Source: an uncultured Latescibacterota bacterium (GTDB lineage: Bacteria > Latescibacterota > UBA2968). Taken from it: DNA of 64,000 nt. Position numbers and translations under genes: made by a program. The stretch covers positions 1,969,339 through 2,033,338 of the forward strand of contig OX638329.1 in assembly GCA_951812755.1 (NCBI GenBank), given 5' to 3'. The notes below the pieces were generated by a model that did no database searches, was not told the DNA's origin, and saw only the letters and a program-made list of their open reading frames with translations. Shown here in pieces: positions 1 through 64,000 of the stretch; position 1 is the first letter of the stretch; every line of letters starts with the position of its first letter.

Positions 1-1026
1 GCCCAATGCTTCAAATTGGGACGATGGGATTTGACAGAGCGCGGGATAGAACAATTAGAGGATGTGGAAACACTCGCAGAATCTCCTTATGCAATTGTCG
101 GTGCCACGGGATTTGGCCTCTATCAGCTTTTTGAAGGTCGCAAGGGGACGTTCCCGCAGGTATTTGATTGGGTTGTATTTGATGAGGCATCGCAGATGCT
201 CATTCCCCAAGCGTTGTTGAGCCTGCTCTATGGCAAGGGAAATTTCCTGTTTGCCGGAGACACCAAACAATTGCCGCCCATTGTCCTGTCAGATGGCAAA
301 GAGGAGGAGATGGGCACACACCATTCCGCACTGTCCTATCTGCTCGGTCAATACGACCCCGCCCACCGCATCCGCCTGGATCGCACGTATCGCATGAACG
401 AAGACCTGTGTGCTTTTCCCAGTTACATGTGGTATGATGGCGACCTCCGCGCCCACGCTGGCAATGCACACAACCGACTCGCGCTGCAACACACCGACCA
501 CCGCGATCTTTTAGACCGCGTTCTCGATCCGACAAAACCCGTTGTTCTCCTCATTGTCGATCACCAGGACCGTCACCAGAAATCCGATGAGGAAATCGAG
601 ATGACAACCCAACTCGCCCATCGTTTGATTGCCGAACACAGTTTGGATGCCGATCAAATCGCGCTGATTTCGCCCCACCGCGCACAAAACAACGCCACCG
701 CCGACCGCCTCGCAAAGCGACTTGGAGATGCCAACGCCAAACTGCCCTTAATCGATACGGTAGAACGCGTGCAAGGCGCGGAACGCGATGTCATTCTATA
801 TGCCTTTACCGCATCCGATCCCGATTATGTCACCAGCCCATTTTTGAACAATCCCAATCGCTTTAACGTGGCTATCACACGCGCCCGGCAAAAGCTGATT
901 GTGGTGGGTAGCCAGGCGTTTTTCTTCGCCATTCCACAATCAGAGGACGCATTAAAAGCCAACCGCTGTTTCAAGGCGTTTTACGAGTTTTGTAGGGAAC
1001 GAGAGAGTTTGTTTTTTTGGAAGTAG
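1..1026 (+). CDS. SF1 helicase, Upf1/Dna2-like, C-terminal part (5' end outside window)
   Basis: The reading frame is open to the first base of the window, so this is the C-terminal part of a larger protein. Visible superfamily-1 helicase motifs, in order: a Walker B/motif II with DEAS (about residue 60 of the visible part), motif III GDTKQLPP, a TYRM motif IV region, and near the end a VQGAERD motif V/Va followed by NVAITRARQKL, the motif VI of Upf1/Dna2-type (AAA_12) helicases. Walker A must lie upstream. The family unwinds nucleic acid with ATP; the specific substrate cannot be told from this fragment. It stops just before a repeat-rich gap and comM. Confidence 0.85.
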   Translation, partial: AQCFKLGRWDLTERGIEQLEDVETLAESPYAIVGATGFGLYQLFEGRKGTFPQVFDWVVFDEASQMLIPQALLSLLYGKGNFLFAGDTKQLPPIVLSDGKEEEMGTHHSALSYLLGQYDPAHRIRLDRTYRMNEDLCAFPSYMWYDGDLRAHAGNAHNRLALQHTDHRDLLDRVLDPTKPVVLLIVDHQDRHQKSDEEIEMTTQLAHRLIAEHSLDADQIALISPHRAQNNATADRLAKRLGDANAKLPLIDTVERVQGAERDVILYAFTASDPDYVTSPFLNNPNRFNVAITRARQKLIVVGSQAFFFAIPQSEDALKANRCFKAFYEFCRERESLFFWK

Positions 1027-1037
1027 TCAGTAGTCAG
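1022..1037. repeat. Short AGTAGTC-type direct repeat at gene end
   Basis: AGTAGTCAGTAGTCAG is two copies of a 7-bp unit and overlaps the stop codon of the helicase gene. A similar string with one-base changes, CAGTGGTCAGCAGTCAG, lies at 8343-8359 inside the MITE-like element. The two sites look like one dispersed intergenic repeat type. Confidence 0.5.
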
Positions 1038-1082
1038 TCCGCCCAGCCCCCAGTCTCAAGTCTCCAGCCCCATCTTTGCCTT

Positions 1083-1114
1083 TCTTTGTGTCTTTGTGTC
1101 TTTGTGTCTTTGTG
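1083..1114. repeat. Tandem 8-bp repeat, four perfect copies of TCTTTGTG
   Basis: Four exact head-to-tail copies of TCTTTGTG in the gap between the helicase gene and comM (1027-1318). I see no other gene in this gap; the open frames here are made of the repeat. The unit resembles low-complexity intergenic repeats seen in many environmental genomes (general knowledge, not checked). Confidence 0.8.
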
Positions 1115-1318
1115 TGAGATCCTCGCACCCTGCACTTTCCTCTGCACATTTTGTTCTCTCCGAACTACCCATTGTGAACACATCGTTCAACCCATATCTG
1201 TTCCGATATTGTGTATTTGTTTCTATAACAACAAGTTACGCTCCGTGTCGTTCTGGCATAGTCCTTGCCTGTTAGTAGTGCTTCTTTCTGTTGGTTCCTT
1301 TCAGGCAAGGAGGTTTTG

Positions 1319-2857
1319 ATGACTGCGCGTGTGTTGAGTTGTGCAACACTGGGTATTGATGCGTATATCGTGCATATTGAGGCGGATATTTCGCGTCGGC
1401 TTCCCGCATTTTCAGTGGTGGGTTTGCCCGATAGTGCTGTGAAGGAAAGCCGGGATCGGGTGATGGCTGCGATTAAAAATGCCGGGCGAACATTTCCAAA
1501 TAATCGGGTTACGGTGAATTTGGCACCGGCAGATATCCGAAAAGAAGGCTCGGCATTTGATTTGCCGATTGCCATAGGCATTATTGCCGCGATGAGCGGT
1601 TCAATTTCACCCGAGAAGCTGTCGCAATATCTCATTCTGGGCGAGTTGGCATTAGATGGTACAGTGCGTCCCGTGCGCGGTGCGCTGCCAATGGCTGTGG
1701 AAGCCAAAAAGGCGGGCTTAAAAGGGTTGCTCGTTCCTGTGGAGAATGCGCGAGAGGCGGCGATTACAGGAGGGTTAGATGTTTTGCCAGTGCGCGATTT
1801 GGGTGAGGCACTGGATTTTTTGGAAGGGTACTGCGATATCATACCCTTTGAAATCAATAGCAAGGCGATTTTTCGACAGGCTCGGATGCATCGGGTGGAT
1901 TTTAAGGATGTGCGCGGGCAAGAGCATGCAAAACGGGCGTTGGAGGTGGCAGCGGCAGGCGCGCATAACGCGATTCTCATGGGACCACCAGGATCGGGAA
2001 AGACGATGCTCGCCAGAAGATTGCCGACCATTTTACCCGATTTGACTCTGGATGAGGCTCTGCAGACGACAAAAATTCACTCGGTAGCGGGGTTGCTACC
2101 GCCCGATACGGCACTGGTGGCAGTCAGGCCGTTTCGCTCGCCGCATCACACGATTTCAGATGCGGGATTGATCGGTGGCGGTTCCTATCCCCGGCCCGGA
2201 GAGGTGTCGCTGGCACATCACGGGGTGTTGTTTTTGGATGAGCTTCCAGAGTTTAAGAAACAGGTTTTGGAATCTCTCCGCCAACCTATTGAAGATAGTT
2301 TTGTGACAATTGCACGGGCGGCGATGTCGCTTTCGTATCCCGCGCGGTTTATGCTCGTTTGCGCTATGAATCCATGTCCATGCGGGTATTTGGGCGATCC
2401 ACACCACGAGTGTATTTGCTCGCCACCTGTGGTGCAGCGCTATGTCAATCGCATCTCGGGACCGTTGATGGATCGCATTGATATTCACGTAGAAGCCCCG
2501 GCTGTGCAGTATGAAGAACTGGCCAATGAACCGGCTGGCGAGTCTTCCGCAGAGGTTCGCAGGCGCGTGCAAGGCGCGCGGCAAATACAGTTGGACCGGT
2601 TTGAGGGTTATAGCGATTTATTTAGCAATGCACACATGGGGCCGCGAGAGATTCGGATGTTTTGTAAAATAGATGATAGGAGCGAGGAGTTGTTGCGGAT
2701 GGCGATTACGCGATTGGGGCTGTCGGCACGGGCTTATGATCGAATCCTGAAGGCGAGCCGCACGATAGCAGATCTGGAAGGCGAAGAGGATATCCAATCG
2801 CGCCACGTTGCCGAGGCGATTCAATACCGTAGTCTGGATAGAAGGTTGTGGGAGTGA
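1319..2857 (+). CDS. comM: YifB/ComM family Mg-chelatase-like AAA ATPase
   Basis: The 512-residue length matches the family (about 500-510). The N-terminal Lon-protease-like fold (about 1-170) has the family string VVGLPDSAVKESRDR. A Mg-chelatase AAA core follows, with Walker A GPPGSGKT (222-229) and Walker B LFLDE (304-308), then the cysteine cluster of the family (C353, C355, C365, C367) and a C-terminal chelatase lid. ComM is a hexameric helicase that promotes branch migration during natural transformation; many YifB proteins sit in non-competent bacteria with unknown role. The start is fixed by a perfect AAGGAGG ending six bases before the ATG; an earlier in-frame codon at 1265 lacks a ribosome site. 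Confidence 0.95.
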   Translation: MTARVLSCATLGIDAYIVHIEADISRRLPAFSVVGLPDSAVKESRDRVMAAIKNAGRTFPNNRVTVNLAPADIRKEGSAFDLPIAIGIIAAMSGSISPEKLSQYLILGELALDGTVRPVRGALPMAVEAKKAGLKGLLVPVENAREAAITGGLDVLPVRDLGEALDFLEGYCDIIPFEINSKAIFRQARMHRVDFKDVRGQEHAKRALEVAAAGAHNAILMGPPGSGKTMLARRLPTILPDLTLDEALQTTKIHSVAGLLPPDTALVAVRPFRSPHHTISDAGLIGGGSYPRPGEVSLAHHGVLFLDELPEFKKQVLESLRQPIEDSFVTIARAAMSLSYPARFMLVCAMNPCPCGYLGDPHHECICSPPVVQRYVNRISGPLMDRIDIHVEAPAVQYEELANEPAGESSAEVRRRVQGARQIQLDRFEGYSDLFSNAHMGPREIRMFCKIDDRSEELLRMAITRLGLSARAYDRILKASRTIADLEGEEDIQSRHVAEAIQYRSLDRRLWE

Positions 2858-2865
2858 GATCACAA

Positions 2866-2894
2866 TTGTAAAACTATGTCCAGGACGGTATATT
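2866..2894 (+). promoter_or_regulatory. Candidate sigma-70 promoter for the antitoxin-like gene
   Basis: TTGTAA (2866-2871) and TATATT (2889-2894) are 17 bp apart, 32 bp before the ATG at 2927. This is a weak -35 and good -10; TATTAT two bases further on is an alternative -10. It would let the small regulator be transcribed independently of comM, which ends at 2857. Confidence 0.4.
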
Positions 2895-2926
2895 ATGACA
2901 TACCTTATTGAGCAGGAGTATCTAAA

Positions 2927-3268
2927 ATGAAAAAAGAACTGTTTGATGATTTACTCCAAAGTGTGCGCGAGGGAGGTGCTATTATGCGCGGTGAGATGGC
3001 ACCGAGTCGCGTATTTGATTTTACGCCTTTGGATGTCAAAGCTATTCGCGAAAAGCTGAACAAGTCTCAACATGAATTTGCACTCATGATCGGTATGAGT
3101 ACGTCAACGCTACAAGATTGGGAAAAAGAGTGTTGCATTCCCCAGGGGGCTGCCCGTGCAGTATTAAAAATTGTGGAAAAGAATCCTCAAGAGTTTGCCG
3201 AGGTGTTAGAGGTGTGTAAAAGATCTCTGGTCGAGGATCGTCAGGTCTCGTCCAGTCAACAGGATTAA
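2927..3268 (+). CDS. NadS/HigA-type XRE-family antitoxin or transcriptional regulator
   Basis: 113 residues. Residues about 40-100 form a Cro/C1-type helix-turn-helix with the NadS/HigA2 signature: IREKLNKSQHEFALMIG, then STSTLQDWEKE, then PQGAARAVLKIVEKNP. Family members normally bind DNA as the antitoxin of a RelE/HigB-type toxin and autoregulate. No toxin gene is beside it: comM ends 69 bp upstream, and a strong terminator and a gene on the other strand follow. It is therefore an orphan antitoxin or a stand-alone regulator. The ribosome site is CAGGAG. Confidence 0.8.
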   Translation: MKKELFDDLLQSVREGGAIMRGEMAPSRVFDFTPLDVKAIREKLNKSQHEFALMIGMSTSTLQDWEKECCIPQGAARAVLKIVEKNPQEFAEVLEVCKRSLVEDRQVSSSQQD

Positions 3269-3296
3269 ATTCATCCTGAATTGGTAGGTATAAAAA

Positions 3297-3332
3297 CAAA
3301 AAGCGGAGCTTTGAAAGATGCTCCGCTTTTTT
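3297..3332. terminator. Rho-independent terminator, likely bidirectional
   Basis: AAGCGGAGC (3301-3309), a 10-nt loop and GCTCCGCTT (3320-3328), followed by a T run and preceded by an A run. It serves the regulator gene ending at 3268 and, read on the other strand, the small gene ending at 3367. Confidence 0.9.
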
Positions 3333-3366
3333 GTAATACGTAGGCGATTTGTTTGAATATTTACCA

Positions 3367-3594
3367 TTAGCCTTCCGGCGTCATGAGAGCCTTTTCCACG
3401 GCTTCTGGCAAGTTAATAGCTACAAACATGGACGATGGATAGAGGTAGCCATCAAGCTCTGATTTGTCCTCATCAACAATACGGGACAGGCCCTTGCTTT
3501 CTGCGTCGGCATCTGGCAACTTGCGATAGGCTTTGCCCACAATTAGACTTGCGGGATTACTTTCATTGCTGATACAAATTACAAAATCATTCAT
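3367..3594 (-). CDS. Small uncharacterised protein, same family as the one at 17644-17883
   Basis: 75 residues with no domain I can name. It clearly resembles the 79-residue product at 17644-17883. Both have an opening F-x-(I/L)-C-(I/L)-(S/N), a central ASL-x-VGK-x-YR and P(D)-D/E stretch, an RI(V/I)DE motif and a closing (V/I)-(N/D)-LP-(E/D)-AV. Similar small proteins are, to my knowledge, common in cyanobacteria and other environmental bacteria without assigned function. Here it faces an orphan antitoxin gene; the other copy directly follows a YgiT-type zinc-finger gene. A toxin-antitoxin link is inference only. Confidence 0.7.
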   Translation of the reverse strand: MNDFVICISNESNPASLIVGKAYRKLPDADAESKGLSRIVDEDKSELDGYLYPSSMFVAINLPEAVEKALMTPEG

Positions 3595-3888
3595 TGAATT
3601 ACCCTTTTAATTTTATAATCTTTACGCCCTATTCCGTGGGCTTCAAACCAGTGTATTTCAGCTATACAAACCATACCATTTGCGAATCGCACATTTGCTA
3701 TGCCCTTCAACTTACGCCAATGTCCTCTGCCATAAGTGCGATTCAGATAGTGCCGAATATACACCCCGCGACCTGTGGCGATGGTCTCAATCAGAATTGA
3801 TACTGCTTCGAGAGGGTGTATATTTCAAAAATAGCGTGATTTTATAACAGAAACAAGTGGAATGTGTAACAAAGAACAAGGTCAATGC
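3595..3888. other. Intergenic stretch, no gene seen
   Basis: About 290 bp between the divergently oriented small gene and the acylase gene. The one open frame in it has no recognisable protein and no ribosome site. It must hold the promoters of both neighbours, but I see no strong consensus pair. Confidence 0.5.
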
Positions 3889-6072
3889 ATGAAACGCGAT
3901 GCGAAAAAAATTGTGATAAGAGGTGTAAAGGGCGAAGTGTGTATTCAGCGGATGGCACATGGGTTTCCGCATATCTCGGCGCGGGATGAGGAGGACCGGT
4001 ATTACGGTCTGGGTTATGCACATGGCCGGGATCGGCAGATGCACATGTGGTTGCTCAAGCTCATCGGGCGCGGGAATGCTTCTGCCCATCTGAAAGCAGA
4101 TGACGAGTTGATTGAGGTAGATCGGTTTATGCGCTGGCTCAATATCGCGGGTGATGCGGATCGGGAAGCGCGGCATTTGTCACCAGAGGTGCAAGCGATT
4201 CTGGATGCGTATTGCAAGGGAGTGAATCAGGCGGTGCGCGCGATGGGAACGCCTTTTGAGTTTAAGCTGATGGGATATCAACCAGATGATTGGACGCCGG
4301 CAGATGCACTGCTGATGGTTAAGCTGATCGGGTTTGTGGGGCTTTCGCAAATGCAGGGCGATATGGAAAAGTTGATTGTTCAGTTGATTCAAAAGGGCGT
4401 GGATACCGAGCGGTTGAAGGAACTTTTTCCGGCGATTCGGGATGATGTATCAGAAGAGTACATCGATTTGATAAAGAAGGTGCGTCTGGTGCGTCCGATG
4501 ATCCCGAGATCTGTGGTGTGGCGCGATTTGTTGCCCAATTTTTCCGCGAGCAATAATTGGGCTGTGCGTCCGTCAAAGACGGCGTCTGGATGGGCGATGT
4601 TGTGCGGAGATCCGCATCTGCAGTTGCAATTGCCTTCGGTGTGGTATCAGGCGGTGCTGGCTGGAGACGATGAGTATTTGATGGGGGCGACGCTGCCGGG
4701 GTTGCCGGTTGTGGCTATGGGACGGTCACAACATTTGTCGTGGGCAGCGACCTATGGTACCGCCGATGTGTGTGATTATTTTGTGGAGGAGGTGAAGGGT
4801 GGGAAGTACAGGTGTGGGGATAAATGGGTGCCTCTGCGGGTGAGAGAAGAGGTTATTCGGCCCAAGAAGCGGAATCCGATCAGGTTGCGTGTTTGCGAGA
4901 CAGAGCGCGGTTTGTTGGAGGGCGAGGTCAATGAGGATGGGTATTATTTGTGTTATGCGTGGACGGGTAAGCAGCAAAAAGGGACGGGTGCGGATGCACT
5001 GGATTGCGTTTTGCGAATTACAAAATCGAAGGGTGTTGAAGAGGCACGGGATTATTTTGCCGGGTTGACGTTTGCGCCGTTTAATTGGGTGTTTGCAGAT
5101 CGGGCGGGGAATATTGGTTATCAACTCGGGGGGCTGGTGCCCAAACAACCCGAGAGTACGTCGGGGTTGCTTCCGTATTTGGGTTGGGATGAGAAACAGA
5201 ATTGGGATGGGATGGTCGATCCCAAGTTGTATCCGCGTGCGGTCAATCCCGAATGTGATTTTATTGTGACGGCAAATCAGGATCTCAATTTTATGGGGCA
5301 GACTGAGCCAATGAAATTGTCGATTTCGTCTTATCGCGCGGATCGGATCTGCGAGATGTTGGAGGAAAAAGATGATTTAACAGTAGAAGATATGAAGCGG
5401 ATTCACTGCGATCTTTACGCGCTTCAGGCCCGGGAGTTTATGGCGATTATACGTCCGTTATTACCAGAATCGGAGAACGGGGAGCTATTGCGGGAGTGGG
5501 ATTTGTGTTATGATGCAGATTCTCTGGGCGCGACGCTTTTTGAGCGCGTTTATCGCGAACTCGTTTTGCTCGTTTTTGGGGATAATGGCCTGGGACGCGA
5601 GATGATAGTGCATCTGCTGGATGGTACGACGCTGTTCAGTGTTCTGCACGGATATTTTGATCGCATTCTTTTGAGCGAGGCGTCGGTCTGGTTTGGAGAT
5701 GAGTCGCGCGAAGCTCTGTATCATACGGCGATTGAACGCGGGTTAAAGGAGAAAGCCGTGCCGCACGGCGAAGTGAGTAAGGTTTATATTGAACATATTT
5801 TTTTCAGGGGGAAGTTGCCGCGGTTTTTGGGATTTGATTATTCGCTTGCAAATATTGGCAGCCGGTCAACGGTTTCTCAGGCTGGCTTGTTCAAAGGCGG
5901 CGCGCTTGCGCCAACTTTTCGAATGATTTGCGATTTTGGGGAGGATGTGCTACACGCGAATGTTGCAGGGGGTGCCTCAGATCGTCGTTTTTCCAAATTC
6001 TATACGTCGGGGTTGGATGCGTGGGAACGGGGGGATTACGAGGTTTTAGACCCGTTGGGGAATGACTGCTAA
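3889..6072 (+). CDS. Penicillin acylase family Ntn-hydrolase
   Basis: 727 residues, the usual size of a penicillin/acyl-homoserine-lactone acylase precursor. The family hydrolyses amide bonds after self-cleavage that exposes an N-terminal serine. The N-terminal part has the GYAHGRDRQMHMWL motif of the alpha chain. FSASNNWAV marks the cleavage site, with Ser221 (SNNW) as nucleophile; a DPHLQLQLPSVWY motif follows, and NWVFAD and TANQD lie further on as expected of the beta chain. Unlike most members it shows no signal peptide, so it may act in the cytoplasm. ATG at 3889 has AAGG seven bases upstream; an ATG at 3862 is in frame but poorly placed. The 3' end overlaps the convergent sulfatase by 4 bp. 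Confidence 0.9.
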   Translation: MKRDAKKIVIRGVKGEVCIQRMAHGFPHISARDEEDRYYGLGYAHGRDRQMHMWLLKLIGRGNASAHLKADDELIEVDRFMRWLNIAGDADREARHLSPEVQAILDAYCKGVNQAVRAMGTPFEFKLMGYQPDDWTPADALLMVKLIGFVGLSQMQGDMEKLIVQLIQKGVDTERLKELFPAIRDDVSEEYIDLIKKVRLVRPMIPRSVVWRDLLPNFSASNNWAVRPSKTASGWAMLCGDPHLQLQLPSVWYQAVLAGDDEYLMGATLPGLPVVAMGRSQHLSWAATYGTADVCDYFVEEVKGGKYRCGDKWVPLRVREEVIRPKKRNPIRLRVCETERGLLEGEVNEDGYYLCYAWTGKQQKGTGADALDCVLRITKSKGVEEARDYFAGLTFAPFNWVFADRAGNIGYQLGGLVPKQPESTSGLLPYLGWDEKQNWDGMVDPKLYPRAVNPECDFIVTANQDLNFMGQTEPMKLSISSYRADRICEMLEEKDDLTVEDMKRIHCDLYALQAREFMAIIRPLLPESENGELLREWDLCYDADSLGATLFERVYRELVLLVFGDNGLGREMIVHLLDGTTLFSVLHGYFDRILLSEASVWFGDESREALYHTAIERGLKEKAVPHGEVSKVYIEHIFFRGKLPRFLGFDYSLANIGSRSTVSQAGLFKGGALAPTFRMICDFGEDVLHANVAGGASDRRFSKFYTSGLDAWERGDYEVLDPLGNDC

Positions 6073-7445
6073 AAGCTGGTGGCTCTACCAATGCCTTTGA
6101 TTTTTTGATTTGCTTTAGCGCGCTGATCAATTTCTTGGGGGTTGACGATGTTGTGGAGGTCGGCGCGAAGGTCGGAGAGGATGTCGGCACAGGTGGGATC
6201 GTCGGCGCGATTCTCGGTTTCGTCGGGGTCGTTGGCGACGTTGAATAATTGATCGGGGAGACCGACGTAGTGGATGTATTTCCAGTCGCCTTTTTTGATC
6301 ATGAAGCCGCCATTTAGAGCACCCTGAGCGTGGTATTCGCTAAAGATGGGGCGGTCGGGGAAGGCGTGACCGCTGATGGCGGGGAGGAGGCTGCTGCCGG
6401 GCAATGGCGCGGGGTCCTGTTCGGCGAGGTCGAGAAGGGTGGGGAGGATGTCGATGAGGTTGGCTCCTGCGGCGATGCGCTGGTTGCCCGAGGTGTTTGG
6501 GTGGCGAATGATCATGGGGACGCGTACGGAGTGTTCGTAGAAGCATTGCTTTTGCCATATACCGTGGTGTCCACCCATTTCGCCGTGGTCGCTGACGTAG
6601 ATGACGACGGTGTTGTCGCGTAAGGGGGAGTTATCGACTATGTCGAGCAAGCGACCGATGAGGTCGTCCGTGAAAGAGATGAGGCCGTAGTAAGCAGCGG
6701 TTGCTGTGGTGGAGATGGCGTCGGGCAGGGGTTCTTCGTTGCGTAGCCAGTGGCGGAGTTGTTGGATAGAGGGGTGCTGGGTGTCGCAGGGTTCGGTTCT
6801 CGTGTGTGGCAAGATGACGCGGTCGGGATAGTAGCGGTCAAAGTATTCTCGCGGGCACAGGAGGGGGAAGTGGGGGTTCATGAAGCCAGTGTAGAGGAAG
6901 AAGGGACGGTCGGCGTATTGTGCGCGAGATTTGAGGAAGCGCTCGGAGAGGTCGGCGGCTGTGCAGTCGTAGTCGTTTTGCCAGTTTTCGCCGGGGCCGC
7001 ATTCGGTGACGTGGCTGTTGCTGCCGCGCCGGTTGTCGGGTGTGCGCGAGGGGGCACTCATATTCCAGTGTTTCCATTTTTCGGCGTCGTCCATGAGCCG
7101 TTTGCCAAAGCCGTGCAGGCGTTCGGGACCTATGAAGTGGGTGCGGCCGCAGATTGCGGTTTCATAGCCCGCGGCTTCGAGGTAGCTGCCCATTGTGGGG
7201 ATTGTACCCGCGAGAGGTGAGCCGTTGTCATAGGTGCCGATCTGGTGGACGTATTGTCCGGTCATAAAGGACATGCGTGCCGGTACGCATATCGGACAGG
7301 CGGTATAGGCATTGTCAAAGGTGGTGCCTTCGGACGCGAGGCGATTTAGGTGCGGTGTTTCTATATGGGGGTGACCGTAACAGCCGGTGACTGCGGGGTC
7401 GTGTTCATCGCTCATGATGAGCAAGATGTTGGGACGCTGGTTCAT
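6069..7445 (-). CDS. Type I sulfatase (CVPAR), no signal peptide
   Basis: Formylglycine-dependent sulfatase of the alkaline-phosphatase superfamily; it hydrolyses sulfate esters, probably of sugars. NILLIMSDEH supplies the metal-binding Asp13 near the N-terminus, C53-V-P-A-R57 is the C-x-P-x-R site where Cys becomes formylglycine, and VSDHGEMGGHHG is the second metal/DHG motif. The protein starts directly at the catalytic core with no leader, so it is probably cytoplasmic. I chose the ATG at 7445 because GGGAG lies about eight bases before it; ATGs at 7460 and 7451 overlap that site. It ends convergently with the acylase gene and is last in a minus-strand run with other sulfatases. Confidence 0.92.
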   Translation of the reverse strand: MNQRPNILLIMSDEHDPAVTGCYGHPHIETPHLNRLASEGTTFDNAYTACPICVPARMSFMTGQYVHQIGTYDNGSPLAGTIPTMGSYLEAAGYETAICGRTHFIGPERLHGFGKRLMDDAEKWKHWNMSAPSRTPDNRRGSNSHVTECGPGENWQNDYDCTAADLSERFLKSRAQYADRPFFLYTGFMNPHFPLLCPREYFDRYYPDRVILPHTRTEPCDTQHPSIQQLRHWLRNEEPLPDAISTTATAAYYGLISFTDDLIGRLLDIVDNSPLRDNTVVIYVSDHGEMGGHHGIWQKQCFYEHSVRVPMIIRHPNTSGNQRIAAGANLIDILPTLLDLAEQDPAPLPGSSLLPAISGHAFPDRPIFSEYHAQGALNGGFMIKKGDWKYIHYVGLPDQLFNVANDPDETENRADDPTCADILSDLRADLHNIVNPQEIDQRAKANQKIKGIGRATSF

Positions 7446-7496
7446 GCTCATATCTCCCATCTGTGTGTGACGGTTTAGCTCTTGCCGAAATCCAGG

Positions 7497-8264
7497 TCAG
7501 GCCTGGTACAGGCTCTCGGTCGGGATGTCGGTGATCATTGCGTGGCCAGGGGTGTAGGATATCATGAACGGGAGCCTGGCCTGCTCGGCGACAATGCGGG
7601 GTGTGATGCCGCAAGCCCAATACAAGCGGTCCGTTCCTTCGGGTACTTCAAACGGGTGACCGTCCATGTTGACGTTCAGTTCTTCGATACCAAGTTCATC
7701 CGCATTGTTTCTTCCGATTGGGGCGCCGTGACACCCGGGAAAGTGGCTGGTGAATTCCCATACATCGTCGATCATAGCCGGATCGAATGAGCGGATGGTG
7801 ACGGCCATGTTGCCTGAGAAGGGTCCGACTGTTTCGCACGGGAGCGACGTGAGTTGGATGGTCGGTCCAAATGCGGCGGGGTAGCCTTTCTCGGTCAAGA
7901 GGCCGTCGAAGGAGACGCTCGATCCGATCAGGAAAGTAACGGTTCGGTCGTCGAACAGATCTACGATGTCCTGTCGGAGTTCGGTGACTTCGCCATCGCG
8001 TACGATGTCGTATGAACCCAGGTCGGTTCGGATGTCGAGCGCGCGTGCATACTCGGGGCAGTCCGTTTGGCCGGGTTCCATTTTAGCGATCAGCGGGCAG
8101 GGTTTCGGGTTGGCGCGACAGAATGCCTCGAAATCGTCGGCGTAGTCTATGTCCAGAAAGGCGACGTTGACGCACAGGTAGCCGGGTAGGGCTCGGGATG
8201 CGAAGCCTTCGAGTTCGTTGGCTCTGCAAGCGAGTCTGACGTCTAACGGTGTTTTGAATTTCAT
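7497..8264 (-). CDS. DUF1445 protein, putative hydro-lyase / D-glutamate cyclase-like
   Basis: 255 residues, typical for the DUF1445 (UPF0317) family. Visible family strings are FLIGSSVSFDGLL, HFPGCHGAPI, RLYWACGITPR and ISYTPGHAMITD. Members are annotated as putative hydro-lyases, and the mitochondrial homologue is the C-terminal part of D-glutamate cyclase; the substrate here is unknown. The ribosome site is GGAGAG. It lies 51 bp upstream of the sulfatase at 6069-7445. The gap before it toward the next sulfatase holds a MITE-like insertion, which probably split an older operon. Confidence 0.9.
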   Translation of the reverse strand: MKFKTPLDVRLACRANELEGFASRALPGYLCVNVAFLDIDYADDFEAFCRANPKPCPLIAKMEPGQTDCPEYARALDIRTDLGSYDIVRDGEVTELRQDIVDLFDDRTVTFLIGSSVSFDGLLTEKGYPAAFGPTIQLTSLPCETVGPFSGNMAVTIRSFDPAMIDDVWEFTSHFPGCHGAPIGRNNADELGIEELNVNMDGHPFEVPEGTDRLYWACGITPRIVAEQARLPFMISYTPGHAMITDIPTESLYQA

Positions 8265-8298
8265 GTTGCGCTCTCCATTGAAACGCTAATTCATGCTA

Positions 8299-8480
8299 AC
8301 GTGATGTGTGACTTTAAAATAATGGTCAAAAAAATAAGCAATCAGTGGTCAGCAGTCAGAAAAACAAGGATTTTAGAGCCGTCATTGCGGCAGGGTGTTA
8401 GCCGCAATCCAGTGGTTTTGACTTTCTTATATCTGTTTACCGGTATTACTATGTGGCGGTTTTGAAGTCACACATCACGT
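8299..8480. mobile_element. MITE-like non-autonomous element, 182 bp
   Basis: Perfect 16-bp terminal inverted repeats ACGTGATGTGTGACTT (8299-8314) and AAGTCACACATCACGT (8465-8480), flanked by a perfect 8-bp direct repeat TCATGCTA at 8291-8298 and 8481-8488 (likely target duplication). It contains no gene. The right target copy includes the stop codon of the sulfatase that ends at 8486. The inside holds a CAGTGGTCAG-type repeat and a REP-like hairpin. The family of the mobilising transposase is unknown; no matching transposase is in the window. Confidence 0.75.
8384..8408. repeat. REP-like palindrome inside the MITE
   Basis: ATTGCGGC (8384-8391), a 9-nt loop and GCCGCAAT (8401-8408), preceded by CGTC and followed by CCAG. 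The layout CGTCATT...AATCCAG matches a very widespread bacterial repetitive extragenic palindrome type (general knowledge). Its position inside the inverted repeats suggests it is cargo of the element. Confidence 0.7.
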
Positions 8481-8485
8481 TCATG

Positions 8486-9916
8486 CTAATATCTCCCGAT
8501 GCGTTCGGGACCGGGATCGGCGCATATAACGGTGTGGTCAAAATTTTGTTTTGTAAGTTGGTATTTTAGATCTGCGTGGGATGGGTCTTCCCAGAGGTTG
8601 TGAAATTCATCGGGGTCTTCCCAAAGATCGTAGAGTTCGCCATAGTTTTCGCCGTGATAGACGACGAGTTTGTAGCGGTTGTTGCGCAACGTGGTCGCCC
8701 AACAGGGTTTGTGTTTTTCAGAGGCGTGTGGGGCGAATTTATCGACGACATCGTAGTATTCACAGCGCACAAAGTCGTGGTGCGCGTGCCCGGGATGTTC
8801 GCCCGTGAGAATGGGGATGAGGGATTTGCCGTGTGTCCATTCGAGAGGGATGCGGGCCAGGTCGGCAAGGGTGGGCGCAATGTCTAAGAGCGCGGTGAGG
8901 CCGTCTGCGCGGTGGCCCTGGAGAAAGGTGCCGGGCCACGAGATGATGAGGGGAACCCGCACGAGGGCTTCGTAGAAGCGGCAACCTTTGCCGATGAGGC
9001 CGTGGTCGCCGAGCATTTCGCCGTGGTCACTCGTGAAGATGACGACGGTGTTTTCGCGTTGGCCCGTGCGCTCAAGTGCGTCGAGCATGCGACCGACGTT
9101 TTCGTCGATGAGGGCGATCATGCCGTAGTAAGACGCTTTGTTGTGCTGTTCGCGGTCGCCGGGCGGATTGCCTTCTTTGTCTGCGAAAAAGCGTTTGAGC
9201 CGCGTTTGTGTTTGCTGGTCGCTTTCGCGAAATATTGGCGGGGGCAAGTCGGCGGGATTGTATTTGTGCGTGTCGGGCGCGTCAAAAGGTCCGTGTGGGT
9301 CAAAGGGGTTGACGCTCATGAGATAGGGGCTGTCGTGAGGGGATTCGATAAATTCAATGGCGCGGTCCGCGCACCAGGTGGTCTGGTGATATCGGGGGTT
9401 CATGTCGGGACGGTAGTTGCCATAAGTGCCGTCTTTTTTTGTTTGGAAGACGTCGCCGAGGTCCATGCCCTGTTCGGTGAGCCAGTCGGTGTACTGGTTG
9501 CCGTTTCCGATGCCCTGATTGTGTGAGTGGCTATACCAGAATTTGCGATATCCATCGTCAACGCGTTGTTCTTCGCCGTTCCATGCAGAGGCGAGGTGGA
9601 GTTTGCCCGATAAGCCGCAATCGTATCCGGCATCTGCGAGGCGTTTGGTGATGAGTTGTACGCGTTCATTGGCCGGGAAATAGGCATTGCCATTGCGATT
9701 GCCGTGTACGGTACTGGGATATAGCCCGGTGAGAAAGCTGGAACGACTGGGCGTGCATATTGCGCTTTGGCAGTGGGCGTGTGTAAATGCTACGCCCTCG
9801 GCGCAGAGGCGGTCGAGGTTGGGCGTTTGGATGTGTTCATTGCCGAGGGCGTGGATGGTGTCGTAGCGTTGTTGATCTGTGCAGATCCAGAGGATGTTAG
9901 GGCGTTTTGATGTCAA
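8486..9916 (-). CDS. Type I sulfatase (CTPSR), TTG start
   Basis: 476 residues. NILWICTDQQ gives the first metal ligand (Asp14), C54-T-P-S-R58 is the formylglycine site, and FTSDHGEMLGDHG is the second metal motif; HGKSLIP and a YDLWEDPDE string near the C-terminus are typical of the family. There is no signal peptide, so a cytoplasmic location is likely. The start is TTG at 9916 with GGAG about eight bases upstream; no ATG fits. It lies 12 bp downstream of the next sulfatase gene, in the same operon. Its stop codon lies in the right target-site copy of the MITE-like element. Confidence 0.93.
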   Translation of the reverse strand: MTSKRPNILWICTDQQRYDTIHALGNEHIQTPNLDRLCAEGVAFTHAHCQSAICTPSRSSFLTGLYPSTVHGNRNGNAYFPANERVQLITKRLADAGYDCGLSGKLHLASAWNGEEQRVDDGYRKFWYSHSHNQGIGNGNQYTDWLTEQGMDLGDVFQTKKDGTYGNYRPDMNPRYHQTTWCADRAIEFIESPHDSPYLMSVNPFDPHGPFDAPDTHKYNPADLPPPIFRESDQQTQTRLKRFFADKEGNPPGDREQHNKASYYGMIALIDENVGRMLDALERTGQRENTVVIFTSDHGEMLGDHGLIGKGCRFYEALVRVPLIISWPGTFLQGHRADGLTALLDIAPTLADLARIPLEWTHGKSLIPILTGEHPGHAHHDFVRCEYYDVVDKFAPHASEKHKPCWATTLRNNRYKLVVYHGENYGELYDLWEDPDEFHNLWEDPSHADLKYQLTKQNFDHTVICADPGPERIGRY

Positions 9917-9928
9917 TGGGTGATCTCC

Positions 9929-11350
9929 TCAATCGCGCGCGCCTCTGATAACGCGGCCATTTTCGATCCAGTGATCGCGGTAAAAGCTGATGGGTTCAAA
10001 GGTGTCGTTTAGTGCGTCCATGCGCGTCCGAATCATGTCGCGGTAATGCTGGATTGTTCTGGCATGGTCGGGGTTGTTGGCGAGATTGTGCAATTGCAGA
10101 GGGTCTTCGCGGTGATTGTAGAGGGATTCTCGATGTTTTTCAATGGCATAGGTATATTGTTTGTCGCGCAAAGCACGCCATTCAAAGCCGTCGTCCCAAT
10201 CGACACTGGGACCCATGCCCTGCAAGAATGCAGCCTCGGGTTCTTTTCCATGCTGACCAAATACGCAATGCGAAAGGTCAAAGCCATCGATACCATCGGG
10301 GATATCGACGTCTATAAGTGAGAGCAGCGTGGGCATAATATCGGGTGTGTTGAGGCAGGCATCGCTTTCAGATTTGGGTGCGATGCGATTGGGCCAGCGC
10401 ATGAGAAAGGGGACGCGAGCGGCTTCTTCATAGTAGATGTTTTTCTGAACGCGACCGTGTGCGCCAAACATTTCGCCGTGGTCTGATGTGAAGACGACAA
10501 GGGTGTCGTGCGCGAGGTTGAATCTGTCTATCGCGTCTAAAATTTTGCCCACGTTCCAGTCGAGGTTGGCAGTCATAGCGGCATAGATTCGCTGCCATTC
10601 AACGAGGTTGGGTTTGACGGATTTCATCCACCAATCGCGGTCGAACCATGCGTGCCAGTATTCTCCCGATCCGTCCCGGTAATTTGGCGGCAGATCAAAG
10701 GCCATGTCTTTGAAGTGCATACCCCATTCTTCGGGGACGTTGTCCCAGTTCCAGGGCTGATGAGGTGTGCCATAAGAGACGAAGAGCGCGAAGGGATTTG
10801 GATTTTCGCTCGCGTTTTCGAGATAGGAGATGGCGAGGTCGGTCATGGCATCGGGTTCATAGGCAGGGATGTCGATGCGTTCAAATTTGTCTTCGTAATA
10901 AAATCCCTTGTAATAGCTGTGGTTGAAGTTGTAGGCTGCCCAATAGTGGTCAAATCCCAATCGGTGCGGGCCTGGGGGCACGAATTGATTGGCGGGATTC
11001 TTGTGAAAATCTCCGGCCTGTTTATAAACTTTGCCTTCGGTTGCGTAAATGTGCCATTTGCCGATGTAGGCACAATTTACGCCGTTCCGCGTTAAGGTGC
11101 CGGCAAGTGTTGGCAGATCGGTGCGGGCGCCCAATTCGTTCATGACGTAGCCATTGGTGGTGGGATAACAGCCCGTAAAGAGGGATGCGCGATGCGGGCT
11201 GCATACGGGATAGACCGAGGTGGCGTTGACAAAGTTGATGCCTTCAGATGATAGGCGGTCGATATTGGGGGTGTGGGCGCGGTTGTCGCCCATATAGCCA
11301 CAGGATTGCGGGCGAAGTTGATCGGCGAAGATGTAGAGAAGGTTAGACAC
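9929..11350 (-). CDS. Type I sulfatase (CSPHR), GTG start
   Basis: 473 residues. LLYIFADQLR begins the fold at residue 4 (Asp10), C50-S-P-H-R54 is the formylglycine motif, and FTSDHGEMFGAHG is the second metal motif. There is no leader peptide. The start is GTG at 11350, only 3 bp after the stop of the upstream TIM-barrel gene, so the two are probably translationally coupled. Its divergence from the other two sulfatases in the run argues for different sulfate-ester positions rather than recent duplication (inference). Confidence 0.93.
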   Translation of the reverse strand: MSNLLYIFADQLRPQSCGYMGDNRAHTPNIDRLSSEGINFVNATSVYPVCSPHRASLFTGCYPTTNGYVMNELGARTDLPTLAGTLTRNGVNCAYIGKWHIYATEGKVYKQAGDFHKNPANQFVPPGPHRLGFDHYWAAYNFNHSYYKGFYYEDKFERIDIPAYEPDAMTDLAISYLENASENPNPFALFVSYGTPHQPWNWDNVPEEWGMHFKDMAFDLPPNYRDGSGEYWHAWFDRDWWMKSVKPNLVEWQRIYAAMTANLDWNVGKILDAIDRFNLAHDTLVVFTSDHGEMFGAHGRVQKNIYYEEAARVPFLMRWPNRIAPKSESDACLNTPDIMPTLLSLIDVDIPDGIDGFDLSHCVFGQHGKEPEAAFLQGMGPSVDWDDGFEWRALRDKQYTYAIEKHRESLYNHREDPLQLHNLANNPDHARTIQHYRDMIRTRMDALNDTFEPISFYRDHWIENGRVIRGARD

Positions 11351-11353
11351 AGA

Positions 11354-12190
11354 TTACGCGCTTTCGTGTTCTGCCCGCATTGCGTTGAAGAAGCGCACAT
11401 CGATCCGCGCCAGGTCAATTACGGTTTCTATTGGCTCGCCGCTGTATTCGCTGTGGAAACTCACGGGGCCTTCAAAGTTCAATTGATCGAGTGTTTTTAC
11501 GACTGCGGGCCAATCGCCAAATCCCTGTCCCAGTCGCATTGTTCCACCCGTGGGTGTACCCTGTACGGTTCGTCCCAGAGGTCGCTGGCGAATTAAGTCT
11601 TTAAATGCCAGGACTGAGAGGTACTCGCGCACGATATCCAGTGCCATTTCTATGGGTTCGCCACATATTGACAGGTGTCCTGGGTCGGAAAATACGCCGA
11701 TGTGTTCGGGGTTGAATCCCCTGACCACGTTCATGACGGCACATGAATTTAATCCCATCGATTTGCCCGAATGGTTGTGTACCACGGTTTTTACGCCGTG
11801 TTTTTCCGACAATTTCTCAAAGCCTTCCATCCAGCCCCGGATTTCATCCAGTTGATCCCAGTAGTGTTTCTGATCTGACCAGTGCCAGTAGCCGAGTTTC
11901 ACATGTGCCACACCGGCTTCGCCAAGCGCGCCGTAATAACGCTCGGTGTAATCCATATCCGGGCGATTAAAATCACCGGGAGCTGTTACGAGTGGAATGC
12001 ACAGCCCCGCTGCTTCAAACTGTTTGGCAGCTTCGGGCAGTGCTTTGTCGATATTGTCTGGATTTACCGGATATCCCTCTCGCACACACAAATCCGCGCC
12101 CTGTACGCCTACCGATTGGAGAGCGTCGATGATTTCGGGAACGTCCATGCCTTCGAGGTGTTTTGTGAACATGATGTACGTGAGCTTCAT
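11354..12190 (-). CDS. Sugar phosphate isomerase/epimerase-like TIM barrel
   Basis: 278 residues of the AP-endonuclease-2/xylose-isomerase-like TIM-barrel family. Metal-site segments are visible: VKTVVHNHSG (second His), FSDPGHL (Asp-x-x-His) and SFHSEYSG (C-terminal Glu). Members isomerise or epimerise sugars or inositols with a divalent metal; the exact substrate cannot be read off. I start at the ATG at 12190, which has AAAGGA eight bases upstream, rather than at 12220. It is the first gene of the minus-strand run with the three sulfatases, fitting breakdown of a desulfated sugar. Confidence 0.88.
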   Translation of the reverse strand: MKLTYIMFTKHLEGMDVPEIIDALQSVGVQGADLCVREGYPVNPDNIDKALPEAAKQFEAAGLCIPLVTAPGDFNRPDMDYTERYYGALGEAGVAHVKLGYWHWSDQKHYWDQLDEIRGWMEGFEKLSEKHGVKTVVHNHSGKSMGLNSCAVMNVVRGFNPEHIGVFSDPGHLSICGEPIEMALDIVREYLSVLAFKDLIRQRPLGRTVQGTPTGGTMRLGQGFGDWPAVVKTLDQLNFEGPVSFHSEYSGEPIETVIDLARIDVRFFNAMRAEHESA

Positions 12191-12283
12191 TTTCTTTCCT
12201 TTCTCTGGTGTCGTTTGCATTTATGAGCACTTCAGGATACGCAATTGTGCGTCTAAAATCAATGGTGATGCGAAGCACAAATC

Positions 12284-12340
12284 TTGACATGCTGCGAAAT
12301 ATGTATATATTGTCGTCAAAATGTTGTGAAAAATGACGAC
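12284..12340 (+). promoter_or_regulatory. Strong sigma-70 promoter with a downstream operator-like inverted repeat
   Basis: A consensus TTGACA (12284-12289) and TATATT (12306-12311) are 16 bp apart, ending 40 bp before the ATG at 12352. Over the expected transcription start lies an inverted repeat GTCGTCA (12312-12318) / TGACGAC (12334-12340) with a 15-bp spacer, the geometry of a repressor site. No regulator is adjacent; autoregulation is a guess. Confidence 0.6.
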
Positions 12341-12351
12341 GAGATAGTCAA

Positions 12352-13503
12352 ATGACAATTCCACGTATTTTTGAGGCACCCAAAAAAAGTTTTTTTCTTT
12401 TGGGTCCGCGCGGCGTTGGAAAAAGCACGTATTTGCGAATCGCTTTTCCCAATGCTTACGTCATCAATTTGCTCGCCGAAGATATTTACCAGCGCCTGCT
12501 TGCAAATCCGGGCCTCCTGTCTGCAGAACTTCGGGCTGTGCCCGGCGACCGCTGGGTGGTTTTGGACGAAATACAGAGATTGCCTGCGTTGCTCAATGAA
12601 GTACACCGTTTTATTGAGGAAAAGGGGCTGCGCTTTGTGTTGTGTGGATCGAGTGCGAGAAAACTCAAACGGGCAGGTGTCAACCTGCTTGCTGGTCGTG
12701 CCCTGTATCGCGCAATGCATCCCTTTATTTCCGAGGAATTGGGAGAACAATTCGTTCTCGACGATGCTTTGCAACACGGTTTGTTACCCATTGTATGGGA
12801 TTCAGAAGACAGAGCAGAGACGCTGACTGCCTATACACAGATGTATCTCAAAGAAGAGATTCAAGCTGAGGCTCTGGTGCGCAATCTTCCGGGATTCGCG
12901 CGTTTTCTGCCGATTGCAGCGCTTTTTCACGGGCAAACCCTGAATGTGACCAATATTGCCAGAGAAGCTCAGGTTGCGCGCACGACTGTGACGGGTTATC
13001 TGGATATCCTGGAGGAAACGCTTCTCTGCTTTCAACTTCCGGCTTATGAAACCAGATTGCGCGTGCGCGAACGCAAATTGCCCAAATGGTACTGGTGTGA
13101 TCCCGGTATTGTGCGCGCAATGAAGAAGGTCACGACGTCCCCAACACCAGAGGAACGCGGTGCCCTGTTCGAAGGGCTGATTGCACAGTTGATTCGATCC
13201 TACAAAGACTATCGCAATTTGTGTGACGAATACTTCTACTGGGCAACAGCTGCACAGACTCAAACAGAAGTCGATTTCCTGCTCAAACGCGCGGGAGAAT
13301 TTGTCGCTATTGAGGTCAAGTCCGGTGGCACATTTTCAGAAGCCTGGTGCAAGGGATTGAGAGCGCTGTCCGACCTGAAGGGTTTGTGCAGACGCATTGT
13401 CGTCTATCCCGAAGGGCCTGAATTGCAAACTGTAGATGGTATTGAGATTCTTCCTTTTTCACAGTTCTCCAACCTGCTGGCCACCGATGCGCTGTGGCCC
13501 TAA
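12352..13503 (+). CDS. AAA_14/DUF4143 family ATPase with nuclease-like C-terminus
   Basis: 383 residues. Walker A GPRGVGKS (18-25), Walker B VVLDE (69-73) and a sensor-like LCGSSARKLK (98-107) form an AAA_14 domain. A winged-helix-like segment lies near 195-220 and DUF4143 is C-terminal. The last part carries a PD-(D/E)xK-like pattern: E274 in LFEG, D308 in EVDF and E321-V-K323. The family is widespread and uncharacterised, sometimes thought to be defence-related or toxin-like. It has its own strong promoter and stands alone, with the RND gene starting 24 bp downstream. Function: not established. Confidence 0.9.
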   Translation: MTIPRIFEAPKKSFFLLGPRGVGKSTYLRIAFPNAYVINLLAEDIYQRLLANPGLLSAELRAVPGDRWVVLDEIQRLPALLNEVHRFIEEKGLRFVLCGSSARKLKRAGVNLLAGRALYRAMHPFISEELGEQFVLDDALQHGLLPIVWDSEDRAETLTAYTQMYLKEEIQAEALVRNLPGFARFLPIAALFHGQTLNVTNIAREAQVARTTVTGYLDILEETLLCFQLPAYETRLRVRERKLPKWYWCDPGIVRAMKKVTTSPTPEERGALFEGLIAQLIRSYKDYRNLCDEYFYWATAAQTQTEVDFLLKRAGEFVAIEVKSGGTFSEAWCKGLRALSDLKGLCRRIVVYPEGPELQTVDGIEILPFSQFSNLLATDALWP

Positions 13504-13527
13504 CCTCTTTCGCTAAAAAAATAAGCC

Positions 13528-16500
13528 ATGAAACTCAGTCGTTTTGCCATTTTTAAACCCATCAGTACGATTATGATCGCACTTAGTCTTGTGGTGATGG
13601 GTTTTATTTCCCTGTTCAAGTTGCCGCTCGAATATTTGCCCAGCGTGACGTTCCCAGTTCTTTTTGTGTCTATCCGGTATCCTTCTTCGTCTCCCGAGGA
13701 AATCGAACGGTTTATCACGCGGCCAATTGAAGAGATATTGGGCACTATGCCCGGCATTGAAAATATGGGATCCACATCCAATGAGTCTTCTTCGACTATT
13801 CGCCTGGAATTTGCAATGGATGCGGATATGGATCTCGTTGGCATTCATTTGCGCGACAGGCTCGATCAGGTTCGCGCAGATTTGCCCGAAGACGTGGATT
13901 ATATTGGTATTAAAAGTTTCGATACCGAAGATATTCCGGCTCTCGAATATACTGTTTCGTGGCTCGGTGAAGATCCCGAGGATCTCCTCGCGGTCTATAA
14001 CCAGCACCTGTTGCCGAGATTGCAGCGGCTCGATGGTGTGGCAAGTGTTGAATTAAGAGGGTTACAGCAAAAGGATCTCCTCGTCGAAGTCGATCAGAGG
14101 GCTATGACAGCGCACAAACTGGATTTTCGCACCATCAATCGCGCGTTGCGCAGAAATAATATCAATATCTCGGCGGGTTATGTCACCGATGGCGACAGGC
14201 GATTTGCTGTGCGAAGTGTGGGCGAGTTTGAGACCGTTGACCAGATTCGCAATTTGCCCATTCGCCCAAATTTGACGCTGTCCGACGTTGCATCGGTTAC
14301 TTATGATTATCCCCCCGCTCGTCGATTTGATCGCCTCGATGGCATACCTTCTCTTTATCTTTCTGTGCATAAATCTTCAACGGCAAATATGGTCGATGTT
14401 TGCAAGCGTGCCCGCGAAGAACTCGTCCTCATCAATGAGGAGGTTGGCAAAGATAATCTTCGAATGCTTCTGGTTCGCGACCAGTCAACTGCTGTTATTG
14501 CCAGTATAACCAGTCTCAGCCAATCGGCGATTATGGGTGGTCTCTTAGCCGTTATTGCCATTTTCATTTTTCTCCGCAACTTCCGCAGTACGCTCATCAT
14601 TGGCTCCGCCATTCCAATTAGTGCGCTCACGGTGTTTCTCATGATGTATTTTCTGCGGCAATCGGGCACTGATATCACCTTGAATTTGATTTCGATGATG
14701 GGGCTGATGGTCGCTATTGGGATGCTTGTGGATCCCGCTGTTGTGGCTCTGGAGAATATCTTCCGCAAATGTTTTGATGAAGGTCAGGGTGCCACACAGG
14801 CAGCTCTTGAGGGCAGCGAGGAAATTGGTCTCCCGGTTCTGGCTGCTACGCTTACTACTGTGTGTGTATTTGTTCCGGTCATTTTTGTGACTGATTCGAG
14901 TACTTCGCTCTTTATGCGGCAATTCTCTGTGACGGTTGTCGTGTCTGTTATTGCGTCGTTTTGTGTCGCGCTTTCCCTGATCCCGTTGGCTGCATCCCGC
15001 GCCTTCAATGATGGAGGGCAGACGCTTGATCGCATTCTCAAAAGTATTTTGGTGCTCGCGGCCATTGTCGGGGTGGTTGCGTATATATATTATACGGATT
15101 TCAGTAAAGTTGATTACGCGGCTCTGTGGGACGCAATTGCGAGTACTATCGCTGCTCTGCCTTTGTTTGCCAAAATTGGTTTTCCCGCCGCCATTGCCCT
15201 GACGGTTTTTTTGTATTTCCGTTATCGCGCCATTGGTGCCAAAGCCTTCTACGCAAGGGTGGTCGCCAATACGCTGCACTACCGCTGGGCAACACTATCC
15301 GCTGCCTGCGTTCTTCTTTTTTTGGGCAATCACATATACGGTAAAATAGAACAAGAACCCTTCCGCTATCAACCTACGCGCGCGATCAGGCTGACGGTTG
15401 AGATGCCTCGTACGTACGATTTGGAGCAGGCGAGTAATACTTTCAAAATAGCCGAAGATATGCTCATTCCTCTGAAAGAGGAACTCGACATAGAGGCTAT
15501 TGCGACGAAGTTCAATACGGGTAATCGCCAGGGAAAGAGAAACGCACTTTTGACCATTTATCTCACGCCTGCAGAAGAGAGCAAACTGACGACAGACGAA
15601 GTGCAGAGCAAGGTCATAGCGCTTCTTCCGAAGGATATTCCCGGTGTGCGTTTCAGGTCTCGTGGGGGCAAGTCAGGCGGGACTGCGGGGGTGGGTGTTG
15701 AACTCAAAGGGCGCAAGCAGGAAATTTTGGCGGTTCTGGCCGAGGATATTGAAACGAGTATGCAGGGGATGCCCGGCGTTCACGAGATCGAAACCAGCCT
15801 TGAGACGGGTATGGAAGAGATTCGCGTGGTTGTAAATCGCGAACGGGCGCAGCGGTATGGTATTTCTCCGCGCGATATTGCTACTAATATCGCTTCGGCA
15901 CTCGGGTCGCGCGGGGCGTCACACTTTAAAACACCCGAGGGCGAAATCGATATTACCGTTCAACTCCGCGAAGAAGATCGCGCCACACTCGAGCAGATCA
16001 AAACAACGGAGTTTGAAAGCGATAAGGGTGGGATGGTTACTTTCTCGAGTCTGGCGGATTTCAATCTCATACAAGGGCCCAATGCCATCTCCCGCGAAGA
16101 CCGCATGCCCACGCTAACAGTTTTTGCCAATACAGAGCAAAAAGCAGTATTCAGCGTGGGGCAGATTATGAAAGCGCGCATGGAAAGCGTGCCCTTGCCC
16201 AAGGGATATACTTATCAAATGGACCGCCGCTTCAAGTCTATGAATGCCGAACAGGCGCAGGATTTTGAGACGATGATTTTCGCGTTGATTCTCATTTATA
16301 TTATTATGGCTTCGCTCTTTGAATCCTATGTCCATCCGCTCACCATTATGTTCTGTATTTTCTTTGCATTCATTGGCGTCGCGCTCGGTCTCTATACTTT
16401 TAAGATCGCTATGGATAGCAATGCGAAGTACGGCCTTCTGGTGCTTTTTGGCATTGTGGTGAACAACGGCATTGTTCTGGTCGATCATATCAACAGATAC

Positions 16501-16797
16501 CGAAAACAAGGGCTTGTTCGCCGCGAGGCTATTATTCGCGGTGGGCAAGATCGCTTGCGTCCGATTATGATGACGGCCACCACCACCATTATCGGCCTGA
16601 TGCCACTGGTTATTCCGATGCTTTTTGGCCATGCCGAAGGCACAGCCCGCCGCTGGGGTCCTATCGGCCTGGTTGTGGTATCGGGATTGTCCATTTCAAC
16701 AATTCTGACGCTTGTTCTTCTGCCCACAATGTATTCGCTTATGGATGACCTCTCCCAATTTGCCAAGCGCGTTGTCGCAGTGGCTCGTGCGCGGTAG
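13528..16797 (+). CDS. RND-family efflux permease (AcrB/HAE-like) with extended central region
   Basis: 1,089 residues, within the family range. The layout is one N-terminal membrane helix (8-30), a large periplasmic domain, helices 2-6 (about 330-490), a second periplasmic domain and six C-terminal helices (about 920-1075). TM4 has GMLVDPAVVALEN, where many pumps have an Asp-Asp or Asp-Asn pair; the first Asp of the proton relay is kept and the second position is Pro. Between TM6 and TM7 (about 505-600) there are extra hydrophobic stretches not usual in AcrB. No membrane-fusion protein or TolC gene is adjacent, so partners must be elsewhere. It is a proton-driven exporter of unknown substrate. 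Confidence 0.92.
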   Translation: MKLSRFAIFKPISTIMIALSLVVMGFISLFKLPLEYLPSVTFPVLFVSIRYPSSSPEEIERFITRPIEEILGTMPGIENMGSTSNESSSTIRLEFAMDADMDLVGIHLRDRLDQVRADLPEDVDYIGIKSFDTEDIPALEYTVSWLGEDPEDLLAVYNQHLLPRLQRLDGVASVELRGLQQKDLLVEVDQRAMTAHKLDFRTINRALRRNNINISAGYVTDGDRRFAVRSVGEFETVDQIRNLPIRPNLTLSDVASVTYDYPPARRFDRLDGIPSLYLSVHKSSTANMVDVCKRAREELVLINEEVGKDNLRMLLVRDQSTAVIASITSLSQSAIMGGLLAVIAIFIFLRNFRSTLIIGSAIPISALTVFLMMYFLRQSGTDITLNLISMMGLMVAIGMLVDPAVVALENIFRKCFDEGQGATQAALEGSEEIGLPVLAATLTTVCVFVPVIFVTDSSTSLFMRQFSVTVVVSVIASFCVALSLIPLAASRAFNDGGQTLDRILKSILVLAAIVGVVAYIYYTDFSKVDYAALWDAIASTIAALPLFAKIGFPAAIALTVFLYFRYRAIGAKAFYARVVANTLHYRWATLSAACVLLFLGNHIYGKIEQEPFRYQPTRAIRLTVEMPRTYDLEQASNTFKIAEDMLIPLKEELDIEAIATKFNTGNRQGKRNALLTIYLTPAEESKLTTDEVQSKVIALLPKDIPGVRFRSRGGKSGGTAGVGVELKGRKQEILAVLAEDIETSMQGMPGVHEIETSLETGMEEIRVVVNRERAQRYGISPRDIATNIASALGSRGASHFKTPEGEIDITVQLREEDRATLEQIKTTEFESDKGGMVTFSSLADFNLIQGPNAISREDRMPTLTVFANTEQKAVFSVGQIMKARMESVPLPKGYTYQMDRRFKSMNAEQAQDFETMIFALILIYIIMASLFESYVHPLTIMFCIFFAFIGVALGLYTFKIAMDSNAKYGLLVLFGIVVNNGIVLVDHINRYRKQGLVRREAIIRGGQDRLRPIMMTATTTIIGLMPLVIPMLFGHAEGTARRWGPIGLVVVSGLSISTILTLVLLPTMYSLMDDLSQFAKRVVAVARAR

Positions 16798-16800
16798 AAT

Positions 16801-17097
16801 TCACAGCCCAATCTCCTCCTTGATCGAGGACCAGGCTTTTCCTCCACCAGCATCCAATTCCCGTTCTGCCTCAGCAATGTCTTTCAGGACTTCCGGCTCT
16901 AAATTTAGCAAAGCAGTTTCACGCCATTCGGCGAGAAAAGTCGAAAGTTCTGCGGCATCTTTTTTCTTTTTTGATATCTGTGTTACCAGCGTGAGCAATT
17001 GCGCGAAAAACTCGACGAGTTCCTCGGTTTCCAACCGCTTGAGCCAATCAAAAGACTTTGAAGGCGCAACAGATTTGACGAGTAATTGGTCATTCAT
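16801..17097 (-). CDS. Small uncharacterised protein (98 aa)
   Basis: Not recognised. 98 residues, charged and apparently all-helical: a WLKRLETEELVEFFAQLL segment, a lysine run (KKKKD), then helices rich in Glu and Ala. I start at the ATG at 17097; a longer frame to 17160 would overlap the next gene. The ribosome site is weak. It is the last of five very small minus-strand genes (18144 down to 16801) and ends 3 bp from the convergent RND gene. Confidence 0.55.
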   Translation of the reverse strand: MNDQLLVKSVAPSKSFDWLKRLETEELVEFFAQLLTLVTQISKKKKDAAELSTFLAEWRETALLNLEPEVLKDIAEAERELDAGGGKAWSSIKEEIGL

Positions 17098-17114
17098 GTC
17101 TTTATTTTCGCTTC

Positions 17115-17336
17115 TTACGGTCCTGTTGGCTTGCCCAGTCGCCGTTGTTCTGCTTCCCATCTTAGCGCGGCTTCTCGGGTGGTGCGAAAACCGACCTGGA
17201 CAATGTGGCCTCTGCTCCAGCCGGTTTTTCGCTGATGCTCAGCTTCGCGGCGATCAATATCTCTGGTGATGCCCGTGTGGACAATGCGATTGCCCAACTT
17301 AAAGTGGTATTTGTAAGTGGTTCTGCTGGTCGCCAT
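17115..17336 (-). CDS. Small GIY-YIG-like protein
   Basis: 73 residues. YKYHF then NRIVHTGITRDIDRREAEHQ resembles the GIY and YIG halves of the GIY-YIG nuclease core, with the conserved Arg in DIDRRE. The rest of the nuclease domain, including a clear catalytic Glu, is missing or very short, so nuclease activity is doubtful. The C-terminus (TTREAALRWEAEQRRLG) recurs, as I recall, in a family of tiny proteins of unknown role. It lies 3 bp from the 86-aa gene upstream. Confidence 0.6.
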   Translation of the reverse strand: MATSRTTYKYHFKLGNRIVHTGITRDIDRREAEHQRKTGWSRGHIVQVGFRTTREAALRWEAEQRRLGKPTGP

Positions 17337-17339
17337 GTT

Positions 17340-17600
17340 TTAGACCTCCTCAATAAATTCCTCGCTCAAAAGGATACAGTATTCCACGAATTTTTCGCAG
17401 TCCAGCAATGCGCGAGTCGCCGTAGCTATCCATATCAATAGCCTATTGACTTCGTTGTCATGATTACTTTCGGATAAGTTTTTGAAATTCGCATTCATCG
17501 CAACTTTTTCATCTGCCAACAACAAAGTAAGCAGTTGGTAAAGGTCACGGCGATAAGAAGGAATGTTTATGATCGGGGATTCGTCTCTGTCTCTGGTCAT
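17340..17600 (-). CDS. Small uncharacterised protein (86 aa)
   Basis: Not recognised. 86 residues with a mainly helical pattern: DLYQLLTLLLADEKVAM, then a second amphipathic stretch LLIWIATATRALLDCEKFVEYCILLSEEF, too polar for a clear membrane helix. It sits between the GIY-YIG-like gene (3 bp downstream) and the 79-aa family protein (43 bp upstream), same strand, and is probably cotranscribed. Confidence 0.5.
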   Translation of the reverse strand: MTRDRDESPIINIPSYRRDLYQLLTLLLADEKVAMNANFKNLSESNHDNEVNRLLIWIATATRALLDCEKFVEYCILLSEEFIEEV

Positions 17601-17643
17601 TCTTCATTTTTTTATTAGATGGGATCAGTTATTGAATACTGAG

Positions 17644-17883
17644 CTATACCTGCTGTGCAGATGCCAACATCTCACCAACGGCATCGGGCAGGTCAACGCG
17701 ATGAAAACGATGGTCGCCAAAAGCGTAATCTTCACCGCTTTCGTCAATAATGCGAATATAGCCATGTGCAGAGGCTTCATCATCGGGAATGATGCGATAA
17801 ACCTTACCCACATCAAGAGACGCCTCGTATCCCTCACTATTGAGGCAGAGGGCAAATTGTTGTGTCCTGTAATCTTTTTTCAT
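17644..17883 (-). CDS. Small uncharacterised protein, paralogue of the one at 3367-3594
   Basis: 79 residues. It shares with the 75-residue product at 3367-3594 the order FALCLNS, ASLDVGKVYR, PDDEAS, RIIDESGED and VDLPDAV. No named domain is known to me. Its ATG directly follows the stop of the zinc-finger gene (stop TAA then ATG, no gap), which implies translational coupling to it. That arrangement is usual for two-gene toxin-antitoxin-like pairs, but this family is not a proven toxin or antitoxin. Confidence 0.7.
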   Translation of the reverse strand: MKKDYRTQQFALCLNSEGYEASLDVGKVYRIIPDDEASAHGYIRIIDESGEDYAFGDHRFHRVDLPDAVGEMLASAQQV

Positions 17884-18144
17884 TTAGGCTTGGCAAAGGT
17901 CCGTGAAGTGCTCTACGGGAATCTGAACTTCTTTGCTCGCTTTCTGACCCTGAACATGAAGTTCGTTGAATCGTTTTTCAATATCCCGCAATACCTGACC
18001 TTCAAAATATTGCTCGCCGCAATACGCACACTGAAGACAAGGCACATCATCCACGATAAGAAATTTGCCATCGTGCCGGTAAATGTATTGCGTTTGGCAA
18101 GACCGGAGTTCTTTATGACCACAGAAAGCACATCCTGTTTTCAT
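17884..18144 (-). CDS. YgiT/MqsA-type zinc-finger protein
   Basis: 86 residues with two CxxC pairs, C5-x-x-C8 (CAFC) and C36-x-x-C39 with CAYCGEQYFEG just after, as in the N-terminal zinc-binding domain of MqsA and YgiT-type antitoxins. The C-terminal HTH domain of full MqsA is absent. Such short zinc-finger proteins usually pair with a DUF4258 toxin; here the partner position is taken by the 79-aa family protein. It is the first gene of the small-gene run, starting 53 bp from the CRISPR-like remnant. Confidence 0.85.
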   Translation of the reverse strand: MKTGCAFCGHKELRSCQTQYIYRHDGKFLIVDDVPCLQCAYCGEQYFEGQVLRDIEKRFNELHVQGQKASKEVQIPVEHFTDLCQA

Positions 18145-18197
18145 CCTGAACCTCGTTCATAAGGGGTTGTGAATTATCGTCTCTCTATCTCTGAGAT

Positions 18198-18295
18198 GTT
18201 TCAACCCTCGCTCTCGTTTAGGGAGCGACTCAGAATATATGGTATATGCTGGTATCGGTCAAAATTTCAATCCACGCCCCAATGATGGGGACGAC
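18198..18295 (-). CRISPR. Degenerate CRISPR-like remnant: two 32-bp repeats, one 34-bp spacer
   Basis: Two 32-bp units at 18198-18229 and 18264-18295 are separated by 34 bp. Both open with TTTCAA and close with CGAC on the plus strand. Read on the minus strand, the unit at 18264-18295 begins GTCGTCCCC, has a GGGGCGTGG arm and ends ATTGAAAT, the pattern of type I-C repeats. The other begins GTCGCTCCC and ends GTTGAAAC. The two differ in the middle, so this is decayed or distal-end material. No third repeat lies at the expected spacing and no cas gene is in the window. The rest of the 18145-18466 gap shows nothing clear. Confidence 0.5.
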
Positions 18296-18466
18296 CCGTT
18301 GTACACCACTCCCAGGTCAGTTCATCTGCGATCCACAGACAGTTTTCCGCAATCTCTACTTTCGTTAGTCCGTAAATAATATACCCACATTTTGAAAGAG
18401 TAGTCTTGCCTTTTTCAAATCCCGTCTTATTTTGGTAAAACTTTAAGCGCAGGATTTTGGGCAGTC

Positions 18467-20455
18467 TTGAAAGTTAAAAAAGGGTTGGATTTGAAAAGTA
18501 CTGTTCTATCAAAAGTGACGCGGCGATCACTTGTTATCGGTTTGATCATGGCGGCGTGGGTCAATTTTTGGCCTGTGTACGCGAGTCTGGTGTTGCATTC
18601 CACACGCGCTGACCACGCGCATTTGTCTGTGGCTTTGCTCATTCCATATTTGTTCTTGCTGGTTGGCAATCTGTTTTTGAAAGGACGCAGCTTGTCGCCA
18701 TCTGAGTTGCTGATCGTGTGTTGTATAGGCATAGTAGCGGCGTGTATGCAGGGGGAGTGGTTGTCGAATTATTTGCTCGAAGCACTCACGATGCCGCATT
18801 ATTTTGCGTCGGCAGAGAACCGGTGGGGCGAGTTGTTGTTGCCGCATTTGCCGGGGTGGGCTGTGGTAAATGATCGCACGGCTGTGACGCATTTTTATGA
18901 GGGACTCCCGCCTGGGGAGGCGTTTCCGTGGCGTTTGTGGATTGCCCCGCTGTTCTGGTGGGGTACTTTTTTGGGTGCTATACTGGGTGTCAATCTCTGC
19001 TTGAGTGTGATTTTGCGAAAGCAGTGGGTGGCGCACGAGCGACTATCTTTTCCCGTGGCGCGCGCGCTTTTGGAACTGACGGGGGTGTCTGGAACGCGCG
19101 GCACGCTTTCATCTCTGGTGCGGTCGCGATTTTTTTTGGTGGGATTTGCCATCACTTTTCTGATGATTTGCTGGTTTATGCTCACCTGGTTTTATGTGGC
19201 TGTGCCGCCGCCGCCCATTTTAAGTGGAAATTTTGCGTCCAAATTGTTACCACTTGCGCGGGGTTTTCCGCCTTTTCAGTTGCGGTTCAGTATTTTGACA
19301 CTGGTGTTTGGCTATTTTACGAATCTGGAAGTGCTGTTTTCAATCTGGTTTTTTCACTTGCTGGCTATTGTACAGGCCGGGGTGTTTAATCGCATTGGTC
19401 TGGAAGTGGGCAGTGTGGATCCGTGGGGGTCTTTTCACGCGGCGGTGGGGTGGCAGAGTTTTGGGGGGATGATCGTCTTTGTCGGCTGGGGTCTGTGGAT
19501 TGCACGGTCGCATTTGCGGGATGTTTTTCGCAAAGCTTTTAAGGGCGATGATCGGGTGGATGATACCGGGGAATTGATGTCGTATCGGACCTCTGTGTGG
19601 ATGATGCTGGGCTGTTCTGCATATCTTTTGTTGTGGTTGAAAAGCGCGGGCATGGCCTGGGGACCCATTTTTGCATTTTATTTTGCCACGCTGGTCTTGT
19701 ATTTGGGACTGGCGCGGATTATGGTGGAGAGCGGGCTTATTTTTTTGCGCGGGCCTATTACGGCACAGGCTTTTACCTGGCATTTGTTCGGTGTTTTGGG
19801 CATGGGACCGGGCAGTGCGGTGATTTTGACGCTGACCAATGCGTTTGCGTGCGATGCCAAGACGTTTGCGATGACGCCTATGGCGCATGTGCCGAGGTTG
19901 GGTATGGAAATAAATAGCAGGTTTCGCAAAGTGCTCGCGCCGGGGGTGATGTTGGGGGCGTTGATAGGGGCTGTGACGGCGATGGGATTTATTTTGTATT
20001 ACGGCTATTATGTGATGGGGAGTTACAATTTTGGGACTGTGAGTTTCCGGGGTATCGGGGCGCTGAATCTGGCGGGGTTTAACCAACTCGCTGTGGGGCG
20101 CATTCAAGCCGGGACTATGGGTACGAGTTGGGATCGCATCGGTTTTTTGGGGATTGGCGCCGCGTTTACGGGTTTGTTGTTTTACCTGCGGTATCGGTTT
20201 CCTGGTTTTCCACTTCATCCAATTGGGTTTACGATTTCAGCTTCTGCACCGCTTCGCAATACAACGCTGACGATTTTTATGGTTTGGGCGTTGAAGACGA
20301 TTGTGTTGCGGCTTGGCGGGCTGGAGCGCTATCGCAAGTTGACACCGCTTTTTCTGGGGATGATGGTTGCTTATATGGCGGGCACGGCAATCGGTGTTGT
20401 TGTGGATTGGATCTGGTTCCACGGGCAGGGGCATATGATCCATGTCGCGTGGTGA
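18467..20455 (+). CDS. DUF6785-type polytopic membrane protein, copy 1
   Basis: 662 residues with a dozen or more hydrophobic helices. It shares with the products at 34107-36128 and 52989-54986 the strings YFASAENRW, PW-x-x-WIAPLFWWG, KQW-x-x-ERLSFP and a C-terminal signature ending GQGHMIHVAW. The family resembles oligopeptide-transporter-like membrane proteins, but no function is proven. The start is uncertain: TTG at 18467 is the first in-frame option and has no strong ribosome site. It faces the minus-strand sulfotransferase/isomerase operon across a hairpin. Confidence 0.85.
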   Translation: MKVKKGLDLKSTVLSKVTRRSLVIGLIMAAWVNFWPVYASLVLHSTRADHAHLSVALLIPYLFLLVGNLFLKGRSLSPSELLIVCCIGIVAACMQGEWLSNYLLEALTMPHYFASAENRWGELLLPHLPGWAVVNDRTAVTHFYEGLPPGEAFPWRLWIAPLFWWGTFLGAILGVNLCLSVILRKQWVAHERLSFPVARALLELTGVSGTRGTLSSLVRSRFFLVGFAITFLMICWFMLTWFYVAVPPPPILSGNFASKLLPLARGFPPFQLRFSILTLVFGYFTNLEVLFSIWFFHLLAIVQAGVFNRIGLEVGSVDPWGSFHAAVGWQSFGGMIVFVGWGLWIARSHLRDVFRKAFKGDDRVDDTGELMSYRTSVWMMLGCSAYLLLWLKSAGMAWGPIFAFYFATLVLYLGLARIMVESGLIFLRGPITAQAFTWHLFGVLGMGPGSAVILTLTNAFACDAKTFAMTPMAHVPRLGMEINSRFRKVLAPGVMLGALIGAVTAMGFILYYGYYVMGSYNFGTVSFRGIGALNLAGFNQLAVGRIQAGTMGTSWDRIGFLGIGAAFTGLLFYLRYRFPGFPLHPIGFTISASAPLRNTTLTIFMVWALKTIVLRLGGLERYRKLTPLFLGMMVAYMAGTAIGVVVDWIWFHGQGHMIHVAW

Positions 20456-20489
20456 GTGGGCGAATAGACGAATAGACGGAACGGGGTAC

Positions 20490-20513
20490 AACTGGCCGTA
20501 TCTCAGGCCAGTT
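20490..20513. terminator. Hairpin between convergent genes
   Basis: Perfect stem AACTGGCC (20490-20497) / GGCCAGTT (20506-20513) with an 8-nt loop, between the convergent genes ending at 20455 and 20547. There is no T run, so it is a hairpin of likely but unproven terminator function. Confidence 0.45.
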
Positions 20514-20536
20514 CATCAGCAGTTCACGACACGGAT

Positions 20537-20568
20537 CCATCGGTGTTCATCGGTGTTCATCGGTGGTT
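20537..20568. repeat. Tandem CGGTGTTCAT-type repeat
   Basis: Two exact CGGTGTTCAT units at 20541-20560 followed by CGGTGGTT, preceded by a partial unit. This matches a widespread intergenic repeat type with the theme ATCxGTGTTCATCxGTGG (general knowledge). It overlaps the 3' end of the 324-aa gene and encodes its last residues and stop. A second small tandem, GAATAGAC twice, lies at 20462-20477. Confidence 0.8.
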
Positions 20569-21521
20569 GCATTTATTAGCCGGTACAGATTTGGGATTGT
20601 CTCCCGGTGGTCGCCCTGAATATAATAGCTTTCGCCGCCGTCGCGAACCGTGCGGACGAGGATGGTTTTGAAGGGGCGGTAGTAATAACGGGGGTCGGTT
20701 TTGGGGGCTTCGGTGTCGAGGTCGTCGCCGAGGGGAATGAGGTCGAAGACGGCCGTGGTAAATTTGGCGATGCTGCGATTTTCCTGACGGGCGACATTGC
20801 GGGCCATGGCGAGGGCTTTGAGATAGACTTCGGGACCCATGATGGCCGTGCCGATGTTGAGCAGGACGCCGCCTTCGAGGTGGGAGATGGATTCTGTGAA
20901 AATTAAGAAGTCGGTGTAGGTGCTTGCGCCAATCGCGGCACCGTCGCAGTTGGGGTGTTCGTGAACGATGTCATAACCGATGCTGACGTGTGTGGTGATG
21001 GGGATATTGAGTCGAACAGCAGCGGCAAAAATACTGATGTCTTTGTGTGGGTAATTGCTTCCGAGGATGTTGCGTCCAACGGCTTCGCCCAGTCCAATGT
21101 CTTTTTGCGCCGCTGTTTGGGCAATGAGGTTGAGGTCGCCAGTTTCGGTCCATAGCCCAAATTCTCCGGTGCGGATATATTTCCCCACGCTTTCGGTGGT
21201 TGCGCCGATGCGGGCAAATTCGTAGTCGTGAATGGCACAGGCTCCATTGCCCGCAATATGGGTGATGAGGCCGCGTTCCATCAGGTCGATGAGATAGCGC
21301 GCGGTGCCAGCGCGAATGACGTGTGCGCCGATCATGAATATGACTGCGCAATTGTTTTGCCTGGCGCGTACAATGCGGTCTGCGACGATGGGGAGGTTAG
21401 GGTTGTCAAAAGGGGGTATTGGCGCATTGAGATCGGGAATTTGATCGACAGAGAGGTCGTGTTCCCGCTGGTTGAGCGGCCGGAGTTTGAGTTTGGAGCG
21501 ATCAAAGATTTTGTAGGGCAT
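20547..21521 (-). CDS. Uncharacterised 324-aa protein, possible deoxyhypusine-synthase-like fold
   Basis: Not firmly recognised. There are glycine-rich segments: FMIGAHVIRAGTARYLIDLM, HIAGNGACAIHDYEFA and GEAVGRNILG; then ITTHVSIGYDIVHEHPNCDG and a C-terminal GGVLLNIGTAIMGPE. These recall NAD-binding, deoxyhypusine-synthase-related proteins of unknown function in other bacteria; I would not assign an activity. It has no signal peptide. It is the last gene of the run that starts with the serine hydrolase, 11 bp after the sulfotransferase. The final residues are encoded by a dispersed repeat, so the native C-terminus may have been replaced. Confidence 0.75.
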   Translation of the reverse strand: MPYKIFDRSKLKLRPLNQREHDLSVDQIPDLNAPIPPFDNPNLPIVADRIVRARQNNCAVIFMIGAHVIRAGTARYLIDLMERGLITHIAGNGACAIHDYEFARIGATTESVGKYIRTGEFGLWTETGDLNLIAQTAAQKDIGLGEAVGRNILGSNYPHKDISIFAAAVRLNIPITTHVSIGYDIVHEHPNCDGAAIGASTYTDFLIFTESISHLEGGVLLNIGTAIMGPEVYLKALAMARNVARQENRSIAKFTTAVFDLIPLGDDLDTEAPKTDPRYYYRPFKTILVRTVRDGGESYYIQGDHRETIPNLYRLINATTDEHR

Positions 21522-21532
21522 GTTTGGGATTT

Positions 21533-22255
21533 TTAGATGTATTGGTATTCTTTCATCGCGGGATACAAAAACTCAAAATCATAGACGCCGTCATCGGTTT
21601 TCCACCTGCCCACGGAATCGGGACGCACGATTACTTTGCCCAATGGAAAGCCGAGAAATTCCTCTACCCGCGCAAATGTCTCATCCTGATTTGTGATCGC
21701 ATCCTCAAATCGCACGGTGATACAGTGTTTTGGCACGGGCGTGGATTTCATGATTTCATACTGATACAACCAGGAGATTGCCCGCCGCTCGCGTATGTCA
21801 TCTGTTTGTGGATATTGAATATCGAAATCGCACAAATCATCTGTTTTGTGTCCACTTAAGATGCAGTCTCGGGGATCGCGCACCCAATGAATATATTTGG
21901 CATCGGGAAACATGCGCACAATCCACGGATAGACCAGCGTGGTTTCGGGCAATTTCCATCCGTAGTTCTCGTACCGATTTCTGGGGGGAAGTACGTCTTG
22001 CAAATAGGTTTCGACCAGGTGGATAAATTCAGGATCGATGTGCATGGTATGCAAGGCATCAAAATCCCACGATAGACCACCATTCCATTTCACGTATTTA
22101 GCCATTACGCGGCACGCATCGTACAGCGCCTGGGGAGGCATTTTATCGCCCGATGCATTGATCAAGCGTCCCATGTACATACCGCTGGCATAGAGCGTGT
22201 GCGAGATTAACCGCGTGCCCGAATGCCCACGACCGATGACTGTGATTAACGACAA
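21533..22255 (-). CDS. Sulfotransferase family protein
   Basis: 240 residues. VIGRGHSGTRLISHT (6-20) is the 5'-phosphosulfate loop and VRDPRDCILSGH (125-136) the 3'-phosphate binding motif of PAPS-dependent sulfotransferases. It would transfer sulfate from PAPS to a hydroxyl or amine, the opposite of the many sulfatases in this window; the acceptor is unknown. The start is TTG at 22255 with AAGGAGG eight bases upstream; that ribosome site overlaps the stop of the upstream isomerase gene, so the pair is coupled. Confidence 0.88.
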   Translation of the reverse strand: MSLITVIGRGHSGTRLISHTLYASGMYMGRLINASGDKMPPQALYDACRVMAKYVKWNGGLSWDFDALHTMHIDPEFIHLVETYLQDVLPPRNRYENYGWKLPETTLVYPWIVRMFPDAKYIHWVRDPRDCILSGHKTDDLCDFDIQYPQTDDIRERRAISWLYQYEIMKSTPVPKHCITVRFEDAITNQDETFARVEEFLGFPLGKVIVRPDSVGRWKTDDGVYDFEFLYPAMKEYQYI

Positions 22256-22267
22256 TGTTTTTCCTCC

Positions 22268-23065
22268 TTATAATTTTTTTTCAAACTCATTTTTTACGCG
22301 AATTTTATCGGCTGCATTTCCAAAGCCCAGGCTGAACCATCCTTCGTATCCCAGGGTGTTTAAGCGTTTGAAAAGCGCGTCAAAATCGATTGTTCCTTCT
22401 CCTGGTACCAGGTGTATTTCATAGTCGCCATTGTTGTCATTTACGCGCACTTGACCGATGTTATCTACGCCAAAGGCATTGAGAAATCCAGCCCAGCCCT
22501 CGGGCACGAGATGCCCGTGTGCGACGTTGAAAGCCCACTTGAAGTGATCGGATTGAATGGCATCAAAAAACCACTGTGTCTCTTCGACGTTGTGCGGCAA
22601 ATAGTGAATTTCGGCGTGTTCGGGTTCCAGATTGTGGTTTTCAAAATAGATCGATACATCGGTTTTTTCCGCTCGATGCACCAGTTGTTTCATGCGTTCT
22701 ATGGCAGCATCTCGGCGAGGACCTGTATCGCCAAAGTGATAGCCCCCATGGCCGACGATCCAGCCGCATCCCAGTCGAACTGCCAGATCAAAATTGGCGT
22801 TCACATAGTTATCGACTGCTTCGGATAATATCGGCACGTATTCGGCATTGTTAATGGCGGAAGAGGGATGTACGCCGATTTGCACTTCGTGTTTTTCACA
22901 CAGATCTCGAATGTGTTTTACGCGCGCATTGTCAAAAGAAGTTAGATTATTTGGGGGCATGTCGGCCTGAAAGTCGATGTATCGAAATCCATTTTCTGCA
23001 CCCCACACAATGCCTTCTTCAAGGGGTATATTTTTGTCCATGTTGTATCCAAATCGCCCGCTCAT
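22268..23065 (-). CDS. Sugar phosphate isomerase/epimerase-like TIM barrel
   Basis: 265 residues of the AP-endonuclease-2-like TIM-barrel family, different in sequence from the one at 11354-12190. Metal-site segments: VSIYFENHNLEP, WAFNVAHGH and IHLVPGEGTIDF. It probably isomerises or epimerises a sugar derivative. I chose the ATG at 23065 since GGAG lies six bases before it; the earlier ATG at 23080 overlaps that site. The stop codon TAA overlaps the AAGGAGG of the sulfotransferase gene. Confidence 0.88.
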   Translation of the reverse strand: MSGRFGYNMDKNIPLEEGIVWGAENGFRYIDFQADMPPNNLTSFDNARVKHIRDLCEKHEVQIGVHPSSAINNAEYVPILSEAVDNYVNANFDLAVRLGCGWIVGHGGYHFGDTGPRRDAAIERMKQLVHRAEKTDVSIYFENHNLEPEHAEIHYLPHNVEETQWFFDAIQSDHFKWAFNVAHGHLVPEGWAGFLNAFGVDNIGQVRVNDNNGDYEIHLVPGEGTIDFDALFKRLNTLGYEGWFSLGFGNAADKIRVKNEFEKKL

Positions 23066-23091
23066 TATTGTCTCCATCAAGTTGATTGTGA

Positions 23092-23616
23092 CTACGGATG
23101 AATATCAATAGGCGTTCCATCTTTTACGGAAGTCCAGATCTCATCCATGGCTTCATTTTTCACAGCAATACATCCTTCCGTCCAATCGCGCCCCAAAAAC
23201 CAGTATCGACTCCACAGCGATGCCGATGCACCCGTTGGATATCCGTGAACCATGATGGCGCCACCTGGATTTACACCAAGGGAGTCTGCGCGTTGTTTGT
23301 CAGCTTTGTTTGGATAGGATATGTGTATAGATAGATAGTATTTGCTATTGGGATTGCGCCAGTCCAATATGTAGCGGCCTTCTGGCGTCCGCGAGTCGCC
23401 TTCGCGTGTTTTATGGCCCTGCGGTGCTTTGCCCAGTGCAATTGGATATTGTTTGAGCACACTATCGCCCCGGCACAATTGCAATACGCGCTTTTTTTTG
23501 TACACAACCACGCGATCTACATTGGGTATATGCTCACCCAAAACGGGTGTTAAAAGAAGGAAAATGATAAATATCTCTATCAGTGCGGTGAATGGTTTCC
23601 GATGTAAAAAAATCAT
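23092..23616 (-). CDS. L,D-transpeptidase, YkuD domain
   Basis: 174 residues. An N-terminal hydrophobic segment (10-26) acts as signal or anchor. The YkuD domain ends with the catalytic pair: H124 in MVHGYP and C149 in TEGCIAV. The family makes 3-3 crosslinks in peptidoglycan or attaches lipoproteins in the periplasm. Its start overlaps the stop of the upstream serine hydrolase gene in a TAATG arrangement, so the two are coupled. Confidence 0.93.
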   Translation of the reverse strand: MIFLHRKPFTALIEIFIIFLLLTPVLGEHIPNVDRVVVYKKKRVLQLCRGDSVLKQYPIALGKAPQGHKTREGDSRTPEGRYILDWRNPNSKYYLSIHISYPNKADKQRADSLGVNPGGAIMVHGYPTGASASLWSRYWFLGRDWTEGCIAVKNEAMDEIWTSVKDGTPIDIHP

Positions 23617-24815
23617 TACTCAATCAGTGCCTGATACACCAGTGTCTTAAATTCAGCGCGAATGCGGTAGTAATTTGCGGGCATAAATTGCGTGAGCAAT
23701 AGCCCGACGAGTTCTTCTTCATAATCGATCCAGAACGCTGTTGTTGCCGCACCGCCCCAGCGAAATGTACCCACACTGCCGGGACCGCCAGCGGCTGCAT
23801 CGAGCAAAATCGCGCCTCCCAATCCAAAACCTTCACCTGACAGATTTGTCAGTCCCAGGGAGATGGGCATCAGTTCGTCGGGCAAGTGGTTCATTGTCAT
23901 CAGTTCTACAGTTTTGCGTCCCAATAGCCGTACGCCGTGAAACACGCCTCCATTGAGCATCAGGTGGCAGAAGCGGATGTAATCAGAGGCTGTGGAGACC
24001 AATCCGCCGCCACCGGAAAAGAATTTTTGCGGACTGGAAAATTTGCTGGTTGCCGGGTCGTCAATCACGCGAATCCCACCTTCTTGTGCCGGGCCGTAAT
24101 TTGTTGCAAATCGATGGCCCTGGCCCTCGCGCACCCAAAATTCCGTGTCTTCCATGCCCAGAGGGTCTAAAATTCGCTCTCTGAAAAATGTATTGAGAGG
24201 CATGCCGGAGATAACTTCGACAAAATGACCGAGTACATCGGTCGATACGCTGTAGCGCCAGGCAGTACCCGGTTGGTTTGCCAGCGGCAGTGTTGATAGT
24301 GTTTGTACCATTTCTTTTGTCGAATGGTCTGGCCGATTAATTTTTGCCTGATTATACATTTGTTCGACAGGTGAATTGCCCATAAAGCCATACGTCATCC
24401 CCGATGTGTGGGTCATCAGATGGCGAATCGTGATTTCTCTCTCCAGGTCCTCCGGAGGCACGCCTGTACCCGCGAAGACTTGTACCTCTTTTAATTCTGG
24501 AATAAAATCCGATACGGGATCATCCAGTTGAAAAAGCCCCTCTTCATAGAGCATCATGGCCGCGACAGTTGTGATCGGTTTGGTCATTGAATAAATCCGA
24601 AAAATTGTATCGCGCGTTGTGGGTACTTTTGTGTCTTGCGTTCCGAAACAAGAAAAATGCGCGATTTTGCCCTGCCGACAAACCATTGTTATAATGCTGA
24701 CCAGTTTGTCTTCGTCGATATAGCGTTGCATCACGCGATTGATGCGGTGCAGGCGCGTAGCTGATAGTCCCACATCTTCTGGTGCAACAATGGGAAGTCC
24801 CGGATCACTGTTCAA
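23616..24815 (-). CDS. Class C beta-lactamase-like serine hydrolase
   Basis: 399 residues of the beta-lactamase/esterase family. S76-M-T-K79 is the SxxK nucleophile motif, Y188-S-V is in the YxN position, and GGGGLVSTASDYIRF is the downstream family string. Members are esterases, D-aminopeptidases or penicillin-binding-like enzymes; the fold alone does not decide. No signal peptide is visible. The start is TTG at 24815 with AAAGGAG upstream. It is the first gene of the minus-strand run and diverges from the sulfatase at 25053. Confidence 0.9.
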   Translation of the reverse strand: MNSDPGLPIVAPEDVGLSATRLHRINRVMQRYIDEDKLVSIITMVCRQGKIAHFSCFGTQDTKVPTTRDTIFRIYSMTKPITTVAAMMLYEEGLFQLDDPVSDFIPELKEVQVFAGTGVPPEDLEREITIRHLMTHTSGMTYGFMGNSPVEQMYNQAKINRPDHSTKEMVQTLSTLPLANQPGTAWRYSVSTDVLGHFVEVISGMPLNTFFRERILDPLGMEDTEFWVREGQGHRFATNYGPAQEGGIRVIDDPATSKFSSPQKFFSGGGGLVSTASDYIRFCHLMLNGGVFHGVRLLGRKTVELMTMNHLPDELMPISLGLTNLSGEGFGLGGAILLDAAAGGPGSVGTFRWGGAATTAFWIDYEEELVGLLLTQFMPANYYRIRAEFKTLVYQALIE

Positions 24816-24841
24816 AATTCGCTCCTTTCGACTAACTTGAT

Positions 24842-24866
24842 TTGAAACATCCGGCTCCGAACCCTC
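24842..24866. repeat. 25-bp dispersed repeat, copy 1
   Basis: TTGAAACATCCGG then CTCCGAACCCTC; the copy at 27918-27942 differs at one base. This copy sits just upstream of the serine hydrolase start. Both flank the sulfatase/GH4 pair in direct orientation, 3.1 kb apart. Confidence 0.75.
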
Positions 24867-24991
24867 GTGCCGGTCTTATGGGAAAAGATTCTGTGAAAAT
24901 ATACGAACTCGTCTGAGAAAAAAAAATACTATGTCTTTCTGCACATCTCCTATCGCCTTTTGGCCCGAATAGTCTGTTCTTGACCTTTTCT

Positions 24992-25033
24992 GTTGCAGGC
25001 TTCATGGTAGTGCAACAATTGAAATTGCGCAAT
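24992..25033 (+). promoter_or_regulatory. Operator-like palindromes upstream of the sulfatase/GH4 operon
   Basis: An inverted repeat GTTGCA (24992-24997) / TGCAAC (25011-25016), then the perfect palindrome ATTGCGCAAT (25024-25033), 19 bp before the ATG at 25053. TTGACC about ten bases before the first arm could be a -35. A central CG palindrome is typical of LacI-family operators (inference); no such regulator is nearby. Confidence 0.35.
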
Positions 25034-25052
25034 CCATACAAAAGGATGAGCT

Positions 25053-26606
25053 ATGGACGCACCTCGCCCGAATATTTTGATTTTCCTGGTCGATGAAATG
25101 CAGTTTGACGTTACCCAACCCTCGTCACCCTGTCAGATGCCTGCCCTCCAAAAATTCGCAGAAGAAGGCGTCACTTTTACCCGGGCGTTTACACCCTCTC
25201 CTCACTGTTGCCCTTCGCGTGCAACGCTCATGACCGGTGTTTATCCCAGCAGACACGGTATATGCAACAATGTAGAAACCGATACGGCCCACCAGTTTGG
25301 TCTAAATCCAGGTGTCCGAACGTTTGCTCAGGACCTGATCAGAGCCGGATACCGGCTCTCGTATGCAGGCAAATGGCATCTGTCAAATGAAGAAACGCCG
25401 GCAGACCGCGGCTGGAATGAAGTGACCTCATTTGCAAAAAAAATTCCCCGGGGCCACAGACAGTGGGCCGGGCGCACTGCAAAACCAGTGGTACTCGATG
25501 GACCCAGAGCGCACGGACACATGGTGCGTCCCGGTTGGGGCGATCAGGTAATCAACTCGGGTTTTGTCGATGACATCTTGCAAACACACTATTATCAAAA
25601 TGCCGTGGGACCGGGCATTGAAGAGCTTCGTCGCCTGACCCAGGAAGACGATCCCTGGTGTTTGTGCATCAGCACAGACATGGGACCCAAAAGCGTGGGC
25701 GTGAGGGCGCTCTTTGAACAATACGATCCATCTACCTTTGATCTGCCTCCAAACTTCCACGACAAAATGGAAGACAAACCCAATATCTACCGTCGCATAC
25801 GGGAGCAGGTCTGGGGCCAGCTCAGTCTGGCCGAAGTGCGCGAAGACATGGCGTCTTATTTTGCCAATTGCAGCCTCGAAGACTGCTATTTTAAACGCAT
25901 CTTGCAAGCTCTCGAAGAAACCGGCAAAGCCGACGACACTCTGGTCCTGTTCATCTCAGATCACGGAGACTACAATTTTGCCCACGGCCTGCAATATATG
26001 GGCATTCCGCCTTTCCGAGAAGCCTACCACGTACCTGTTGTCGCCCGCTGGCCAGGGGGCCTCGTTGCTCCGGGCCGAACCGTCGATCACCTCGTATCGC
26101 TCTCCGACATTGCACCCACACTGATCGAACTGGCCGGGACAACACCTAAAGACGCCAAAAGCGGGCGCAGCCTGGTTCCATTTTTAAAGAACGAAACACC
26201 TTCAAACTGGCGGGACGACCTGTTTTTTCAAACCAATGGAAACGAAGTCTATTATACCCAGCGTATTGCCATGACGGATCGATATAAATATGTGTACAAC
26301 GCATTTGATTACGACGAACTCTACGACCTGGAAAAAGACCCTGGTGAATTGGTCAACCTCATCCATCCTTCCCGGTATCCACAGCCCGAGCCGTTTGCAG
26401 AAACGCCAGAACAAGACGTACATCCCTTGCCTCGAATAGCCCCGCAACTCGAACCGGTACGGCGAGAAATGATGTCTCGCATCTGGGCGTTTGCGATCCA
26501 GGAAAACGACACCATATTCAGTGGTTTTGCGCCCATTGCCGTTGCCACATACGGTCCAATGGTCGGGCTGGAATGGATGCAAGGAGATCGCAATGCGCAA
26601 ACTTAA
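25053..26606 (+). CDS. Type I sulfatase (CCPSR), no signal peptide
   Basis: 517 residues. ILIFLVDEMQ gives Asp14, H51-C52-C53-P54-S55-R56 contains the formylglycine motif C52-x-P-x-R, and FISDHGDYNFAHG is the second metal motif. No signal peptide is present. AAGGAT is the ribosome site. The last 14 bp overlap the start of the GH4 gene, so desulfation and glycoside cleavage are coupled in one operon, probably on imported sulfated oligosaccharides in the cytoplasm. It is on the opposite strand to the rest of the polysaccharide locus. Confidence 0.93.
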   Translation: MDAPRPNILIFLVDEMQFDVTQPSSPCQMPALQKFAEEGVTFTRAFTPSPHCCPSRATLMTGVYPSRHGICNNVETDTAHQFGLNPGVRTFAQDLIRAGYRLSYAGKWHLSNEETPADRGWNEVTSFAKKIPRGHRQWAGRTAKPVVLDGPRAHGHMVRPGWGDQVINSGFVDDILQTHYYQNAVGPGIEELRRLTQEDDPWCLCISTDMGPKSVGVRALFEQYDPSTFDLPPNFHDKMEDKPNIYRRIREQVWGQLSLAEVREDMASYFANCSLEDCYFKRILQALEETGKADDTLVLFISDHGDYNFAHGLQYMGIPPFREAYHVPVVARWPGGLVAPGRTVDHLVSLSDIAPTLIELAGTTPKDAKSGRSLVPFLKNETPSNWRDDLFFQTNGNEVYYTQRIAMTDRYKYVYNAFDYDELYDLEKDPGELVNLIHPSRYPQPEPFAETPEQDVHPLPRIAPQLEPVRREMMSRIWAFAIQENDTIFSGFAPIAVATYGPMVGLEWMQGDRNAQT

Positions 26607-27915
26607 AATTGTGCTCGTTGGCGGTGGCAGTTTCCGATGGACGCCTCGTCTGGTCTGCAACATATTGGAAAACGCATCGCTCAACGGCAGCTACGTCGTG
26701 CTTTACGATATCAATAGCCAGATGCTCGAACTCACCGGCAAACTGTCTGAGAAGTACAGGGCATTGTACAAATCCGACACCACCTTTGCTCACACAACCG
26801 ATCAGGCCGAAGCCTTAGAGGGAGCCGACTCCGTAGTGGTCACCTTATCCACAGGTGGTCTGGAAGCTATGCAACATGATCTGAAAATACCCGAAACATT
26901 TGGTATTTTCCATACCGTAGGCGATACGGTTGGCCCTGCTGGCCTCTCCAGATCTCTGCGCAACATTCCCATTATGCTCGACCTGGCGCACGCCATGGAA
27001 ACCCACTGTCCAGATGCCTGGATGCTCAACTGCTCCAACCCCCTCTCAGCCCTCACCCACAGCGTAACCTGCCAGACCAGCATCAAAGCTATGGGCGTCT
27101 GCCACGGTGTGGTCGGTGCTGCCAAAATTTACGCTGAATTTTTCGGTACCCAGGACAAGGCTTGCGCCTGGTCGCATACTGGCATCAACCACTTCTCCTG
27201 GTTTACCCGATTTTTTGTAGAAGGCCGTTGCGCCTGGGAGATCCTCGCTGAAAAAGGCCTGGACGCATGGCTTGCACTTTCGCCTGAACAGGCAAAAAAA
27301 GATCCCGTATTTGGCTCGCTCTACGGGTTTCGTTGTGGCCTCAAACTTGGCCGTACATTAGGTGCCATCCCAGCTATTGGCGATCGCCACCTGGTTGAGT
27401 TCCTTCCCGGCTATCTCATCAGCGAGGATCGCCTGGCCTCATACGGTCTGGTGCGCACCACTATAGAAGGACAAAAGCGACAGGCCGCTGGATATCGCTC
27501 CCGAGTAGAGCGCTTCATCAAAGGGGAAGAAGACCTGCCCCCTGTCGCCAGCCGAGACAATGTGGCTGCCTGGATTGCGGGCCTCTTTGGGGGACCACCT
27601 GCCCACGACAATCTCAACGCCCCCAACACAGGCCAGATTCCGCAGTTGCCCGACGGCGTGATCGTAGAAACTCGCGGACTGCTCGATACAGCCGGCATCC
27701 ATCCTTTTGTTAGCCCAATGCCAAAAGCTATTGAAGCGATCGTTCGTCCCCAGGCACTTCGCGAAGCACTGACCGTAGAAGCAGCATTAGAAGGCAGCTT
27801 TGAAAAGGCGCTATCCGTCATGATGACCGATCCTCTTCTTCCCTCCGTAGAAATTGCCCGTCCAATGCTTGAAGCCCTCATCGCAGCCACCCACAAGTGG
27901 CTCCCTCAATTTTAA
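26593..27915 (+). CDS. Glycoside hydrolase family 4 (NAD- and metal-dependent)
   Basis: 440 residues, family-typical length. The N-terminal Rossmann motif VGGGS (9-13), N146-C-S-N-P150, C170-H171 and G-I-N199-H200 are the NAD and Mn-binding signatures of GH4. These enzymes cleave glycosides by oxidation at C3 and elimination. Sub-groups act on alpha-glucosides, alpha-galactosides and alpha-galacturonides or glucuronides; the neighbours favour a uronide (inference). The start ATG at 26593 has AAGGAG at 26581-26586 and overlaps the sulfatase gene by 14 bp. The enzyme is cytoplasmic, having no leader. Confidence 0.93.
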   Translation: MRKLKIVLVGGGSFRWTPRLVCNILENASLNGSYVVLYDINSQMLELTGKLSEKYRALYKSDTTFAHTTDQAEALEGADSVVVTLSTGGLEAMQHDLKIPETFGIFHTVGDTVGPAGLSRSLRNIPIMLDLAHAMETHCPDAWMLNCSNPLSALTHSVTCQTSIKAMGVCHGVVGAAKIYAEFFGTQDKACAWSHTGINHFSWFTRFFVEGRCAWEILAEKGLDAWLALSPEQAKKDPVFGSLYGFRCGLKLGRTLGAIPAIGDRHLVEFLPGYLISEDRLASYGLVRTTIEGQKRQAAGYRSRVERFIKGEEDLPPVASRDNVAAWIAGLFGGPPAHDNLNAPNTGQIPQLPDGVIVETRGLLDTAGIHPFVSPMPKAIEAIVRPQALREALTVEAALEGSFEKALSVMMTDPLLPSVEIARPMLEALIAATHKWLPQF

Positions 27916-27917
27916 AA

Positions 27918-27942
27918 TTGAAACATCCGGTTCCGAACCCTC
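27918..27942. repeat. 25-bp dispersed repeat, copy 2
   Basis: It matches 24842-24866 with one change. It lies between the convergent GH4 and PL22-like genes and overlaps the stop codon of the latter. Confidence 0.75.
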
Positions 27943-29101
27943 AAGGCGCTGTCCCGTTCAGCCCGACCACCAGATCCGACGGTATGGACGCCACGTGAAT
28001 CTGGGGCTGTCCGCTCAGGTCGGATGTGAACACCAGCCACCGCATATCCGGAGAGGCATAGGCGTGTGGATGCGCTTTTTTGACGAGAATCGAGGTGCGG
28101 GCGTCGCATACGACCGCATTCTTTCCCGTCTGGATGGATCCCAGAATGAGCTTGCCGGACCCCTGCCAGTCATCGGCAAAAAAGTACCGGCCACACGGAG
28201 ACGTCCCCAGGTGATTAAACCGATACCCGCGCGAGACGATTCGGGGTGGTCCCTCGGCCTTTACCCCCAGCAGATTGCCCTTTTCGGCGGTGTAGTCGCC
28301 TTCTGCAAAATACCATTCCTCGGGGCTGTGTAGTCCCCGGGCGTTTGGGGCACGGACTGTGAGCAAGATCTCATTAGTTCCCGCAATCCACGCTTCGTGT
28401 CCCACGATGCTGGGCGTATAAGGTTCTCCCACCTGTAGCCGCGTCACCTTTCCGCTCGGGATATCCAGGAGAAATTCCGTGGCACCCTGCTCCCCAAAGA
28501 TCACCGCCCGGGTACCGTCGGGCAGCACCTTGCACCCCCGGTTGTGCTGCACCATAAGCTGTTTGCCCCAGGTGGGCTCGAACTGGGTGTGTGGGTTGCA
28601 AATATCCGGATCGGTGTGGATGAGATCCCGCGTGCCAGTCTTCAAGTCCAGCAGTTCGATCCCGAACATCTGGGGTTCCAGGCTGAGGGTGACGCCATAG
28701 GCGTAGTAGCGCTCGTCGGGAGACACCGTATCCATTCCCCGATGCTGAAAATCTTCGGGAAATTCGAAAATTACCTCCCATTTGCCCGTGGCGAGATCTA
28801 CCCGCCGCAGTTCCAGGCATTTTCCTTCCCGAACGTGGCGGTAGTAAAAGATCCCGGTGTGGCTCATCCCCGGCGCCCGCAGCCCCTGTCCTACGACCTC
28901 ACGCTTCCAGGTTCCGAATTCGCAGGTCACATATTCGTTATAGTTCGGGCCGGGTTCTGGATTTTGTCGTTCGTACACGAAAATCCGGGAGTCCGCCGAG
29001 CAGTAGGGCTGTTCGCAGTAAATATTGGATTTTTCGAGTGGGTCGTCGGTAATCTGATAGACGACAGCGCCATTTGTATCTTCCTCAAGTATCCTGGGCA
29101 T
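27941..29101 (-). CDS. PL22-like oligogalacturonate lyase / TolB-type beta-propeller
   Basis: 386 residues of repeated beta-propeller blades (SPDERYYAY, SPCGRYFFADD, SPDMRWLVFTSD), like the oligogalacturonide lyases of family PL22 and related TolB-like proteins. The final blade string KKAHPHAYASPD has the paired histidines of the PL22 metal site, and QFEPTWG with HNRG lies earlier. There is no signal peptide, as expected for a cytoplasmic lyase acting on short uronides. It could also be a non-enzymatic propeller. AAGGAG is the ribosome site. It is the last gene of the minus-strand polysaccharide block. Confidence 0.8.
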   Translation of the reverse strand: MPRILEEDTNGAVVYQITDDPLEKSNIYCEQPYCSADSRIFVYERQNPEPGPNYNEYVTCEFGTWKREVVGQGLRAPGMSHTGIFYYRHVREGKCLELRRVDLATGKWEVIFEFPEDFQHRGMDTVSPDERYYAYGVTLSLEPQMFGIELLDLKTGTRDLIHTDPDICNPHTQFEPTWGKQLMVQHNRGCKVLPDGTRAVIFGEQGATEFLLDIPSGKVTRLQVGEPYTPSIVGHEAWIAGTNEILLTVRAPNARGLHSPEEWYFAEGDYTAEKGNLLGVKAEGPPRIVSRGYRFNHLGTSPCGRYFFADDWQGSGKLILGSIQTGKNAVVCDARTSILVKKAHPHAYASPDMRWLVFTSDLSGQPQIHVASIPSDLVVGLNGTAP

Positions 29102-29135
29102 AGCTGATCTCCTTCAGAATGATTTGATTGGGAGA

Positions 29136-30539
29136 TTACCCTTTGCGCCACCAGGCGTTGGCATATTTGAGATCTGGCGCAACGACGAGTTGGCGCTCCC
29201 ATTCAATAAGACGTTCCCGGTGTTCTTTTAAAACAGATACGTACTGTGGGTCGGCTGATAGATTGCGAGTTTCACCGGGGTCTTCCCGCATGTCGAAAAG
29301 CTGATCGACTTCGTCTTTAGCATAGGCGATGTATTTGTAGCGGCTGGTACGCACCATACGCCCCCGGTTGCTGTTGGATTCGCAGACGACGGCGTCATCC
29401 CAGGCAGGATCGGGTTTTGTCAACAGAGGGCGGAGGCTGCGACCACGCATGATTTCGGGTAGTGGAATGCCCGCGAAGTCGCATACAGTGGGGAAGATGT
29501 CCATCCCTGTGATGAGGTGTGAGGTATTGGTCTGATTTTGCGGCAGGTGGCCTGGCCAGGAGATGATGAAGGGTACCGCCAGTGCTTCTTCGTAGAGCGA
29601 GCTTTTGCGTACGGTTTGATGGTGGCCCATGCCTTCCCCATGATCGGATGTAAAAATGACGACGGTATCGTTGAGATGGTCTGTGTCTTCCAGCGACTGG
29701 AGAATGCGACCGATTTCGGCATCAACCATTTCGACGTGGCGATAATAGCTCCACCGATAGTAACGCCACTGCATTTCGTCCCAGTTGCCTTTGGGAGGGT
29801 CGCGTCGCTGACGGTTGCGCTTTACATAGTCGGGTTCTCGCGGGTCGTATTCAAAGTTGTCGGGCAACGGCGGTAGTTCGGATTCAAGCTCTGCGTAGCG
29901 AAGCTGATCGGGTGGGTAGGTGTTGATGCGTAGCCACTCGCAGATATCGTGCGGTTGGAGAAATGAGGCGACCATGAAAAAGGGGCGGTCAGACGTGCGA
30001 TTGTGCAGATAGGTTTCACAGGCGCGCGAAGCCGATGTGTCGCCAATATTGCCTTGCCCGCCGATGCCGGTGTTTATGACGTCGAATCCGGGGATAAAGT
30101 GCGTGAATCCCTCGGGGACGTGCCACTTGCCGGAATAAATTGTTTCGTAATCGGAATGCTGTGAAAGCCACTGTCCGAGGTTGGGGATGCCTTCACGGAT
30201 GGGGCGACCGTTGACTGGCACGCCGGTTTCGGAGGACGTGCGTCCCGAGAAAATGCAGCTTCGCGAGGGGCCACAAACCGGGTTGCCACAATAAGATTGG
30301 GTAAATAGTGTCCCTCGATTTTTCAGCTTGTCCAGTGCAGGCGTTTGGATATGGGAACAGCCTGCGGCGGATATGGTGTCAAGGTGCTGCTGGTCTGTAA
30401 GAATCAATACAATATTGGGCATTGAAGGGGCCTCGGCGGCAAAGATGCGTTTTCCCTGAGCTGTGAGCGCCAGTGTGGCGCCTCCGCTGATTTTCATGAA
30501 ATCCCGGCGGTTGATGGGTTCCTGGGTTTGTTCAAGCAT
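29136..30539 (-). CDS. Type I sulfatase (CGPSR) with Tat signal
   Basis: 467 residues. The N-terminus has a twin-arginine motif, NRRDFMK (10-16), and a hydrophobic stretch up to an Ala-rich cleavage region near residue 35, so it is exported folded. NIVLILTDQQ gives Asp49, C89-G-P-S-R93 is the formylglycine site, and FTSDHGEGMGHHQ is the second metal motif. Tat export of a formylglycine enzyme fits modification in the cytoplasm first. The ATG at 30539 is preceded by GGAGG at eight bases; a GTG at 30548 lies inside that site. It overlaps the upstream gene by 8 bp. It is the only sulfatase of five here with a leader. Confidence 0.93.
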   Translation of the reverse strand: MLEQTQEPINRRDFMKISGGATLALTAQGKRIFAAEAPSMPNIVLILTDQQHLDTISAAGCSHIQTPALDKLKNRGTLFTQSYCGNPVCGPSRSCIFSGRTSSETGVPVNGRPIREGIPNLGQWLSQHSDYETIYSGKWHVPEGFTHFIPGFDVINTGIGGQGNIGDTSASRACETYLHNRTSDRPFFMVASFLQPHDICEWLRINTYPPDQLRYAELESELPPLPDNFEYDPREPDYVKRNRQRRDPPKGNWDEMQWRYYRWSYYRHVEMVDAEIGRILQSLEDTDHLNDTVVIFTSDHGEGMGHHQTVRKSSLYEEALAVPFIISWPGHLPQNQTNTSHLITGMDIFPTVCDFAGIPLPEIMRGRSLRPLLTKPDPAWDDAVVCESNSNRGRMVRTSRYKYIAYAKDEVDQLFDMREDPGETRNLSADPQYVSVLKEHRERLIEWERQLVVAPDLKYANAWWRKG

Positions 30540-31353
30540 CGCGATCACCTCCCGCGTATTTCTTTTGACGGCGCTTAAACGCGCGTGTTTCCCGAGTTTT
30601 CTGATGTGTTAAACGCGCTTCGGCATCGTCTGATAGAATGTAAGTGCGCGCGCCGGTGGTGACCATCTGGAGACGATGGTGATCATCGAGCCAGTATTCA
30701 TACGGCAGTACACCGTGGCCGATCTGATGAAACCATTGCAGAGAATTGTTCGCACGGGTGTATAGACCGCGATAAGACAGGCGTTGATTGTACTTGTGTA
30801 CGCTTAACCCTTCGAGGATGTCAACAACAAGCGATGTTGAGGATTCGAAAGGCAATCGCTGCACTGCTTCAAATAAGCACCAATCTGCAGTGATTGGGTT
30901 GGCACCCGAAGCGATGCGCGTTCTGTTGTTGATCGTGATTTCCGCAGTCGTGCCGTTGGCTTTTCCCGTTTCTTCCAGTGTTTGCGGATCACTTTGATTG
31001 GGGGCTGTGAATTGATTGGATAGTCGCCAGGAAACAGGGCTTGCTGATAGGTCTTTCCGACAGATGATTTCTGCGGTGTACTTGTGTAGTCTGTGTTCGT
31101 CGTTGACGATTTCACGATCAACTTGCAGGCGGAAGGTGTCGTCTGTATCGGGGGATTTCGAGAGGCGCAGAAGCCCGATGTCTTCATTGCCATCTTCCCG
31201 ATAACCATGACAGGTCATGATGCGATAGGTATTGATCCACTGACCATTTGGGTCAAAGTCTGCGGGTGTTTCTGGAAATCCCTGAAGCAAATTCATGTCG
31301 CCCAGAAGATCGGGTACTAAGGGATATCCGACAATGGTGCGTTTTTTTGCCAT
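30532..31353 (-). CDS. Uncharacterised beta-rich protein in the polysaccharide operon
   Basis: Not recognised. 273 residues, mostly alternating beta-strand patterns: DTFRLQVDREIVN, HKYTAEIICRKD, LSYRGLYTR, LPYEYWLDDHHRLQMVTTGARTYIL. The C-terminus is basic (RRQKKYAGG). There is no signal peptide or membrane segment. The start has GAGGAG nine bases upstream. It lies 12 bp after the GH-A hydrolase gene and overlaps the Tat sulfatase by 8 bp, so it is expected to act in the same pathway. Confidence 0.75.
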   Translation of the reverse strand: MAKKRTIVGYPLVPDLLGDMNLLQGFPETPADFDPNGQWINTYRIMTCHGYREDGNEDIGLLRLSKSPDTDDTFRLQVDREIVNDEHRLHKYTAEIICRKDLSASPVSWRLSNQFTAPNQSDPQTLEETGKANGTTAEITINNRTRIASGANPITADWCLFEAVQRLPFESSTSLVVDILEGLSVHKYNQRLSYRGLYTRANNSLQWFHQIGHGVLPYEYWLDDHHRLQMVTTGARTYILSDDAEARLTHQKTRETRAFKRRQKKYAGGDRDA

Positions 31354-31365
31354 GGGACATACTCC

Positions 31366-32826
31366 TCAATTTTTAGAAGTGCGACTATCAAAATAGGATG
31401 TTAGGGGATAAACCTGAGCGTTAATTTCTTTTGCTTTATCCACAAGATCCACAAAAGGCTCATACCGAATGCTTAAAAAACCCTTATTGGATCCGTTGGG
31501 CAAATCTTTTGTATCGCGATAAGTATGCCAGAACCAGCCGATACAGAATTTGGATTCCAGCAGCCCCAGGGTGAAGTTCTGATAAAATCGTCCGCGATCA
31601 GCCTGAGACTTGACCACGCCACCTGCCCCATCTGTATTTTTATAGCCGGAATCCTCTCCTTTTACATACCACTCACTAATGACAAATGGTTTATCCCCAG
31701 ACCAGGTGTTCCAATTTTTTAATTCCGATGTTCTGGGTGTCCAACGATGATAATAATTCACCGAAATGACATCGGCATATTCGCCTAAAGCTTCAAATAC
31801 CGGCTTGAGACGAATGGCCTGCCCGTGCAAACGCGATCCCAAAAAGAGATGATTGGGGTCGCGGTCCTTGAGCACTTTAGATACAATGCCAAAATATAAC
31901 CTGGCAATATACACCAGAAATTTTTTCTGCTCATCAGAAGTCACACTTGATTTGAGCGTATCGATGTCAACATTTTGCGACTGAAGGTTTCTCTCTTTTT
32001 TTATCCATTCAAATGCCTTTTTAAAGTTGATATCCGATTGCTCCAGGCTGAGATACCGGGTCAAGGCATCCTCTCGCCAGGGTAGTTCATTATCTACAAA
32101 ATATCCCAACAGTGTCGGGTCGTGTATCATCTCATCTGTGATCTTTTCTTTTACTCGATCCCTGCAAAATGCTTCAAACTCAGGATCAAAAATTGGGATA
32201 CAATGATTTTGGAACTGCATGTTGTTTGCATTTGATTTTGCCCCATATCGCCTGCCAAAAGGATACATCATATAAATGACCGTTGCCCATGCCTGCGGTT
32301 TGTTGTGTTGTGTTTTTAAAAGTAAAGGATCACTCCAGGTGCCAACCACATTGAATCTGTTTGTTCTCAAAAAATCAACGGTCTCATAAGCCCAGGCCTC
32401 GGGTTTTCCCCATCGGCGTTCAAAAACAGGTGGTGCTGTCACGCTCCTGTCTTTTGCTGCGCCCCACCGGATGGAATTGAGTGCTGTGCAAAAAAACAGA
32501 TATCCATCTGGATCTACAAACCACCAGCGATCGTCTATCTTCTGGGTACGAAAAAATCCTGTGCCCTCAATTTTTCGATCTGCCCACCCGCCATAAGGAC
32601 TGAGTTGTACCTCAACTTGAGGCGTATAGTCCGGTAGCATACTCAAAAGACGTGTTGCACGTGGTCGATAAGATCCAAATATGCGCTCTCCTCTATAAAG
32701 CCGCATCCGCATATCTACCATCACATGCTGATTGGGGTCGTCTTTCCACGATTGAGCATATAGATCTGTCACACTACCCAATATCAATATTCCAATCAGA
32801 ACCATACAGGTAACAATTTCACTCAT
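31366..32826 (-). CDS. Clan GH-A glycoside hydrolase, agarase/GH50-like
   Basis: 486 residues with a signal peptide ending near Ala24-Gln25 (DLYAQ). The N-terminal string GFFRTQKIDDRWWFVDPDGYLFF is shared, in my recollection, with beta-agarase-like GH50 and related proteins. Y-F-V-D-N246-E247 fits the Asn-Glu acid/base pair and FVISE385W the nucleophile of a (beta/alpha)8 retaining hydrolase. The substrate is unproven; a beta-linked galactan or other marine polysaccharide is plausible. I start at the ATG at 32826 (GGAG eight bases before); the longer frame would overlap the enolase gene and bury the leader. Confidence 0.8.
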   Translation of the reverse strand: MSEIVTCMVLIGILILGSVTDLYAQSWKDDPNQHVMVDMRMRLYRGERIFGSYRPRATRLLSMLPDYTPQVEVQLSPYGGWADRKIEGTGFFRTQKIDDRWWFVDPDGYLFFCTALNSIRWGAAKDRSVTAPPVFERRWGKPEAWAYETVDFLRTNRFNVVGTWSDPLLLKTQHNKPQAWATVIYMMYPFGRRYGAKSNANNMQFQNHCIPIFDPEFEAFCRDRVKEKITDEMIHDPTLLGYFVDNELPWREDALTRYLSLEQSDINFKKAFEWIKKERNLQSQNVDIDTLKSSVTSDEQKKFLVYIARLYFGIVSKVLKDRDPNHLFLGSRLHGQAIRLKPVFEALGEYADVISVNYYHRWTPRTSELKNWNTWSGDKPFVISEWYVKGEDSGYKNTDGAGGVVKSQADRGRFYQNFTLGLLESKFCIGWFWHTYRDTKDLPNGSNKGFLSIRYEPFVDLVDKAKEINAQVYPLTSYFDSRTSKN

Positions 32827-32857
32827 GCAGTTGTCTCCAGGCTGTTCACTGTTTCGC

Positions 32858-34009
32858 TTATGGTTCAATCAGATTGTCGTTAATATAGTCCCAGTTGAAA
32901 TCAAATCCCAGACCTGGTAGTTGGGGGAGGATGACATTGCCGTCGTCATCCAGGGGATCTACAATGGAATTCAAATAGGGTGGCGGGGTTTCGTAGTCGA
33001 AGTCGGGGCGCAAGAGGCCGCGTTCATAGTATTCACAGGTTGCTTCTGTTGTTGCGCCCAGGATTTGACAGTTTGCCCATCCGCCATAGTGCATTTCGCA
33101 CTGAATGCCGAAGGCCTGTGCCACATTCACCATTTTGTAGGATCCCGTGATGCCGCCATAATTGTGATCGATGCGCAGCATGTCGGATGCACCCTGAAGC
33201 ACCCATTCGGCGCGCGTGAAGACACCGCCGGGAATGTGTTCGGGTGAGAGAATGGCGATGTCCAGTTCGCGTGTCAATCGTCGGTATGCTTCTGTTCGCG
33301 TTTCTACCATGGGATGTTCCAGCCAGTAGTAATTCAGTTTTTCCAGTTCGCGGCCGACCCAAAGCGATTGCTCTAAAGTATAGACGCCAAAGGGATCTAA
33401 CATCAAGACCATGTCGTCGCCGACAGCTTCGCGCACGGCTTTGCATACTTCCACGTCTTCTTTGGGGAATCCGGGAACTTGAGGGGCAGGTTCCCAGGTG
33501 TGTGGGTTCCAGCAGATGTACGCGTGAACTTTGTATGCTTTGTATCCCTGTTTTTTGCACTCGAGTGCATGTTCGGCATAATCTTCTGGTTTGCCGATGT
33601 TGGGATAGGTGCTGGCATAAGCTTTTACTTTGTCGCGAGCACCACCGAGGATTTTGTGTACGGGCAGGTCAACCATTCTGCCCAGCAGGTCCCAAAGGGC
33701 GCAATCGACTGCGCCCATAACATGCTCGGGCAAGCTGTGACCGAAAGTGACGAGTTGGTCCATCCAGTTCCAGATGGTTTCACGGGATAGGGGATCTTCG
33801 CCGATTAACATGCGCTTGATCGGGCCTTCGAGGTATCGGCGGTCGCCACCGATCATATACCCTTCGAGACCTTCGTCTGTTACGATTTTGAAGATCGAGC
33901 TTGCCGACTCTTTTTGTTCTTCTCCCCAGACGCCGTAGCCCCACTTACTCGGTCGAGACCTGCCGCCTGGCGTGCGGAATGTAATCACTTCGATGTCTGT
34001 AATTTTCAT
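32858..34009 (-). CDS. Enolase-superfamily dehydratase (mandelate racemase group)
   Basis: 383 residues with an N-terminal capping domain and a C-terminal barrel. K160-V-H162 sits at the first acid/base position, D205, E231 and E257 are the three Mg ligands, and H307 is the general base on the far strand. These features fit sugar-acid dehydratases, which convert aldonic or uronic acids to 2-keto-3-deoxy sugars, a normal step after uronide release. The ATG at 34009 follows GAGG; a TTG at 34021 lies before it. It sits 31 bp before the GH-A hydrolase gene. Confidence 0.88.
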   Translation of the reverse strand: MKITDIEVITFRTPGGRSRPSKWGYGVWGEEQKESASSIFKIVTDEGLEGYMIGGDRRYLEGPIKRMLIGEDPLSRETIWNWMDQLVTFGHSLPEHVMGAVDCALWDLLGRMVDLPVHKILGGARDKVKAYASTYPNIGKPEDYAEHALECKKQGYKAYKVHAYICWNPHTWEPAPQVPGFPKEDVEVCKAVREAVGDDMVLMLDPFGVYTLEQSLWVGRELEKLNYYWLEHPMVETRTEAYRRLTRELDIAILSPEHIPGGVFTRAEWVLQGASDMLRIDHNYGGITGSYKMVNVAQAFGIQCEMHYGGWANCQILGATTEATCEYYERGLLRPDFDYETPPPYLNSIVDPLDDDGNVILPQLPGLGFDFNWDYINDNLIEP

Positions 34010-34062
34010 GGGGGTCCTCAATTCAAAAGATGAAAAGGAACACAGATTGTTCGCGATGTTTC

Positions 34063-34096
34063 AATTTAGCTTCTTATGCTGAAAAATCAAGAATAA
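34063..34096. repeat. 34-bp dispersed repeat, copy 1
   Basis: It shares 30 of 34 positions with 58934-58967, including TTAGCTTCTTAT and AAAAATCAAG. It lies between DUF6785 copy 2 and the dehydratase gene; the other copy is in the tRNA island, 24.9 kb away. Confidence 0.7.
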
Positions 34097-34106
34097 GCGG
34101 ATATCT

Positions 34107-36128
34107 CTACCAGGTATGGATCCAGTGACCTCCCTCGGGAAACCAGATGAGGTCCACGATGGAGGATGCGACGATGCCAGCGACATACCCCACCGTGATA
34201 CCGATAAAGAAAGGGGCAGCGCGGCGGTAGAGTGCGATCCCTCCGATACGCAGCAGGATGAGTTTCGCTGCCCAGGTGAGGAATAGCGAAAAAGAATAGA
34301 ATCGCAGGCCACGTGTGTCCTGAAAGGCCAGCCCGAGCGGGTGAATTGGCCACCAGGGAAGACGGTTGCGCAGGAGAATCAGGAGACCTGCCTGGAGGCC
34401 CCCGAACAGCCAGACGATCATTTTGCCAGGATCGAAAACAGTGCGATCGACGTGAAGGATGTCTGATCGCATCGCGTTGTAGGAACCGACGGGACCTGCG
34501 CTCGAGCTGAATGGAGCAAGATGAAGGTTCTGTCCGCCGTAATGATAGGCGATATAGATGATGGAGACGAATGAGGCGGTCATACCGATGACAAAGGCCA
34601 GCAAAGCCAGGCCAGAGAGGCGGGCAGGTGTTCTGGTTTGTCCGCCGAGAAGCTTGAAGTGGTGGGGTAGCGCGGGCCACGCCGGTACGCGAGCGTTACC
34701 AAAGAAACCGCAGGAGTTCACCAAGCCGATTCCGATGAGGTCTTTCCGGTCCAGATGCGCTGTGCCGACAAAGCTTGTCAGCAGTTCCCCGCCTTTGGCT
34801 CCATAGGGATTGGTGGTGGGGGAAAAGAGGTGGGTGAACCCGGTGGCAGCGGTGAATTTGGCCACGGTGAAGTAGGCAATATAGAGCAGGAGTGTGTGAA
34901 ACACAGCAATCGGATAGGCCATGCCAATGGCATGCATCCACCCGATGATGTAAATTGTGGCGGCAAAAAACGCGATCAGTACAGCACGATAGCGCCTCCC
35001 ATCACCCGCTATGAGGTTACCAGTGCGCGCCGACTGCCATACATGGTGGAGATGCTCCCGTGTCGCCCAGACCGACCATATTACGATCAGAACCATAGCA
35101 CCGTGGCTTTCGATCTCGATGATCTGTTCGGGTCGAGCCTGCTGGCCCGCCATGCCGACGGTGAAGCCCGTCCGGTTCATCATGCCCAGTTTCAGGGTGG
35201 CAAGAAGTCGGATAGCCCAGAAACTGAACAGAATATCGAGATCGCAGAAGTATGTGAGTCCCACGACGGAAGGCAGGATGCGAATGGGGATGAACGGGTA
35301 GCCTTTGGCGATCTCTATCTGTTTGCTTCCGATGCCGCCATAGATGCCCAGAGGCGGTAGTTCGTGAAGGAAATAGCCCGCGATATTGTATAGAATGACG
35401 CCGAACACAGCGAAGAATCCTGCCCAGAAGATCTTTTTTTTGAAGATGGCAGGCACGCGGTCGTGTCCGTCGAACCCCGAAGTCAGGTAGATAGCGAACT
35501 GTCCGAGAGGATATGTCAGGCGCTCGGCGTCCTCCCACTGCCGCTGGAAGAGCATGCAGAGGCAGACTCCCGCGGTAAACAGGGCGATGGATACGGACCC
35601 CCACCAGAACATGGGTTTGATCCACCCGATCCAGGGGAGAGCCATACCTGGAGAAAGACCGTCGAAGAAAGGTCGAATGACGCCCGTATCTGTGTCTGTA
35701 AACGCCCACCAGGGAATAGCGCTGAAAAGGACCTCTTGCCACTGGTTCTCGGGAGACGCGTAATAGGTCGGGGTCGAGACGATAGTGGACCAGTAGGCTG
35801 CCCAGCCTTCAAGGGCAATGCCGGAGGAGATCCAGGACATACAGTAGATGACCAGAAGCTCTCTGCCGCTGAGGGCGGTGGAAGGTAAGAAGGCTTTCAG
35901 AAAGATATTTACAAAGAGCCAGAGGAAGAAGGGAATCAGCATCGCCATGGGGTACTGTGACTTTACCAGAGCGGAAGATCCCATGACCAGGCCTGCGTGA
36001 TTGGTATAGATGTGCAGGGCAACGATGGTGACCACACCCAGGAAGACAGAGCGAAGCGTGATGCGAGCCGGCCTGGGGACTTCGACGTTTTCTGTCGGAC
36101 TTATCCTCGGTGTATCCAGTGCTGACAT
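34107..36128 (-). CDS. DUF6785-type polytopic membrane protein, copy 2
   Basis: 673 residues with many hydrophobic helices starting near residue 25. Shared family strings are YYASPENQWQ, IPWWAF, GMALPWIGWIKPMFWWG, RQW-x-x-AERLTYPLGQ and a C-terminus ending WFPEGGHWIHTW. The sequence suggests an integral inner-membrane protein, perhaps a transporter of the oligopeptide-transporter type. It lies between the heparinase-like lyase and the sugar-acid dehydratase genes, where a sugar importer would be expected (inference). Confidence 0.87.
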   Translation of the reverse strand: MSALDTPRISPTENVEVPRPARITLRSVFLGVVTIVALHIYTNHAGLVMGSSALVKSQYPMAMLIPFFLWLFVNIFLKAFLPSTALSGRELLVIYCMSWISSGIALEGWAAYWSTIVSTPTYYASPENQWQEVLFSAIPWWAFTDTDTGVIRPFFDGLSPGMALPWIGWIKPMFWWGSVSIALFTAGVCLCMLFQRQWEDAERLTYPLGQFAIYLTSGFDGHDRVPAIFKKKIFWAGFFAVFGVILYNIAGYFLHELPPLGIYGGIGSKQIEIAKGYPFIPIRILPSVVGLTYFCDLDILFSFWAIRLLATLKLGMMNRTGFTVGMAGQQARPEQIIEIESHGAMVLIVIWSVWATREHLHHVWQSARTGNLIAGDGRRYRAVLIAFFAATIYIIGWMHAIGMAYPIAVFHTLLLYIAYFTVAKFTAATGFTHLFSPTTNPYGAKGGELLTSFVGTAHLDRKDLIGIGLVNSCGFFGNARVPAWPALPHHFKLLGGQTRTPARLSGLALLAFVIGMTASFVSIIYIAYHYGGQNLHLAPFSSSAGPVGSYNAMRSDILHVDRTVFDPGKMIVWLFGGLQAGLLILLRNRLPWWPIHPLGLAFQDTRGLRFYSFSLFLTWAAKLILLRIGGIALYRRAAPFFIGITVGYVAGIVASSIVDLIWFPEGGHWIHTW

Positions 36129-36221
36129 CTGTAATTCCCGTTGGCTGGATCGGTGCGTACCTATCAGACGATAAACGATTCCCTGAGATTGTGCTGTCCG
36201 GAAAGGGGTTGCTGGAGAGTC

Positions 36222-38249
36222 TCAACCTTTCGACCAGGTGAAATCCTCTTCTTTCAGAGCTGCGAGGCCAGGCACCCCCCGGTGTACTTCCAATGCCGTC
36301 CGGAAGATGCGCGATTTGCCCTTTGCCCTGAGGAGAACCGTGCCTCTGCTGTCTGGAATGGGGTTGCCGGGAGTCCGCGCTGATGTGATTTCGAAGGGGC
36401 CGTCGGAAACGGCGAGCAGGCGCAGCCAAACTTGATCGGAAATTCGCCAATCTACGCAGAGGGTTTCGTCTGTGGAAGTGGTCTGGCGATCCCTGAGCCA
36501 GGCAAACACGCCGTAATACGACAGAGGCGGAAAATCGAGGTCATCGATAACGTTTGATGGACGAACAATCATGCCACCTCTAGCATGAAATACCCACGCA
36601 TACCGGTGGATGGTATCGGACATGCAGCGATCTTCGATCCATATGTAGGGCGGTCCAAACCGGATGCGGCGTTCCAATTTCACACCCTCGTACGCGTCTT
36701 CGATTACGGCAGATGCCAGTCGAGGATCTCTTTCACGGAATTCCAGTCGGGCCTTTTCCACTGGCTGCTGATTTTGCTCATCTACCATCAGGGTGTTATG
36801 TGACAATGTGCTTCTGTAATAAGCATGGATGTCGCTGACAGCATAGCCCGCGGTGCCTAGATCGGACGCGATTTGTACTCCGAGGGCTCTGAGATCGATA
36901 GACAGCTTATCGGGATGGTCGTGACCGGCTCCGTGCGCACCTCCTTTGAACAAAAGATAGAAAGGGCCTTCGGCTGTGTCTTCTCGAAAGATGCCAAAGC
37001 CCATGGCCGAAAGATGGGTGGATTTCTGCGACAGCGGATCTGCATCGATCTCGTCAGGGCCGAAGGCGAGTGCGGTCAGGCTGTTGCGGGGAATACCTCG
37101 CTTGTATATGGTGCTGAGCGTTTCTGTGAACAGATCGCCGCCGAGTTGTCCAGCAGCGTATTCGTAAACGTGTCTGTAGATAGCCAGAGAACGTGAACCA
37201 GGCGAGCCCAGGTCGCCCACGCATGGCAGGTCGAGATTCTGATCGCACATGTGTACAGGTGATTCGAACAGCTTTTCAAAACGGGTTTGGATATCTTGGG
37301 TCACCTGACCTTGCTGGCGAAGCATTTCAAACACAGTGACCATGGGACAGATCGAGTAGAAATGGTAGAACATGGTCCCTTCAAACCAGAATCCATCCAC
37401 CTTGCCTTCCGGATCGGTCCTCAATCCATCGGTAAGCAGCGCAGATAGGCCTCCCTGGTCGCCGCCCAGACCCATCGAAAGCCAGTCTTCGTGGCCGGTC
37501 GCCTCGCCGGAGAGAGCCAGGCACGCACCCACGTAACAGGTCATGTTGTGCGCGCCTGTACGTTCGAAAAATTGGATCTGCGAAGGCATCCCGGCTTCAA
37601 AGATCCCTTCGCGGATGGTTTGATGGTCGGTGCTGGAATACGCCTCGCTGTCGCGCGTCCAGGAGTAAGCGTTAGCTATTAGAGCCAGCACTTGGGCATC
37701 GTAAAGCGGCTGGAAATAGAGGGCGTCACCGTGGTTCCCTTCGCGGAGATCTTCCCGGGTGAAAAACCGGGCTGTTAGGCGCATCCCTTCGGCTATCCAA
37801 CTGGCATAGCGTTCATCCTCGGTGAGGCCGTAGAGCAGTCCCAGGCTGCGCATAAGGCGATAGGTACGTTCGTGGGTGAGCAGTGTCCAGGCCCGGTGTT
37901 GGACTTCACTTTCGTGGAGTGATTGATCTGCCGGATCCAGAAATCGATGTGGGCTCTGGGGATCGTAGATCAGATGCTCGGCGGTGGTGTGCGAGTAGAA
38001 GTCGTGACGCCACCCTATCCGTTCTTCGGGTAACTGCGGTAGTTCTTTGAGTACAATCTCGGCTTCTTCTTGCATCTGTGAGAGAGAATCGGCAGCCCAC
38101 TGCAGTGCGTCTGTTTTTCTGCGAATCTCTTCCAGGCGTTCTGCGCCAAAGAAAATTGTCGGCCAGACATCCTCAATGATCATACCCGAGTCATAGGGCG
38201 ATAAAGTGTAGGGCCATTGAAAGGAGCCGGCACTTGGTATTTCGGTCAT
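36222..38249 (-). CDS. Heparinase II/III family polysaccharide lyase
   Basis: 675 residues. An alpha-helical toroid (about 30-380) is followed by the beta-sandwich heparinase II/III domain with GAGHDHPDKLSIDLRALG and YYRSTLSHNTLMVDE, the conserved catalytic-region strings. The family eliminates at uronic acids in heparin, heparan, alginate or similar glycans. No signal peptide is visible at the N-terminus (MTEIPSAGSFQWPY), so it may be cytoplasmic, like oligo-alginate lyases. AGGAG lies five bases before the ATG. A terminator separates it from the PorV gene upstream. Confidence 0.88.
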   Translation of the reverse strand: MTEIPSAGSFQWPYTLSPYDSGMIIEDVWPTIFFGAERLEEIRRKTDALQWAADSLSQMQEEAEIVLKELPQLPEERIGWRHDFYSHTTAEHLIYDPQSPHRFLDPADQSLHESEVQHRAWTLLTHERTYRLMRSLGLLYGLTEDERYASWIAEGMRLTARFFTREDLREGNHGDALYFQPLYDAQVLALIANAYSWTRDSEAYSSTDHQTIREGIFEAGMPSQIQFFERTGAHNMTCYVGACLALSGEATGHEDWLSMGLGGDQGGLSALLTDGLRTDPEGKVDGFWFEGTMFYHFYSICPMVTVFEMLRQQGQVTQDIQTRFEKLFESPVHMCDQNLDLPCVGDLGSPGSRSLAIYRHVYEYAAGQLGGDLFTETLSTIYKRGIPRNSLTALAFGPDEIDADPLSQKSTHLSAMGFGIFREDTAEGPFYLLFKGGAHGAGHDHPDKLSIDLRALGVQIASDLGTAGYAVSDIHAYYRSTLSHNTLMVDEQNQQPVEKARLEFRERDPRLASAVIEDAYEGVKLERRIRFGPPYIWIEDRCMSDTIHRYAWVFHARGGMIVRPSNVIDDLDFPPLSYYGVFAWLRDRQTTSTDETLCVDWRISDQVWLRLLAVSDGPFEITSARTPGNPIPDSRGTVLLRAKGKSRIFRTALEVHRGVPGLAALKEEDFTWSKG

Positions 38250-38296
38250 TTCATCTCCTCAGATTGCCAGTTGTTTTCGACCTCGGCGAAAAAAGA

Positions 38297-38357
38297 AAAG
38301 CCTCCTTCGTTCAGATCTTGGCACTACACCAAACATCCATCAAGCTAAGGAGGCTTT
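38297..38357 (-). terminator. Terminator-like hairpin after the PorV gene
   Basis: Perfect 11-bp stem AAAGCCTCCTT (38297-38307) / AAGGAGGCTTT (38347-38357) with a 39-nt loop. Reading the minus strand, the stem is followed by TTCTTTTTTC. It ends the TonB/sort-domain/PorV transcription unit before the lyase gene. Confidence 0.65.
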
Positions 38358-38444
38358 CATAAGGAATATGGACTTATCTCTATTCAGTGATCGGGAGACT
38401 CACAGTTAGTTTCGTATTGACGGTGGTATTGTCCCAGGTCTGGT

Positions 38445-39422
38445 TCAAAATGCAACTCCCACTGAAAACCGGCTCACACTGTCGAAAAATTCGTTCCTGG
38501 TAAAGGAATAATCGACCAGGACCTGCGTATCGCCGATACGTTGCTTCACGCCGGCTCCCGCGGTCAGGCTTTCCATATCGTGATTGAACTTGTAGCCAAC
38601 CCGCAGTGCCAGCATTTCCTGAAACCAGTATTCTCCGCCCAGGTAAATCCGCTCGCTGAAATCGCGCGGGTGGATGGCGTCGAATGCCAGAGACAGAGAA
38701 TGTGAGGGGGAGTCAAGGAGTTCCATTGCGGCACCGATATGGAATGTCAGGGGAAGCTGAAAGCCGATCTTCTGGTATTCGATTTCTGACGAGAAGTTCC
38801 GAATGTAGATCCCCAGTCTCAGGTTTTTCAACCCGGTGTAGTAGATGGTCCCAAACGTGAAGTTTATCGCATCCGCTTTATTATCAACGGCCACGTTGGA
38901 TGTCCCCACGGGTGAGATTGTGCTTGAGCCCAGGTGCTCGGACACATACTTGATTTGGCCCCCGATGAAGAACTTGTTTGTCAACTGCTTGGAATAAGCA
39001 AGTCCCGCAAAATAGGCCCCCACGTCGATGCTTCCTGTCTCGGTAAATCCCTTCTCGTTCCCGGCGACCTGCGTCCCGATCAATTCACCGTAATTGACAG
39101 CGCCGAAGTTCACTGCAAAAATCCCGTGAGATGTCTTGTAGGCAGTCCCCAGCGCCGTATAGTTGATGTCCGCGATCCACTGAACTCGGTGTGCGACCAT
39201 CTGGATCTTAGAGTCCATGCGGGCCATGCCTGCCGGATTGTAGAACATGGCATCGGCACCGTCACCTACCATCGAATACGCCCCGCCCATTGCCTCCGCC
39301 CGCGCACTGAGACCAATCTTCAAAAATTGAAACCCCGTCTGGGCCAGTTTCTTCTTCTGAGCCTGGACAGGTGTAAACAGGCACAACAGCAGTATCAGAG
39401 TTAAACCCATACATTTTTTCAT
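38445..39422 (-). CDS. PorV/PorQ family outer-membrane barrel protein, copy A
   Basis: 325 residues with a signal peptide (MKKCMGLTLILLLCLFTPV, ending at QA/Q). The family string GFQFLKIGLSARAEAMGGAYSMV and the following ADAMFYNPAGMAR identify PorV/PorQ (UPF0164) barrels, which in Bacteroidota help type IX secretion. The homologue at 51984-52976 keeps FLKIGQGARPVGMGEAF and NAAFWNPAGL. AAGGAG lies seven bases before the ATG at 39422. It is last of three genes after the TonB receptor and the 711-aa protein. Its real role outside Bacteroidota is unproven. Confidence 0.9.
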   Translation of the reverse strand: MKKCMGLTLILLLCLFTPVQAQKKKLAQTGFQFLKIGLSARAEAMGGAYSMVGDGADAMFYNPAGMARMDSKIQMVAHRVQWIADINYTALGTAYKTSHGIFAVNFGAVNYGELIGTQVAGNEKGFTETGSIDVGAYFAGLAYSKQLTNKFFIGGQIKYVSEHLGSSTISPVGTSNVAVDNKADAINFTFGTIYYTGLKNLRLGIYIRNFSSEIEYQKIGFQLPLTFHIGAAMELLDSPSHSLSLAFDAIHPRDFSERIYLGGEYWFQEMLALRVGYKFNHDMESLTAGAGVKQRIGDTQVLVDYSFTRNEFFDSVSRFSVGVAF

Positions 39423-39450
39423 TGTATTTCTCCTTATCCGAGACCGTCGA

Positions 39451-41586
39451 TCACCTGACGATAACGAATTTGACAAAGCTGGATTCTCCGCTTGGTATCT
39501 CTACATGCGCGATATAGACGCCGCTGACAACGATCTGCCTGGTTTCGGTCGTCAAATCGCTCCAGGGTTCATCCCCCGAACCGTCCGTGTGCTCCAGGAC
39601 TTTGACCAGGTCTCCGCTTAGAGTGAAGATACGGATTGTACATTCTGGCGGCAGCCCTGCGAACAGGATCTTGTCATTTTCTCCTGGGAACTGGAGTCCT
39701 GCCTCTGCTGCCGTAATATTGTAGGGATTGGGCACGACTCTGATATCGGCCAATGTATTCCCTGGTGCCCGTGTCAGAGAGACCGGTTCCGTCGTTCGGT
39801 TATACAGGATGCCGCTTTCGACGCTCTCGCCGGATCGAAGTCCATTCTCGACGCCCGGCTGATTCTGCGACCCATCGTCAAACGCTGTGACAGCGTAATA
39901 ATAAGAAACGCCCCGCTGGGCGGTGATGTCGTCAAACGAGTGGACGCTGTTTCCCAGAGACTCGTGGATCACCGTGAACGTCGTGTCGGGACTCCCAATC
40001 GCTCGATACACCCTGTATCCGGCAAAGTCGGATGCAGATTCGGATTCGGATCCCCACAAAATCTGGACCTTATCCGGGCGCCCCCATACCTCGATGGATG
40101 GCGGCGGCGGAGCCTTGGGGACGTTGTAATTGTGTCGTACGGCCCACTCCGCGTTATAGATGTTCTGGAACAGAGAGTCCTTACCCGTGGCGACCCAGTT
40201 GTCTTTGGCGCGATCGACCGCCGTCGGAATGAGATCCGGGAACGCCTGGCCCACGGGCGGGATCTTGTCTTCGCCTTCCCAGGTCAGCGTTCCGTTTTTC
40301 CATCTTCGTCCGATATCCCATCTCATTTCGCGGGAGAGGGAGCCACCGACAACGGCGAACACCACCCGGAAATCATCTCCGGCCTTCACTTCGTCGAACG
40401 GTCCCAAAGACATATAGATGGCCCCACGTCCCTTTGTCGCATCTTGCACCCATTTGATATTTCGCTCATCCATCCGAGACTGGTAGCGCACACGGCCCTC
40501 GGAGGGGACGTTAAGGCCGAAGTAGTAAGCCTTCTGGCCCTCCACCAGTTCGGGAAAACCGTAGTGGAAGGAGCTGTATTCCAGTTCGGTCACCGTTGGA
40601 TCGTCCTGGTCATGCTGTTTGGAGGTGGTGTATTTCTGCAGTCCGGATGCAAACATGTGCGGCTGCTCTCGGTCGTCGGTAGGATCGTCAACAGATTTGT
40701 CAACGTGCAGAATGGCGATGCCAACGTAAGATGGTTCCTTGATAAACCCCGTCGTCTGATCGGGATTTCCGAAGGTGTCGTATTGCTGGCCCCTGTTCCA
40801 GGCGGGATAATTGTAGGCGACCCGTAGCGAATCGCCTTCCTGTTCTCCATACGTTGTGCTCCATCCGAAATTCCCCATATCCTGATTGACCCATGCAGCG
40901 AGGGCAAAATATACGCCATTCAGGGTCTGGGCGGGCAGATCCACCTGTATCCCGGACGAAGTCGTGTACTGGCCTGTGGTATTCTTGAAAGTCCAGTCAT
41001 AAAGCACATAGTCGTCGTGGTTGACCTGCGAAAAAACGAACACCTTCTGATGGATCGTGATCCCGACCGAGGTTCGAATCCAGGATTCGATTAACTGATC
41101 AGCGCCTTTTCCCCCATTCGAATCGATATAGTCTGGATTGACTTCATCCCCTTCCAATGGAAAGAAGGGCTGGATGGGAGCACCCTGAACGGATATAGAT
41201 GGAGGCTGGAACCTTACATATCTTCTAATCGTAAACCCATCTACATCGACAGGCATATTGTCAAAGGCCTCTTCGCCGTTATAGACGCTCGTACCGCTGG
41301 TCTTGAAGCCCCAGGTGGCACCCCTCTCATCGGTCCAGTCCCTAACCGCAACCCTCCACGCGATATTCTCCATGAATCGGTTTCCATTGTAGTAGAATTG
41401 TCGATATGATCCAAGCGGCCTGGACATATCGCCGGAATCGAAAATGGCGCTCCACATTCGCCCGATTCTCACCCACTTGAACACATCTGCCCGGGCAGTA
41501 TTGTCGAGGATCAGGAAGGCAATCAATCCCAAAACGATCGCCACGAGTGCCTTCGGGATCCTTATCCTTTTCACTGAATATTTCAT
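39451..41586 (-). CDS. Large secreted protein with sort-type C-terminal domain, copy A
   Basis: 711 residues. A signal peptide (1-33) leads to a long beta-rich region with no named domain, a fibronectin-III-like stretch (about 500-590, with FAGYRVYRAIG and SYYYAVTAFDDGSQ), and a C-terminal module. The module starts VVPNPY, contains TIRIFTLSGDLVKVLEH and ends KFVIVR, the pattern of type IX sorting/FlgD-like domains. It is a homologue of the protein at 49643-51970, with the same neighbours in the same order. It is probably surface-exposed, perhaps a glycan-binding partner of the receptor (inference). Located 41 bp after the receptor gene. Confidence 0.85.
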   Translation of the reverse strand: MKYSVKRIRIPKALVAIVLGLIAFLILDNTARADVFKWVRIGRMWSAIFDSGDMSRPLGSYRQFYYNGNRFMENIAWRVAVRDWTDERGATWGFKTSGTSVYNGEEAFDNMPVDVDGFTIRRYVRFQPPSISVQGAPIQPFFPLEGDEVNPDYIDSNGGKGADQLIESWIRTSVGITIHQKVFVFSQVNHDDYVLYDWTFKNTTGQYTTSSGIQVDLPAQTLNGVYFALAAWVNQDMGNFGWSTTYGEQEGDSLRVAYNYPAWNRGQQYDTFGNPDQTTGFIKEPSYVGIAILHVDKSVDDPTDDREQPHMFASGLQKYTTSKQHDQDDPTVTELEYSSFHYGFPELVEGQKAYYFGLNVPSEGRVRYQSRMDERNIKWVQDATKGRGAIYMSLGPFDEVKAGDDFRVVFAVVGGSLSREMRWDIGRRWKNGTLTWEGEDKIPPVGQAFPDLIPTAVDRAKDNWVATGKDSLFQNIYNAEWAVRHNYNVPKAPPPPSIEVWGRPDKVQILWGSESESASDFAGYRVYRAIGSPDTTFTVIHESLGNSVHSFDDITAQRGVSYYYAVTAFDDGSQNQPGVENGLRSGESVESGILYNRTTEPVSLTRAPGNTLADIRVVPNPYNITAAEAGLQFPGENDKILFAGLPPECTIRIFTLSGDLVKVLEHTDGSGDEPWSDLTTETRQIVVSGVYIAHVEIPSGESSFVKFVIVR

Positions 41587-41627
41587 GGCTTTTCCTTCCT
41601 CTTAACTGTCAGACACAGAACAGCTTT

Positions 41628-44591
41628 TTAAAAACTCACCTTGATCCCGAAAAAGATATCTCTCGGAGGCAAGAAGGTCGCGCTTTCTGCGTTCGGCATT
41701 ATGATATGGCTGTCCTCTCCTCCGATGGCCCCCATCCTGTCGTTCCCCACCGGATTTTCGTAGGCCGGAGATTCGGGCAGGTTCAAGGATGTCATATAGT
41801 CCTCCCTGTCGGAGGTGCTGACAAAACCCGCGTTCCCATTGAAGTATTTCTGGTTGAACAGATTCGTAATATCCACAAACAGGCCGACATCTACTCCTCT
41901 CGCCACGAAGTCTTTGGATATTCGCGCGTTCCAGTTCGAATAGTTCTCCCACTGGAGGTTGTTCTGGATGCCTGGAACCTGGTTTGGATTGTAGGTGATC
42001 CAGCCCCCGGCTCTCCAGTTGTAGAAGAGGCTGAATCGAAATCTCTCCAGCGGCTTGAATCCAGCCACTTCTGGTCCGGAATCCGGCGGCACCAGGAGCA
42101 TCACATTCGCCCGGAATGAGGGCCGAGTTTTAGGCCTGCTCTGGTATGGGTTCTGTAGGCCAAAAAGCCTGTGTTGAACCGGGTCCTCGTAGTAGTTCCG
42201 GCGCCCGATAAACCCACTGGTCAGGACCATATAGTTGTAGTTCGCCCATCCTGTGAACCACTGTCCCACGCTTTTATCCACTCTAATTTCGAAACCCCTG
42301 ATGTCCGCGTAGTTGTTGTTTTCAACGGTGGTATAGACCACGCTTCCATCTACATTGTTGTAGGTGACATTGCCAGCCTGGTCGGCGACATCCTTATAGT
42401 ATCCGGCCAGATGAATGAGCACCGTATTGAACAGATTGTGGTCATACCCCAGTTCATAAGCGATGGTTCGTTCCCACTCTGTGCTCGGGTTGCCCAGATA
42501 GGTTATCTTGCCCGGAAAACTCCTCCGAACGCCGTAGTAATTCTCTGTTCTGGGTATGCTGTAGAAGTGACCGTAGTTGAAATAGATTTTCGAATTCACT
42601 GTGATGGGGTGCGATACGCCCAGCCGTGGGCTGAATTTGAGGTGGCTCTCGGCCGGCTCCGTGGGAACGACTTCCTCAAAGTCATCCTGGTATTTCGCCG
42701 TCAGGAATTTGGAATAGCGATCCACTGAATACCAGTCTGTGGCGGGCGTGGCATAATCCATACGAACCCCAATATTCGCGATCATGCCCTCCACCTCCAG
42801 CTTGTCCTGGGCGTACGCGCTGAACCGTTTGGGGATCTTTTCGTACGTGTTGATCCAGGTGTAGGGTGTGATGCCCGGGTTGTAGATGGCATTCCAGACC
42901 GCCATGTCGTTATAGACATAGTGAAATCCTGCTTTGGCCTGATTGTAACGGTCGATCTGGCTGGTGATATCCGCCCGGATATTCGTGGTCGTAACAATCG
43001 AGCTGTCACGAGCCGTCGAAAGATGCATGCCCATACGCATTCCGTCCTGGGCTTCAATTGAATCAAACCACAAACCCAGCGGTGCTTCATCTACCATCAT
43101 TGGACCGAACTGGTATTGCAGCGTGCGGTCCCTGATGGGCAGGGCAGTCGTACGGTACTCGGATTCCATCCGATCTACCCTGAGGTTGTAGAAAGTAGAT
43201 CTGCCCAGCGTGTGTGTGAGTACGAAACCCAACGAGGTCCTCTTGAGGCTGAACAGAGAAAACCTGGATGGTGTATAGATCGTCGCGCCGCTATAGCTGG
43301 CCGCGTCCGCCAGTGCCTCGATGGCGTTGTCGTAATAGAGCCCTGTGTTGCCGTCTGCGACCGACTCGATATTGCTATATCCTCCGACAGCAGTGAGTTT
43401 CATTGATGGGATGATATTCAGAATCAGCTTCAGCGTCGAGTTGTCTTCTCGATGGTTGTCCCTTGACATCGGATAGGGATAGATATTGATATCCGTACGG
43501 TGTGATGCAAAGAAGCTCAGCCTCCTACTGGCGGGAATCAGCGGTCCTCCGATACTCGCGTCTCCAATATGGTCCGCTTTGTCCCCATCCTTCAAAGGGC
43601 GTGGTCCTCCTTCGGCGAATTTTCTGAACATAAATAGCTGCTGGGCTTCTTGGGGCGACATGTCATTTGAGGGATCGTCATCTTCTGTATATCGCCTGGC
43701 TATTTCATTCCAGCCTACAAACTGCCTTTCCTGCAGCTGGGTTGCCTCGTCCCACTTGCCCGTACCTTCAAAGGCAACCTCAGGATCGAGAAAAGCCCGT
43801 AGATAGTAGTTATCTGCGCTATACCATGAGGGTCCGAAATGCTTTTTGGCAGGTGGGCTGTACCGATAATCAACCGACCCGTGGTAACGGTCCTGGGCAG
43901 ATTTTGTGATCACGTTGATCACACCTGATCTCACGTTCCCGTATTCTGCATTGAATCCACCGGTGATAATCGAGATCTCCTGCACGGCACTCAGGTTGAG
44001 GGAGGTCAGCGTGGGCCTGTTCACCCGTTCATCCACCATCAGGATGCCATCTACCATCATCGCGACCTGGTTTTGCCCACCCCCTCGGACCACCATATTC
44101 TCGATTCCCGGCTGCGTGTTCAGGAACTGCTCGACTTTCACAACCGCAGGGATCTCCCTCACCTGCTCACCCTGGATAATTACCTCGCTGGCCGAAACGT
44201 CCATTTGGACCACTTCCCTTTCAGCCATTACCGTGATCTCCTGTCCCACTATACTACTAACTTGCAATGAGAAGTTGACAGGAACCGTACGTCGTCCCTG
44301 CACCAGCACGTCCGTTTTGCTCACAGTGGTGTATCCGACCATGGATACCCGGACCACATGCTTGCCCGGTGAAACGTTCAGGATGTTGTAAACGCCTTCC
44401 ACATCGGTGGAAGCTCCTGATGATGTACCTTCGATGATCACGTTCGCCCCCGGTAGGGGCTCTCCGGTCTCCGCGTCTGTGACGACACCGCGGACTTTAC
44501 CTGTCTCTTGGGCTAACAGGTCTCCCTGCACGAGGAAGAGCGAAAGCGCAATGCTAAGTAGCGGTAGAAACCATCTTCTTGTCCGTTCCAT
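41628..44591 (-). CDS. TonB-dependent receptor with carboxypeptidase-regulatory-like domain, copy A
   Basis: 987 residues. Signal peptide (1-27), CarboxypepD_reg-like domain (about 31-110, GEPLPGANVIIEGTSSGASTD), then the plug with EFLN-like QFLNTQPGIENMVVRGG and GGFNAEYGNVRSGVINVITK, then a 22-strand-type barrel ending GIKVSF. This is the SusC-like/TonB-receptor layout used for import of oligosaccharides or large nutrients across the outer membrane. AGGAG is the ribosome site. It is the first gene of its operon, preceded by a very AT-rich upstream region. Confidence 0.93.
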   Translation of the reverse strand: MERTRRWFLPLLSIALSLFLVQGDLLAQETGKVRGVVTDAETGEPLPGANVIIEGTSSGASTDVEGVYNILNVSPGKHVVRVSMVGYTTVSKTDVLVQGRRTVPVNFSLQVSSIVGQEITVMAEREVVQMDVSASEVIIQGEQVREIPAVVKVEQFLNTQPGIENMVVRGGGQNQVAMMVDGILMVDERVNRPTLTSLNLSAVQEISIITGGFNAEYGNVRSGVINVITKSAQDRYHGSVDYRYSPPAKKHFGPSWYSADNYYLRAFLDPEVAFEGTGKWDEATQLQERQFVGWNEIARRYTEDDDPSNDMSPQEAQQLFMFRKFAEGGPRPLKDGDKADHIGDASIGGPLIPASRRLSFFASHRTDINIYPYPMSRDNHREDNSTLKLILNIIPSMKLTAVGGYSNIESVADGNTGLYYDNAIEALADAASYSGATIYTPSRFSLFSLKRTSLGFVLTHTLGRSTFYNLRVDRMESEYRTTALPIRDRTLQYQFGPMMVDEAPLGLWFDSIEAQDGMRMGMHLSTARDSSIVTTTNIRADITSQIDRYNQAKAGFHYVYNDMAVWNAIYNPGITPYTWINTYEKIPKRFSAYAQDKLEVEGMIANIGVRMDYATPATDWYSVDRYSKFLTAKYQDDFEEVVPTEPAESHLKFSPRLGVSHPITVNSKIYFNYGHFYSIPRTENYYGVRRSFPGKITYLGNPSTEWERTIAYELGYDHNLFNTVLIHLAGYYKDVADQAGNVTYNNVDGSVVYTTVENNNYADIRGFEIRVDKSVGQWFTGWANYNYMVLTSGFIGRRNYYEDPVQHRLFGLQNPYQSRPKTRPSFRANVMLLVPPDSGPEVAGFKPLERFRFSLFYNWRAGGWITYNPNQVPGIQNNLQWENYSNWNARISKDFVARGVDVGLFVDITNLFNQKYFNGNAGFVSTSDREDYMTSLNLPESPAYENPVGNDRMGAIGGEDSHIIMPNAESATFLPPRDIFFGIKVSF

Positions 44592-44841
44592 ATTTCTCTC
44601 CTCTTTTTTCCAACCTGTGATGCAACGTGTTAAATTTTATAGCATTTATACCTCCTTCCTGCCGAAAGACCCGATGATGTATCTTCTAAATAGGACAAGG
44701 GGTCTATTCGGTTGGCAATTTTTGTTGCTGAAACTGTTTAAAAAAAAACAAAAAATAAGTTTTTCTAAAAAAAAATAGTAGTCTTAATTTATTTTTTTAA
44801 TTAGCAGATGTCAATATATTTCTCCCCGATGGGTAGCTTTA
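44592..44841. promoter_or_regulatory. AT-rich upstream region of the TonB receptor operon
   Basis: About 250 bp with no gene. A and T runs at 44740-44805 look like an UP-element or bent DNA. On the minus strand TATAAA (near 44640-44645) could be a -10, but I see no good -35. It borders the first truncated tRNA 3' copy. Confidence 0.35.
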
Positions 44842-44865
44842 TGGTGGGCAGTATCGGATTCTAAC
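44842..44865 (-). repeat. Very degraded copy of the tRNA-Val 3' end
   Basis: TGGTGGGC then about 16 bases resembling the TpsiC arm of the copy 70 bp away, with several changes. It carries the CCA complement at its left edge. It is the fourth, oldest-looking tRNA 3' fragment of the island. Confidence 0.5.
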
Positions 44866-44870
44866 AAAAA

Positions 44871-44898
44871 AAAGGCCTACGATTTTCTCGTAAGCTTT
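44871..44898 (-). terminator. tRNA-associated terminator hairpin, degraded copy
   Basis: AAAGGCCTACGA ... TCGTAAGCTTTT, a 12-bp stem with one mismatch and one wobble. It stands just downstream of the truncated tRNA end at 44912, as the better hairpins do at 56232-56264 and 59068-59102. Confidence 0.65.
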
Positions 44899-44911
44899 TT
44901 TATTAAATTTA

Positions 44912-44963
44912 TGGTGGGCGATACTGGATTCGAACCAGTGACCTCCTGCTTGTAAGGCAGGCG
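44912..44963 (-). other. Truncated tRNA-Val 3' half, candidate attachment site (left edge)
   Basis: It matches the intact tRNA gene at 59115-59191 from CCA through the TpsiC arm, variable loop and anticodon arm, with a single change in the T loop, then diverges abruptly after 44963. The D arm and 5' acceptor strand are missing, so it cannot be a tRNA. A 3'-half tRNA duplicate is the usual footprint of tyrosine-recombinase integration into a tRNA gene. No integrase is present in the window. Confidence 0.8.
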
Positions 44964-44964
44964 T

Positions 44965-44992
44965 TTTTGTAATATTTACAATACTTACAAAA
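44965..44992. repeat. Inverted repeat beside the truncated tRNA
   Basis: TTTTGTAA (44965-44972) / TTACAAAA (44985-44992) with a 12-bp spacer, starting one base after tRNA homology ends; GTAACATCAAAA and GTAACATT follow. It could be recombinase core or arm sites (inference). Confidence 0.5.
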
Positions 44993-45070
44993 GTGTAACA
45001 TCAAAAGTAACATTGGAGAATGGGTATCAATGGGGGTCTACAGGTAGCAACAGGTACGATTTCTGGGATA

Positions 45071-45466
45071 GTGTCCTTATATTTCTGTAAAAAGTAAAAA
45101 AGTCACCGTAGCTCCGAGAAAAATCTTAAAATAGGGGTGACAAAGTAGTATAAACCCTAACTTGGAGGCTACGATGACTTACCCCAAAGATATAAAAATT
45201 ACCGCGCCAGAGCAATTTGCACTTTTGAATGACCCTGATTTTCGACGACCAACCTTTTAGAACGGCTCAACCGAGAGATCAAAAGACGGGCTGATGTGGT
45301 GCAGATCTTCCCCAATGAAGAGGCTTGTGAACGTCTCATCGGCGCGTTGTGTATGGAATGGTCTGAAGAGTGGATCACTGGCAGACGCTATCTGGACATG
45401 ACGGATTTGAAATAAAATCGCTGACCCCTATATCACGGGGCTACCTTTTTACAGAACTTTTTGGAC
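45071..45466 (+). mobile_element. IS256-family remnant, internally deleted
   Basis: Inverted-repeat cores TTCTGTAAAAAG (45083-45094) and CTTTTTACAGAA (45445-45456), with outer GTCC/GGAC, enclose both ends of a transposase gene. The middle, most of the usual 1.3-kb element, is gone. It may be movable in trans by a full-length relative. I could not define a clean target duplication. Confidence 0.75.
45174..45415 (+). pseudogene. IS256 (mutator-type) transposase pseudogene
   Basis: The first 26 or so codons (ATG at 45174, preceded by GGAGG) run MTYPKDIKITAPEQ and onward. Near 45254 the frame jumps to the C-terminal end of the transposase, LLERLNREIKRRADVV, IFPNEEACERLIGAL and RRYLDM, stop at 45413-45415. 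The catalytic DDE region is deleted. The original first frame hits a stop at 45258-45260, so no protein is made from both parts. Confidence 0.8.
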
Positions 45467-45531
45467 TTGACCTACCTGGGTTGAATGTTGTATTATATGT
45501 TAAAGTAGAAAATATTATGTTTAATAGCGAT

Positions 45532-45636
45532 GTGGGCGATAGCGGCACGGAAAAAGACCTGATCGCCCGCTACATTCATCAGCACAGCGATCGGGCCAAT
45601 CGGCCGTTTGTGCCCGTGAACTGCGGAGCCATTCCA
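45532..45636 (+). pseudogene. Fragment of a sigma-54-dependent (NtrC-type) activator
   Basis: The translation holds [18 protein letters not shown] and [12 protein letters not shown], the Walker A and following helix of the sigma-54 activator AAA domain, where functional proteins read GESGTGKE. The Lys-containing loop is changed and the rest of the domain is absent on both sides. It is debris within the island; nothing else is seen between 45416 and the barrel gene at 45773. Confidence 0.75.
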
Positions 45637-45772
45637 GTTGTGTATTGCTTGTACCACAAGTAGCTGAGTGTATAGGTATTTCAGGCTGTTCGGCTTCGTT
45701 CCCTTCAGCGCACATCTCGCAAGTCGAATAACCGCGGGAAATTCAGGCCTATCACCAAAAGGAGGGATGCTT

Positions 45773-46486
45773 ATGCGATTCAAAAACATGCGACTTACCG
45801 CAGTGCTCCTGCTTGTACTCCTGCTGTCTCCAGCGATACCCGCTTTGGCTCAGGATAGCCAATGGGGTCTGGGGACAAATCTTAGCTATTCTCTGCCGGT
45901 GCTGGGCCTCAGAAGCTGGTTCACTCAGGGCCCCGAACTGGGCGTTATGTTGCTCTATAACTACACCTCCAGAACCGAGCTGGAAGTGGAATATCACCAT
46001 GTTCGTTTCAACGGTGGGAGTCTGGAGGAACGAACCTTCATGTGGGCGCCGACGGGGACCACGGATCGAAGTCCATACGGCAGCCCGAACGCGCAGTCCC
46101 GGATGCGAATAAACAGCTACCTGGTCAATGGGATTTTTTACCTGGACCAGAGGCAATCCGGCAGCGGATGGGCGCCGTATTTTAGCTTCGGGAGCGGTTT
46201 TTACCACTACCGGACGCGTGAGACGGGGCTCATCTTTCCCGGCCAGACAGGGGATGCGCTGGACTCGACACTCGTGTTGGAGCCGGATGGGGACTCAAGA
46301 GCGGCTCTGGGGATCAGCCTCGGGCTTGGAGTTGGACTTTTCGTGTCCGAGCGAGCGACCATCGATTTCCGCGGCCGGTATAACGTGATGCTGGGTCAAC
46401 TGCGGCCGATGAAGGCGTGGGGGTTAGAGGAGGTATTTCCATTTCAGATATTGGACTTCGGCATTCGGATCAAAATGTATCTTTAG
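45773..46486 (+). CDS. Outer-membrane beta-barrel-like protein
   Basis: 237 residues. A signal peptide (MRFKNMRLTAVLLLVLLLSP..., cleavage after PALA) is followed by alternating aromatic and polar strands (TELEVEYHHVRF, WAPYFSFGSGFYHYR, FVSERATIDFRGRYNVML) ending with FGIRIKMYL, typical of an 8-strand OmpA/OmpW-like barrel. I start at the ATG at 45773, seven bases after GGAGG. It lies 63 bp upstream of the second TonB receptor and is probably its first operon gene. There is no counterpart in the copy A locus. Confidence 0.8.
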   Translation: MRFKNMRLTAVLLLVLLLSPAIPALAQDSQWGLGTNLSYSLPVLGLRSWFTQGPELGVMLLYNYTSRTELEVEYHHVRFNGGSLEERTFMWAPTGTTDRSPYGSPNAQSRMRINSYLVNGIFYLDQRQSGSGWAPYFSFGSGFYHYRTRETGLIFPGQTGDALDSTLVLEPDGDSRAALGISLGLGVGLFVSERATIDFRGRYNVMLGQLRPMKAWGLEEVFPFQILDFGIRIKMYL

Positions 46487-46549
46487 GGGCTCGCCGTAAA
46501 TCTGCCCAGGTTGAACCGAACGAGCCAAAAGGAAAGGAGAAACCGGTAT

Positions 46550-49500
46550 ATGGGAAACCTGAAACTGCTTGTGGTCTGCGTGCTGGCGCTGGGCCTGCTG
46601 TGGGACTACGCCGGGCATGCGGAAGCTGCGACGACCGGTAAAATCACGGGGAAGGTAACCGACGGGCAGGGCAACCCCCTGCCGGGGGCGAACGTGATTG
46701 TGGCCGGAATGCGACTGGGCGCGAGTGCGGACGTGGACGGGCGCTACCTGATCCTGGCGGTGTCGCCGGGGAAGCACAGGTTGACTGCGTCGATGGTCGG
46801 ATACGGGTCGGTGTCGCAGACGGACGTGAACGTGCAAGTCGATTATACGATGACGGTGGATTTCATCCTCCAAGAGGAGACGATCCAGACTGGGGAGATC
46901 GTGGTGGTGGCGGAACGACCGCTGGTGGAGCCGGACAAGACGACGAGTAAGTACGTAGTGAGCTCCGAGGAGATCGAGCAGCTTCCTATCGTGCGGGAAG
47001 TAGATGAGTTCGTAAGCCTGCAGGCGGGGACGGTGCCAGACGGGAGCCTCCAGATCCGGGGCAGTCGGGCCGACGACGCGACCTTCTATGTAGATGGGGT
47101 GCCTATCGTGACCTACGACGGCCAGTCCAGGTTCAACCGGTTCCATGGGGTGAACACCAGTGCCGTGCAAGAGCTTACCGTGCTGACTGGGGGGTGGGAG
47201 GCGGAATACGGCAACGCCCAGGGCGGAATAATCAACATCGTGACGCGGGAGGGTGGTTTACGGTATTCCGGACGGTTCGAGTACGTGTTCGAACCGGTGG
47301 GGAAGAAGCACTGGGGGAAGGATGTGTACGAGGCGCCGCAGTTCGAGGGCAACCTCCGGTGGGACGATCCGGACTGGGTGAACGAGACCTATGCAGACAA
47401 CGACCACCCCGGGCCTGACTTCATCTTCGGCACCGCAGACGACAATGACCGCATCCACACGCGGACGGACTACACCGGTGTGACCGGGCACTTCTTCGAG
47501 GGATTCTTCTCCGGGCCGCTGACCCGAAGCGCGACTTTTTTCGCCAGCTCGCGCACGGACCGGTCGGCCAGCGCGTTTCCGGGCGCTGCGAAGCGCATCC
47601 CGGCCAACACGCAAAACACAGGGAAGTTGAGCTTTGACCTGACGTTCAATATGAAGCTGAATATCGGCGGATTCTACCACCGGACCTGGGGGGACAGCGA
47701 CGGAAGGGTGCAGATCACCCGCCGTCAGTCCATAGCAGGGTCTAGTGCCGGGATCTCGCGAGGGATGCAGGACGCCGGGCGGAACCTCTTTTTGCCATCG
47801 GGATCCACGGTGGGGAAATTCACCGACACGGACAACCTGCTCTACGCATTTGCGACGCACACGCTGAGCCCCCGGACGTTCTACGAGGTTCGGCTGTCCT
47901 GGTCCTCCGCCAGTCAGGACACGAGCGGACTGCCGGCGATCTCGGAGGACCCGGTCAGGGACAAGCAAGGGTTCTTCAACCTGCCTCGAAAGGTTCGGGC
48001 ATTCGAGGTTTCGAGGCGCCACCGGGTCAACTTCAAGGCAGACCTGTCCAGCCAGGTCACTTCGGGGCACCTGCTCAAGACAGGGATCGATCTCACCCTG
48101 TTCAACTCCTGGGGGTGGGGGTTCGTGCAGGAGAACCCCAGCATCCGGCGGATCAGCTACTACGGGGACGGTAGCCAGATCAAAGAGGCGATCAGCCCTA
48201 TCCAGCTCACTTTCTACGCGCAGGACAAGATGGAGTTCGAGGGGATGGTAGTGAACGCCGGGCTGCGGCTGGACGCCTTCTATCCCCGGTTTGATCGGTT
48301 CACGGTGCCGGCCTTCCCGTCGGCTCCGATGTACAACTCCTACACCCTCCTGCAGAAAGCGCCCACGACCGCGATGGAGAACCACATAGCAGTCAGCCCC
48401 CGGGTGGGGGTGTCTCACCCGATCACGGCCAGTTCCATTATCCGGTTTTTCTACGGCAAGTTCTACCGGTGGCCGGAATTCCGGACGCAGTTTGGGCGGC
48501 AGTTCTTCGCGAACGCGCCGGACCGGGATCTGGACAATAACGGCCAAATCGACGAAGACGAGAGGTTCAACGGGCTGACCGAGACGGACCTGGGGACGTG
48601 GTTCGGGCACTACGGCCTGCCCGAGCAGACGAGCAGTTTTGAGGTGGGCATGGACTGGAATGCGGTCTCCGACTACGTGCTGTCGATGACGGCGTTCTAC
48701 AAGAGCACGGACGACCAGCACAGCTCCAGATCCGGCATGAACTGGAACGATCCCCGCACGGGCAGTCCGAACCGCACGGGCGTACCGGTGAACCGGTGGT
48801 GGGAGGATATGCGGGGGCTGGAGTTCAGCCTGCGAAAGCGGGTCAGTCCCCGGTTCTATTTCCGAGCGGCGTACAACGTACAGTGGGCGTCCGCGGGTCA
48901 GACGAGCCCGAAGGCCTACGGTTGGTACCCGGACTCCACCTGGGTGGCCGCGGGGAACTACTGGTACAAGTACGAGGTCGTGAACGGAGAAGAGGTGCCG
49001 GTGCCGCTGACGGAGGCGGAGATCCGGGATATCGGACACAAGGCGCAGGAGCGCATCCGGGGATTCCTCGAAGCGGAGGACGAACGCATCCTGGTCCCGG
49101 TGAAGGATGAGCCGGGGTTCTGGGGGCTCTACAACCCCAACGGGGGGAGCCTCTCCGACGAAACCGGGCCGTTCTTCGGCTCGGACATCCGGGCCTTCGG
49201 GAGCCTGCAGGCCTTTTACCAGACCCCCAGCGACTGGGGGCCGAAGGTGGGGCGAGCCGGGCTTCTGGGGAACATCCAGTTCAACTTAATCTACCACATC
49301 CGAGGGGGCAACCCCTTCGAGTACAGCCCGCCGGAAGGCGGGTCGGAGATCCGGCACCGGCCGATCCGCACCTGGACGGATTTCAACGCACAGAAGACAT
49401 TCCGGGAGTTGGGCGGCAGGGGCCTGAACCTGACCCTGTTCGTGGAGACGTTCAATATCTTCGGACAGAAGGACCGGAACGCGGGCAACTTCGACTATGT

Positions 49501-49624
49501 GCAGTACGGGCTACGCAAGCCTCGGCCGAACGACCCGAACTACAAGCTATATGGAGACCCGAACGATCGGAGCTTCTGGGGCCGGCCTCGAGATGTCCAT
49601 CTGGGACTGCGGGTGAGGTTCTAA
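46550..49624 (+). CDS. TonB-dependent receptor with carboxypeptidase-regulatory-like domain, copy B
   Basis: 1,024 residues: signal peptide (1-26), regulatory-like domain (about 30-110, GNPLPGANVIVAGMRLGASAD), plug (DEFVSLQAGTV, GGWEAEYGNAQGGIINIVTREGG), and a barrel ending HLGLRVRF. It is homologous but clearly diverged from the receptor at 41628-44591. Base composition is strikingly GC-rich compared with genes outside the island, with heavy use of GGG, CGG and CTG codons; a long false open frame on the other strand results. It is followed after 18 bp by the sort-domain protein gene. Confidence 0.93.
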   Translation: MGNLKLLVVCVLALGLLWDYAGHAEAATTGKITGKVTDGQGNPLPGANVIVAGMRLGASADVDGRYLILAVSPGKHRLTASMVGYGSVSQTDVNVQVDYTMTVDFILQEETIQTGEIVVVAERPLVEPDKTTSKYVVSSEEIEQLPIVREVDEFVSLQAGTVPDGSLQIRGSRADDATFYVDGVPIVTYDGQSRFNRFHGVNTSAVQELTVLTGGWEAEYGNAQGGIINIVTREGGLRYSGRFEYVFEPVGKKHWGKDVYEAPQFEGNLRWDDPDWVNETYADNDHPGPDFIFGTADDNDRIHTRTDYTGVTGHFFEGFFSGPLTRSATFFASSRTDRSASAFPGAAKRIPANTQNTGKLSFDLTFNMKLNIGGFYHRTWGDSDGRVQITRRQSIAGSSAGISRGMQDAGRNLFLPSGSTVGKFTDTDNLLYAFATHTLSPRTFYEVRLSWSSASQDTSGLPAISEDPVRDKQGFFNLPRKVRAFEVSRRHRVNFKADLSSQVTSGHLLKTGIDLTLFNSWGWGFVQENPSIRRISYYGDGSQIKEAISPIQLTFYAQDKMEFEGMVVNAGLRLDAFYPRFDRFTVPAFPSAPMYNSYTLLQKAPTTAMENHIAVSPRVGVSHPITASSIIRFFYGKFYRWPEFRTQFGRQFFANAPDRDLDNNGQIDEDERFNGLTETDLGTWFGHYGLPEQTSSFEVGMDWNAVSDYVLSMTAFYKSTDDQHSSRSGMNWNDPRTGSPNRTGVPVNRWWEDMRGLEFSLRKRVSPRFYFRAAYNVQWASAGQTSPKAYGWYPDSTWVAAGNYWYKYEVVNGEEVPVPLTEAEIRDIGHKAQERIRGFLEAEDERILVPVKDEPGFWGLYNPNGGSLSDETGPFFGSDIRAFGSLQAFYQTPSDWGPKVGRAGLLGNIQFNLIYHIRGGNPFEYSPPEGGSEIRHRPIRTWTDFNAQKTFRELGGRGLNLTLFVETFNIFGQKDRNAGNFDYVQYGLRKPRPNDPNYKLYGDPNDRSFWGRPRDVHLGLRVRF

Positions 49625-49642
49625 TAAAAGGAGGACGATACG

Positions 49643-51970
49643 ATGCGTTGTTTGAATAGACGACACATCCTGCTTGGGATCTGTGCGCTGGCCGTGGCCC
49701 TGTTTTTCGGGTTCGTTTCGGACCTGAATGCGCAGAACATCCGGCAGTTCGCACACCGGCAACTGACCCGGTCAAAGATTTGGCACACCTTCCGCAACGG
49801 GATCTCCGGACGGGTGATCCGCCAGCCCGGCTCCCCCTGGCACGCTGGGATGAACTACCCGGGAGGGTTCTTGGACCGCGATGCGTCCGATTTTAACAAC
49901 TGGTGGGGGCAGTGGACCGTATCGGCAGCGAGGGGCCGGTTTAATCTGCCTTATTCCACCACCCGAGGGGAGGGGATCTTCATCCTCGTCCCGGACAAGG
50001 GGGTCTCTGCGGCCGGCCCCCGCTGGAATACCGATGATATCGTTGGAAAGGTCTATGACGTGGCCAGCGGTCCGGAGTCCCACCTGGGATTCGAGACCTA
50101 CGCCCACTACAAGGGGGGGTACAACTACGCGGAGGAGCGAAGGCCCGGCCCGATGGCCAATCACTATCCGGGCGCGCCAGCGGTGACGCGCGGCCCAGTG
50201 GAGATTCACAACCACATCTACGGGCGCTACATTGGGGACGACGCCTTCCCCGAGGAGATGGTGATCTCTCAGTGGACGACGAAGTTCGGGATCACGGTGA
50301 CGCGAAAGGCGTATGCGTGGAGCTACCCGGATTTCGACGACTTCATCATCCTGGAACTCATCTTCGACAACAACGGGGATACGAACGGCGACGGCGTGCC
50401 GGACGCCGGGCTGCCCGAGCCGCTCAAGGACGTGTACTTCTCCTTCCAGAACATCGGGACCATCTCCTCGGCCGGGATATTTGACACCTGTTGCTCATGG
50501 TGGTCGCATAGTGCCTTACACGAGGACGATTACTACCGGTTTACGGGCGCGGCAAACTATGACGGCCCGGCCGAGTACGCGGACCTGAAGATCAGCTACC
50601 ACTGGGATGGGGACTCGCCCAACACCTTGTGGGACGACACGGGGGGCCCCTACGTCTCCAGCCGGCACCGGCCCGGGTTTGCGCACCGGCCGGACAACGA
50701 GCTTACGGACGCGATGTATTTGGGGTTTGCGCCGATCGATACCGAGCCGCCGTTTGTGAACGACCCGGAGGTCTATGAGGCACCGAAGGTGGCGGACCAG
50801 CCGGTGGCGGCGAACTGGTTCCAGATCTTCAGCAACAGCAGCTACACCGAAGCCGATCCGCAAAAGGACAGCGACGAAGCGATCTTCCAGAAGCTCATCG
50901 AGGCGGGCATCCAGGACAACCCGACGGACATTGGGTCCTACGTGCATTCCCAGAGCTACGGACCCTACGACCTCCCGCCGAACGGGAAGGCGAAGCTCGT
51001 GATGGTCTTTGCGGGTGGCTATGGCGGGGAGTTCGAGGACGAGGACGCGGGGGTGGACTCCAGAGGATTGGGGTTCTACGAGTGGGCGCAACTCGGCCGG
51101 CAGGAGGAGATTCCGAACGGGTTGCCGGTGATGGTGCGGCACGTGCGCCGTGCGCACCTGGCCTACAACAGCGGCTACGACCTGCCTGATTGTCCACCGG
51201 ATGTGGCTACCCAGCACGAGGACAACCCGAATGGGCAGTGGCGCCTCATCTGGCCGGACGATGCGGACCGGGCCGAGGACCCCGATTATTCCGACCCCAA
51301 CGAGGCGCGCGATGTGGTGGCCTACCGGGTCTATCGGTCTATCTTCAAAATTGAGGGACCCTGGAAATTGTTGAAGGAGATTCCGGTGGGGGACCCCGCG
51401 CACTACGACGCCGCTACCGGGACATACACCTTCGACGACGAGACCTCTGTGGCCGGGTTCAATTATAGCTACTCGGTGCGGACGGTGGATAGCGGACATT
51501 CGACCTGGGTCAACAACGACGGGACGATGACACTTGAGGACCTGCCTCTGCAGCTCCAGAATCGGGTGAAGAATGGGATGGAGTCCGGGCACTCGGCCCC
51601 GGAGCAGCGGATGAATCAGCTCGTGGCTCCCAAGGTGCCTGGCACGGTTGAGAAGGACCGGCTGGAGGAGCCCGTGCGCGTGGTGCCCAACCCCTATCGG
51701 GACGACGACCTGCACAAGTACCCGGGCAGCGACCGCATCCGGTTCGTGAACATCCCCCGGAAGTGCCGGATCTCCATCTTCTCCCCTGCGGGGGACCTGA
51801 TAAGGGTCATCGACCACAACGCCGAGGTCGGAGAGACAGCGTGGGAGCGGCAGATCCCGAGATCGTTTATCCAGGAGACGGCCAGCGGGATCTACTACTA
51901 CGTGGTGGAATCGCTGGTACCCGAGTCGGAGGGGAAGCGGTTCATAGGCACATTCGTAATTATCAGGTAG
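49643..51970 (+). CDS. Large secreted protein with sort-type C-terminal domain, copy B
   Basis: 775 residues. Signal peptide (1-30, ending LNAQ), a long beta-rich region with several DxDxDG-like calcium-type loops (NNGDTNGDGVPDAG), a fibronectin-III-like part (about 540-620, VVAYRVYRSIFK, FNYSYSVRTVDSG), and a C-terminal module beginning VVPNPY, with CRISIFSPAGDLIRVIDH and ending TFVIIR. It has the same architecture and gene order as the 711-aa protein at 39451-41586. AAAGGAGG lies seven bases before the ATG. Surface or secreted location is inferred. Confidence 0.85.
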   Translation: MRCLNRRHILLGICALAVALFFGFVSDLNAQNIRQFAHRQLTRSKIWHTFRNGISGRVIRQPGSPWHAGMNYPGGFLDRDASDFNNWWGQWTVSAARGRFNLPYSTTRGEGIFILVPDKGVSAAGPRWNTDDIVGKVYDVASGPESHLGFETYAHYKGGYNYAEERRPGPMANHYPGAPAVTRGPVEIHNHIYGRYIGDDAFPEEMVISQWTTKFGITVTRKAYAWSYPDFDDFIILELIFDNNGDTNGDGVPDAGLPEPLKDVYFSFQNIGTISSAGIFDTCCSWWSHSALHEDDYYRFTGAANYDGPAEYADLKISYHWDGDSPNTLWDDTGGPYVSSRHRPGFAHRPDNELTDAMYLGFAPIDTEPPFVNDPEVYEAPKVADQPVAANWFQIFSNSSYTEADPQKDSDEAIFQKLIEAGIQDNPTDIGSYVHSQSYGPYDLPPNGKAKLVMVFAGGYGGEFEDEDAGVDSRGLGFYEWAQLGRQEEIPNGLPVMVRHVRRAHLAYNSGYDLPDCPPDVATQHEDNPNGQWRLIWPDDADRAEDPDYSDPNEARDVVAYRVYRSIFKIEGPWKLLKEIPVGDPAHYDAATGTYTFDDETSVAGFNYSYSVRTVDSGHSTWVNNDGTMTLEDLPLQLQNRVKNGMESGHSAPEQRMNQLVAPKVPGTVEKDRLEEPVRVVPNPYRDDDLHKYPGSDRIRFVNIPRKCRISIFSPAGDLIRVIDHNAEVGETAWERQIPRSFIQETASGIYYYVVESLVPESEGKRFIGTFVIIR

Positions 51971-51983
51971 GAGGGCTCTCGAT

Positions 51984-52976
51984 ATGACATACAGGATCTG
52001 GCTGATCGTCGTTCCGACGGTCTGGTTCTTCGTCCTCTCCCCTGTTCTGGGGGCAGAGATCGGCACCGAAAGCGATTTTGACATTGATGAGAACACCCGG
52101 AGCCTGGCGGGGCAACGGGTGGGCAGGGCGGGGTTTGGATTTTTGAAAATCGGTCAGGGTGCCCGCCCGGTGGGGATGGGCGAGGCATTCGTGGCGGTGT
52201 CCGACGACATCAACGCGGCCTTCTGGAACCCGGCTGGCCTGACCGAGGTCGAGCGCCTCGACTACCTGTTTACCTACAGCGAGTGGATCGCCAGCAGTGT
52301 GGTGATGTCCGGGGCAACGGCAATGCGGACGCGGTACGGTGTGGTGGGACTCAGCTTCATCAGTCACCAGCCCCCCGCCACTGAGGAGACGACGATTTTA
52401 GAGCCGCAGGGCACCGGGGAGATGATGAACATCGGCGACATAGCGGTGGGATTCCTCTACGCCAAGCAGTTGACGAACAAGCTCTCTTTCGGGGTGCATT
52501 TCCGATGGATACAGGAAAGCCTGCACCTCGAGAACCTCCAGACGGTAGATATGTCGGTGGGCACCCACTTCGACACCGGGTTCAAATCGGCGCGGATCGC
52601 GATGAGCTTCCAGAACTTCGGGAAGGACCTCACGCCCGTGGACCGTGCGTTCCCGATGCCGGCGGTATTCAACTTCGCAGGGGCGATGGAGGCCTATGGA
52701 AATAGGGGAGACCCGGTCTGGCTGACGATCGCGTCGAATTTCAATTTCCCCATCGACTACGAGGAACGGCTGGTCGTGGGCTGCGAGCTATGGTTGATGA
52801 ACACGCTGGCGCTGCGCGGCGGGTACAAGTTCAACACCGACGTGGAGGGATATACGCTTGGCGTAGGGATGAAGTGGGGTCGCGACAATGGCCGCCACAT
52901 CGCGGTCGATTTCGCCTATTCCCAGTTCGATCTTTTCGATGCCCCCTTGAGGTTCTCGGTCAATGGAAGTTTTTAA
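51984..52976 (+). CDS. PorV/PorQ family outer-membrane barrel protein, copy B
   Basis: 330 residues, with a signal peptide ending near LGA (about 23) and the PorV/PorQ strings GFGFLKIGQGARPVGMGEAF and DDINAAFWNPAGL. It is homologous to the protein at 38445-39422 and sits in the same third position after receptor and sort-domain genes. AGGAGGG lies nine bases before the ATG. The next gene (DUF6785 copy 3) starts 12 bp after its stop, so the barrel and the inner-membrane protein are likely made together. Confidence 0.9.
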   Translation: MTYRIWLIVVPTVWFFVLSPVLGAEIGTESDFDIDENTRSLAGQRVGRAGFGFLKIGQGARPVGMGEAFVAVSDDINAAFWNPAGLTEVERLDYLFTYSEWIASSVVMSGATAMRTRYGVVGLSFISHQPPATEETTILEPQGTGEMMNIGDIAVGFLYAKQLTNKLSFGVHFRWIQESLHLENLQTVDMSVGTHFDTGFKSARIAMSFQNFGKDLTPVDRAFPMPAVFNFAGAMEAYGNRGDPVWLTIASNFNFPIDYEERLVVGCELWLMNTLALRGGYKFNTDVEGYTLGVGMKWGRDNGRHIAVDFAYSQFDLFDAPLRFSVNGSF

Positions 52977-52988
52977 CGGCTTGCCGGA

Positions 52989-54986
52989 ATGACCGCCTCT
53001 TTTCAAGGACATAAGCGCGATTCGGTGTCCCCGAGCCGGGACATCGTGCCCGATGTCCGGTTGCGCAGGACGGTTGTGATCTTCGCTGCGCTGACGGTGG
53101 TGCTGGTGGGTGCAGGGGCAACTTATCTCGATTTCAAGACGAATTCCGGGCGTCTGGCGATGTCCAACCTGCCCGTGGTCGTGTTGATCCCTTTTGTCTT
53201 CTGGTTGCTCGCCAATCTGCTGCTCAAGGTTTGCATGCCCCGCCTGTCGCTATCTACTGGCGAGCTGCGCTTTGTACTCAGCCTGCTGTGGACGGGCGGC
53301 ATGTTCGCCGGGTTCAATTGGATCACCCGATGGATCGGCGGCATGACCGCGCCTCGGTATTATGCCTCGCCGGAGAACCGCTGGGAAGATCTGATTTTCG
53401 ATTACATTCCCTGGTGGCTTTATCCCACCGATGCGCCGGGGGTTGTGGGACGCTTTTACCTCGGCCTGGGACGCGAAGCTTTGCCGTGGGGCGCGTGGAT
53501 TCCCCCGGTTTTCTGGGTTATCTCGGCCGCCGTGGCCATGACGGCCATCGGGCTGAGCCTCACGGCCCTGTTCCAAAAGCAGTGGATTCAGCACGAACGC
53601 CTCACATATCCTCTCGCTCAAGCCTCCCTGGATTTGACCCGCGGTTTCGACCGGCAGGCCGGGTTGCCGAGACTGTTTCGCTCGCGGCTCTTTTGGGTGG
53701 GTTTTGCCGTTGCGGCCCTTCCGTTGCTTTTTAATCTGATCGAATATTGGAATCCCGGTTTTCCTCACGTTTCCGTTTTCGACCCGTACTACAGCCGCTG
53801 GAGCGGGCATCGCGGCATCCAGGTCTCCCGATTCTTATTCCCGGTCTCTTACCGGATCCTGCCCACCCTGACCGGATTTCTCTTTCTGTGCGACGTCAAC
53901 ATTCTGTTCAGCATCTGGTCGTTATTTGCCGTGGGCCAAACACTACTTCACGGCATGTATCGTATCGGTTTATCCGCAGGTCTGAGCGGTCAAAGCGCCA
54001 GTCCGGGCGAACTTGGCAACATCTTTTCGCACGGCGCGATGATGGGTCTGTCCGTGTGGACGGTCTGGACTGCGCGCGGCCACCTCAAGCGCGTATGCCG
54101 CCAGGTACTGCGCCCTGAAAGTACGTCGGATGTCTCTGTCTTCGCACCCCGTCCGGCTTTTATCGCGCTGATCGGCGGCCTGATTTATCTGGTGTTCTGG
54201 CTGCACGCGGTCGGTTTTGGGTGGCTCGCCGCCCTGGCGTGGCTGGTTTTTTTCTGGGCTGGGGTGCTGACGGCCATGAAGTTTCTCGCCGCCAGCGGCT
54301 ATGCCTACCTCTTTCCCTACTGGGGCCTCTCGATCGGCGGCGTTACCCAAATCTGGATCGGGTCGGCCAATATGGCAGAATCCACACTGGTGGGGCTGCG
54401 CTTGATCAATGAAGGTAGCCTTGCCGGCTGGCGGCTCATGCCCGTCCTGCCCCAAATCTCCAGGTTGCGCACGCACGGCATTGCCCGACTCGTGTTCGCC
54501 GGCCTGCTCATCGGCCTGCTATCGGCCGCTCTGTATACGATCTGGTTTTCTTATACCCAGGGAGCAGCCGCCTTTCAGACCTGGACTTTGCGCGGCCAGC
54601 CGGTTAACATGTATCAGGGTATTGCCAACGCCGTATCCGATACCCATCTCACCGTCCCCGACCCGGCCAAGATCGCCGTATGGCTGATCGGCGGTGCCAC
54701 GGTCACTCTGATGATCGTCCTCCAGGTTCGCCTGTCCTGGTGGCCGATCCATCCGGCCGGCTTCTGGTTGATGTTTGAGTGGTACGTGCGCTACTATTCG
54801 GTCAATATCTTTCTGGTTTGGCTGGCCAAAGTCATCGTTCTCAAGTTTGGCGGCATCCTCCTTTACCGCCGGCTCAAGCCCTGCTGCTACGGCTTGATCG
54901 CAGGCTATGCGTTCGCCTTAGGCTGTTCTCTTCTGGTCGATCTGATCTGGTTTCCCGGTGGCGGCCACTTTATTCACGCCTGGTAA
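52989..54986 (+). CDS. DUF6785-type polytopic membrane protein, copy 3
   Basis: 665 residues with many hydrophobic helices from residue 28 on. Family strings: YYASPENRWED, IPWWLYP, ALPWGAWIPPVFW, KQW-x-x-HERLTYPLAQ and C-terminus WFPGGGHFIHAW. It is closer to copy 2 than to copy 1 by eye. It is cotranscribed with PorV copy B and lies upstream of a PhyH dioxygenase pair. Membrane transporter or channel is the most likely role (inference). Confidence 0.87.
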   Translation: MTASFQGHKRDSVSPSRDIVPDVRLRRTVVIFAALTVVLVGAGATYLDFKTNSGRLAMSNLPVVVLIPFVFWLLANLLLKVCMPRLSLSTGELRFVLSLLWTGGMFAGFNWITRWIGGMTAPRYYASPENRWEDLIFDYIPWWLYPTDAPGVVGRFYLGLGREALPWGAWIPPVFWVISAAVAMTAIGLSLTALFQKQWIQHERLTYPLAQASLDLTRGFDRQAGLPRLFRSRLFWVGFAVAALPLLFNLIEYWNPGFPHVSVFDPYYSRWSGHRGIQVSRFLFPVSYRILPTLTGFLFLCDVNILFSIWSLFAVGQTLLHGMYRIGLSAGLSGQSASPGELGNIFSHGAMMGLSVWTVWTARGHLKRVCRQVLRPESTSDVSVFAPRPAFIALIGGLIYLVFWLHAVGFGWLAALAWLVFFWAGVLTAMKFLAASGYAYLFPYWGLSIGGVTQIWIGSANMAESTLVGLRLINEGSLAGWRLMPVLPQISRLRTHGIARLVFAGLLIGLLSAALYTIWFSYTQGAAAFQTWTLRGQPVNMYQGIANAVSDTHLTVPDPAKIAVWLIGGATVTLMIVLQVRLSWWPIHPAGFWLMFEWYVRYYSVNIFLVWLAKVIVLKFGGILLYRRLKPCCYGLIAGYAFALGCSLLVDLIWFPGGGHFIHAW

Positions 54987-55089
54987 TACGAGGAGCATGG
55001 AGAGGAGATGGGGGTGAAGAATCCGGGGATAGGGGAGATATGAACAGCTTTTTTTGGAAAATTCAACCCGTACAGGAGTGCGTAGCCCT

Positions 55090-55395
55090 ATGGAAGCCGT
55101 GAAATTCGACTCGTCAACCATGCCGCGTCAGCGGCTGCTTTACTTGCATGCCCGCACGCCCAGCGTCTTTTCGGAGATCCTGGGCTTCACGCTGATCGAG
55201 CCGATCGAGGGATACAGAGCGGAGATCGCCGCCGAAGCGCAGGAGTGGCCCTACCAGACCGTGCACGATGCCCTGGTGGATGGCTGGCAGATTGTGCAGT
55301 TTCCCCACCTGCAAGCGCCCTTTAGCGATCAGGACCTGGACGTGGTCGGCTACGAGTTCATTTTACAGAGACTGGAGATCATCGATGATCAATAA
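55090..55395 (+). CDS. Small uncharacterised protein coupled to PhyH
   Basis: Not recognised. 101 residues, compact and acidic (ILGFTLIEPIEGYRAEIAAEAQEWPYQTVHDALVDGWQIVQFP), with no membrane segment. It ends GYEFILQRLEIIDDQ and its last 11 bp overlap the start of the dioxygenase gene (ATGATCAATAA), so both are translated together. The ATG at 55090 has GGAG at eleven bases. A role as partner or substrate-handling protein of the dioxygenase is a guess. Confidence 0.65.
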   Translation: MEAVKFDSSTMPRQRLLYLHARTPSVFSEILGFTLIEPIEGYRAEIAAEAQEWPYQTVHDALVDGWQIVQFPHLQAPFSDQDLDVVGYEFILQRLEIIDDQ

Positions 55396-56164
55396 AGAAC
55401 ACCTACTTACCGACGTGGAGGTAGCCCGGTTTATCGTCAACGGCTATCACATTGTGGAGCCCGACCTGCCGGAAGGCCTGAACGAAGGGATCGCGCGGCA
55501 ACTGGATGAACTGGAATCCAATCCCGGTGCCGCAATCACCGATGTGGTGCCCGACCTGTGGCAGGTGCTGGAGCACCCGGCCTTGAGAGGGGTACTGGTC
55601 AGCCTGCTCGGCCCTGACTACGAGGTGCTGTCCCCGCGGCACTGGCACTGCAAACCGCCCGGTTCGGACCACATGCAGTGGCACCAGGATGGCACTAACA
55701 ACCGGGCAACCCGCATCGATCACTTCCTGGGGCTCTATTACCCCCGCGACGTCACCGCAGAGATGGGGCCAACCATTATCGTGCCCGGTACGCAGTTCCG
55801 GAATGCGCCCACCGACCGCATGGCCACCTACACCAATATTCGCAGGCAGGTCCCGCTGGTGGTCAAGGCCGGCACGGTCGCCCTTACCCACTACGATCTG
55901 TGGCACGGCACGGCGGCCAACCGCTCCGGCGTCAAGCGCCATATGGTCAAGTTTCACTTCCAGCGCACCCAGGAGAACAGCGAACCGACCTGGAACCACG
56001 ACCCCGAGGAACTCAACAGGCCGCACGACTGGAACCTGCGCGACAGGGCCGAAGATGTGAACAATATTCTCACGTTCGGCAACCCCTTGGGCGTGTCCCA
56101 GAGCGACCACTACAAGGAACGCGCCATTCGACGCAAGTGCTGGAACTCCCTGATGGGAGGTTAG
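55385..56164 (+). CDS. Phytanoyl-CoA dioxygenase (PhyH) family protein
   Basis: 259 residues of the Fe(II)/2-oxoglutarate double-stranded beta-helix family. H100-Q-D102 and H174 form the metal triad (MQWHQDG, DLWHG) and R180 is at the 2-oxoglutarate-binding position. Members hydroxylate small molecules; phytanoyl-CoA itself is unlikely as substrate here. It lies last in the plus-strand operon of the island, just before a truncated tRNA copy and terminator. Confidence 0.92.
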   Translation: MINKEHLLTDVEVARFIVNGYHIVEPDLPEGLNEGIARQLDELESNPGAAITDVVPDLWQVLEHPALRGVLVSLLGPDYEVLSPRHWHCKPPGSDHMQWHQDGTNNRATRIDHFLGLYYPRDVTAEMGPTIIVPGTQFRNAPTDRMATYTNIRRQVPLVVKAGTVALTHYDLWHGTAANRSGVKRHMVKFHFQRTQENSEPTWNHDPEELNRPHDWNLRDRAEDVNNILTFGNPLGVSQSDHYKERAIRRKCWNSLMGG

Positions 56165-56200
56165 AAGGAGTAATCCCAGAAAACCGAATGTGCTGTTTGA

Positions 56201-56320
56201 GTTTTAGATTGGCTTCCTTTCGCAAACACAAAAAGGGCTTACAAGAAATTCTTGTAAGCCCTTTATTTTAATTTTATGGTGGGCGATACTGGATTCGAAC
56301 CAGTGACCTCCTGCTTGTAA
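56201..56320 (-). repeat. Direct repeat holding terminator plus truncated tRNA-Val 3' half (middle site)
   Basis: It corresponds to 59039-59160: both begin GTTTTAGATTG, share CAAACACAAAAA, then a hairpin, then the tRNA 3' end. In this copy the hairpin AAAGGGCTTACAAGAA / TTCTTGTAAGCCCTTT (56232-56264) is perfect. The tRNA part (56277-56320) matches to the anticodon loop and stops, leaving no D arm. From 56321 to 56466 I see no gene. It is a candidate attachment-site junction between two tandem insertions. Confidence 0.8.
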
Positions 56321-56466
56321 GCAAGAACACCTAAAAACTCACGATACGCGCAATGTTTGCTATATCAATAAGTTACAAGATCACTTAAAAAAGTCCTTCA
56401 GCTCTGGTGTCGTCTTGTGCATCCTCTATCAATTCTCCAGAAGTTCGACGTCATGATTTTGTTTTT

Positions 56467-58833
56467 CTATTCTTTTCGGAGAGCATCTACAGGATTTGTA
56501 CAAGCAGCTTTCCAAGCTTGATAGCTTACTGTCAGGAATGCAACCAGCAACGCCAACCCGCCACTGAGCACAAAAATTATCCAGTGCAAATCTATACGAT
56601 AAGCAAAATTCGTTAACCAATCTCGCATGGCCCAGTATGCAACAGGCCACGCAATGAGGTTTGCGACCATAACCAGTGTCAAAAAATCCTTCGACAGTAA
56701 CATCACAATACTACCCGCCGACGCACCCAACACTTTGCGAATGCCAATCTCTTTTGTCCGCCGCTCTGCGGTGAATGCCGCCAAACCGAATAGTCCCAAA
56801 CAAGCAACAAACATCGCTAATCCCGTTAGAATACCTGAAACATGTCCGCGTATTTTTTCAGCTTGATATAACCCATCTAATCGACTAGACAAAAAATAGA
56901 ATTCAAACGAACGATCCGGAACAAATACATCCCAGGTCTGTTTTAGATATTCAATCGTATTCATTATATTTTGGAACCGAACGCGAACAACAAACTTGCT
57001 ATACCAGCGCGGCGTCATAATAAACGCCATTGGCACAATCTCCTGATAGAGCGACTCAAAATGAAAATCTTCGATCACCCCTATCACCTGTCCTTGCCGC
57101 TCCACATACGGTATACGCACTGTTTTGCCTAATGGTGCTCCCCATCCGAATTCTTCTATCGCCGCCCGATTAAGAATCACCGCCCCCTCTGCATCTGTTG
57201 CCCGAGTCTGTGAGAAATCGCGTCCCATTTCTAAGTCGATCCCAAGAGCTCTAAAATAATCCGAATCTACCATCAATACAGCCATCTCTCTTGGTGCTCC
57301 ACCTTCAGGAACTACGTCATATCGACGCACAAGGTCATCGGGGGGTACATTGCGGCCCGTTCCTATTCTCAATACATTTGGATTTTTCAATACTTCTGCT
57401 TTGAATGCATCTAATTGAGTGTGTACAAATCTTGATCGTTCGATTACCACTACATTTTCCTTTTCAAAGCCCAATGCTTTGGATCTCAAAAATTCCAACT
57501 GTTCAAATACTATACCTGTGCAAATCAGCATAACAATTGAAATACAAAATTGAACTACAACCAACGCATTGCGAAATACCACACCGCGACCAACCTTCTG
57601 TTCTTGCAAGGCTTGGACAGGCTGGAAATCCGACAATACAAAAGCGGGATAACACCCAGCGACAAGCCCAATAAAAAAGGCAAAACCAACGAAAGACGGG
57701 AAGCCAACCCAACCTTGCCATAAAGATACTTGTAGATTTGTTGCCATCAATTTATTGAACCAAGGCACAGAAAATTTAACCAATAACAGCGTGATACAAA
57801 GGGCGATACAGGATAACAGTACCGACTCGCCGAGAAACTGAGCAACCAACTGCCACCGATGCGCACCCACCACCTTTCGCAGGCTAATTTCTTTAGCGCG
57901 AATAATAGATCGCGCTGTTGACAAACTCATGAAATTCAAACACGCAATTGCCATCACCAATACAGCAATACTTCCGATAGTATACACAAAATCTATAGAA
58001 CCATTCGCTTTCCACTCCTCTTGGATATTTGAGTGTAAATGAATACGTGTGATAGGCTGCAAAATCAGTTTTGAAAATGGCACATCTGCTTTATAAAGCT
58101 GCTTTACAAAGGCGACTAATTTTTCTTCAAGCGCACCAGATGAAATCCCTTTGCGCAATAACACATAAGTATACTGGGTATTTCGCCAGGTATTAAGCGT
58201 AGTATTCGAAAACAAATCCTGTGAAACAGACATCGACAGCAGCGCATTGAATCCAATATGCGAGTTATCTGACGTGTCTTTCAATATCCCTGTTACTTTC
58301 ACCGTAGGCATCGAATCTCCTACCCAGAGTAGCTTCCCCATAGGATTTGCATCGCCGAAATACTTCCTGGCAATCTCTGTATTAATCACAATTGAATAGG
58401 GTTCTTTGAGCGCTGTCTTTGGATCTCCCTTTTCCAGCGGAAACGAAAACACATCAAATACAGTGGCATCGGCAAAACAAAATTGACGTTCAAAAAATTG
58501 CTTGTTGCCATATCGTACAGATGGGTTTATGCGATAAAAGCGCACAGTTTTCTCAATTTCAGGAAATTGCTCTTTAAGCAACTCAGTTAACAGATAGGGT
58601 GTTGTTGCCATCTGATATATTTCGCCAGTGGTCTCATTTTCAAATTCACTTACAATGCGATAAATTCGATCCGCTTTCCCATGAAAGTGATCATAGCTCA
58701 GTTCATCTATTATAAATAGTATAATTAAGAGACAACACGCCATACCAACGGCCAAACCGAGGATATTGATCGCCGAATGCAGTTTGTGACGCTTGAGATT
58801 GCGAATCGCCACAAGCAGGTAGTGGTGGATCAT
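56467..58833 (-). CDS. ABC transporter permease, MacB/FtsX type
   Basis: 788 residues with two FtsX domains. An N-terminal helix (about 18-40, INILGLAVGMACCLLIILFI) and MacB-type periplasmic domain precede three helices (about 275-400), then a second periplasmic domain and three C-terminal helices ending with QAWKAACTNPVDALRKE. KEISLRKVVGA and KEIGIRKVLGA are the paired FtsX signatures. Such proteins work with a separate ATPase in lipoprotein, peptide or drug export; none is adjacent. The start at 58833 (MIHHYLL) is chosen as the family's true N-terminus. It is visibly AT-rich compared with the GC-rich genes to its left. Confidence 0.9.
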   Translation of the reverse strand: MIHHYLLVAIRNLKRHKLHSAINILGLAVGMACCLLIILFIIDELSYDHFHGKADRIYRIVSEFENETTGEIYQMATTPYLLTELLKEQFPEIEKTVRFYRINPSVRYGNKQFFERQFCFADATVFDVFSFPLEKGDPKTALKEPYSIVINTEIARKYFGDANPMGKLLWVGDSMPTVKVTGILKDTSDNSHIGFNALLSMSVSQDLFSNTTLNTWRNTQYTYVLLRKGISSGALEEKLVAFVKQLYKADVPFSKLILQPITRIHLHSNIQEEWKANGSIDFVYTIGSIAVLVMAIACLNFMSLSTARSIIRAKEISLRKVVGAHRWQLVAQFLGESVLLSCIALCITLLLVKFSVPWFNKLMATNLQVSLWQGWVGFPSFVGFAFFIGLVAGCYPAFVLSDFQPVQALQEQKVGRGVVFRNALVVVQFCISIVMLICTGIVFEQLEFLRSKALGFEKENVVVIERSRFVHTQLDAFKAEVLKNPNVLRIGTGRNVPPDDLVRRYDVVPEGGAPREMAVLMVDSDYFRALGIDLEMGRDFSQTRATDAEGAVILNRAAIEEFGWGAPLGKTVRIPYVERQGQVIGVIEDFHFESLYQEIVPMAFIMTPRWYSKFVVRVRFQNIMNTIEYLKQTWDVFVPDRSFEFYFLSSRLDGLYQAEKIRGHVSGILTGLAMFVACLGLFGLAAFTAERRTKEIGIRKVLGASAGSIVMLLSKDFLTLVMVANLIAWPVAYWAMRDWLTNFAYRIDLHWIIFVLSGGLALLVAFLTVSYQAWKAACTNPVDALRKE

Positions 58834-58933
58834 TGGGTGTTTCCAGATTAGGATAAAGTTCGCTGGTAATATGAACAAACACCCTAAAGGAGTAAATAAG
58901 ACGCTCCAGCGGGTGGTCGTATGGACTTGACCC

Positions 58934-58967
58934 AAATTAGCTTCTTATACTAAAAAATCAAGGATAA
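58934..58967. repeat. 34-bp dispersed repeat, copy 2
   Basis: It matches 34063-34096 at 30 of 34 bases. It lies about 100 bp upstream of the permease start. The rest of 58834-59038 shows nothing clear. Confidence 0.7.
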
Positions 58968-59067
58968 ATAGAGTGATATTTGTTCGTGAAAACATATAAT
59001 TTTGGCGACCAGAAATCTGTTCGTCATGTACTATTTGCGTTTTAGATTGTCCTCCTTTCCCAAACAC

Positions 59068-59102
59068 AAAAAGGCTTACAAGAAATTCTCGTAAGCCTTT
59101 TT
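59068..59102 (-). terminator. Terminator of the intact tRNA-Val gene
   Basis: A 17-bp stem (59068-59084 / 59086-59102) with one mismatch. On the minus strand it lies 12 bp after the tRNA 3' end and finishes in a T run. The copies at 56232-56264 and 44871-44898 are relatives. Confidence 0.8.
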
Positions 59103-59114
59103 TACTGAAGTTTA

Positions 59115-59191
59115 TGGTGGGCGATACTGGAGTCGAACCAGTGACCTCCTGCTTGTAAGGCAGGCGCTCTAACCAGCTGAGCTAACCGCCC
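59115..59191 (-). tRNA. tRNA-Val (anticodon UAC)
   Basis: 77 nt including an encoded CCA. The acceptor GGGCGGT pairs with ATCGCCC with one G-U. The D arm is GCTCAGCTGGTTAGAGC, the anticodon stem CCTGC/GCAGG has loop CTTACAA (anticodon UAC, valine), and the T arm is CTGGTTCGACTCCAG. All four arms are intact. It lies upstream of the terminator at 59068-59102, and its 3' half is duplicated at 56277, 44912 and 44842. Confidence 0.95.
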
Positions 59192-59205
59192 GGATAAGGT
59201 TAGAC

Positions 59206-59466
59206 CTATCTCACATCGGTTGATGGCTCATCTTCTTTTTTGCCGCTGAGCACGGCTGTTGGGAGCAATACGCAGTAACCGAGCACGAGTAGCAGCGGGG
59301 CAAGCGTGAGCGACATAAAACCATCGACTGGCGGTAGGGAGAGAAAAACATAGCCGAGTGCAATGGTGGCAAGACCCAGCGCAAAAAGCCACATATTCCG
59401 TTGCGTATAGGGCAACTTTGGTCGGGGTTTGGGTGTGCGGCGTTGTCGCGCTCTGCGAGGAGGCAT
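59206..59466 (-). CDS. Small membrane protein with two helices
   Basis: 86 residues. A basic N-terminus (MPPRRARQRRTPKPRPK) is followed by two hydrophobic segments (about 25-43, WLFALGLATIALGYVFLSL, and about 50-73, LTLAPLLLVLGYCVLLPTAVL) and a short charged tail. It resembles small two-helix proteins (DUF3098-like) that often sit near translation genes; I cannot assign a function. It starts 10 bp after rplS, at the end of the housekeeping operon. Confidence 0.7.
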   Translation of the reverse strand: MPPRRARQRRTPKPRPKLPYTQRNMWLFALGLATIALGYVFLSLPPVDGFMSLTLAPLLLVLGYCVLLPTAVLSGKKEDEPSTDVR

Positions 59467-59476
59467 AATAGAATCC

Positions 59477-59824
59477 CTATCGACGTTCTGTAATGCGGGC
59501 AGCACGACCGCGCAGGTCGCGCAGGTAATAAATTTTTGATCGACGCACTTTACCGCGACGCAGCACGTCAATTTTAGCTATGCGAGGTGTATGCAGTGGA
59601 AAGATGCGCTCTACCCCAACACCACCCGTACTAATTTTGCGAACCGTAAATGTCGCGTGAATGCCCTCTCCTCGGCGCTGAATGACCACACCCTCAAAAA
59701 GCTGGATGCGTTCTTTTTCGCCTTCTACCACACGCACATGAACGCGCACAGTATCGCCGGCTCCAAATTCGGGCACATTGTCGCGCAGTTGCGCTTCGGA
59801 AACAGATTTCAAAATGGCATTCAT
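59477..59824 (-). CDS. rplS: 50S ribosomal protein L19
   Basis: 115 residues, full family length. Clear L19 strings: [43 protein letters not shown] and [18 protein letters not shown]. It lies at the 30S-50S interface in the large subunit. It follows trmD by 44 bp, in the classic rpsP-rimM-trmD-rplS order. Confidence 0.98.
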
Positions 59825-59868
59825 GATTTACATACTCCTGAAAAAAATGAAAGTTCAAACAAAGTTGG

Positions 59869-60534
59869 TTATTCCAACAAATCGGGGCGTCGCTCAAGCG
59901 TGCGTTGTCGGGCGTTGTCTCGCCGCCATTGAGCGACTTTGTTGTGATCTCCACTGAGCAACGCCTCTGGCACGGTCAAGCCTTCAAACTCACGAGGTCG
60001 CGTGTACCACGCACAATCCAACAGGCCGTTTTGAAACGAATCTTCAAGTACTGACTCGGCATTGCCAATGGCACCGGGAATCAACCGAATCAACGCATCG
60101 ATCAAAATGAGGGCGGGCAATTCGCCACCGCTGAGGACATAATCGCCAATAGAAATTTCATCATCGACATAGTTTTTGCGGACGCGCTCATCAATGCCGC
60201 GATAGTGACCGCACAACAACACCAGATGATCCGACAACGATAATTCATTTGCCACAGATTGCGTAAATTGCCGTCCCTCAGGTGTGAGAAAAATCACGCG
60301 ACCACCTGCGGGGAGTGCTTCTATCGCGCGTGCAATGGGTTCGGGCTTAAAGATCATCCCCGCGCCACCGCCGTAGGGCGTATCGTCGATTGTTTTGTGT
60401 TTGTCGTCTGCGTGGTCTCGAAGGTCGTGCGCCAAAACGTCGATCAATCCCGCAGCAATGGCGCGTCGCGGGATACTGTACTGCAGCACATCCCGAATCA
60501 AATCGGGAAAAATTGTGATCACGTCTATTCGCAT
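59869..60534 (-). CDS. trmD: tRNA (guanine-N1)-methyltransferase
   Basis: 221 residues. The trefoil-knot SAM site is shown by LLCGHYRGIDERV and SIGDYVLSGGE, the N-terminus by DVITIFPDLI, and the C-terminal tRNA-binding part by RPREFEGLTVPEALLSGDH. It methylates G37 of tRNAs. I use the ATG at 60534; a GTG directly before it is also possible. Confidence 0.97.
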   Translation of the reverse strand: MRIDVITIFPDLIRDVLQYSIPRRAIAAGLIDVLAHDLRDHADDKHKTIDDTPYGGGAGMIFKPEPIARAIEALPAGGRVIFLTPEGRQFTQSVANELSLSDHLVLLCGHYRGIDERVRKNYVDDEISIGDYVLSGGELPALILIDALIRLIPGAIGNAESVLEDSFQNGLLDCAWYTRPREFEGLTVPEALLSGDHNKVAQWRRDNARQRTLERRPDLLE

Positions 60535-60546
60535 CACAGATATGTC

Positions 60547-61080
60547 CTACAAAAGTCCCTCGATTTCCTGTACGACAATTTTGCCGGCTTTTTGATCTAT
60601 ACGGACAATCTCACGCACGGCTGGGATCAATACGTCTTCGCCATTGCGATCTACCACATACACATCGTTGGCCGGATACGACAAGACTTCTACGACATGT
60701 CCCACCATTGCGCCCGATGCTGTTTCAACTGGCAATCCCTCGAGTTCAAAAACGTAAAACGAGTCGTCGGGCAAGGGATGCACGGCATCGCGAGGTACTA
60801 AAATAAAGTGCTCGCGCAATCGCCCCACATGTTCAGGGGTGTCAATGTCTTGAAATTTGATTGTTAGGCGAGAACCATAAGCGCGTACATAAGCGACATT
60901 TAATGCAAAATATGTGCCGTCAGGCGCTTCAACGCGCACAGAATCCAAATCGTCAAACCGTTGCGGGAAATCGGTCAGCGGCAACAAAAAAGCTTCACCT
61001 CGAATACCTCGAGGTTTCATGATTTTGCCAACCGTGACAAAGCCTGTGCTGGAGTGATTTAATCCAGTGTCCGGCTCCAA
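60547..61080 (-). CDS. rimM: 16S rRNA processing protein RimM
   Basis: 177 residues with the N-terminal RimM barrel (VGKIMKPRGIRGEAFLLPLTDFPQRF) and a C-terminal PRC-barrel (DVYVVDRNGEDVLIPAVREIVRID). It aids 30S maturation and binds S19. The TTG start at 61080 has a GAGGA site lying within the end of rpsP and is 3 bp after the rpsP stop, so the two are coupled. The KH-domain gene usually between rpsP and rimM is absent here. Confidence 0.95.
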   Translation of the reverse strand: MEPDTGLNHSSTGFVTVGKIMKPRGIRGEAFLLPLTDFPQRFDDLDSVRVEAPDGTYFALNVAYVRAYGSRLTIKFQDIDTPEHVGRLREHFILVPRDAVHPLPDDSFYVFELEGLPVETASGAMVGHVVEVLSYPANDVYVVDRNGEDVLIPAVREIVRIDQKAGKIVVQEIEGLL

Positions 61081-61083
61081 GAC

Positions 61084-61386
61084 TTATTCCTCAGATGGGG
61101 CTTCTGACTCAGTATCCGCAGGTTGTGCGTCCTGATCCTGAGTTTTTCTTAGCAGACCCTTTTGGCGAAATAAACTGAGTACTGTATCGGAGGGCTGTGC
61201 GCCCACGTCCAACCAATACCTCACGCGGTCTTCTTTCAACTCGATAACCTGGGGATCTTTTGTCGGATTATAATGCCCCAGAACCTCGATGAACCGACCA
61301 TCGCGAGGTGAGGTGGCATCAGCCGCTACCACGCGGTAGAACGGCGCTTTTTTTGCGCCCATACGACGCAAGCGAAGTCGAACCAA
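61084..61386 (-). CDS. rpsP: 30S ribosomal protein S16
   Basis: 100 residues with S16 strings [22 protein letters not shown] and [15 protein letters not shown], plus an acidic C-terminal tail. I start at TTG 61386, where AAAGGAG sits at the right distance; the frame extends to an ATG at 61416, but those residues would be encoded by a palindromic repeat and are not part of S16. Confidence 0.96.
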
Positions 61387-61403
61387 ATCAAACTCCTTTG
61401 TTG

Positions 61404-61455
61404 GGGCGGGTTTCAAACCCGCCCGTACATAGGGGCGAAAAATCTTTCGTCCCTA
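61404..61455. repeat. Two REP-like hairpins between ffh and rpsP
   Basis: GGGCGGGTTT C AAACCCGCCC (61404-61424) and TAGGGGCGAAA / TTTCGTCCCTA (61430-61455, one wobble). The right arm of the second contains the stop codon of ffh. Such GC-rich palindromes recur between genes in many bacteria (general knowledge); here they may act as a terminator or attenuator inside the ribosomal operon. Confidence 0.8.
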
Positions 61456-62778
61456 TCCGAACATCGGAATTGCCATTTTGCCCTGTTTTTCCATACGGGA
61501 CATACGTTTCATCATTTTTTGCATCATGCTGAATTGCTTGAGCAATTTGTTGACATCTTGAATGCTGCGCCCGCTGCCATTTGCAATGCGTTTGCGCCTG
61601 CTGCCATTAATAATATGCGGTTTGTCGCGCTCTGCGGGTGTCATTGAATAGATGATTGCCTCAATATGCGAGAAGGCTTTTTCGTCCATCTGCAAGTCTG
61701 GCATGGACTTGCTCACCCCGGGAATCATTTTCATCAGTTGATCTAAGGGACCCATCTGCCTGATTTGCGCCATTTGCTCGAGAAAATCGTCAAATGTGAA
61801 CGATGCCGAGCGGAGCTTTTGTTCGACTTTTCTCGCCTGTTCAGTGTCAATGGTCGCCTGTGCTTTTTCCACCAGTGTGACCACATCGCCCATGCCCAAA
61901 ATGCGAGAGGCCATGCGATCGGGATGAAATACTTCCAGGCCATCGATTTTCTCGCTGACGCCGATGTATTTAATCGGAACGCCCGCAACCTCGCGGATGG
62001 ATAAAGCCGCGCCGCCGCGGGTGTCGCTGTCCATGCGCGTGAGTATTACACCCGAAAATTTGAGTTTTTCGTAAAAGGCCGAGGCTGATGATACCGCATC
62101 TTGCCCGGTCATGGCGTCGCACACAAACAGAATTTCTGAGGGCGATACAGCCTCGCGGATGCGAAATACCTCATCCATTCGCTCGTCATCAACGTGTAGC
62201 CGACCCGCGGTATCGAGAATCACGACATCGCTATTTTCATTTTGCGCCCGATCCACCGCCTGTATGCAAATATCGACCGGACCGGTGCCTTCTGGCGCCC
62301 GATGCACGGGCACGCCTACTTGCTCGCCAAGCACGCAAAGTTGATCAATTGCCGCGGGACGATAAATATCAGCCGCCACGAGTAAGGTTTTTTTATTTTC
62401 TGCTGCCAATAATCGGGCCAATTTTGCTGCGGCTGTCGTTTTACCCGCTCCTTGAAGCCCGACCATCATGATTACTGAGGGTGGCGATTCTGCAAATTGC
62501 AAGGCGGCATTTTGATTGCCCATCAACGCGATCAATTCGTCGTGGACAACTTTTACAACTTGCTGTCCGGGCGTGATGCTTTTGAGCACTTCCCGCCCTA
62601 TTGCGCGTTCTTTGACCCGCGCAATAAACGAGCGGGCAACTTTGTAGTTGACGTCTGCTTCGAGCAATGCCCGACGCACCTCTCGCATGGCGTCGTCGAT
62701 GTTCGATTCGCTCAATCGACCGCGGCTGCGAAGTGTCTTAAAAACGCCATTGAGGCGTTCTGTCAGCATTTCAAACAT
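61453..62778 (-). CDS. ffh: Signal recognition particle protein Ffh
   Basis: 441 residues. N domain (1-90), G domain with GLQGAGKTTAAAKLA, DTAGRLHVD and GVILTRMDSDTRGG, then an M domain with the methionine-rich SMMQKMMKRMSRMEKQGKM tail. It targets nascent membrane proteins as part of SRP. It is upstream of rpsP with the REP-like hairpins between. Confidence 0.98.
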   Translation of the reverse strand: MFEMLTERLNGVFKTLRSRGRLSESNIDDAMREVRRALLEADVNYKVARSFIARVKERAIGREVLKSITPGQQVVKVVHDELIALMGNQNAALQFAESPPSVIMMVGLQGAGKTTAAAKLARLLAAENKKTLLVAADIYRPAAIDQLCVLGEQVGVPVHRAPEGTGPVDICIQAVDRAQNENSDVVILDTAGRLHVDDERMDEVFRIREAVSPSEILFVCDAMTGQDAVSSASAFYEKLKFSGVILTRMDSDTRGGAALSIREVAGVPIKYIGVSEKIDGLEVFHPDRMASRILGMGDVVTLVEKAQATIDTEQARKVEQKLRSASFTFDDFLEQMAQIRQMGPLDQLMKMIPGVSKSMPDLQMDEKAFSHIEAIIYSMTPAERDKPHIINGSRRKRIANGSGRSIQDVNKLLKQFSMMQKMMKRMSRMEKQGKMAIPMFG

Positions 62779-62872
62779 AAAAAGACCTGAAAAAATGGCG
62801 AGGCGAGACGAGGAAATATAGAAGATTCGCCAATTTTATGCAAGAAATAAGCTGATGAAAAATCCGCTGCAG

Positions 62873-63529
62873 CTATCCCATTGCCGCCTGGCGAATGGCC
62901 TGTACGTTTTTTGCAATAGCCCCGTCGCGAAATACTGCTGAACCCGCTACGAGCACTTGTACGCCAGCTTCGGCCACCTGACGAGCGTTTTCCACACCAA
63001 TGCCACCGTCAATTTCTATTTCGACATCCAATTTCTGCCGCACAATTTCGGCTTTTAATGCCCGCGCCCGATCGAGAGACGCTGGCATAAACGACTGGCC
63101 GCCAAAGCCCGGTTCGACCGACATAATAAGTGCGAGGTCCAATTTGGGTAGCAGCGGGAATAACGCATTGATCCCCGTGCCCGGGCGCAAGGTAGCACCG
63201 GCTTTCATATTGGCTTTGCGGATGCGATCCAACAGTGCGGGAACATCTTCTTTGACTTCGACATGAACGGTCAAAATATCTGTACCTGCATCGGCAAAAT
63301 TTTTCAGATATTTACCGGGTTCAGAAATCATGAGATGCACATCCAGCACCAGATCTGTTGTTTTGCGAATGGCTTCAACGACCAGCGCACCGAATGTAAT
63401 ATTGGGCACAAAATGTCCATCCATAATATCCAGATGAATATATTCGGCGCCGGCCTCTTCAACCAGACGCACTTGATTTTCGAGCGTGCGGAAATCGGCA
63501 GAGAGAAATGATGGGGCGATTTTTATCAT
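62873..63529 (-). CDS. rpe: Ribulose-phosphate 3-epimerase
   Basis: 218 residues, full length. APSFLSADF at the N-terminus, HLDIMDGHFVPNITFG, VHLMISEPGKYL, LIMSVEPGFGGQSF and the C-terminal EIDGGIGVENA/VAGSAVF phosphate site are all present. It interconverts ribulose- and xylulose-5-phosphate. It starts 22 bp after the PASTA protein gene. Confidence 0.98.
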   Translation of the reverse strand: MIKIAPSFLSADFRTLENQVRLVEEAGAEYIHLDIMDGHFVPNITFGALVVEAIRKTTDLVLDVHLMISEPGKYLKNFADAGTDILTVHVEVKEDVPALLDRIRKANMKAGATLRPGTGINALFPLLPKLDLALIMSVEPGFGGQSFMPASLDRARALKAEIVRQKLDVEIEIDGGIGVENARQVAEAGVQVLVAGSAVFRDGAIAKNVQAIRQAAMG

Positions 63530-63551
63530 TTTGACCTCAAATAAAACTTTC

Positions 63552-64000
63552 TCACAACTTACTCACAATTAGTTGCACAGGAGACCCGCGTTTTATTGGC
63601 GTGCCCGATTCTGGCTCCTGGCGGATTACGACATTGGGTTCATAAGCGGTGCTAAATTCGTATCGGATATTATTGGGCTGCAAACCGAGCGACAATAACA
63701 AACGCCGGGCTTCGTCTAATTTTAGCTCGGTAACCCGGGGCATATTGACAAGCGCGCGAGGAGGTCCCGTGCTCACAATCAGTTCGACCTGCGTCCCCGG
63801 GACGACTTGCTCGTTAGCTTTGGGCTTGTGATCGATAATATTGCCCTCTTTTATTTTTGAAGATGACATTTCGGTGACTTTGCCGATGGTCAAATCTGCT
63901 TGTGCAATCCACAACTGAGCCTGTCGCAAAGGGCGGTTGTGGAGATCTGGTACGGCGTGGAGACGCTGTCCCAGACTCGGCGCAACATAGACCGTGCGGT
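63552..64000 (-). CDS. PASTA-domain protein, partial (5' end beyond window)
   Basis: The frame is open to the window edge. At least two PASTA repeats are visible, each ending in a VxLIVS string (VELIVSTGPP, VQLIVSKL), with a third starting upstream (YVAPSLGQRLHAVPDLHNRPL). Such proteins are either the C-terminus of a Ser/Thr kinase or penicillin-binding protein, or free PASTA proteins; this part cannot say which. It is the first visible gene of the rpe-ffh-rpsP operon. Confidence 0.85.
   Translation of the reverse strand, partial: RTVYVAPSLGQRLHAVPDLHNRPLRQAQLWIAQADLTIGKVTEMSSSKIKEGNIIDHKPKANEQVVPGTQVELIVSTGPPRALVNMPRVTELKLDEARRLLLSLGLQPNNIRYEFSTAYEPNVVIRQEPESGTPIKRGSPVQLIVSKL

Follow-up and report, generated by a model that had tools for sequence, protein, structure and literature searches.

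A probable SusD-less polysaccharide-utilisation operon with its own outer-membrane cassette in Candidatus Latescibacterota

How might a bacterium import an acidic polysaccharide if the locus that carries the enzymes encodes a TonB-dependent receptor but no SusD? The question is raised by a stretch of 64,000 nucleotides (here called the window) from the genome of an uncultured Latescibacterota bacterium, which comprises 6.53 Mb in a single contig. The initial annotation had described one contiguous polysaccharide-utilisation-like block for a sulfated uronic glycan. Every gene that it named was found again at its position (Table 1). The genes are indeed contiguous, but they form two units. Ten tightly spaced genes, with gaps or overlaps of -26 to 195 bp, occupy the minus strand from 44591 down to 27941, in the order TonB receptor, 711-aa surface protein, PorV/PorQ-family barrel, PL17-like lyase, DUF6785/6784 protein, dehydratase, GH50-like enzyme, 273-aa protein, TAT sulfatase and PL22-like protein. 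A sulfatase and GH4 pair on the plus strand (25053-27915) converges on this run. In scans for promoters and terminators, the number of sites did not exceed that in shuffled sequences. Our reading, which we hold to be probable though by no means assured, is that the locus is an accessory, SusD-less polysaccharide-utilisation operon of Candidatus Latescibacterota, which combines an outer-membrane cassette with a DUF6785 inner-membrane carrier.

Table 1. Genes of the locus and of the neighbouring second cassette, with positions in the window.
Feature	Position	Strand	Basis
TonB-dependent receptor, 987 aa, CarboxypepD_reg N-terminal domain and plug	41628..44591	-	Pfam Plug, CarbopepD_reg; first operon gene
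Secreted surface protein, 711 aa: N-terminal part without known family, Fn3-like, T9SS-type C-terminal domain	39451..41586	-	
PorV/PorQ-family outer-membrane beta-barrel, 343 aa; likely ATG start 39422	38445..39476	-	NF033709
PL17-like (heparinase II/III superfamily) putative uronate lyase, 675 aa	36222..38249	-	PDB matches, catalytic residues
DUF6785/DUF6784 polytopic membrane protein	34107..36128	-	PF20581, PF20580, hydrophobic segments
Enolase-superfamily sugar-acid dehydratase (gluconate/galactonate/arabinonate dehydratase-like)	32858..34021	-	MR_MLE domains
GH50-like hydrolase, 500 aa, signal peptide-like N-terminus	31366..32868	-	5t3b, 4bq2 matches
273-aa protein, family unassigned, no signal peptide seen	30532..31353	-	Kept in G034 operon at 94.5%
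S1-type sulfatase, TAT signal, formylglycine motif C92-G-P-S-R	29136..30548	-	PF00884 E 1e-47, TAT_signal E 5e-4
PL22-like beta-propeller protein, no signal peptide seen	27941..29101	-	PF14583 below cut-off, profile match 3pe7
Sulfatase without signal peptide, C52-C-P-S-R motif	25053..26606	+	Motif; absent at site in G034
GH4-family NAD-dependent glycosidase, overlaps sulfatase gene	26593..27915	+	PF02056 E 9e-47; absent at site in G034
Second cassette: outer-membrane protein of about 250 aa, receptor 1037 aa, surface protein 775 aa, PorV paralogue 330 aa, DUF6785, PhyH oxygenase	45668..56164	+	

The first three genes of the run encode proteins of the outer membrane and cell surface. The gene of the 711-aa protein lies 41 bp behind that of the receptor. 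This protein had been described as carrying a sort domain. The VVPNP-type motif at its C-terminus is invariant or nearly so in 20 paralogues, whereas its score with the T9SS C-terminal domain model TIGR04183 (16.9 bits) stays below the cut-off of 23, and five other paralogues have no NCBIfam match at E 0.01. An AlphaFold model, built on a shallow alignment of window and related-locus sequences, reached a mean pLDDT of 26. The third protein, previously taken for a second surface protein, is a barrel of the PorV/PorQ family: it scores 190.1 bits with NF033709 (cut-off 90), and a further barrel scores 155.5 bits. The barrels recognised by this model remain under the cut-offs for PorV and PorQ proper. 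Moreover, a profile of 21 barrel paralogues matched the solved PorV of the SprA complex (6h3i_F, E 9e-27). The SprA translocon is encoded once in the genome, in a frame of 2087 aa (PF14349, E 2e-26).

Many paralogues of the surface protein and of the PorV-like barrel are encoded in the genome, in adjacent pairs, and upstream of each pair stands a receptor from one related group. In all 21 cassettes of the source genome whose sequence was read, the receptor gene comes first, followed on the same strand by those for the surface protein and PorV, and neighbouring genes are -26 to 244 bp apart. The pairwise distances of the three proteins co-vary (r 0.89-0.91, a value reached by none of 5000 shuffles), at median identities among the cassette paralogues of 24 to 32%. 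Hence, the three proteins have been kept together over a long divergence. The same triplet is present in 19 of 20 loci around surface-protein matches in families f1, f2 and f4, the twentieth lacking only a recognised PorV, and family f3 contains at least one further cassette. The profile of the surface protein matches 59 of the 60 genomes of our phylum sample, strongly in the order of the window and in f4, and weakly elsewhere. Most of the 21 receptor genes are directly preceded by an optional fourth member, a protein of 230-272 aa that weakly resembles an outer-membrane beta-barrel; it is found, for example, at 45668-46486 of the window, and the cassette at 38445-44591 is without it.

The lyase had been annotated as a heparinase II/III enzyme, a view that we revise. 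It is better matched by PL17 alginate lyases (9irq, E 4e-14; 4ok4, E 1e-11) than by heparinase III (4mmi, E only 1e-3), and the catalytic set of PL17 is kept: Tyr295, His443, Asn235 and His234 align with Tyr258, His413, Asn201 and His200 of 4NEI (Alg17c), which serve as base or acid and as neutralising residues (PMC12088678). With the curated oligoalginate lyase model NF042990 it scores 44 of 1400 bits. No signal peptide was seen at its N-terminus, so the lyase is probably cytoplasmic.

The hydrolase earlier termed GH-A and agarase-like can be placed more exactly as GH50-like, with matches to 5t3b (E 1e-51 over 424 residues) and 4bq2 (E 4e-34). In an alignment with the 4bq2 chain, its Glu261 and Glu399 fall on Glu491 and Glu652, the catalytic pair of Aga50D. 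Both sulfatases carry the C/S-x-P-x-R motif, as CGPSR in the enzyme of the ten-gene run and as CCPSR in that of the convergent pair. For the protein designated a PL22-like oligouronide lyase, the similarity to PL22 is present, but it is weak and mostly C-terminal. The protein scores 21.7 of the 30 bits required by PF14583, and a three-sequence profile reached the oligogalacturonate lyase 3pe7 (E 2e-7) with the C-terminus only. The dehydratase matches NF040790 with an E value of 3e-34, below the equivalog cut-off. The 273-aa protein gave no Pfam or NCBIfam match and no credible match in the PDB. Elsewhere in the window (6069-11350 and 21533-22255), three more sulfatase genes accompany a D-glutamate cyclase-like gene, and there is a sulfotransferase gene as well.

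The gene proposed to encode a membrane carrier is present, and its product belongs to the family DUF6785/DUF6784 (PF20581, E 1e-82, 278 bits at a cut-off of 25; PF20580, E 2e-19). It is the only polytopic membrane protein of the unit. DUF6785 is encoded 49 times in the source genome and was found in 55 of the 60 genomes of the phylum, often in at least 21 copies; it was found neither in family f6 of this sample nor in 14 well-known control genomes. Behind six of the 21 cassettes, a DUF6785 gene lies on the same strand within 300 bp downstream of PorV (random mean 0.02, maximum 1 in 3000 trials), and loci of f1, f2 and f4 have it at the corresponding position. Many other DUF6785 genes are far from any cassette. 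No match among solved structures was obtained, and an AlphaFold model based on a shallow alignment had a mean pLDDT of 39. From its position and from the logic of the operon, we propose that this protein is an inner-membrane carrier: trimming in the periplasm followed by a lyase step in the cytoplasm would call for a carrier of oligosaccharides across the inner membrane.

A general link of DUF6785 to sulfatases, dehydratases or PhyH oxygenases was also considered and found to be unsupported when genes more than 7 kb away served as reference. Sulfatases were counted in 5 neighbouring and 3 distant genes of 80 each, and PhyH in 4 and 4. Catabolic families as a whole are thus not clearly commoner beside DUF6785 than at a distance, which speaks against the proposed role. 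Only the cassette and TPR proteins stand out, the latter with 12 of 80 beside DUF6785 and about one among the distant genes. A family of TPR proteins of about 820 aa, with 17 members in the loci read, recurs beside cassettes or DUF6785 genes (L028:11319-13775, L036:13881-16319 and L027:572-3445).

Related genomes, those named here being metagenome-assembled, show which of the genes belong together. Spacing and order of the operon are conserved in two sister genomes, G034 and G020, with identities of 91-98%. G034 keeps the receptor, surface protein, PorV, lyase, DUF6785 protein, GH50-like enzyme, 273-aa protein, sulfatase and PL22-like protein at 91-97%, and it lacks the dehydratase, the plus-strand sulfatase/GH4 pair and the second cassette at this site. 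The order is kept in G020 down to the dehydratase gene, where the contig ends. Within the genus, the lyase and the eight-gene core are found in three of eleven genomes, and among contiguous relatives the core is either completely present or completely absent. In four congeners (G002, G012, G016 and G024), the PL22-like gene is the direct neighbour of the dehydratase gene beside trmD, and none of the other eight genes separates them. Since these two genes stand there alone in congeners without the block, they are residents of the site, and the accessory unit consists of the other eight. The block is therefore composite and not the single locus that had been claimed, the more so as the GH4/sulfatase pair is absent from G034.

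The region beside trmD varies between the genomes. In a further relative (G025), a defence-like island of about 15 kb lies between the dehydratase gene and trmD instead, and for this reason the site may be an insertion hotspot. The island (L179:5142-18123) encodes an S8 peptidase, an AAA ATPase, a large helicase, a PLD-domain protein and a DUF6361 protein. The second cassette of the window (45668-56164) has a GC content of 0.605, compared with 0.48-0.54 in the rest of the window; from this value and its absence in G034, it was probably acquired on its own.

Could the locus nevertheless be a canonical Sus-type system whose SusD, strongly diverged, is the 711-aa protein? The protein stands next to the receptor, where SusD would be expected; this position, pointed out already in the initial annotation, proved to be general, being kept in every one of the 21 cassettes here and in 19 of the 20 loci from related genomes. 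We rejected this explanation as very improbable, since the protein has no SusD match in the Pfam search, it ends in a putative T9SS-type sorting domain that is conserved in the paralogues, and the receptor scores 56.6 bits with the SusC/RagA model TIGR04056, below its cut-off of 368.25. Moreover, a profile of the 20 surface-protein paralogues found only an Fn3-like match in the PDB (E 0.004), and a recognisable SusD, the only one of the genome, stands elsewhere (5690146). The reported absence of SusD from the locus is thus confirmed, and in the phylum SusD occurs in 13 of 60 genomes, never in more than one copy. Another explanation would leave the enzymes to a separate glycan pathway and see in the cassette a general system for the uptake of peptides, metals or lipids that merely lies beside carbohydrate genes. 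Other cassettes do adjoin M20 and M14 peptidases, a phosphotriesterase and multihaem cytochromes, and DUF6785 follows directly after the cassette in only about 6-7 of 21 cases. However, the genes for the cassette, lyase, DUF6785 protein, GH50-like enzyme, 273-aa protein and sulfatase lie close together and have been gained or lost as one among relatives. In addition, a GH50-like gene and a sulfatase gene come after one related cassette, and a third is preceded by a heparinase-like gene and DUF6785, so that we consider a chance neighbourhood unlikely. The neighbours of the other cassettes suggest that some of them serve something other than glycans. As the cassette is hence not specific for glycans, it is best seen as a general importer, of which the locus at 27941-44591 is the glycan version.

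The nature of the glycan is a separate matter. The lyase carries a Hepar_II_III_C domain, its fold and catalytic triplet are common to broad glycosaminoglycan and alginate lyases (PMC12088678), and a study of sponge-associated genomes mentions Latescibacterota (PMC8163846), all of which would agree with an activity on glycosaminoglycans of host or sponge type instead of an algal polyuronate. We judge such a substrate to be rather improbable: the closest relatives of the lyase with solved structures are PL17 alginate lyases, albeit at low sequence similarity, and the histidine associated with alginate lyases is kept (His234, corresponding to His200 of 4NEI). Judged from the encoded enzymes, the substrate is probably an acidic and probably sulfated sugar polymer. 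The lyase, with its residues of the alginate-lyase type, suggests a uronic-acid polymer, and the formylglycine motif of the sulfatase in the operon suggests a sulfated one; to this extent the sulfated uronic glycan proposed earlier is supported, whereas the GH50-like enzyme points to a galactan. The enzyme families indicate different substrates (alginate-like, agar-like and pectin-like), and no known polymer is singled out. With at least 152 sulfatase matches (PF00884) in the 6.53-Mb genome, a sulfatase beside any gene is weak evidence by itself. A position inside a conserved operon, unlike mere nearness, is not.

We return to the accessory SusD-less operon, for which the following course of uptake can be envisaged. 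The surface protein would leave the cell through the type IX secretion system, and its own partner of the PorV/PorQ type would keep it at the outer membrane beside the TonB receptor. There it may bind the acidic oligosaccharide and hand it over to the receptor. From their motifs and signals, the TAT sulfatase and the GH50-like enzyme are predicted to act in the periplasm and to trim the oligosaccharide there, which DUF6785/6784 would then move across the inner membrane. In the cytoplasm, the PL17-like lyase, to judge by its catalytic residues and the lack of a signal peptide, would free an unsaturated uronic acid, and the resident sugar-acid dehydratase and PL22-like enzymes may process this product further. 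A wider reading, put forward tentatively and with more doubt than belief, is that a new class of importer, made up of receptor, T9SS-type surface protein and private PorV, has largely replaced SusC/SusD in Latescibacterota. PorV would then serve as a permanent anchor, keeping the surface protein in place as a lid over the receptor, and DUF6785/6784 would be a new family of inner-membrane carriers to which the imported compound is passed on.

The SusD-less, PUL-like character assigned to the locus at the outset is supported. As in the SusC/SusD loci of Bacteroidota, a receptor of the CarboxypepD_reg type, an adjacent surface protein, glycan enzymes and a sulfatase lie in one run. In contrast to those loci, there is neither a SusD partner nor a SusC-family receptor, the surface protein has a putative T9SS-type C-terminal domain and its own PorV/PorQ barrel, and DUF6785 is the likely inner-membrane carrier. 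The combination of a putative cargo with a T9SS-type C-terminal domain, a barrel of the PorV family and a single SprA resembles the type IX system, in which PorV shuttles cargo from SprA to the cell surface (PMC8564354). Unlike a housekeeping PorV that serves all cargo, however, at least 21 PorV paralogues are each found beside one cargo and one receptor. The dedicated, permanent anchor proposed here would be new. Alginate loci with a PL17 oligoalginate lyase share the catalytic residues of that family, but the present lyase is only remotely similar in sequence, has no signal peptide and is joined in the operon by the GH50-like enzyme and a sulfatase. The latter enzyme resembles the agarolytic GH50 enzymes of the Aga50D and 5t3b type in fold family, as seen by sequence, and in both catalytic glutamates, and differs from them in being a single-domain candidate in an operon with a putative uronate lyase.

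An earlier study of Latescibacteria described algal polysaccharide degradation and sulfatases in the same phylum; it linked the plug-domain receptors to vitamin B12 and iron, had sugars enter through non-specific porins, and mentions neither SusD nor type IX (PMC4454575). In the open-access papers that our search covered, we found no precedent for DUF6785, for Latescibacter together with SusD, or for PorV together with TonB receptors. If our reading is correct, it revises the published view of sugar entry in the phylum. A candidate phylum rich in sulfatases would then import large compounds via a set of proteins that escapes standard PUL finders, since these search for SusC/SusD pairs. Moreover, PorV-type barrels could be dedicated to single cargo proteins, and the expanded DUF6785 family, with 49 copies in one genome and members in 55 of 60 genomes, would gain a specific and testable role.

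Some further arrangements were seen around the cassettes. At L025:5528-8113, the gene for an 861-aa protein with DUF4962 and heparinase II/III domains immediately precedes a DUF6785 gene and another cassette; this may be a second such lyase locus. Multihaem cytochrome genes lie next to cassettes at L067:14953-19004 and L035:13530-15746. The only SusD-like gene of the source genome (C1:5686315-5690565) follows a TonB receptor gene, so that one SusC/D-like pair exists beside the 21 SusD-less cassettes.
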